Below, piece by piece: positions 1-22,835 of a stretch of 22,835 nucleotides of DNA. Position numbers and translations under genes: made by a program. Source of the DNA: a virus. Within the stretch, counting starts at the first letter, position 1. Each line of letters begins with the position of its first letter. The stretch lies in the IMG/VR virus record IMGVR_UViG_3300010157_000268, positions 1-22,835 of that record; one strand, written 5' to 3'. The notes beneath the pieces were generated by a model that searched no databases, had not been told where the DNA came from, and saw only the letters and a list, made by a program, of their open reading frames with translations.

Positions 1-1
1 T

Positions 2-679
2 ACAACAGCTGCTGCAACTACAACAACTACAACTAGTGTACCGGGTATTGACTTTACAATTGAATGGTGGATTAAAGTTACAAGTTGGGCTACTCCTACT
101 GGACATCCACGACCATATTCATTGGGAGCATTCCCTGCACCAAATGCCGTTTCAATTGAACAAACTGGAGGTCACGTTTATTGGTGGACTGGCGGAGGTT
201 ATAAAGTTGATAAAGGCTCATTAGCTCTAGCTACTAATACATGGCATCATATGGCAGTAACTCGATCAAACGGAAGTCTTTCACTTTATATAAATGGTAC
301 ACGTGAAGCAACTGGAACATGGAATGCCGCAATTCCGTCTAATTCTAATGTTTTATATATTGGAGCAGAGCCAGGGCCAGATAGTCAAGTTAAAGGTAAA
401 ATGACTAACTTTAGATGGACTGCTCGATCTCTTTATTCTGGATCGTCATTCAGCGTTCCAACTTCTCCATTAACCGCGGTTGATGATACTAAATTCTTAA
501 TACTTGCAACAGCTAGTGGAAGTTTAACAACTGATTCATCTACGTTTGCTCGAACAATTACCAATGTTGGTTCAGCTGCTTGGAGTTCAGACTCTCCATT
601 CACAAGCGGTGGAGGTAGTGTTAACTTTGATGGTACCAGCTACTTCACTGTTCCGGCATCAACTGATTGGGACCTATAA
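2..679 (+). CDS. LamG/concanavalin-A-like tail adhesin, 5'-truncated by window edge
   Basis: The reading frame is open from base 2, so the true start lies outside the window; 225 residues are visible. It begins with a Thr/Ala run (TTAATTTTT), then a LamG-type jelly roll: FTIEWWIKV, then HHMAVTRSNGSLSLYING, then a VLYIGAEP strand. This is the usual order of the LamG_3 (concanavalin A-like lectin/glucanase) family, which in phages is found in tail fibres and other receptor-binding or decoration proteins. The last 20 residues (SVNFDGTSYFTVPASTDWDL) look like the opening strands of a second LamG repeat, which is cut off by the TAA. It is the only plus-strand gene and converges on the baseplate gene across a shared terminator. 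The fold is fairly sure; the exact virion role is inferred. Confidence 0.75.
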   Translation, partial: TTAAATTTTTTSVPGIDFTIEWWIKVTSWATPTGHPRPYSLGAFPAPNAVSIEQTGGHVYWWTGGGYKVDKGSLALATNTWHHMAVTRSNGSLSLYINGTREATGTWNAAIPSNSNVLYIGAEPGPDSQVKGKMTNFRWTARSLYSGSSFSVPTSPLTAVDDTKFLILATASGSLTTDSSTFARTITNVGSAAWSSDSPFTSGGGSVNFDGTSYFTVPASTDWDL

Positions 680-709
680 CCAATTATTACATTTTAATAT
701 AAACAAGAA

Positions 710-731
710 AAGCGAAGATAACTCTTCGCTT
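710..731. terminator. Bidirectional rho-independent terminator
   Basis: AGCGAAG (711-717) pairs with CTTCGCT (724-730) around loop ATAACT. A T-run follows on the plus strand (730-735), and a T-run also follows on the minus strand (rc of AAGAAAA, 706-712). It sits between two convergent genes ending at 679 and 754 and can serve both. Confidence 0.85.
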
Positions 732-753
732 TTTTATTAGGTCTAACCAGTAA

Positions 754-1140
754 TTAAAGGTCAAACATTGTTGCAAATGCAGATTTACCATCTACTTTAA
801 TATCTAGGCCCAATCCAACTTTATATGGATCACCAATATCTTCCATTGTAAATCCAGCAGCAGTTATCTTATACGGTTTAGAAAAAAGCACATATTCATT
901 AATTTGGTCATTTGCATCTTTTTCCATAGGTTCAAGACTTGAAAATTCAAATTCAAAAAGATATTTTTCAGCATTAAATCCAATATCTTCACCTAATACT
1001 TCACCTGGTCTGGTTAGTAATACCATACGTACCTGCTGAAGCGCATTTTCAATCGAGTCATTTGATTCAAATACCCCTTCTTGATAATTTGGATCGCCTG
1101 GTGCTCTTAAATAAAGGTCTTTTCCTACTGGTTGAATCAT
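754..1140 (-). CDS. Baseplate wedge protein, gp25-like
   Basis: 128 aa, close to T4 gp25 (132 aa). Residues 31-63 (ENALQQVRMVLLTRPGEV, then the GFNAEKYLFEF segment) match the core of the gp25/TssE-like domain: a helix, the L-T-x-P-G-E turn, then G-x-x-x-x-x-[YF]-LFE. gp25 joins gp6 and gp53 in the wedge of contractile-tail baseplates, and the same fold is found in type VI secretion sheath-assembly baseplates. The EPR motif usually found after the second helix is not visible; the aligned segment reads YVLFSKPYKI. The start is ATG, 7 nt after the stop of the upstream gene, with no clear Shine-Dalgarno. It is probably cotranscribed with the two genes upstream from the late box at 2289. Confidence 0.75.
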   Translation of the reverse strand: MIQPVGKDLYLRAPGDPNYQEGVFESNDSIENALQQVRMVLLTRPGEVLGEDIGFNAEKYLFEFEFSSLEPMEKDANDQINEYVLFSKPYKITAAGFTMEDIGDPYKVGLGLDIKVDGKSAFATMFDL

Positions 1141-1147
1141 ATATTAA

Positions 1148-1888
1148 TTACCATCTTGCAAAGTACAAGAAGTCGGCAGTATTTTCAGTTTTCATCATCT
1201 CCATAACTCCAGCTAATTCAGCTTCGGCTTTGGTTACTAAGTTTGCATAATTAGGTTTTATTCCACCTGGTAAATTATAGTCAAAGGTTGTAAGTAGATC
1301 ACCAAGTCTCAATTTAGCTTTTGCTCTAACGTATCTTTGAAATACCTCATCATTGTATAGATCATCAGCTGGAATCTTTTTAGCAATATGAACTACCATT
1401 TGAGAACCCTTTGGAGTTCTTCCAAGAATTGCTAATTTTCGGGTATTTTTATTATAGTCGTATGCAAATGTATCAATTGTAAAACCTTTAACCAGGTCTA
1501 GAAAAGAAAATATAACAGTACGATACATAATTGACTCTCCAATAAATGGAGTTAGGAACATTTCTGATCCAATAAATTTATTATCCGCAAAGTCTAAATC
1601 CATTGTCCCAAACATTGATGCTCCACCCTTTGCTTCCATTACATTATGTACAAATCCTACACAATCAGGTAATTGAATTGAACGGTCAACTTTAAATGCT
1701 GGATTTGTAAATACGTTATTCGGTATTAGTAAATATCTTGGCTCAACTGCATGTTTCCAGTTATCGTAAAAATATCTTTCAGCGATTGTAATAATACGCT
1801 TAATCTCTTGTTCAGGAATTGAATACGGCAATGCTTTAGCAAATGTCAATTCATTCTGTACATCTAATATTAATTCGTCTAAAGTCAT
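1148..1888 (-). CDS. Putative phage structural protein (connector/neck-like)
   Basis: 246 aa, no signal peptide or membrane segment. The N-terminal helix (MTLDELILDVQNEL, then PEQEIKRIITIAERYFYDNW) and the C-terminal part (VRAKAKLRLGDLLTTFDYNL, PGG, a long helix rich in E/A, then FLYFARW) give the layout often seen in phage head-tail connector or tail-completion proteins. In those, an N-terminal helical module and a C-terminal 'A-K-x-x-L-G' helix flank a beta region. No diagnostic motif fixes the identity. It lies directly upstream of the gp25-like gene and downstream of a late-promoter gene, which supports a virion role. I do not recognise a named family with certainty. Confidence 0.5.
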   Translation of the reverse strand: MTLDELILDVQNELTFAKALPYSIPEQEIKRIITIAERYFYDNWKHAVEPRYLLIPNNVFTNPAFKVDRSIQLPDCVGFVHNVMEAKGGASMFGTMDLDFADNKFIGSEMFLTPFIGESIMYRTVIFSFLDLVKGFTIDTFAYDYNKNTRKLAILGRTPKGSQMVVHIAKKIPADDLYNDEVFQRYVRAKAKLRLGDLLTTFDYNLPGGIKPNYANLVTKAEAELAGVMEMMKTENTADFLYFARW

Positions 1889-1901
1889 TTAGTTAATTTT
1901 T

Positions 1902-2273
1902 TTATTTTGTTGCAGTAGTTGCTACTTTCGCAGCATCTTCACTAGCCTTAGTTAATGTTGCAATTTGAGCATCCATATCCCTTTTCTTTTGTAAATATGT
2001 TGCATCAGTCTGGCTTAATTTAGATAATTGCAGTTTAAGATCATCAATTTTAACTTGAGTATCTTCAATTACACCTTCCATTACTGGAGTCTTGACTGTT
2101 TTTGAATAGTCAGGCACGGTAATTTTAGGATGAGTTAAGTCAGCTCTTTTTACTTGGTCTATTGACTTTTCCTTTTTAACTGGATCTGCTGCTTTTACGC
2201 TAGTTGCAGTTTTTGGGTCACTAAGTTTTCCACCAGTTTTAAAGTCTTTGAAATTTAAAATTTTGTTACTCAT
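1902..2273 (-). CDS. Small late protein with capsid-targeting-like N terminus
   Basis: 123 aa, hydrophilic and Lys/Thr/Asp rich. The N terminus MSNKILNFKDFKTGGKLSDP carries the I-L-N-F-x-[DE]-F motif shared with other late genes here (14125-15066, 12893-13177, 2289-2561). Residues 70-115 (VIEDTQVKIDDLKLQLSKLS and following) have coiled-coil heptad character, and the C terminus is Ala/Thr rich. Low complexity and high charge suit an internal head or scaffold-like protein; that role is inferred from the motif and from the late box 15 nt upstream (2289-2297). There is no recognisable enzyme signature. Confidence 0.6.
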   Translation of the reverse strand: MSNKILNFKDFKTGGKLSDPKTATSVKAADPVKKEKSIDQVKRADLTHPKITVPDYSKTVKTPVMEGVIEDTQVKIDDLKLQLSKLSQTDATYLQKKRDMDAQIATLTKASEDAAKVATTATK

Positions 2274-2288
2274 AGTAATTGTTTTTTG

Positions 2289-2297
2289 TTATTTATC
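2289..2297 (-). promoter_or_regulatory. T4-type late promoter box GATAAATAA
   Basis: Minus strand reads GATAAATAA, 15 nt before the ATG at 2273. It matches T4 late consensus TATAAATA in 7 of 8 positions. The last three bases are the stop codon of the upstream gene (D-K-stop). Confidence 0.6.
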
Positions 2298-2561
2298 AAT
2301 TTCTGGATCGCCTTGGTATTTACCAGAATGGAATTCCTCAAACTTAAGAACTTTATAGCTCTTTGGGTTTGCGCCAAGCGGTGTTGAGTTAGCTGTCATA
2401 TCACGTCTAGAAATAGGTTGACTTGATAACCAGAATGTCGGTATTCCACCCATACTGATTCCAGTAGGGCTGGGTTGAATATTCCGGTCAGTTTGTTGAT
2501 TAAACGAACTTGCAGGAACCGTAACTTCACCAGATGACATTTTTGAATTGTGCATATCCAT
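2289..2561 (-). CDS. Small late protein with C-terminal F-E-E-F motif
   Basis: 90 aa as given, or 83 aa if translation starts at the third Met (2540, MSSGEVTVPASSF). The first Met is only 4 nt from the late box at 2566-2574, while the other boxes here lie 15-22 nt from the start, so the Met at 2540 (25 nt) or 2555 may be the real start. The body is Ser/Pro/Gln/Gly rich and probably disordered. The C terminus (PKSYKVLKFEEFHSGKYQGD) carries the same L-x-F-E-E-F motif that other late proteins have at their N terminus. No family recognised; internal head protein is a possibility. Confidence 0.55.
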   Translation of the reverse strand: MDMHNSKMSSGEVTVPASSFNQQTDRNIQPSPTGISMGGIPTFWLSSQPISRRDMTANSTPLGANPKSYKVLKFEEFHSGKYQGDPEIDK

Positions 2562-2565
2562 AGGA

Positions 2566-2574
2566 TTATTTATT
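2566..2574 (-). promoter_or_regulatory. T4-type late promoter box AATAAATAA
   Basis: Minus strand AATAAATAA lies between the terminator at 2592-2617 and the gene at 2289-2561. It matches TATAAATA in 7 of 8 positions. Confidence 0.5.
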
Positions 2575-2591
2575 CCCGTTCCAGCCTAAAT

Positions 2592-2617
2592 AAAAAAAGC
2601 CCGATAAACGGGCTTTT
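2592..2617 (-). terminator. Rho-independent terminator after the EF-hand/zinc-ribbon gene
   Basis: On the minus strand GCCCG (2613-2609) pairs with CGGGC (2603-2599) around TTTAT, extended by an A4/T4 pairing and followed by seven T (2598-2592). It lies 22 nt past the stop at 2639. Confidence 0.85.
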
Positions 2618-2638
2618 AATTTAAAATAATTAGAGCTA

Positions 2639-3598
2639 TTAATAATAAAGCCCAGCAGTATCGTCTTCATCACGTATTGGATGTCTGCGCCTTAATTCAT
2701 TACTTTGGCTATCTGGATCCTGTGACATTCCTTCTGCTTTGCACTTTTTGCATTTATGACCTGGGTAACCATCGTATTTAGTTCCGCAGTTTTTACATGA
2801 ATATATTCCTCTAGGAGTAGGATTTGCTATTTCTGGATCGTTTGCAAAGTCTGCATTTGCTGCAAGCTTTGCCTCTCTGTCCAAACCTCTTAATTTTCGG
2901 TTAGGGTAATATTGATTAGCCGTTAAGTCTTCCTCTGACTCTTCTACTGGCATACTAGCAGCAGCTTCCATCATGCACTCAGTCATATATGAACCACATT
3001 CGTTTAAATAGTTTTCGTAAGTATGCATTGGGTCAGCATCTTCATCACATCTTTGAGCTTCTTGAATTAACATTTCTTCGCATAGTGCTTTTATTGCTCT
3101 TTTAGCTTCTTCTGACATTGCTAGATTGTAACCTTCTTCCATAGGAGTCCAGCACTCATTTACAAAACCTTCAAAAGTTTCAGCAACTTTACCTTCAGTA
3201 TCTTTTTTAGACTTTTTAGATTTATTAAGTAATTTAAAATCTTCTGAATCAATTTTACCGTTATGATTCTTATCTAATTTTACCTGTTTGCCCTTAAGTT
3301 TTTCATCAACTTCTTCAGTTTCTACATATTCAACCTCTACTGGAATAGAATATTCATGTTCACCGTGTTGAGCAGTTAACATTCCTTCTCCATCATAATT
3401 AAATTGAAGCTCTAATTCTTCGCCGCTTTTAGTTCTAATTACAATCATTGCATGGTCATCTCCGTGGCCAGACATAGATACTATTGTTGGTTGCATTTCA
3501 TCATCCTGGTGTTCCTCTTGGATGTGAGGGTTTGAACCTATTCTATCATCAGGTTTATTCATGAACTTAGGTAGTTTATTTTTACCAAATTTTCCCAT
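2639..3598 (-). CDS. Late protein with EF-hand, prohead-cleavage-like motifs and zinc ribbon
   Basis: 319 aa, very acidic. Residues 36-95 form a beta-rich stretch (IVSMSGHGDDHAMIVIRTKS and on). Residues 109-120 are an EF-hand/dockerin-like calcium loop: D109, N111, N113, G114, I116, D117, D120. Two related segments follow, TFEGFVNEC (141-149) and TYENYLNEC (193-201), which resemble the T4 capsid-targeting/gp21 cleavage pattern. Residues 268-286 form a zinc ribbon (C268-x2-C271, C283-x2-C286). The tail is charged. It has its own late box at 3618 and a strong terminator, so it is probably a single-gene late transcript. Function unknown; an internal head or scaffold-type protein that is proteolytically processed is the favoured inference. 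The metal-binding motifs are visible; binding itself is not shown. Confidence 0.65.
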   Translation of the reverse strand: MGKFGKNKLPKFMNKPDDRIGSNPHIQEEHQDDEMQPTIVSMSGHGDDHAMIVIRTKSGEELELQFNYDGEGMLTAQHGEHEYSIPVEVEYVETEEVDEKLKGKQVKLDKNHNGKIDSEDFKLLNKSKKSKKDTEGKVAETFEGFVNECWTPMEEGYNLAMSEEAKRAIKALCEEMLIQEAQRCDEDADPMHTYENYLNECGSYMTECMMEAAASMPVEESEEDLTANQYYPNRKLRGLDREAKLAANADFANDPEIANPTPRGIYSCKNCGTKYDGYPGHKCKKCKAEGMSQDPDSQSNELRRRHPIRDEDDTAGLYY

Positions 3599-3617
3599 TG
3601 TGTATGGATATTTTTAA

Positions 3618-3626
3618 TTATTTATC
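3618..3626 (-). promoter_or_regulatory. T4-type late promoter box GATAAATAA
   Basis: Minus strand GATAAATAA, 19 nt before the ATG at 3598. Its last three bases are the stop codon of the HldE-like kinase gene (C-P-D-K-stop). Confidence 0.6.
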
Positions 3627-4400
3627 TGGACACTCTACTGAAACTACGCCCTTTTGTGAAACTGCTATACCTGCACAGACATTAGCAAATTGAATAGCTT
3701 GGATAATATCATTACTTTTTAGATATTCAACCACCAAGCCAGCAATAAAGCTATCACCAGCACCAGATACGTCCTTTACTTCAGTTGGGTTAAGCGGATA
3801 TACTTGAGTTCCGTTCCATTTGGCGCCTTCTGCTCCAAGCGTAATAATTAGCTTATCCATACTACCCTTAATGAAGTCCTTATTGTGTGCTGGATTCTCA
3901 AACTCTCTTTTATTAATCTTAATAAAATTAAAATCATTAGCCCACCAGCCTAGAGGTTTTTTAGTATCAATAAAACTTAATTTAGCGTGGCGTGCAATCT
4001 TTTCTAAGGTTTCTTCAGTTAGAAAACCTTTATTATAGTCAGAAACTACTACAATATCAGCGGATGTAATTTGATATAAAATTTCCGAATCAAGCGAACC
4101 AATTGTAAGTGGTTCAACTGGTCCATCATTATCTACCCGTAATAGAATATAGTTTGAATTAATATCTACAAATCGGTGTTTGGTAATTTTTCCATTTGCT
4201 TGACCTATAAAATCAACATCAATTTCCCAATTTCCAGCAATGCTTCTGATATTACCGTATACATTACTTGCCATTCCACCATTGGTTTCAATATGATCTG
4301 ATTGAAAAATTGGAGTTGGGGCTTCAGGATTAAGTCGGGTACATTTACCATATTCAAATATGTCAATACAGGCTTCGCCTATTACAAGAATTTTTTTCAT
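3618..4400 (-). CDS. PfkB-family sugar kinase resembling the HldE kinase domain
   Basis: 260 aa. HldE (RfaE) phosphorylates D-glycero-D-manno-heptose 7-phosphate at C1 on the way to ADP-heptose. Landmarks match the E. coli HldE kinase domain in order: RLNPEAPTPIF (RISPEAPVPVV in E. coli), GGMASNV (GGAANV), ITKHRF then ILLRVD, VVSDYNKG (VLSDYAKG), FIDTKKP, INKREFE, DVSGAGDSF with the PfkB catalytic Asp, and FANVCAGIAV. It is about 55 residues shorter than the E. coli domain, mainly in the lid region after residue 60, and has no nucleotidyltransferase domain. It follows the cupin and HldD-like genes by 9 nt, forming one operon. Substrate specificity is inferred; another sugar phosphate is possible. 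Confidence 0.75.
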   Translation of the reverse strand: MKKILVIGEACIDIFEYGKCTRLNPEAPTPIFQSDHIETNGGMASNVYGNIRSIAGNWEIDVDFIGQANGKITKHRFVDINSNYILLRVDNDGPVEPLTIGSLDSEILYQITSADIVVVSDYNKGFLTEETLEKIARHAKLSFIDTKKPLGWWANDFNFIKINKREFENPAHNKDFIKGSMDKLIITLGAEGAKWNGTQVYPLNPTEVKDVSGAGDSFIAGLVVEYLKSNDIIQAIQFANVCAGIAVSQKGVVSVECPDK

Positions 4401-4409
4401 GCTATTAAA

Positions 4410-4790
4410 TTATTTTTGACTGTCGCCTTTCCACACGCGATATGAATCTTCATCCATATGAGTTGTTGAGACCTCAAATATTTCTCCATCAGATAGTGCT
4501 TCAATTTGATGAGGTTGCCCAGGTAACTGACGAACTACATCGCCTACCGTAAGAGTCTGCTCTTGAACTTCAGCAGTTTCAGTATCAATCCATCTGTATA
4601 TGAATGCTCCCGTGTTAACGTACCAAGTTTCATCCTTAAGCAAATGATAGTGCATTGAGAATTTACAACCTTCGTTAAATTGTAAAATCTTGCCACAGTA
4701 CTTATCATTATTTTCAATTATAATTTCTCTGCCCCAACCTTTTGGAACTTCACAACCTTTGCAAACTGTTGGTTTAATTTGATGACCCAT
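4410..4790 (-). CDS. Cupin-fold protein, sugar-isomerase-like
   Basis: 126 aa, single cupin barrel. Motif 1 is HYHLLKDETWYVNTG (H-x-H-x5-E pattern giving two His and a Glu metal ligand), and motif 2 is GDVVRQLPGQPHQIEAL with the second His. The PKGWGREIII opening recalls the C-terminal cupin of type II phosphomannose isomerases/ManC. A Cys pair (CKGC, near residues 10-13) precedes it. It overlaps the end of the epimerase gene by 17 nt and is followed closely by the kinase gene, so it probably acts on the same sugar phosphate or nucleotide sugar. The reaction cannot be read from sequence: isomerase, epimerase or regulatory sugar binding are all possible. Confidence 0.7.
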   Translation of the reverse strand: MGHQIKPTVCKGCEVPKGWGREIIIENNDKYCGKILQFNEGCKFSMHYHLLKDETWYVNTGAFIYRWIDTETAEVQEQTLTVGDVVRQLPGQPHQIEALSDGEIFEVSTTHMDEDSYRVWKGDSQK

Positions 4791-5610
4791 CTTCTTTTGA
4801 TTTTTTTAAATATTCTAAATATGCTGGAACTCCAGTATCAATTGTCCATAAAGGTGTCCAGCCAGGTAACCATTCATTTTTGTTACTTATTGTAAAAAAT
4901 TGATATCCGCTAGGAATTATTGAGTCCTCAGTGTATTCAAATGGTATTTGCATCAATTGCATAACTTCTTCAAAAGATCTTGACTCTCCGCTGCCTACAT
5001 CAAAATGATTGCCTGCAAATTGCTCGTAATTCTCAAGTGCATGTAAGTTTGCAGAAACAATATCATCAACATAAACAAAATCTCTAGTTGGTTTCTTTGG
5101 AAACAATATTACCCTTTCTTCAGCTTGCCTTTTTAACCATGATTGATATGCAACTGATGCCATTTTGCCTTTATGTTCTTCACCAGGTCCATACACATTA
5201 AAATATCTAAGTGCAATTCCGCCCTTTGCTTTTACTATATCTTCAGCTGCATATTTGCTCCAGCCATATAGGTTAGATGGGTTCTTTCCATTAACCCCAT
5301 AGTTTGCAGCAGATGATGAATAGATCATTTTACAATTTGCCATATAACAATATTCAGATAATATTTTAGTGGCTTCATAATTAAGATTCATCATGTAATT
5401 TACATTCTGTTCTAGCGTATCAGAACATGCTCCAACATGAAATATTACGTCAGGCGATAAGCTTGCAACAATATCAATTAATTGACTTTGCCAATCGTCA
5501 ACCACCATAAAATCATTAACGTCTATTCCATAAACTGTCCAATTTTTATCTAATTTACTGATTAGATTTTTTGCGATAAATCCCTGATCGCCAGTTACAA
5601 GTATCTTCAT
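4774..5610 (-). CDS. hldD: HldD-like ADP-L-glycero-D-manno-heptose 6-epimerase
   Basis: 278 aa extended SDR enzyme (E. coli HldD is 310 aa). The N terminus has the Rossmann nucleotide-binding glycine motif ([12 protein letters not shown]). HVGACSDT corresponds to the HldD signature [17 protein letters not shown] to SSAATYG, and YGWSK holds the catalytic Y-x3-K. [20 protein letters not shown] is nearly identical to the HldD segment [20 protein letters not shown], and RDFVYVDDI follows. HldD converts ADP-D,D-heptose to ADP-L,D-heptose for the inner LPS core. Its start shares one base with the ClpC-like stop (TAATG), implying translational coupling. The family assignment is strong; the exact nucleotide sugar used by the phage enzyme is not proved. 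Confidence 0.85.
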   Translation of the reverse strand: [278 protein letters not shown]

Positions 5611-7589
5611 TATTTAATAGTTAACTTTGTATCTTTAGCCTTATGGTTAATCACTAATTGATCTCCATCTTTAATTTTACCATCAATATATGCTTCAGCT
5701 ATAAGATCTTCAACATGAGTTTGAATAGCTCTTTTTAATGGACGAGCTCCAAATTTATGATCGTAACCTGCTTCAATTAAGAATTCTTTTGCTGACTTCG
5801 TTAATTCAACAGTATAACCGTTTTCCTTTACTCTTGAATAAAGATCTAATAATTCAACTTCAATTATTTGAGCAACATCCTCTTTCTTTAGGGACTCAAA
5901 TATAATAATATCATCTAGTCGATTAATAAATTCTGGTGCAAACTGTTTACTAACCGCTTTTCTTAAAATACCTGACGCTAATTCTTTTTGCTGTTCAAAT
6001 GGAGTTGATGATGAGAATCCAATACCTCCACCAAAATCTTGTAATTCCTTAACTCCTAAATTTGAAGTCATAATAATTACAGTATTCTTAAAATCTATTT
6101 TTCGGCCAAGTCCATCAGTCATATGGCCTTCGTCTAATACTTGCAATAGGGTATGGAAAATATCTGGATGGGCTTTCTCAACTTCATCTAATAAGATAAC
6201 TGAATAGGGTTTGCGTTTTACTTTTTCGGTTAACTGCCCTCCTTCTTCATATCCTACATAGCCTGGAGGAGCTCCTATTAATTTGGTTGATGTGAATTTT
6301 TCTCCAAATTCAGTCATATCAATTCTGATTAGGGAATCATCTGTATCAAACAGAAATTTTGCTAACTGTTTAGCTAATTCGGTTTTACCAACTCCAGTTG
6401 GGCCTAGGAACATGAATGTACCGATTGGCCGATTTTTAGATTTAAGACCTGCTCTTGAGCGTTGAATTGCTTTAGTTAATTTAGACACGGCTTCAGATTG
6501 ACCAATAACTCTTTCTTTTAACCACTTAGCCATTGTTGATAACCGTTCAAGCTCCGAACCTTTTAATCGGGTAACCGGTATACCTGTCATAATTGCAACA
6601 ACATTTGCAATATCTTCTTCTGATACAGTTAGTCGATTAATCTTTAACGACTCTTCCCATTGAACCTTTTCATCATCAATATCTTTCATTACTTTAAGAG
6701 CATCATCTCTAAGTTTTGCAGCCGCTTCGTATTGTTGTGCATCGACTGCTTTTTGTTTTTTAGCACTTACCTCAACAAATTTTTCTTCTAATTTTTTAAT
6801 TGCTTCTGGCACAACTACTCCATTGATATGAACTGCTGCACCAGCTTCGTCCATTAAGTCAATTGCTTTATCTGGTAAAAATCTGTCCTGTAAATATCGG
6901 TCACTATATGCAACACATGCATCAAGTGCCTCATCAGTATACTTAACTGAATGATGATCTTCATATTTAGATCTGATATTCTCAATGATCTGGCGTGATT
7001 GTTCTAGGGTAGATGGATTTACCATTACCTGTTGAAAGCGGCGACTAAGAGCACCATCTTTTTCAATTGATCCTCTAAACTCGTCTAGTGTGGTTGCACC
7101 AATACACTGAATTTCTCCACGACTAAGTGCTGGTTTTAGGATATTTGCAGCATCTAATGATCCACTTGCAGAACCTGCTCCAATTAAGGTATGAATTTCA
7201 TCAATGAACAGAATAACATTTGGATTTACCTGAACCTCTTCTATTATTTGTTCCATGCGCTCTTCAAACTGACCTCGATATTTTGTACCTGCTACTAAAT
7301 TCGCCAGTTCAAGAGTTATTATTTTCTTATCAAATAAAACTCGCGGACAGGTTTTATCAATAATCATTTTAGCAAGACCTTCAACGATTGCAGTTTTACC
7401 TACTCCAGGTTCCCCAATCAAGAGAGGATTATTTTTCTTTCTACGAGCCAAGATTTGACTACATCTGCGTATTTCTTTCTCTCTGCCAACTACTGGATCT
7501 AATTTGCCCTCTAGTGCAAGTTGAGTAAGATCTTTACCGAATGAATCAAGCATTGGTGTTTTGCCGGTTTTGCTATTCTGTTTTGCCAT
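5610..7589 (-). CDS. ClpC/ClpB-type AAA+ unfoldase lacking the N-domain
   Basis: 659 aa with two AAA+ modules. Module 1: Walker A GEPGVGKT (59-66), pore loop KYRG (103-106), Walker B VILFIDE (125-131), arginine finger LSRRF. A UVR-like helix ([16 protein letters not shown], 287-302) sits where ClpC has its middle domain. Module 2: GPTGVGKT (396-403), pore loop GYVGYEEG, Walker B VILLDE (464-469), FINRLD. The double Clp N-terminal repeat is missing: the protein begins about ten residues before the LDSFGKDLT motif. The tripeptide IGF (523-525) sits where ClpC/ClpX carry the ClpP-docking loop. Such enzymes unfold proteins through the central pore; this one may feed host ClpP or act as a chaperone. 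It heads the operon with HldD, cupin and the kinase. Confidence 0.9.
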
Positions 7590-7612
7590 GTATATGTATT
7601 GTAGTTATTTTA

Positions 7613-8248
7613 TTAGTCCCACCAGCCGCGTAATCCGCTACCGTCAAATTGTTTTTGCCAATTGTCCCATGCGGTTTTATGTTCAATATCTCCATTAGTA
7701 TCCTTTTCAAATTTTGAATAATCTTGACCCTTTATTAGGTGACATAATTCGTTCCATTCTTGCTCTTCAATTTCACGAGATCGTGCAAATACTTTACGAT
7801 TATGTTCACGTTCTTCCGGCGTATCGTGATCTACTAATTGAGAATATCCTGGTTTATCTGGAACATCTTCAAATTCCCATGGATGATGTATGGTTTCGCC
7901 TAATTCAGCCTCAGCCAGTTGGATAAAATCATCATCAATAAAATGTTGCATAAGTTCTGCTGCGCGTTTCATAGCTTTAACCTTTTTACCTGAGCTGGTT
8001 TCTTCTTCAATGCCGTCTCTTTCAATTCGGATTGCTATATTATGGAGCGCAACTTGTAATAACGGTAATACTGCGTGTTGACCGCTCCACCATCTATAAT
8101 TCCAGACAGCTTTGCGAAACATCCACATATTTTTTAAACCTCTAGGTAAATCATATCTGAAAAAATCCCAGGTTTTCCAATACCAGCGTTCTCTATTAAT
8201 CATTCTTTTGAAACTATCAAAGAATGTATCAGCAAATCCTATTTCCAT
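7613..8248 (-). CDS. Conserved-looking hypothetical phage protein, Trp/acid rich
   Basis: 211 aa, no signal peptide. The N terminus is unusually rich in Trp and aromatics (RERWYWKTWDFF, MFRKAVWNYRWW), followed by a helical middle (VLPLLQVALHNIAIRIERDG) and a highly charged C-terminal part ending DGSGLRGWWD. The layout resembles a family of unknown function seen in many large phages; this is recognition by general appearance only, and no function is known to me. It lies 23 nt upstream of the ClpC-like gene and 2 nt after the membrane-protein gene, so all may share a transcript. Confidence 0.6.
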   Translation of the reverse strand: MEIGFADTFFDSFKRMINRERWYWKTWDFFRYDLPRGLKNMWMFRKAVWNYRWWSGQHAVLPLLQVALHNIAIRIERDGIEEETSSGKKVKAMKRAAELMQHFIDDDFIQLAEAELGETIHHPWEFEDVPDKPGYSQLVDHDTPEEREHNRKVFARSREIEEQEWNELCHLIKGQDYSKFEKDTNGDIEHKTAWDNWQKQFDGSGLRGWWD

Positions 8249-8250
8249 AA

Positions 8251-8532
8251 TTAATCTATTTGTTTTTTAATTGTGTCTGGTGTACTTGAAACAGTATTTG
8301 TTACAACTACATCACAGTGATTTTTTTTACATGACGCCGGTATCCTTAGTGTATCGTGAATGACAATCTTAGTTTCAATTCTAATTGTATCATGCTGGAT
8401 CGAGTCTACTTCTAATATAACCTTAGCTGACTGAGGTTTAAATACAGCAAAGACTGTACCTGTAACTACCAGTGCTGTTGCTAGTATAATAATACTTGCG
8501 CCGGTTATGAATAATCTATTAAACTTGTTCAT
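8251..8532 (-). CDS. Single-pass inner-membrane protein
   Basis: 93 aa. Residues 7-30 (LFITGASIIILATALVVTGT and on) form one transmembrane helix after a short positive N terminus, so the C-terminal 60 residues should be periplasmic. That part has a doubled strand-like element, HDTIRI and HDTLRI, and two Cys (CKKNHC). It overlaps the upstream gene by 14 nt. Membrane-anchored small phage proteins can be spanins, holin partners or superinfection-exclusion factors. Nothing here decides between them, and no lipoprotein partner is encoded next to it. Confidence 0.6.
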   Translation of the reverse strand: MNKFNRLFITGASIIILATALVVTGTVFAVFKPQSAKVILEVDSIQHDTIRIETKIVIHDTLRIPASCKKNHCDVVVTNTVSSTPDTIKKQID

Positions 8533-8977
8533 CTATTTTAGTAATTAAGGTTTTTAATGAGTGTTTGACATTATTTCTAAAATTAGCTTCCATTTCATTT
8601 CGCCGTATTTCAACTTCTCCAACAAATGCATTGTATAAAGTTTTATAGGTTTTTGGTGAAAGACTAATATTATAACCAAATACATGATTAATAACAGTAA
8701 GTTCGTTTTGATCCATTATTATTAAAATATGGTTCTCATCATTTTTAACATAGTGTTTGCCAAGTACTGGACTAATTAACAATTCACTATTTGACAATTT
8801 AATCATTTTTTTAAAAACGCTAGCGGCTTCACGCTCGCTATTATCAAAGTTTTTTGACTTAATTGTAGTTGGATCAAGTGCTTTAGCTATGCGAAGCGCA
8901 AGTAGTTGAGATAGCCTTTTAAATCTATGCATTCGACTAATCTTATCAACTAGTTTATTTTGATTTGAGTGTATCAT
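8519..8977 (-). CDS. Hypothetical protein
   Basis: 152 aa, basic N terminus and no recognisable domain. The first Met (8977) is only 6 nt downstream of a TATAAT-like element (8984-8989). If that element is a real promoter, translation would be leaderless or start at Met16 (8932, MHRFKRLSQLLALRIAKAL). The centre (HILIIMDQNELTVINHVFGY) looks like beta strands; the C terminus is helical. No function suggested. Confidence 0.55.
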   Translation of the reverse strand: MIHSNQNKLVDKISRMHRFKRLSQLLALRIAKALDPTTIKSKNFDNSEREAASVFKKMIKLSNSELLISPVLGKHYVKNDENHILIIMDQNELTVINHVFGYNISLSPKTYKTLYNAFVGEVEIRRNEMEANFRNNVKHSLKTLITKIDEQV

Positions 8978-8981
8978 ATAG

Positions 8982-8993
8982 CTATTATACTAA
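8982..8993 (-). promoter_or_regulatory. Possible -10-type promoter element TTAGTATAATAG
   Basis: Minus strand TTAGTATAATAG; the same core (TAGTATAATA) occurs before the genes at 12376 and 15991. No clear -35 element. The short distance to the ATG at 8977 weakens the call. Confidence 0.35.
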
Positions 8994-8996
8994 ATA

Positions 8997-9368
8997 TTAA
9001 TGAGGCCTGCCAAAAATAGATTCAAATAGGTCAAGATTAGTTTTTTCAAGACCATACTCAACAAAATCAGTTGAGCATCTCATTTCCTCAACACATTTCC
9101 AAAGACTTGGAATATCATAACAAATTGGATTACCGTCTTTATCCCAAGCTTGATTTGGCTCTTCGGCTAAGTCATCCCTCTCATAAATAAACCAAGAAAT
9201 CCAATCCTCTGCCTCCTTTCCATAATACGCTCTAAGTAATAAAGTAATAGTCGCACAATAAGAATCCTCATAGTCCATCAAGTCAACTCCTAATCGATAC
9301 AGAGTTCGGCTTTTATCCTGTTGCTCCTTAATTTGAGTTACTATCTTTTCGAATACTTCCAGCTTCAT
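8997..9368 (-). CDS. Hypothetical protein of a phage-typical type
   Basis: 123 aa, acidic. It contains the aromatic segment YYGKEAEDWISWFIYERDD followed by a WDKDGNPICYD turn and a helical end (LWKCVEEMRC). The G-K-E-x-E-D-W-I-S-W-F core is something I associate with small conserved proteins in many large phages, without known function. Its start overlaps the upstream gene by 41 nt, the longest overlap in the window; the next in-frame Met is far downstream, so the overlap appears real. Confidence 0.6.
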   Translation of the reverse strand: MKLEVFEKIVTQIKEQQDKSRTLYRLGVDLMDYEDSYCATITLLLRAYYGKEAEDWISWFIYERDDLAEEPNQAWDKDGNPICYDIPSLWKCVEEMRCSTDFVEYGLEKTNLDLFESIFGRPH

Positions 9369-9567
9369 TTAGAATAATTTTAGATTGATTTTCGATTCTT
9401 TGAATATACTCTTCGATTACAACTTCCATGCCAGATTGAAGTAGTCGAGTTAGGTCTTCTTGCGAAGTAACCATGCCCATTTGCTGAGCTGATGCTAATG
9501 CTTGAACTGTTTGAATTGCACCTTCTTTTGCAATTTGTTCAATTAAGCTAAGTTCATTATTTTCCAT
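9328..9567 (-). CDS. Small acidic helical protein
   Basis: 79 aa, predicted mostly helical (IEQIAKEGAIQTVQALASA, then LTRLLQSGMEVVIEEYIQRI). No Cys, no membrane segment. The 5' end overlaps the end of the upstream 59-codon gene by 11 nt and the 3' end overlaps the next gene by 41 nt, as expected in a tightly packed phage operon. Function unknown. Confidence 0.5.
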   Translation of the reverse strand: MENNELSLIEQIAKEGAIQTVQALASAQQMGMVTSQEDLTRLLQSGMEVVIEEYIQRIENQSKIILNEAGSIRKDSNSN

Positions 9568-9736
9568 ATTGCTCTTTGTGTTGTTTAATTTTTTCTTCTA
9601 ATAAGACTAGGTCAAATTGAATTGGCCCATATTCAGTATCTGAACAGTCAAATACGACTTTATCATCTACTATTTTAAGATACGCATTTCTGCTGTATTT
9701 TGCATCCTGTTCAGTAACTATTGTTTCGGCGCTCAT
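9557..9736 (-). CDS. Small 59-aa protein
   Basis: ATG at 9736, TAA at 9557-9559. The product starts MSAETIVTEQDAKYSRNAYL, continues with KIVDDKVVFDCSDTEYGPIQ and ends in a charged helix. The start overlaps the stop of the HAD gene as ATGA (4 nt), typical of translational coupling, and the frame fills a gap that would otherwise be empty. No family recognised. Confidence 0.6.
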   Translation of the reverse strand: MSAETIVTEQDAKYSRNAYLKIVDDKVVFDCSDTEYGPIQFDLVLLEEKIKQHKEQYGK

Positions 9737-10323
9737 AATAAAAAGTTTAAGATTTTTTCTTTAATTCCAGACTGTTTAATACCTTCTCTAGATTTTGGAG
9801 TTAATACGAAATTTTTAAGTCCCCATTCTCTATCGCTATCTCCCCAAGTTGGGTCAGTATATGGAGCTCCCATATTAAGATCGTCAACCGCAACCCAATG
9901 AGTAATCTCTGGATGATCAACTAAGTACTGTCTAATCTCAACTGCTCTAGTTTGTTCAAGATCCCATTTTGGGCTCCATACAAATACGGATTCATTATGC
10001 CAAGTACACTTACTTAAGGTTGGAGTAAATGCAATTGGTTTTTTACAAATACCTTTAGCCTCATAATAGTCTCCCATTTCTTCTACTGTTGCCCAACGAG
10101 TCCAATCCGAACTTACCACAATTTTGGCATCAGTTTCTAATATTATCTCATTAAGAATATCAACTGCCTTTTGATTAAAATTATCAAATCTATATTCTAC
10201 TGGCATATTTGGAGTTTCATCAGCTGACTTTATACCTTCAGCTAATGCCCTCTTTTTATATCGCCCACCCCATTCAGTTGCTAAGCAAATAACGCCATCA
10301 TGATCAAGAAATAGTACTTTCAT
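9733..10323 (-). CDS. HAD-fold phosphatase, Swiss-army-knife RNA-repair type
   Basis: 196 aa. HAD motif I is VLFLDHDGVIC, with nucleophile D7 and general acid D9 (D-x-D-G-V). Motif II is IVVSSDWTRW. VAVDDLNMG (near 150) is motif III/IV with the Mg-binding Asp pair. The S-S-D/x-W-R layout is that of the HAD domains linked to 'Swiss army knife' RNA-repair proteins. In T4-like phages, 5'/3' end-healing enzymes counter tRNA-cleaving host defences; whether this stand-alone domain acts on RNA ends is inferred. It overlaps its upstream neighbour by 20 nt. The HAD family is sure, the substrate is not. Confidence 0.75.
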   Translation of the reverse strand: MKVLFLDHDGVICLATEWGGRYKKRALAEGIKSADETPNMPVEYRFDNFNQKAVDILNEIILETDAKIVVSSDWTRWATVEEMGDYYEAKGICKKPIAFTPTLSKCTWHNESVFVWSPKWDLEQTRAVEIRQYLVDHPEITHWVAVDDLNMGAPYTDPTWGDSDREWGLKNFVLTPKSREGIKQSGIKEKILNFLL

Positions 10324-10555
10324 TCTTCACGTGATTTATCATGTCTTCAGTTGCTGCAATTAATTCAAAGTCCATGCCAACCAATCCAAACTCAGCATCA
10401 GTTTCTAATTCTTTTCTTAATGCTTCAAAATCAGCTAAGCTAGGTTCTTCAAAATAGCCGCAAAAGTGGTAAACAAAAATTGAGCCATCCTTTTCATCTT
10501 TGGTAACTGCTGCAATTCCATGAGTAATTTCGCCTACTTGTTTTTCAGTGTTCAT
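10304..10555 (-). CDS. Small acidic hypothetical protein
   Basis: 83 aa. The sequence suggests a small alpha/beta fold: GEITHGIAAVTKDEKDGSIF and VYHFCGYFEEP strands, then helix ADFEALRKELETDAEF and a GMDFELIAATEDMI end. No catalytic motif. It is 1 nt from the upstream gene and overlaps the HAD gene by 20 nt. Function unknown. Confidence 0.55.
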   Translation of the reverse strand: MNTEKQVGEITHGIAAVTKDEKDGSIFVYHFCGYFEEPSLADFEALRKELETDAEFGLVGMDFELIAATEDMINHVKNESTIS

Positions 10556-10556
10556 A

Positions 10557-10895
10557 TTATTTAGAGATATTATTTTTATATTTTTTCCATTCTTCTAGAT
10601 CTCCAACCAGTACATATATTGACTTTTCAGTTCTAAACTTTACAAAGTCTATGTGACCTGCTAAATCTAGTTGTTTTTCAAGTATTTCAGTTACTTTAGT
10701 CGTAAGCCAATAATCTTGAGCCGAGTATGACCGTGCTGTAACTGAGCCGACTAGTATTGAACAGCCAATCACAGGCTCACTACCGACAACTTCTTTATAG
10801 CTGCGGTCCTCATTCCAGGCAATTGCTTCAACTCGAGCGCCTTGTTCTTTGAACTCTTCTCGACCGTCTTCGTGTAATTTAATTAGTATTGGCAT
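10557..10895 (-). CDS. Hypothetical protein
   Basis: 112 aa, soluble, mixed alpha/beta: strand VEAIAWNEDRSYKEV, then EPVIGCSILVGSVTARSYSA and a YVLVGDLEEWKKY end. No motif of a known family was recognised. It overlaps the upstream gene by 17 nt. It belongs to the run of small co-directional genes between 8997 and 12376. Confidence 0.5.
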   Translation of the reverse strand: MPILIKLHEDGREEFKEQGARVEAIAWNEDRSYKEVVGSEPVIGCSILVGSVTARSYSAQDYWLTTKVTEILEKQLDLAGHIDFVKFRTEKSIYVLVGDLEEWKKYKNNISK

Positions 10896-11133
10896 GCTTT
10901 AGTGCAGTTAATCTATTTTCTAATCGGTCCATTGTTCTATCATCAAGCCTCATACTGAGGTCACGAGTTAATTTGTTTAATACCACAAATTCTAAATCAT
11001 GATGGACTACCATGAATTGTGCTATTAATTTTCTAGCAGCTAGGTCTTGTTCCTGAGTCTCGCATGAGTCAATTACCTTTTTAATCCAAAGAGCTACATC
11101 TCCGTAATGTTTACTAGTTGCGGCCATAGTCAT
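10879..11133 (-). CDS. Small helical hypothetical protein
   Basis: 84 aa, or 82 aa if the second Met (11127) is used. Nearly all helical (YGDVALWIKKVIDSCETQEQ, LAARKLIAQFMVV, RDLSMRLDDRTMDRLENRL). It overlaps the upstream secreted-protein gene by 20 nt. Function unknown. Confidence 0.5.
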   Translation of the reverse strand: MTMAATSKHYGDVALWIKKVIDSCETQEQDLAARKLIAQFMVVHHDLEFVVLNKLTRDLSMRLDDRTMDRLENRLTALKHANTN

Positions 11134-11434
11134 TTACATTAATTGGTGTATAGCTATTATCTAAACTTGAATTATCTCTACGTTTACGAGTAGTTGCATA
11201 CATAACTTTAATTAATTTCATTTGTTTTGGATCTACCCAATTTATTACTGGGTTGACGCCTTTCCAGGTTGTATCCTGTAACCAAATTTTATAGGTTTGA
11301 ATTGACATAGGATCATCACATAAAAGATATAGAGTGTCTTTTTTAAAAGTAGGCTGGGCATGGTCAGAAAACTTAGTTTGCGCGTTTACTGTATTCGATA
11401 ATACAATCGCTAATATAAAAATTAGTTTTTTCAT
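11114..11434 (-). CDS. Secreted/periplasmic protein with Q-rule signal peptide
   Basis: 106 aa. The N terminus MKKLIFILAIVLSNTVNA is a classic signal peptide with a predicted cleavage after A18, leaving Gln at +1. Gln at +1 is characteristic of Bacteroidota signal peptidase substrates, and is one of the main hints to the host. The mature part (88 aa) has one Cys and strand-like stretches (DTLYLLCDD, IQTYKIWLQDTTW) but no known domain. An exported phage protein expressed with other small genes could alter the envelope or exclude superinfecting phages; this is inference. Confidence 0.6.
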   Translation of the reverse strand: MKKLIFILAIVLSNTVNAQTKFSDHAQPTFKKDTLYLLCDDPMSIQTYKIWLQDTTWKGVNPVINWVDPKQMKLIKVMYATTRKRRDNSSLDNSYTPINVNDYGRN

Positions 11435-11451
11435 TGTTTTTTATTTGTTTT

Positions 11452-11661
11452 TTATTTTAATTCATTAATCATAATAGTCAAATGGTTAACTACGTGTTTG
11501 ACTCCAGTTAAACGTACCATATCTGAAAGAATTAGGCCAGTTCCATAAAATTCTAAATACTTCGCTACGTCCATTCCTTGATAATTCTCAAGATAGTGTA
11601 GCGCGCTCTCTTTGATTGCATCTTTATATATGGCATCTTCACTAATTCGAGGCTCTAGCAT
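11452..11661 (-). CDS. Small helical hypothetical protein
   Basis: 69 aa counted from Met at 11661 (MLEPRISEDAIYKDAIKESA). An upstream in-frame Met at 11691 would give 79 aa but a 50-nt overlap with the lipoprotein gene, so the shorter form is preferred. The product is mostly helical, ending VVNHLTIMINELK. No family recognised. Confidence 0.45.
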   Translation of the reverse strand: MLEPRISEDAIYKDAIKESALHYLENYQGMDVAKYLEFYGTGLILSDMVRLTGVKHVVNHLTIMINELK

Positions 11662-11896
11662 ATTTAATATATTTGTAAGTAATAGTATCACCTATTTGGG
11701 TTCTTGATCTTACTGGTACGGTATCTCCATTTTCAAGAATTGCATAATAGCTTGGTGAAAGATATTCGTGTACTCCAATTGGAGCCTGTTTGAATATGTC
11801 AACAATTGCATACTTTTCAAGTGTAACCTTTTCAACCTTTGGTTGATTACAACTACTAACAATCGCCAGCAGTATTAATATTTTAAAGTAGTGTTT
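11642..11896 (-). CDS. Small lipoprotein
   Basis: 84 aa from Met at 11896. MKHYFKILILLAIVSSC is a lipoprotein signal with lipobox V-S-S-C, so Cys17 should be lipidated. An in-frame Met 33 nt upstream (11929) would put 11 polar residues in front of the signal and is less likely. The mature part (67 aa) has a small beta-type look (YYAILENGDTVPVRSRTQIG, DTITYKYIKYA). Phage lipoproteins are often o-spanins or superinfection-exclusion factors; the proline-poor, strand-rich sequence is unlike a typical o-spanin. Role unknown. Confidence 0.6.
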   Translation of the reverse strand, partial: KHYFKILILLAIVSSCNQPKVEKVTLEKYAIVDIFKQAPIGVHEYLSPSYYAILENGDTVPVRSRTQIGDTITYKYIKYARASN

Positions 11897-12110
11897 CATG
11901 TTCGTTTGCCATTTTTTGCATTGATTCAAATATTTTAGCTAAGTCCTCAACTGAGTCACATGCCCATTGTTTTGATTTAAGGGTAAAAAATCCACTTTGT
12001 GCTCCAGGATTAAATGTCATTTCAACATGAAGTTCTTCCCAATCGTCTGGATTGGTACTTGATTCTTGGCTAAAGACCGCTTTAACATGGTGAAGTACTG
12101 GACCTTTCAT
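11883..12110 (-). CDS. Small hypothetical protein
   Basis: 75 aa. Strands HHVKAVFSQE, ELHVEMTFNP and SGFFTLKSKQWACDS are followed by helix VEDLAKIFESMQKMANEHE. A compact alpha/beta fold is likely, with no known family. It shares one base with the upstream stop and overlaps the lipoprotein start by 14 nt, so it sits in the same operon. Confidence 0.55.
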   Translation of the reverse strand: MKGPVLHHVKAVFSQESSTNPDDWEELHVEMTFNPGAQSGFFTLKSKQWACDSVEDLAKIFESMQKMANEHETLL

Positions 12111-12376
12111 TACTCAACAAAACTTTCAGTCGTCATTTCAATAATACGTGCACGTTGCGAGTTTGTAAGCATATTACGAGACTCCCATAATTTTGCTAAG
12201 GCCTGACCTATTTCACGTTCCATGTAGGTTGTTCCGTTATCAAACAGATCCTCAATTGATACAGTGACTTCCTCTTCAAGCTCATGTTTTAACTCTTCGT
12301 ACATTGTTTTCTTTTCACGGTCCGATAATTGATATAAAATATCAGAAACGTCTACGTCTACTTCGAATGTTGCCAT
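12110..12376 (-). CDS. Small acidic helical protein, first gene of the small-gene tract
   Basis: 88 aa, highly charged and helical (LSDREKKTMYEELKHELEEE, then IGQALAKLWESRNMLTNSQR). It is the promoter-proximal gene of the run down to 8997, with a TATAAT-like element 26 nt upstream (12403-12408) just past a terminator. No family recognised. Confidence 0.55.
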   Translation of the reverse strand: MATFEVDVDVSDILYQLSDREKKTMYEELKHELEEEVTVSIEDLFDNGTTYMEREIGQALAKLWESRNMLTNSQRARIIEMTTESFVE

Positions 12377-12401
12377 AATTATATTTTTGTTTAATAGTTA
12401 T

Positions 12402-12411
12402 TATTATACTA
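12402..12411 (-). promoter_or_regulatory. Candidate early/middle -10 element TAGTATAATA
   Basis: Minus strand TAGTATAATA, 26 nt between TATAAT and the ATG at 12376. It lies between a terminator (12419-12448) and the small-gene tract. The gene at 15991 has the same core at the same 26-nt distance. No sigma-70 -35 hexamer is evident. Confidence 0.5.
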
Positions 12412-12418
12412 CATAAAA

Positions 12419-12448
12419 CAAAAAAAGTCCCAACAAATTGGGACTTTT
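12419..12448 (-). terminator. Rho-independent terminator
   Basis: GTCCCAA (12444-12438 on the minus strand) pairs with TTGGGAC (12433-12427) around a TTTG loop, followed by seven T (12426-12420). It ends transcripts of the coiled-coil membrane protein gene at 12473. Confidence 0.85.
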
Positions 12449-12472
12449 CAAAAAAAAAAAAATGAAGACTCG

Positions 12473-12868
12473 TTATGTTGATCTAAATACTAAACCAACA
12501 ACTATCCCGACAACGGCGGTAACAATAATCCAAAGTAATTTAGTTACTGTACTTTTCCATGATATTAGTTCTCGGTGTTCTTCCAATATTTTAGCCCAAT
12601 CTCGAGCATCTTCTTCTTTTCGTTTACGAAATTCAGTGTTTTTATTTACTCGGACAATGATTCCATCTTCTGGATCAAGCAACTGCTTTCGGATATTACG
12701 TAGATCCTCTTTCATATCGCCCTGAGACGATTCAATATTTTCGATCCTTTCCTGTATTACTTTAAGTTCACCATTTGGCAACTTGGCTTTAATAATGTCT
12801 AGTGCATCAAGAATGTCATTCATCATTGAATCAACCTCTTGCGTGCCTCGATTTCTTTGAGTACTCAT
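12473..12868 (-). CDS. Coiled-coil protein with C-terminal membrane anchor (XhlA-like layout)
   Basis: 131 aa. Residues 12-105 are charged heptad-like helices (LDALDIIKAKL, IQERIENIESSQ, DMKEDLRNIRKQL), and residues 109-128 (TKLLWIIVTAVVGIVVGLVF) form a single transmembrane helix at the very end. The same layout, long coiled coil then a C-terminal membrane span, is found in XhlA-type lysis-associated proteins, though no sequence signature proves it. It lies between the late acidic-protein gene and a terminator. A role in lysis or as a membrane tether is inferred. Confidence 0.6.
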   Translation of the reverse strand: MSTQRNRGTQEVDSMMNDILDALDIIKAKLPNGELKVIQERIENIESSQGDMKEDLRNIRKQLLDPEDGIIVRVNKNTEFRKRKEEDARDWAKILEEHRELISWKSTVTKLLWIIVTAVVGIVVGLVFRST

Positions 12869-12892
12869 TATGCGTGAACTTGCTTTTTTAAA

Positions 12893-13177
12893 TTAAAGAG
12901 TAGCGTCTTCTGCGCCAGCTTCTTTTTCACTCGGCTCAACTTCTATAGTCGGCTCATTATCAGCCATCATATTGGTAGAAAGAGCATGATCAGTATCTCC
13001 AGTTTCAGGAGCTTCAGCTGGTGCTGGTTCGTTATCATTACCTAGCGGTAATTCAGCAGTCATTTCTTGTGAATCTTGTGATCCATTGCCCATACCCATA
13101 GGCATTCCCATTTCTGGATTGCTATTTGATTGAGTAAACTCTTCAAAGCTTAAAATTTTACTATGACTTGTTTCCAT
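12893..13177 (-). CDS. Acidic disordered late protein with capsid-targeting-like N terminus
   Basis: 94 aa. The N terminus METSHSKILSFEEFTQSNS contains the I-L-S-F-E-E-F motif shared with other late genes here. A Met/Gly patch (MGMPMGMGNG) follows, then a Pro/Glu/Ala-rich acidic tail. It is strongly acidic and low in complexity, with no Cys or membrane segment. It has its own late box 19 nt upstream (13197-13205). The layout suits an internal or scaffold-like head protein; that is inference. Confidence 0.6.
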   Translation of the reverse strand: METSHSKILSFEEFTQSNSNPEMGMPMGMGNGSQDSQEMTAELPLGNDNEPAPAEAPETGDTDHALSTNMMADNEPTIEVEPSEKEAGAEDATL

Positions 13178-13196
13178 TTTATTAAATAATTTGAGT

Positions 13197-13205
13197 TTAT
13201 TTATC
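13197..13205 (-). promoter_or_regulatory. T4-type late promoter box GATAAATAA
   Basis: Minus strand GATAAATAA, 19 nt before the ATG at 13177. It lies right after the left arm of the inverted repeat (13212-13234). Confidence 0.6.
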
Positions 13206-13211
13206 TTGCAA

Positions 13212-13234
13212 ACTGGAACAAATAGAGCCTCGCT
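13212..13234. repeat. Inverted repeat, left arm
   Basis: Contains ACTGGAA, then a short spacer, then ATAGAGCCTCGCT. It pairs with the arm at 14073-14094: 7 + 13 identical bases with one or two differences in the spacer. The two arms flank the gene at 13247-13993. Confidence 0.75.
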
Positions 13235-13246
13235 TAGGACTAATTG

Positions 13247-13993
13247 TTATTCAGTTACTGGAATTCCACAATTAGGGCAGAATTTCCAGGTTGCTTTTTT
13301 ATGGCGGGTTCCACAGCCGGTGCAATAAGAGCGAATTTCTCCCATTTCAACAGGTTTTTTACTTTCTGGTAAAATTTGCCAAGTACTGGTTGCACAAGTC
13401 CATGAGTTAAAATTACCATAGGTATTGGAAAATTGCTGTTTAGAACTTTTACCCTTTTCAACAATACCCGTCTCAACTGAGTTAGCTGAAATGCTTGAGC
13501 TGCAGGTAAAGACGCCAGCGCTTCCGCCAACAGTTAACGTGCTAGGTTGATTATAGTAATTGGTTGTAATTGTATTACCATAAAGCATTACCGGAGGTTG
13601 ATATGAAATAGATTCATCATAGAACAGAACTTCTACCTTACCGTTATTTGCAATTGCTAATTTGGTTTGGCTAGAGTCATCAACTTCATATGTTGTAAAC
13701 TTGAATTTTTTAGCAACATCAATGAATCTTTCAAGAAAGACCCTTTGGCCAGGTCTTAATACAATACCCGCAGCCGATAGTACTTGACTATTGATCCAGA
13801 TTTTTGCTAATACTGATGTTGTTTTTGGATTGTAGAGTTCAATTTCAAAATTTGAACCGTCTTTTAAATAGACATTTGACCCGTAGGTTTTTAGTCGTCC
13901 TCTGCCCTTTGTGATTGTTGCAGATGGTTGTGGATTACTAAAGCTTGTGTAAACTGCAGTAGACCCACTAGTTGTGATGTTTTGTTGGTACAT
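13247..13993 (-). CDS. Virion-like protein with C-terminal zinc ribbon
   Basis: 248 aa. Residues 45-105 are beta rich (NFEIELYNPKTTSVLAKIWI, GIVLRPGQRVFLERFID, KKFKFTTYEVD), the type of L-R-P-G-Q-R-V segment seen in phage and large-virus structural proteins. The middle is Ser/Thr/Asn rich (residues 145-205). The C terminus is a zinc ribbon, C224-x2-C227 and C239-x2-C242 (SYCTGCGTRH and FCPNCGIPV). The transcript from the late box at 14125 would have a leader of about 130 nt, unusually long for this window. The gene is bracketed by a near-perfect inverted repeat. Function unknown. Confidence 0.6.
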   Translation of the reverse strand: MYQQNITTSGSTAVYTSFSNPQPSATITKGRGRLKTYGSNVYLKDGSNFEIELYNPKTTSVLAKIWINSQVLSAAGIVLRPGQRVFLERFIDVAKKFKFTTYEVDDSSQTKLAIANNGKVEVLFYDESISYQPPVMLYGNTITTNYYNQPSTLTVGGSAGVFTCSSSISANSVETGIVEKGKSSKQQFSNTYGNFNSWTCATSTWQILPESKKPVEMGEIRSYCTGCGTRHKKATWKFCPNCGIPVTE

Positions 13994-14072
13994 AAGAGTT
14001 GTGTTATTTTATGCTTATCTCATTGTAACCTTCTATTGATTACTCAAGGGCTCGTAAACCCGAGACAAACAG

Positions 14073-14094
14073 AGCGAGGCTCTATGTTTCCAGT
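14073..14094. repeat. Inverted repeat, right arm, in the leader of the zinc-ribbon gene
   Basis: Reads AGCGAGGCTCTAT, then TTTCCAGT. It is the reverse complement of the arm at 13212-13234 apart from a small spacer change. The segment AGAGC-GAG-GCTCT (14071-14083) is also a local hairpin, and a second short palindrome (CTCG/CGAG, 14051-14064) lies next to it. The rest of 13994-14124 shows no gene. Confidence 0.75.
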
Positions 14095-14124
14095 ATTATT
14101 TAACTATGATTAATTAAAAAGTTT

Positions 14125-14133
14125 TTATTTATA
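14125..14133 (-). promoter_or_regulatory. T4-type late promoter box TATAAATAA
   Basis: Exact TATAAATA on the minus strand. It overlaps the stop of the gene at 14125-15066 (Y-K-stop). It would transcribe the zinc-ribbon gene with a leader of about 130 nt. Confidence 0.6.
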
Positions 14134-15066
14134 CTTAAGTGAAAATGATCCTCCGCGATTTGCGTAATCTACAAAAAGACTATCTGCAACTTGACAGTTT
14201 TGCCATTTACCATCTGGGCCAACCGGTAATGAAATTTGATCGCCAGCTCTTAGTGTTTTAGGAACTTTTCGACCGTCGGCCAAAGCAACATCAACCTTAA
14301 TAAACCTATCAGCTCTAGCTGATTCTCGATTAACTACTGATAATACTTCAACTTTAGTTAAATTGTCCTTATCAATAAATGGAATAATTACTTTAATATG
14401 TCTACCTGAGGTTAATGCAAATTCCTTTTCAGTAACAATACCGTGACCTGCATATATTTGTCCAGTGTGATGTTTAATTTCTCCAGTTTTACCTAATTCA
14501 ATAACATATTCAGAATCTCCAGATAATACTGTACTCGTTTTAACCTCCAGCTTCTTAGTAATAAAATGCTTGTCTGAATCCTTTTCAATATCAATATCTG
14601 TATAATTTGCAGGTAATACCTTAACTGTAGTCACTACATTATCAGCAACATAAACGCATAATCTTTCGCCAGTATAAGTCTTTTTAATTATCGACTTTTT
14701 TCCTGTGCGCTTATCAATTACTTCATTTTCTGATGTTACTGATACTGATATTGGAAAAATATCATGGCCGTATTTTAATTGAGGATCCAATAACACAACT
14801 ACTCTATTGCCATCTGGAAAATCAGGGCGCTCTATTCGATTGGTAAGACGACGCATAAACTCGTCTTTGATCATTTGAGTTGCTTCGTTTGAGACATCCG
14901 CTAGTGATCTGCCAGTCATTGAGATTTTCTTTCTCGCAGCAGCTGGAAAGTCAATAACGGTTCCGTCCTTTAAGCTATCTTTAATACGTTGTTCTACTCT
15001 CTTATCCGCATGTGGTGATAAACTAGCCTCAAGCAGTAAAAAGTCATTAAAATTAAGAATATTCAA
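14125..15066 (-). CDS. Late protein with capsid-targeting-like N terminus (TTG start)
   Basis: 313 aa. The start is TTG (15066), preceded by AAGG 6 nt upstream. It is chosen because it keeps the motif MNILNFNDFLLLEASLSP intact and because a late box lies 20 nt upstream. L-L-L-E-A resembles a T4 gp21 cleavage site, predicting removal of the first 13 residues. The rest begins with a helical segment (residues 20-80, including RKKISMTGRSLADVSNEATQ), then becomes beta rich (VVVLLDPQLKYGHDIFPISV and on). No enzymatic motif was found. An internal capsid or core protein cut by the prohead protease is inferred; family not recognised. Confidence 0.6.
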   Translation of the reverse strand: MNILNFNDFLLLEASLSPHADKRVEQRIKDSLKDGTVIDFPAAARKKISMTGRSLADVSNEATQMIKDEFMRRLTNRIERPDFPDGNRVVVLLDPQLKYGHDIFPISVSVTSENEVIDKRTGKKSIIKKTYTGERLCVYVADNVVTTVKVLPANYTDIDIEKDSDKHFITKKLEVKTSTVLSGDSEYVIELGKTGEIKHHTGQIYAGHGIVTEKEFALTSGRHIKVIIPFIDKDNLTKVEVLSVVNRESARADRFIKVDVALADGRKVPKTLRAGDQISLPVGPDGKWQNCQVADSLFVDYANRGGSFSLKYK

Positions 15067-15086
15067 AATACCTTGATAATTTTAGG

Positions 15087-15095
15087 TTATTTATC
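15087..15095 (-). promoter_or_regulatory. T4-type late promoter box GATAAATAA
   Basis: Minus strand GATAAATAA, 20 nt before the TTG start at 15066. Confidence 0.6.
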
Positions 15096-15110
15096 AACTC
15101 TATACTACGC

Positions 15111-15287
15111 CTAATTACTTTTACTATGGTCAAAGGTTTTAGTAACTATTGTTGACTTGGTTGATACAATGGAATCAATTCCATGAACAATTAGCTTACG
15201 GACAGCTTCTCCTAATTGCATATCATTTGGGAACTCCGCTACTAATTCATGGATTTTTTCAATTGTAACTGTTACTTTAGTAGTCAT
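15111..15287 (-). CDS. Small 58-aa protein
   Basis: ATG at 15287, TAG at 15111-15113. The product (MTTKVTVTIEKIHELVAEFP, then NDMQLGEAVRKLIVHGIDSI) looks like a short strand followed by two helices, somewhat like a ribbon-helix-helix DNA-binding protein. That resemblance rests on pattern only. It lies 15 nt after the zinc-ribbon gene in the same direction and fills an otherwise empty 236-nt gap. No Shine-Dalgarno is seen. Confidence 0.5.
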   Translation of the reverse strand: MTTKVTVTIEKIHELVAEFPNDMQLGEAVRKLIVHGIDSIVSTKSTIVTKTFDHSKSN

Positions 15288-15302
15288 AATTTATTTGTTA
15301 AT

Positions 15303-15506
15303 TTATCCGAATTTTGCAATGCTTTTGTATTTCTTTTTAATATCGTCAATCTCAGACATTGCTGCACTAAATTTTTTCTTAATTTCATCATTTACTGAAA
15401 AGTCTAAAATTACTTGACAATTTGGGCAGACTGATACTGGGTGCTTCATTATAAAAGCTAAATCAATACCGAGTGGGGTTCTACACGCTGGACAAGGTAA
15501 AGCCAT
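15303..15506 (-). CDS. Small zinc-ribbon protein
   Basis: 67 aa. C5-x2-C8 (PCPAC) and C27-x2-C30 (VCPNC) form a zinc ribbon, followed by a charged helix (EIKKKFSAAMSEIDDIKKKY). It lies 2 nt downstream of a DUF2589-like gene and probably shares its transcript. Small zinc ribbons of this type occur in transcription or translation factors and as adaptors; its role here is unknown. Confidence 0.6.
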   Translation of the reverse strand: MALPCPACRTPLGIDLAFIMKHPVSVCPNCQVILDFSVNDEIKKKFSAAMSEIDDIKKKYKSIAKFG

Positions 15507-15508
15507 AA

Positions 15509-15991
15509 TTATGAGGTTGGATTTGAGGAATCCTCAAGTTTTTGAATATAGGCATCCACTAGTCTAGAAATCATTTCAGGTTTAGTATCCGATTTGAATT
15601 TAACACGAATTTTTGACATTCCGGAACCATCTGTGTTTTTGCCTGAATCTACTTCAATTCCATTAATATTGTGTTCATAGCCCTTTTTCCTAAATAATCC
15701 AAGTAAGGAGCGTTTAAGATCCGACACTTCTTTATCGCTATTTCCAAATATCAATCTGGCTTCAAATTCAATATCTAACTCTTCAAGGCCAATAGAAGAA
15801 TGATCTGCCATAATATACAAAGGCACAATCAATTCACGTTCCCCAATTTTAAAAGTTTTAACTTTAGGTGTACCGTCTTCATTAAAATAGTTTGCAAGGG
15901 CATTAATATGTTGCCTTTCGCTTATTCCTTGAGCTACCATTGCGGCTTCTAATAAACCTCCAACTAGCTCTTCAATATTTAATCTTGCCAT
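15509..15991 (-). CDS. DUF2589-like protein (second copy)
   Basis: 160 aa. Layout matches DUF2589-type proteins and the neighbour at 16100-16699: an N-terminal helix (IEELVGGLLEAAMVAQGISE), a segment with V-K-T-F-K-I-G and ELIVPLYIMAD, then LEELDIEFEARLIF as the 'strand after the linker', and a charged C-terminal helix. Identity to the neighbour is low, so the paralogy is tentative. A TATAAT-type element lies 26 nt upstream and a terminator separates it from the late gene at 16100, so it appears to be in a different expression class. Confidence 0.55.
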   Translation of the reverse strand: MARLNIEELVGGLLEAAMVAQGISERQHINALANYFNEDGTPKVKTFKIGERELIVPLYIMADHSSIGLEELDIEFEARLIFGNSDKEVSDLKRSLLGLFRKKGYEHNINGIEVDSGKNTDGSGMSKIRVKFKSDTKPEMISRLVDAYIQKLEDSSNPTS

Positions 15992-16015
15992 ACTTATTTG
16001 GGTTAAACTCCTTTT

Positions 16016-16027
16016 CTATTATACTAA
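16016..16027 (-). promoter_or_regulatory. Candidate early/middle -10 element TTAGTATAATAG
   Basis: Minus strand TTAGTATAATAG with TATAAT at 16023-16018, 26 nt before the ATG at 15991. Same core and spacing as the element at 12402. No -35 hexamer is evident. Confidence 0.5.
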
Positions 16028-16046
16028 CTTAAAATAATTAGTTTAT

Positions 16047-16078
16047 AAAAAAGAGGCTAGTGTTTAGCTAGCCTCTTT
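16047..16078 (-). terminator. Rho-independent terminator after the DUF2589 gene
   Basis: AAAGAGGCTAG (minus strand, 16078-16068) pairs with CTAGCCTCTTT (16060-16050) around a 7-nt loop, followed by a T-run. It ends transcripts of the gene at 16100-16699. Confidence 0.8.
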
Positions 16079-16099
16079 GGTTAAATCTACTTATTCTAA

Positions 16100-16699
16100 T
16101 TACTTAGACTGTGGATCAGCAGTAAGTGGAATTAATGATGGCTCTAACATTTGAGTTAGGTAATCAGATAATTTCAACATACCTTCAGTTGCTGGTAATT
16201 GTTCAGCATGTACTTTTACATTGTATTTTGCTGAATTATCAGTGCTACGTGTGTTCTCTTTATGAGTTGACACTTTACCTGCCATGCTAACTGAATATTT
16301 CATACCCCAAAATCCGCCAGAAGCTGAAGCCGAAATAGATGCTTCAGTATCAGTACTTGATTTGTCTACTTCAGACGTTTTAACTTCCATTGTAAATTCA
16401 ATATCAGCTGAGGTAATAGCCAATGAAGGAAGTGGAACCAATGGTAACATTGGAACTTTTGAATAAAGTGTTTGAACTGTTTGTTCGCCAGTAGTACCGT
16501 CTGTTACTACTCGGTTCATTTCAACGTCTAAAGAGCGAGCTGAAGTTTTGCCGTCTTTGTCCGTTACGAATGCAACTTCTGAAATATATTTCCAGGTTAC
16601 GTCGTTTAATTTTGCTTGTCCTTTTGCCATACCGACTATTGGAGATACAATAAGATCTTCAATAGGTAATCCAGCAAATTGTTGTGCGATGTCTGCCAT
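16100..16699 (-). CDS. DUF2589 family protein
   Basis: 199 aa. The family layout is clear: N-terminal helix with IEDLIVSPIVGMAKGQAKLN, a central VAFVTD strand, the P-L-L-x-L-V-P-L-P-S-L-A-I-type segment (VPMLPLVPLPSLAITSADIE) leading into FTMEVKTSEV, then a Ser/Thr/Ala-rich low-complexity part and a C-terminal helix. DUF2589 proteins occur in phages and bacteria, with no firm function known to me. It has its own late box 17 nt upstream (16717-16725) and a terminator, so it is probably a single-gene late transcript and abundant in the virion or lysate. Confidence 0.75.
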   Translation of the reverse strand: MADIAQQFAGLPIEDLIVSPIVGMAKGQAKLNDVTWKYISEVAFVTDKDGKTSARSLDVEMNRVVTDGTTGEQTVQTLYSKVPMLPLVPLPSLAITSADIEFTMEVKTSEVDKSSTDTEASISASASGGFWGMKYSVSMAGKVSTHKENTRSTDNSAKYNVKVHAEQLPATEGMLKLSDYLTQMLEPSLIPLTADPQSK

Positions 16700-16716
16700 T
16701 ATTCTTGATTTTTTTA

Positions 16717-16725
16717 TTATTTATC
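16717..16725 (-). promoter_or_regulatory. T4-type late promoter box GATAAATAA
   Basis: Minus strand GATAAATAA, 17 nt before the ATG at 16699. Confidence 0.6.
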
Positions 16726-16768
16726 AGGCAAAGTTGATCACTTTGGGTGAAACTCTAACCTGTATTAA

Positions 16769-17341
16769 TTAGCTTGGAAAATTTTCAAGAGCTGCATCAA
16801 CTTCGTCAGTTAAGTCAGGTCTTACTGTTTGAATTATATCAGCTAGCGAGGCAACTATATTGATTAAATGATGATAGTCATTATATGAATCATATGCCGT
16901 ATCATTATTCTTAATTGAAATTACCTCAACTACCGTATCTTGAATAAAACCTAATAGAATATCAAAATTAACCTGACCACTAAAAGAGTCCTCGTCATCC
17001 GAATATTCTTCAACTGATTTAAGATAGTCTAAATATTCGGTACCCTGTTTAACAAGTTCAGCAAGTTCGGCTTTAGAATCTCCAACTTTAGTAGTTTCGA
17101 TAGTATTACTTGAAATTTTAGTTAGTGCAAATAATGGAACCTTTACCCGGTTTCCTTTTGAATTATGTAATTCAACTGTTGCAAAACTATCATCCATATC
17201 GACAACTCGACCCTTACCTCTATACGAGTCAACATAACTGCCAATATTAATTTCAGGAGAAGCGTCGTCTGCTAATTCTTTATCAGGATTTTCTAGAAAT
17301 TTATCTAGATCAAAATCTTCAAATAATTTAATGTGTTTCAT
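16769..17341 (-). CDS. Late protein with capsid-targeting-like N terminus and KOW/SH3-like segment
   Basis: 190 aa. The N terminus MKHIKLFEDFDLDKFLENPD is nearly the same as that of the lysozyme gene upstream (MKHINLFESW). It is followed by an SH3/KOW-like beta segment (IGSYVDSYRGKGRVVDMDDS then ATVELHNSKGNRVKVPLF) and an acidic helical C terminus. It lies 2 nt downstream of the lysozyme gene, so one transcript from the late box at 18594 likely carries both. Function unknown; packaging into the head is inferred from the motif. Confidence 0.6.
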   Translation of the reverse strand: MKHIKLFEDFDLDKFLENPDKELADDASPEINIGSYVDSYRGKGRVVDMDDSFATVELHNSKGNRVKVPLFALTKISSNTIETTKVGDSKAELAELVKQGTEYLDYLKSVEEYSDDEDSFSGQVNFDILLGFIQDTVVEVISIKNNDTAYDSYNDYHHLINIVASLADIIQTVRPDLTDEVDAALENFPS

Positions 17342-17343
17342 AT

Positions 17344-18189
17344 TTATGCGGATTTTATTATGTCAGCTAGGGTATTTGCCCTATTTCCAACTTGACTTGC
17401 CCATTCTGAGTGTAACATTTCTTTTGATGCTTGTGCAAAATTATTAGATGCAATATATTTTAAAAAATTATTAAATTTAGATACGCCTTTTTTCCCTAAA
17501 TTAAATACCATCTCAGTTAAAACTCCTTGCACTTGTAATGGCAGTTTTTGCCATGACTTTGTAAGATTAGTTGACCCATCTGCTGAGGATAGGGTTTGTG
17601 CATCATTTTTTGCTTTAAGTAAATCATTACCCAATAGTGCATTTATTTGATTGTCAGTAAGCGCAGATTTACCAGATTTAATTTTATCTGGATTTGCTCC
17701 AACTTTTTTAAGTAATTCACTTGAATCTGACCGAGTTAAGTTAAATCCAACCCCAACGGTAGGAACTCCTTTAGAATCTAGGTATTTAACCGGTTTTTTG
17801 CCTTCATGTTGAATTACACGATCCCTAATTGAACTAATTATTTGATCAACTGGCGGAGGCGGAGCAACAAACGATCCCAAATATTTTTCAGCTCTTATAT
17901 TCTTAATGTGAGTATTTATTCGGTCTTTATAAGTTTGATCAAGCATACCAAGTTCGCCATTAATTGCATCTCCTATACTTGAATAGATCCAACCCTTAGT
18001 TTCAACTCCTAATTTTAAAGCCTGATTCACTTTAACCATTGATGCTGCATCTGGAATTAGAATAATTGCAGCTACCAATAAGTCTTCATCTGTTCCAAGA
18101 TCAGCACTTGCTGCTTGAATTTGATCAGCAATTTGGTCAGCAGTAATTGCTTCATTTACCCAACTTTCAAATAGGTTAATGTGTTTCAT
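17344..18189 (-). CDS. GH24 lysozyme with annexin-like N-domain and capsid-targeting-like leader
   Basis: 281 aa. C-terminal GH24 (T4 lysozyme) domain: E129, D138 and T144 keep the exact spacing of T4 lysozyme E11, D20 and T26, within QHEG, YLDSKG and PTVGVGF; the rest of the fold follows to residue 281. Residues 18-98 resemble an annexin repeat, with LGTDEDLLVAAI (31-42) matching the annexin G-T-D-E loop and a second helix-rich half. A Pro-rich hinge (APPPPV, 109-114) joins the domains. The leader MKHINLFESWVNEA mimics the T4 capsid-targeting sequence, with a likely cut after E13. There is no signal peptide. It could act as endolysin or as a virion enzyme delivered with the DNA; the leader favours the latter. 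It is in the operon read from the late box at 18594. Confidence 0.85.
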   Translation of the reverse strand: MKHINLFESWVNEAITADQIADQIQAASADLGTDEDLLVAAIILIPDAASMVKVNQALKLGVETKGWIYSSIGDAINGELGMLDQTYKDRINTHIKNIRAEKYLGSFVAPPPPVDQIISSIRDRVIQHEGKKPVKYLDSKGVPTVGVGFNLTRSDSSELLKKVGANPDKIKSGKSALTDNQINALLGNDLLKAKNDAQTLSSADGSTNLTKSWQKLPLQVQGVLTEMVFNLGKKGVSKFNNFLKYIASNNFAQASKEMLHSEWASQVGNRANTLADIIKSA

Positions 18190-18571
18190 TGTATTTAATT
18201 ATTAATTCACCAACTACTTCAATCTTTCCCATTACTTGTTGAAATGGTGTTTGACCCTTTGCCTCAAATTTATCAATGATTGCATGAAGGTAGGTGTGTA
18301 ATTTTTTTAGTTCAGATTTGGCCTCTTCGATATTAAATTTACCAGCTGCAGCCTTTTTGTAATAGGGTAACTTAACTTTATAGTGCTGATATGTTAATAG
18401 AGAGTCCCCGCCTTTTGCTTTTGTAGTTTCAGCAATCTTAATTGCTCCAGCAAGTCGGTTACTTGCAAATTGTTCAAAGGTTTCAGGTTTCTTTGCTTCA
18501 AATATTGAAGTAGTATAGATTTTACTAACTTCTTTAGTTTGGTGATATAGTTCCCAGTTAAGTATAGACAT
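18176..18571 (-). CDS. Late hypothetical protein, first gene of the lysozyme operon
   Basis: 131 aa from the ATG at 18571; a TTG one codon upstream is less likely. The N terminus MSILNWELYHQTKEVSK partly resembles the I-L-N-F-x-[DE]-F motif of other late proteins. A second element, PETFEQFASNRLAGA, repeats the F-E-x-F core after the possible cleavage site SIFEA. The rest is helical and Lys rich. An SD-like GGGA precedes the ATG, and the late box is 22 nt upstream. It overlaps the lysozyme start by 14 nt. Function unknown. Confidence 0.6.
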   Translation of the reverse strand: MSILNWELYHQTKEVSKIYTTSIFEAKKPETFEQFASNRLAGAIKIAETTKAKGGDSLLTYQHYKVKLPYYKKAAAGKFNIEEAKSELKKLHTYLHAIIDKFEAKGQTPFQQVMGKIEVVGELIIKYNETH

Positions 18572-18593
18572 CAAAGTTCCCTAGTATTTAGGG

Positions 18594-18602
18594 TTATTTA
18601 TA
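18594..18602 (-). promoter_or_regulatory. T4-type late promoter box TATAAATAA
   Basis: Exact TATAAATA on the minus strand, 22 nt before the ATG at 18571. It contains the stop codon of the helicase gene (E-Y-K-stop). Confidence 0.65.
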
Positions 18603-20330
18603 TTCTACTTTCAGTCTGGCTTTAAATTCTGGTGGAAATTGATCGCCGGCTGACTTCATAAGATCAGCAAAGCACCCATCCAGTAAATAAGTAACAGCCC
18701 AATCATCTGGAGTACGGATCGATCGACCTACTCCCTGTAATACTGCAATTGAAGTTTTCCAGTTATACCAAGCTTGTGAATATTCAAGTTTAGCAGCAAC
18801 ATACTTATCACCAAGATGCGGATATGGAACCTTTAAGAAAATTTGAAATCTGCTCTGGTCATCTACCATATTTAAACCTTCTAAGATAGAAGGCCCCATT
18901 AATACAAGCCCTTTCTTTTTGCTCATTTTCTTTAGAGCTTGGTCCTTTTCTTCAGAACCTTTATAGAGTAAAATGCGTTTCTTAACGTCTTTAGGAAGCC
19001 CTGTCCAGATCTTAGTATTCAATTCATAGGAACCAGAATGAATGATCCCAGAGTCCTCAGAATGCTCTCGGACAATTCGGGTTACGGTATCAATTGCCCA
19101 TTGCATATTATCACTTAGGAATCGGGTTGACATTTTTTTACCCGGATAGAAAATGATTGGCGACTTTTCCCAATTAAAATGGCTCTCTATTTTAAAGTAC
19201 TTGGCTGACTTGATACCGTGATTTCGCATGAAGTCACTAGGATTACCCATAGTGGCAGTCATTAATAACTTAAACCCAAATTTAGTATAGAAGTGTTTCT
19301 TTAATAAGTAGTACTCGTCAATACAGTTAAAAACCAGGGCTTTTTCTCCAGGGTTCTTAATTAGTTTTTCAACCCCAACCTTTCCAACAATTTCGCAATA
19401 ATCTTCAAGTTTACAGTGCACGTCTTTACACCAGTCAGCTAGGTTAAAAACTGCAAGCCATTCAAGCGGAACACTGCCTTCAGTAAATTCAGTTGAGGCA
19501 TTTTCTCTAAGAGGGCTTGTGGCTTTCATAACTTCACCAAGTACTTTAGTAACTTCTCTTAATAGTTTAAGTAAATTCGCTTGATCATCATCTGCATAAA
19601 TGCGGTCTATTATTTTCTCAAGTCTTTCAAGATTTATTTTTGGTACAGTTTGGCCAATATCGCCAAGTCCTTCCAATAATTTTTCAGCCTTCTTTACAAT
19701 CTCCTTTGATACAATTGGACTAAAGTGGCTCTGTACAATATCTAATAATTTATGAGCTTCATCGCAAACTACAAAATCTCTTTGTGGAAATGGAGAGCCT
19801 TTACCCTTTCCTTGCTGTTTATCCTCAACATAATTTCTTTGAATTAAGGCATACGGATAAGTAAGTAGGGCAACTTGAGATTTAATTGATTTTTTACGTG
19901 ATGTTAAATACCCACATTGTTTAAAACACGGTAATGATTCAGCAGCTTCATATGAAGTTCCTTTACTTTTACATTCACCTATTGAAAATTTTTCGTCATT
20001 AACAACACATCTATAATTATCAACGCCTTTAATATTACCCCAATTCCATAACTGTAGTTTACGAAAGTCCTTTACGTATTGTTCATGTAGCGAAAGATCA
20101 GATGCAAGAATATAACCACGGTTGCCCTTAAATGCAAGAAAGTCTGCAAAGACCATTGCAATTACTGATTTACCTGAACCAGTTGGGGCATCTAATAAGT
20201 AGATACCATTAGGATCATCGTTATACGCAGAGATTATATCAAGTATTGCCTCTTTCTGTTGAGGCCGAAACTCCAGTCCTGGGTGTTTTCCTTTTACAAA
20301 TTGTTCAAATTCCTCTTGGAGTTTATTCAT
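18594..20330 (-). CDS. DinG/XPD-family iron-sulfur DNA helicase
   Basis: 578 aa SF2 helicase. Motif I APTGSGKS (48-55), motif II DEAH (190-193), motif VI QGVGRSIR (532-539). Four Cys lie between motifs I and II (C108, C120, C135, C139), as in the 4Fe-4S domain of XPD, DinG and Rad3. It is shorter than E. coli DinG (716 aa). Members of this family unwind DNA 5'-3', clearing R-loops and recombination intermediates. In a phage it may help replication or recombination, or displace bound proteins. It starts 2 nt after the glycosyltransferase gene stop. The family is sure; the role is inferred. Confidence 0.85.
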   Translation of the reverse strand: MNKLQEEFEQFVKGKHPGLEFRPQQKEAILDIISAYNDDPNGIYLLDAPTGSGKSVIAMVFADFLAFKGNRGYILASDLSLHEQYVKDFRKLQLWNWGNIKGVDNYRCVVNDEKFSIGECKSKGTSYEAAESLPCFKQCGYLTSRKKSIKSQVALLTYPYALIQRNYVEDKQQGKGKGSPFPQRDFVVCDEAHKLLDIVQSHFSPIVSKEIVKKAEKLLEGLGDIGQTVPKINLERLEKIIDRIYADDDQANLLKLLREVTKVLGEVMKATSPLRENASTEFTEGSVPLEWLAVFNLADWCKDVHCKLEDYCEIVGKVGVEKLIKNPGEKALVFNCIDEYYLLKKHFYTKFGFKLLMTATMGNPSDFMRNHGIKSAKYFKIESHFNWEKSPIIFYPGKKMSTRFLSDNMQWAIDTVTRIVREHSEDSGIIHSGSYELNTKIWTGLPKDVKKRILLYKGSEEKDQALKKMSKKKGLVLMGPSILEGLNMVDDQSRFQIFLKVPYPHLGDKYVAAKLEYSQAWYNWKTSIAVLQGVGRSIRTPDDWAVTYLLDGCFADLMKSAGDQFPPEFKARLKVEYK

Positions 20331-20332
20331 AG

Positions 20333-21049
20333 TTAGTTATGCCAATATTTTTGGTCTTTATAAAAATGCGATTCATTATTACGGTTCAGCCAATTTTTAA
20401 TAACTAGCCAAATCATATTAAGATATCCATATTTTTTAAATCGGCGATTGTCCTGTGTAATTAGTTTAGGTATAAGCTTAAATTTATTAGGCTTTATTTT
20501 TCTACTTAATAACCAGTCTTCACTTTGATGGGCAAGCTCGTCAAATCCGCCAAGGTCATTAAAAATAAATTTGCGTATCAACATAAATCCGCCTATTGCA
20601 AATGGTTTAGTTTTAGAAAGATACCAAGTAGTTAGTCCGTTTATCCAAAATATAAAAGTTGCTCGTAAATCAAATTCTCCTTTATATTTAGGGGTTGTTC
20701 CAAGTACTGCATAATTACCAGCAAGGAGGGTATTAACCGATTCAATAATAACTCTGTTATGTGTAAATGTAATATCAGCATCTAAAAATAGCAATAATGG
20801 AGTAGTTGCTATTTGAGCACCGGCGTTTCGGCCAATTGCAGGCAAACCTCCTTTAATTATTTCAACATTTAGATTAAATTTTAGAGCTATTGAATTAATT
20901 ATATTAACAGTTTGATCAGTTGAGCCAGCATCTGCTATAATTATTTTAACACCAGCACATTCTTTTTGTCTTAATATAGCTCTAAGAGTTCTACCAATAT
21001 AGGCCTCTTCATTATAGCATGGAATTATAATAGTTAAATCATTAATCAT
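20333..21049 (-). CDS. GT2-family glycosyltransferase
   Basis: 238 aa with the GT-A fold of family 2: N-terminal LTIIIPCYNEEAYIGRTLRA, IIADAGSTDQT, the D-x-D metal motif LLFLDADITF, and the acceptor-side SEDW (catalytic region). A hydrophobic segment around residues 125-140 (ATFIFWINGLTTWY) could contact membrane. Such enzymes transfer sugars to lipids, polysaccharides or virion proteins. It starts by sharing one base with the phosphoesterase stop (TAATG), so the two are translationally coupled and may act in one pathway. Donor and acceptor are unknown. Confidence 0.85.
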   Translation of the reverse strand: MINDLTIIIPCYNEEAYIGRTLRAILRQKECAGVKIIIADAGSTDQTVNIINSIALKFNLNVEIIKGGLPAIGRNAGAQIATTPLLLFLDADITFTHNRVIIESVNTLLAGNYAVLGTTPKYKGEFDLRATFIFWINGLTTWYLSKTKPFAIGGFMLIRKFIFNDLGGFDELAHQSEDWLLSRKIKPNKFKLIPKLITQDNRRFKKYGYLNMIWLVIKNWLNRNNESHFYKDQKYWHN

Positions 21050-21735
21050 TATCTAAATAAGGTTAGCCAGTTAGTGTTTTTAGTTGACTCATATATAACA
21101 TATGAAGTATTTTCAATCCAGTCGCCAGTGTTTAAGTAGCGAACTCCGTCTATTTCTTTATCTGATGGAGTATGAATGTGACCGCATACAACAGTATGGC
21201 AATTTCTCTTTTTTGCTTGACGAACCATTTCATTTTCAAAATCAACCATAAATGAAACAGCTGCCTTTACATTATCCTTTAAGTATTTTGACAAACTTGT
21301 TTTTTTACCAAATCTTTTTATAAATCGGTCTAGTTCAATTGCCAAGTCATAGCCAATTGAACCTAACATTCCCAACCAGTGCATCTTAACGATTCCATCG
21401 TATTTGTCTCCATGACAAAACCATATTCCATCTTCGGTCCATTCATCAACTACTATAATATTACCAATATCAACTGGTAAATATTTTCTTAGGAACTCAT
21501 CATGATTGCCAGCTATCCAAATAACTTCCATTCTCTTTGAAATCTTTAGAAATTTTCTTATTAAGTTAGTATGGTCTTGAGAAAACTTTTTATATTTAGT
21601 AAAGAGCCATCCATCAATAATATCGCCAACTAAAATCAGTCGATCAAATGTTTCTGTTTTTAATAACATTGTAATTGCTTCAGTATTGCAACCTTTAGAT
21701 CCAATGTGTATATCTGATATTACTAAAGTTCTCAT
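21049..21735 (-). CDS. LpxH-like metallophosphoesterase
   Basis: 228 aa calcineurin-type phosphoesterase with all five metal motifs: SDIHIGS, GDIIDGW, GNHDE, WFCHGDKYD, CGHIHTP. The ending VRYLNTGDWIENTSYVIYE matches the N-T-G-D-W-[IV]-E signature of the UDP-2,3-diacylglucosamine pyrophosphatase group (COG2908/LpxH-like). LpxH makes lipid X in the lipid A pathway. Canonical LpxH has an Arg-containing G-N-R-D-F motif rather than G-N-H-D, so activity on a different phosphodiester or nucleotide is equally possible. Its stop overlaps the start of the GT2 gene. Confidence 0.75.
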   Translation of the reverse strand: MRTLVISDIHIGSKGCNTEAITMLLKTETFDRLILVGDIIDGWLFTKYKKFSQDHTNLIRKFLKISKRMEVIWIAGNHDEFLRKYLPVDIGNIIVVDEWTEDGIWFCHGDKYDGIVKMHWLGMLGSIGYDLAIELDRFIKRFGKKTSLSKYLKDNVKAAVSFMVDFENEMVRQAKKRNCHTVVCGHIHTPSDKEIDGVRYLNTGDWIENTSYVIYESTKNTNWLTLFR

Positions 21736-21745
21736 AATCTATAAT

Positions 21746-22063
21746 TTATTTTTCTTCAATTTCATAGCCATTTTCGTCATACCAAAATTCACAACATGGA
21801 TATTCTCGGCCCTCATCATCTAATCGGCACCATTCAGTTTTTTCTTCATTAAGCCAGTGCCAATCTTTGTTTTCAATGCCTTCCGGTAATTCAGGATTTT
21901 CGAGAGGAGGGTGATAAGCGTTTGGGTCAGTATGGTAGCTATTACAAGAACAACCGCGAGGAACGCAATCATCACAGTGAAAAGGATTCTCTGTAGAATC
22001 CGTTGAAGGCGCATATAGCCAGGTTGCTTTTTTACCACAGTTACAAGTTTCATAATTTACCAT
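21746..22063 (-). CDS. Cys-rich small protein, possible zinc-binding
   Basis: 105 aa from Met at 22063 (MVNYETCNCGKKATWLYAPS), which gives a 7-nt overlap with the upstream gene; a start at 22072 would give 16 nt. Cys pairs: CNC near the start, then HCDDC and CSC, and CC near residue 89, enough for one or two zinc sites. The centre is Pro/Glu rich (YHPPLENPELPEGIENK) and the end is acidic and aromatic. It lies 10 nt upstream of the LpxH-like gene. No family recognised. Confidence 0.55.
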   Translation of the reverse strand: MVNYETCNCGKKATWLYAPSTDSTENPFHCDDCVPRGCSCNSYHTDPNAYHPPLENPELPEGIENKDWHWLNEEKTEWCRLDDEGREYPCCEFWYDENGYEIEEK

Positions 22064-22260
22064 AAGTCCCAATCAGTTAAGTCAAGTACGTCTCCAGTAG
22101 TTTGGTCTTTTACTTCAACTACTGTACCAATTCCAGTTGGAGTAAACATAAAAGTCCATCTTTCACCGGCAGTTGGCATGAATGGGTCCTTCTTTTTCTG
22201 TTTCTTTTTCCACTTCTCGAATTTTTTAATTTCGGAATCAACTAGTTCAAATTTATACAT
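22057..22260 (-). CDS. Small basic hypothetical protein
   Basis: 67 aa from the ATG at 22260, which shares one base with the stop of the zincin gene (TGATG); a TTG one codon upstream is also in frame but less likely. The N-terminal half is a lysine-rich helix (FELVDSEIKKFEKWKKKQKK), and the C-terminal half is strand-like (GERWTFMFTPTGIGTVVEVK, then DWDLW). A nucleic-acid contact through the basic helix is possible but unproved. Confidence 0.55.
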   Translation of the reverse strand: MYKFELVDSEIKKFEKWKKKQKKKDPFMPTAGERWTFMFTPTGIGTVVEVKDQTTGDVLDLTDWDLW

Positions 22261-22835
22261 CAATCAAGTTTTAAATTAAATGTTTTTCGGTATTCTTTAA
22301 AAACCTTTTTAAATTTCTTTGAGGCGGCAATTGAACCTCTAGCCCGGTCCATTGGCTCAATCAAGCCAGTTGAAAGATATGCATGGATTTCGTCAACCAT
22401 AACCTGCTTAACATAACCCATTTGAGATAAGTATGCTTCTAATTGTTCGTATACACTCGTCTTTAAAGATAAAACCATTTCTACCATTTCGGCTTTATAC
22501 TTTTTATTTGTATAGAATAGTGCATGGGAAAGTTCATGATCCATTACTTGTGATTTTATATCGTCTACTCCCAATATATAAAATTTTCCACGAGGTTGGT
22601 GCTTACGAATTGTTGTATATATTGTATGTATAAGAGTATCATATGGAGTGGTCAAAGCTTTATTAGAAGTTAAACCATTAAGACAGGCTTCAAGAGAATC
22701 GCTTGGAATATTGTATCCGCTCCAATCTTTAGTATATCCAAAATATTTAGTACCTCTTTCTTTACGGTACTTATTCATATATTCAAAAATACAAAAGGTC
22801 TTTTTTCTAAATTCAGAATACGCGGACTCGTAATA
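22260..22835 (-). CDS. HExxH zincin-like protease, truncated at the right window edge
   Basis: The frame is open from the window edge: 19 codons without a stop precede the Met at 22778, and they read like natural protein (YYESAYSEFRKKTFCIFEYM). The gene probably starts outside the window. From Met22778 it is 172 aa. HELSHALF (81-88) is the HExxH zinc motif, and VDEIHAYLST (about 45 residues later) offers a Glu as third ligand, as in gluzincins. There is no signal peptide in the visible part. It could cut host or virion proteins, or be a degenerate, non-catalytic member; no substrate is suggested by its neighbours. Confidence 0.6.
   Translation of the reverse strand, partial: YYESAYSEFRKKTFCIFEYMNKYRKERGTKYFGYTKDWSGYNIPSDSLEACLNGLTSNKALTTPYDTLIHTIYTTIRKHQPRGKFYILGVDDIKSQVMDHELSHALFYTNKKYKAEMVEMVLSLKTSVYEQLEAYLSQMGYVKQVMVDEIHAYLSTGLIEPMDRARGSIAASKKFKKVFKEYRKTFNLKLD

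Follow-up and report, generated by a model that had tools for sequence, protein, structure and literature searches.

A recurrent N-terminal element in the window

The window, the 22,835-nucleotide stretch of viral DNA that we analysed (IMG/VR record IMGVR_UViG_3300010157_000268), raises the question of why phage proteins without detectable kinship should carry the same short element. A first-pass annotation had listed seven such proteins, likened their element to the capsid-targeting sequence of phage T4, and proposed that they enter the prohead and are trimmed there. All seven carry the element in their translated open reading frames, at the coordinates originally assigned. It reads hydrophobic-xx-aromatic-xx-aromatic, often followed by [LIV]-x-E. 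Its placement, described as mostly N-terminal, holds for five of the listed proteins; the copy in 2289-2561 is close to the C terminus, and 2639-3598 has two internal ones.

All features given here lie on the minus strand, and scores are those of a matrix built from the phage group described below. The tag MKHINLFESWVNE|A (18151..18189; PSSM 23.9) opens the lysozyme protein encoded at 17344-18189. That of 16769-17341, MKHIKLFEDFDLD (17303..17341; PSSM 7.5), has Asp where T4 has the cleavage Glu, and the orthologues in G001, G005 and G006 keep the tag. The protein at 12893-13177 begins with METSHSKILSFEEF (13136..13177; PSSM 6.0; kept in G001 and G006), and that at 1902-2273 with MSNKILNFKDF (2235..2273; PSSM 4.1; kept in G008, G006, G005 and G001). 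Our gene caller was simple and missed some starts, including that of 14125-15066, whose tag MNILNFNDFLLLE|A (15028..15066) is N-terminal only if translation begins at a TTG; the tag of the G001 orthologue, MKLLKFTQFITEA, is clear. An eighth protein that had escaped the original list, 18176-18571 (ATG at 18571), also fits, with the tag-like leader MSILNWELYHQ...SIFE|A (18497..18571) conserved in G006; in the G005 orthologue the sequence is INWELH, and the second aromatic has been lost. The C-terminal copy VLKFEEF (2331..2351) was seen in the translated frame of 2289-2561, and a longer G005 protein that matches 2289-2561 has a similar VKTFDDF close to its own C terminus. The internal copies TFEGFVNE (3155..3178) and TYENYLNE (2999..3022) of 2639-3598 recur with small changes in G001, G005, G006 and G008. 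As the relatives show, the tagged set is much larger than seven proteins.

The element is enriched at N termini across a phage group

The tag-bearing group consists of very large phages, whose likely hosts are freshwater Bacteroidota, and within it the N-terminal element is present beyond chance. In the window, hxxFxxF occurs at 5 of 41 N termini, compared with 0.8 expected from internal windows. Only the lysozyme (1/41) passes our strict test, a matrix score of PSSM>=10 at the N terminus, so the statistical strength rests on relatives. There the strict test is passed by 23/313 N termini in G001 (0.20 expected), 25/309 in G005 (0.16), 7/119 in G006 (0.08) and 5/85 in G008 (0.08). It is also passed in three genomes that contributed no seeds to the matrix: 29/910 in W01 (0.77 expected), 53/976 in W04 (0.65) and 21/632 in W06 (0.25). 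Glutamate at position +6, which was outside the selection criteria, reaches frequencies of 0.52, 0.46 and 0.24 at the N termini of G001, G005 and W01, against 0.11, 0.08 and 0.08 in the internal comparison.

Under the strict test, no N terminus passed in crAss001 (0/97) or in 27 bacterial control loci (0/379; a 28th, L341, was left out as phage-like), and 2/581 passed in Lak-A1. T4 gave 4/251, with the internal proteins IPII and IPIII ranking highest; the other two were Soc, an outer protein and a false match, and a spurious reading frame at the tRNA genes. T4 IPI, at 8.0, is missed by the strict cut-off, and gp61.1 scores 16.7 but falls below our 60-aa limit. A looser pattern is also in N-terminal excess in bacteria (12 vs 6.0), Lak-A1 (33 vs 15.1) and T4 (16 vs 5.0, mostly proteins other than the known internal ones), and we therefore relied on the matrix.

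The surroundings of the protease gene in 54 relatives (627 distinct genes) show an N-terminal excess of the loose pattern, 94 vs 14.7, with 16 at PSSM>=10; those of the adaptor gene Ad2 in 33 distant relatives (233 distinct genes) show no clear excess, 9 vs 6.2, with 2 at PSSM>=10. C-terminal copies, scored with the strict matrix in the last 25 residues, show no clear overall excess (G001, 2 vs 0.67; G005, 4 vs 1.17; W01, 3 vs 3.04; G006, 1 vs 0.44; G008, 1 vs 0.37), and one protein of 518-520 aa retains its C-terminal copy in G001, G006 and G008.

The tag precedes unrelated proteins

Behind the tag, kinship is all but undetectable: at a phmmer threshold of 1e-3, the 42 tagged proteins of G001 fall into 42 clusters, and two further sets give 44 clusters from 46 proteins and 124 from 135, so that few bodies are paralogous. 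Pfam matches over cut-off begin at residue 16 or later in 7/7 cases. Among the recognizable tagged proteins are a lysozyme and NUDIX enzymes, together with less securely matched enzymes of Acb1-like and DHH type. A PHROG scan of 10 tagged proteins returned only two matches, at E 5e-4 and 0.003, and neither has a known function.

The tagged protein at 17344..18189 is a T4-type lysozyme (PF00959, 1.4e-7, over cut-off) with an extra N-terminal helical domain. It matches phrog_13211 (2.4e-14) and phrog_2083, an internal virion lysozyme motif (2.1e-7), and Foldseek matched it to T4 lysozyme chains. E129, D138 and T144 are invariant among five sequences, at what we take to be the spacing of T4 lysozyme. 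So are tag residues M1, K2, F7, E8, W10, N12 and E13, and AlphaFold2 models residues 1-13 with pLDDT under 50.

A protease fused to an array of tag-like repeats

Relatives of an untagged gene in the window, encoding the head-tail adaptor Ad2 (T4 gp13-like; 1148..1888; phrog_211, 3.1e-8), served as the route to the head genes; scanning the window for Rfam families and tRNAs gave no matches. Positions 1-9467 are 99.9% identical to the 84-kb contig G008, through which the window phage can be credited with genes for a gp21-type protease and a gp23-type capsid protein. Gp23 capsid matches were found in 12/13 records and S77 protease matches in 12/13 and then in 4/4 more; among the 13, G001-G004 have similar scores and appear to be near-duplicates, and the Pfam S77 score is below the curated cut-off for W01, W02, W04 and W05. 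The protease matches PDB 5jbl by sequence (3.1e-5) and, with a low-confidence model, by fold (3.8e-8), and its catalytic H, S and D are invariant in seven sequences. Like T4 gp21, to which it is thus related, it is encoded next to the Gp23 capsid gene. A candidate [IL]NE|[SAN] site lies towards the end of the capsid protein's N-terminal region in 5/5 relatives examined, although its columns do not align one to one with those of the T4 site, LTE|A.

The case against prohead entry was to have been a genome lacking gp21- or gp22-type genes. An S77 protease of gp21 type is present, whereas no free gp22-type gene was found: the protease is instead fused, in one open reading frame carried by G008, to a scaffold-like region in which a 14-residue unit (I-x-Y-S-E-Y-[LI]-A-E-N) repeats in tandem. 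The first-pass annotation had also suggested looking for the motif on scaffold and protease genes, and the tag core does recur here, since each array of about 6-16 repeats has the core aromatic-xx-aromatic-[LIV]-x-Glu, as in the tags. Tags have their hydrophobic residue at -3 and the array at -2, so the likeness is confined to this core.

The complete fusion was found in 69/80 loci, all 69 with at least four motifs. Exact 14-residue spacing of at least four motifs was seen in 62/64 loci parsed first, and the other five loci gave eight such pairs; seven protease loci were missed by the first pattern, and the array was later found in them. Glutamate stands at +6 in 685/685 repeats by construction, because the pattern requires it there, but in an 18-sequence alignment many, though not all, of the Tyr and Glu columns of the repeat show no variation. 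The scaffold-like region adjoins the capsid gene and offers repeated [LIV]-x-Glu sites. AlphaFold2 modelled the fusion with a mean pLDDT of 50.8, the usable parts being pieces of the protease and a C-terminal domain, and rendered the array as a helix at pLDDT of about 30-45.

An internal Met precedes the array in 39/39 parsed contexts, a count that omits seven loci with a variant FVT motif and the seven late-found array loci. This Met ranks first among the internal Mets of the gene in 3/3 genomes, with a rival in G001 close behind (97.6 percentile vs 98.3). Its conservation suggests a second product, the scaffold without its protease; in lambda C/Nu3 and herpesvirus UL26/UL26.5, scaffold is likewise made from an internal start within a protease-scaffold fusion. 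To our knowledge neither has a tag array. In a fold search with the group's protease, herpes proteases rank next, below significance.

Predicted targeting and partial trimming

Excerpts of PMC9026906 report that T4 IPIII depends on residues 4 and 7 for targeting and on residues 8 and 10 for processing, that Asp at position 10 prevents cleavage while targeting remains, and that the internal proteins co-purify with gp22. The aromatics of our element fall on the T4 targeting positions 4 and 7, and its [LIV]-x-E on the processing positions 8 and 10. Prohead targeting of the tagged proteins, as predicted from sequence, is thus well supported by the T4-type head genes, the fit to tested T4 residues and the recurrence of the core in the array. 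The trimming once proposed for all of them appears to apply to part of the set. Candidate [LIVMF]xE sites lie in or near the tags of the lysozyme (VNE|A), 14125-15066 (LLE|A), 18176-18571 (IFE|A) and 16769-17341 (LFE|D and FLE|N), with [LI]-x-Glu at the very end of the element in the lysozyme and 14125-15066 only. The sole candidate in 12893-13177 and 2289-2561, FEE|F, is unlikely, and 1902-2273 has no such site ahead of residue 66. Among N termini fitting the loose pattern, 8/42 in G001, 3/46 in G005, 33/135 in W01, 51/175 in W04 and 17/63 in W06 have no nearby cleavage site.

Discussion

We propose, with a probability of roughly 0.8, that the N-terminal elements serve as T4-type capsid-targeting sequences, that the protease-scaffold array builds the core, and that each tag mimics one repeat. 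From the tag, its enrichment, the unrelated bodies, the protease, the capsid protein and the array, all read from the DNA itself, we infer docking, cleavage, packaging and ejection. The aromatics at 0 and +3 would dock a protein into the prohead core, which is probably made by the fusion, its scaffold half being the 14-residue repeat array. The cargo tag would imitate a single scaffold repeat and co-assemble with the array. Where [LIV] at +4 and Glu at +6 are present, the S77 protease would cut after the Glu; chopping the array at its repeats, the fused protease would release the cargo, which would then lie free in the head and be ejected along with the DNA.

The many tags that have no cleavage site and the copies that sit internally or at C termini would also suit an element that docks not to the prohead but elsewhere in the infected cell, to another structure or compartment of the phage, with the array merely sharing a common amphipathic pattern. 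We consider this unlikely: the element fits the T4 residues tested for targeting and processing (PMC9026906, in excerpt), the top T4 matches of the matrix are IPII and IPIII, the cleavage-site Glu is enriched, and the tag core recurs in the protease-scaffold fusion. A doubtful but somewhat better placed reading confines cargo to the full [LIV]-x-Glu forms and leaves short forms such as MSNKILNFKDF to chance or another signal. The matrix scores of just 4-8 for the short-form window proteins speak for it, as does the twofold excess of the loose pattern at bacterial N termini; yet orthologues keep the short forms, and IPIII targeting rests mainly on residues 4 and 7, with Asp10 still targeting (PMC9026906, in excerpt).

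It is highly improbable that the shared N termini arose through nucleotide selection for translation start or through descent from paralogues. Start regions are A-rich in these phages, the Asn, Lys and Gln codons of the motif differ from the background by as much as about 0.2, and a few tagged bodies are paralogous. The Phe and Glu codons of the motif nevertheless vary as the genome background does, and mainly on these we rejected a nucleotide-level origin; we rejected paralogy because almost every body forms its own cluster. Relatives also keep the internal copies, and crAss001 and the bacterial loci have no tag by the strict test.

Capsid-targeting sequences of the T4 kind thus remain our preferred reading, and known systems resemble the group only in part. 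The tags of T4 IPI, IPII and IPIII are alike in position, in an aromatic pair three apart, in the [LIV]-x-Glu that often follows and in differing bodies. T4 has three tagged proteins, whereas the group has tens per genome, and one 735-kb phage carries 53 strict tags and 175 loose ones against 25 expected. T4 has tags, yet its gp22 has no repeat array; unlike T4, the group joins protease and scaffold-like region in one reading frame with an array and a probable internal start. The fusion of the protease to a scaffold-like region resembles that of protease to scaffold in herpesvirus UL26/UL26.5 and lambda C/Nu3. The jumbo phages GAP32 and 121Q have protease and scaffold as separate genes, and by eye no array was seen in these two or in Bacillus SP-15; Lak-A1 lacks the array and nearly lacks tags. 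In the giant SPN3US and phiKZ-like phages, which have ejected head proteins, many proteins occupy the head and some are cut by a gp21-like protease, several propeptides exceed 100 residues and only one has the length of the T4 tag, and excerpts of the source describe no shared short tag except in two proteins with identical N termini (PMC5694885). An N-terminal signal of P1 DarB takes both an anti-restriction protein and a reporter inside the head, but, unlike the group's tags, the signals of the Dar proteins yielded no consensus according to excerpts of PMC9024508.

The fusion of a protease to tandem repeats bearing the tag core is a new observation: in mainly open literature, including excerpts of PMC5694885, PMC10052503, PMC9723584, PMC12363816, PMC9958956, PMC9024508, PMC3012670 and PMC9026906, we found no prior report of the tags or the array. 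In INPHARED the array half is matched by six records, every one of them uncultured. A 2023 review, in excerpt, still calls it mysterious how certain proteins localise in the T4 scaffolding core (PMC9958956). Here a candidate partner for the tag is visible in the sequence, namely the scaffold-like array, whose repeats have the tag core. The tag assigns a function class, head cargo that is likely injected, to many huge-phage genes of unknown function, and it predicts early-acting proteins relevant to host defences. We give an even chance to a further step, in which a single 14-residue unit polymerises into the prohead core, each cargo carries one copy, and this code loads tens to more than 100 proteins, many of them probably anti-defence or takeover enzymes, for delivery at infection. 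If true, such a code would identify the binding partner of the T4 tag and make the set of injected proteins readable from sequence.

The tag in the window and its relatives

The first-pass annotation had listed short elements, read as T4-like capsid-targeting sequences, on at least seven proteins, and all of them are present in the window. The first 9,467 bases of this 22.8-kb virus record are 99.9% identical to the end of the 84-kb contig G008, and the 116-kb record G006 matches the window block-wise at 91-94%. Longer relatives include G001 (271 kb) and G005 (253 kb), together with the uncultured huge phages LR745206 (W01, 635 kb), LR756502 (W02, 642 kb), LR756501 (W04, 735 kb), LR756504 (W05, 636 kb) and LR756500 (W06, 462 kb). 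The window's ClpA-like protein has its nearest bacterial relatives mostly in Bacteroidota. Bacteroidetes were predicted as the hosts of freshwater bS21-encoding phages (PMC9723584). One 254-kb contig binned as a Bacteroidetes genome (L341, CAIWBA010000291.1) carries a ClpA-like protein at 96% to the window's, as well as head-tail adaptor (Ad2)-like and tagged genes resembling the window's, and looks like a phage contig inside a bacterial bin. Three untagged genes at window 3618-5610 look, by eye, like a sugar-nucleotide cluster (PfkB-type kinase, cupin and epimerase/dehydratase).

The tag is enriched at N-termini

We counted N-termini with a hydrophobic residue at -3 and aromatics at 0 and +3, the first aromatic being residue 4-12, and derived expected numbers from internal windows. 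This loose pattern occurs in 5/41 N-termini of the window (expected 0.8), 15/85 of G008 (1.8), 21/119 of G006 (2.6), 42/313 of G001 (5.9), 46/309 of G005 (6.5), 135/910 of W01 (21.3), 175/976 of W04 (25.2) and 63/632 of W06 (13.5). Among the controls, T4 has 16/251 (5.0), crAss001 3/97 (2.3), Prevotella phage Lak-A1 33/581 with TAG read as sense (15.1) and the bacterial loci 12/379 (6.0). Reading TAG as an amino acid raises the coding density of Lak-A1 (MK250016) from 0.709 to 0.919, in line with recoded TAG.

A strict test scored N-termini with an 11-column matrix (pass at 10 or more), to which the window, G001, G005, G006 and G008 contributed 52 distinct N-termini; W01 supplied background frequencies only, and W04, W06, T4 and Lak-A1 supplied nothing. 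Passing N-termini number 23 in G001 (expected 0.20), 25 in G005 (0.16), 7 in G006 (0.08), 5 in G008 (0.08), 1 in the window (0.09), 29 in W01 (0.77), 53 in W04 (0.65), 21 in W06 (0.25), 4 in T4 (0.14) and 2 in Lak-A1 (0.33). None passes in crAss001 (0.04 expected) or among the 379 from bacterial loci. For W01 and W04, the strict count of tags is probably too low and the loose count too high. The loose pattern is present in 94 of the 627 distinct genes that surround the protease gene in 54 relatives (expected 14.7), and 16 pass the matrix; around Ad2 in 33 relatives, only 9/233 have the loose pattern (expected 6.2) and 2 pass.

Once the first 22 residues are removed, the tagged bodies show little detectable similarity to one another: phmmer at 1e-3 yields 42 clusters from 42 proteins in G001, 44 from 46 in G005 and 124 from 135 in W01. 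When the aromatic pair is the sole selection criterion, the frequency of Glu at +6 in N-terminal elements is 0.52 in G001, 0.46 in G005 and 0.24 in W01; the corresponding values for internal pairs are 0.11, 0.08 and 0.08. W01 has a second frequent form, MK[YH]LKxYK[IL]FE[SAN]. Codons for Phe and Glu in the motif match background, and those for Asn, Lys and Gln are off by up to ~0.2. By these sequence measures, the tag is a modular signal acting at the protein level.

Correspondence with T4 targeting and cleavage

The N terminus of T4 IPIII is MKTYQEFIAEA, and its residues 4, 7, 8 and 10 correspond to tag positions 0, +3, +4 and +6. According to PMC9026906, targeting depends mainly on residues 4 and 7 and processing on 8 and 10, Asp at 10 blocks processing and not targeting, the cut motif is L/I-x-E, and internal proteins co-purify with gp22. 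Because Asp replaces the cleavage Glu in window protein 16769-17341, that protein may be targeted but uncut at its tag. In gp23, residues 59-66 are FGSFLTE/A (slash, cut), in agreement with the known cut after residue 65 (65-residue propeptide, PMC9958956). Five relatives' capsid proteins have a candidate [IL]NE/[SAN] close to the end of the N-terminal region, in a different alignment column from the gp23 site. The N terminus of the 54-residue T4 protein gp61.1 (NC_000866 18966-19130), MKTFKEFIKED, has a matrix score of 16.7, and gp61.1 could be an internal head protein that has gone unrecognised.

A protease fused to a repeat array

A gp21-type (S77) protease is followed in the same open reading frame by tandem 14-residue repeats. 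Pfam S77 matches 12 of 13 records (10 above the curated cut-off), the exception being the 111-kb fragment G007, and 4/4 additional records (2 above). The sequence profile matches T4 gp21 (5jbl) at 3.1e-5, and a structure model of the fusion, with a mean pLDDT of only 50.8, finds it at 3.8e-8. W04 (LR756501 11386-11787) and W06 (LR756500 154951-155127) each have one additional short S77-like match, under the cut-off and far from the fusion gene.

The array has 8 repeats in G001-G004, G006 and G008, or 9 there when the pattern is relaxed. G005 has 7, G009 and G010 have 15 each and G011 has 13; W01, W02, W04 and W05 show chains of 10-12, and the array of W06 is degenerate. Among 80 protease loci, taken as the best 80 of 480 relatives, 69 hold complete fusions, every one with at least 4 motifs. 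At least 4 keep the exact 14-residue register in 62 of 64 parsed loci, L173 and L174 having chains of 3, and the remaining 5 complete loci contain 8 pairs at that register. Near copies are common among the loci; the 56 fusions that are distinct, incomplete ones included, contain 685 repeats with the consensus K-N-I-S-Y-S-E-Y-L-A-E-N-L-D. Lak-A1 has an acidic linker and no array, and the array is absent from T4 gp22 and, judged by eye, from GAP32, 121Q and SP-15. In INPHARED the array half is matched by six records, all uncultured.

Ahead of the array, a Met stands 3-7 residues upstream of a conserved FVT in 39/39 parsed distinct contexts. Its upstream bases score start-like and rank first among the fusion gene's internal Mets, at percentile 98.3 of internal Mets in G001 (runner-up 97.6), 99.9 in G005 and 96.1 in W01. 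A start-like Met at this position makes a separate scaffold product likely. The repeats share the core of the tag, and we hypothesize that the tag docks on the array.

Tagged proteins as proposed cargo

Of 40 tagged proteins of relatives scanned against Pfam, 6 have a match above the curated cut-off: NUDIX in G001 (8.9e-15); Sa_NUDIX (4e-30), 2H-family with RNase_T (3e-8 and 2.6e-7) and PolyA_pol (9.8e-30; loose set only, matrix score 6.4) in W01; and methyltransferase (5.6e-19) and radical SAM (3.3e-11) in W04. Under the cut-off are HAD-like (9.2e-4), Acb1 with 2H (1.8e-5 and 1.7e-5) and NTP_transf_2 (0.003) in G001, and DHH (1.7e-4) and Acb1 (6.7e-5) in W01. In two distant relatives, G001 (L097:16983-17531) and W01 (L148:8260-9573), these Acb1 (anti-CBASS) matches under the cut-off fall in tagged proteins of the 2H family.

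The window lysozyme (17344-18189) keeps Glu, Asp and Thr at the spacing of T4 lysozyme, and in its structure model the tag is low-confidence and outside the fold. A helical domain before the lysozyme (residues ~17-97) shows an LGTDE pattern and may resemble annexin-like repeats; G005 (171610 and 204439) has a second tagged protein related to it. We infer that tagged cargo would be injected and could serve an anti-defence role.
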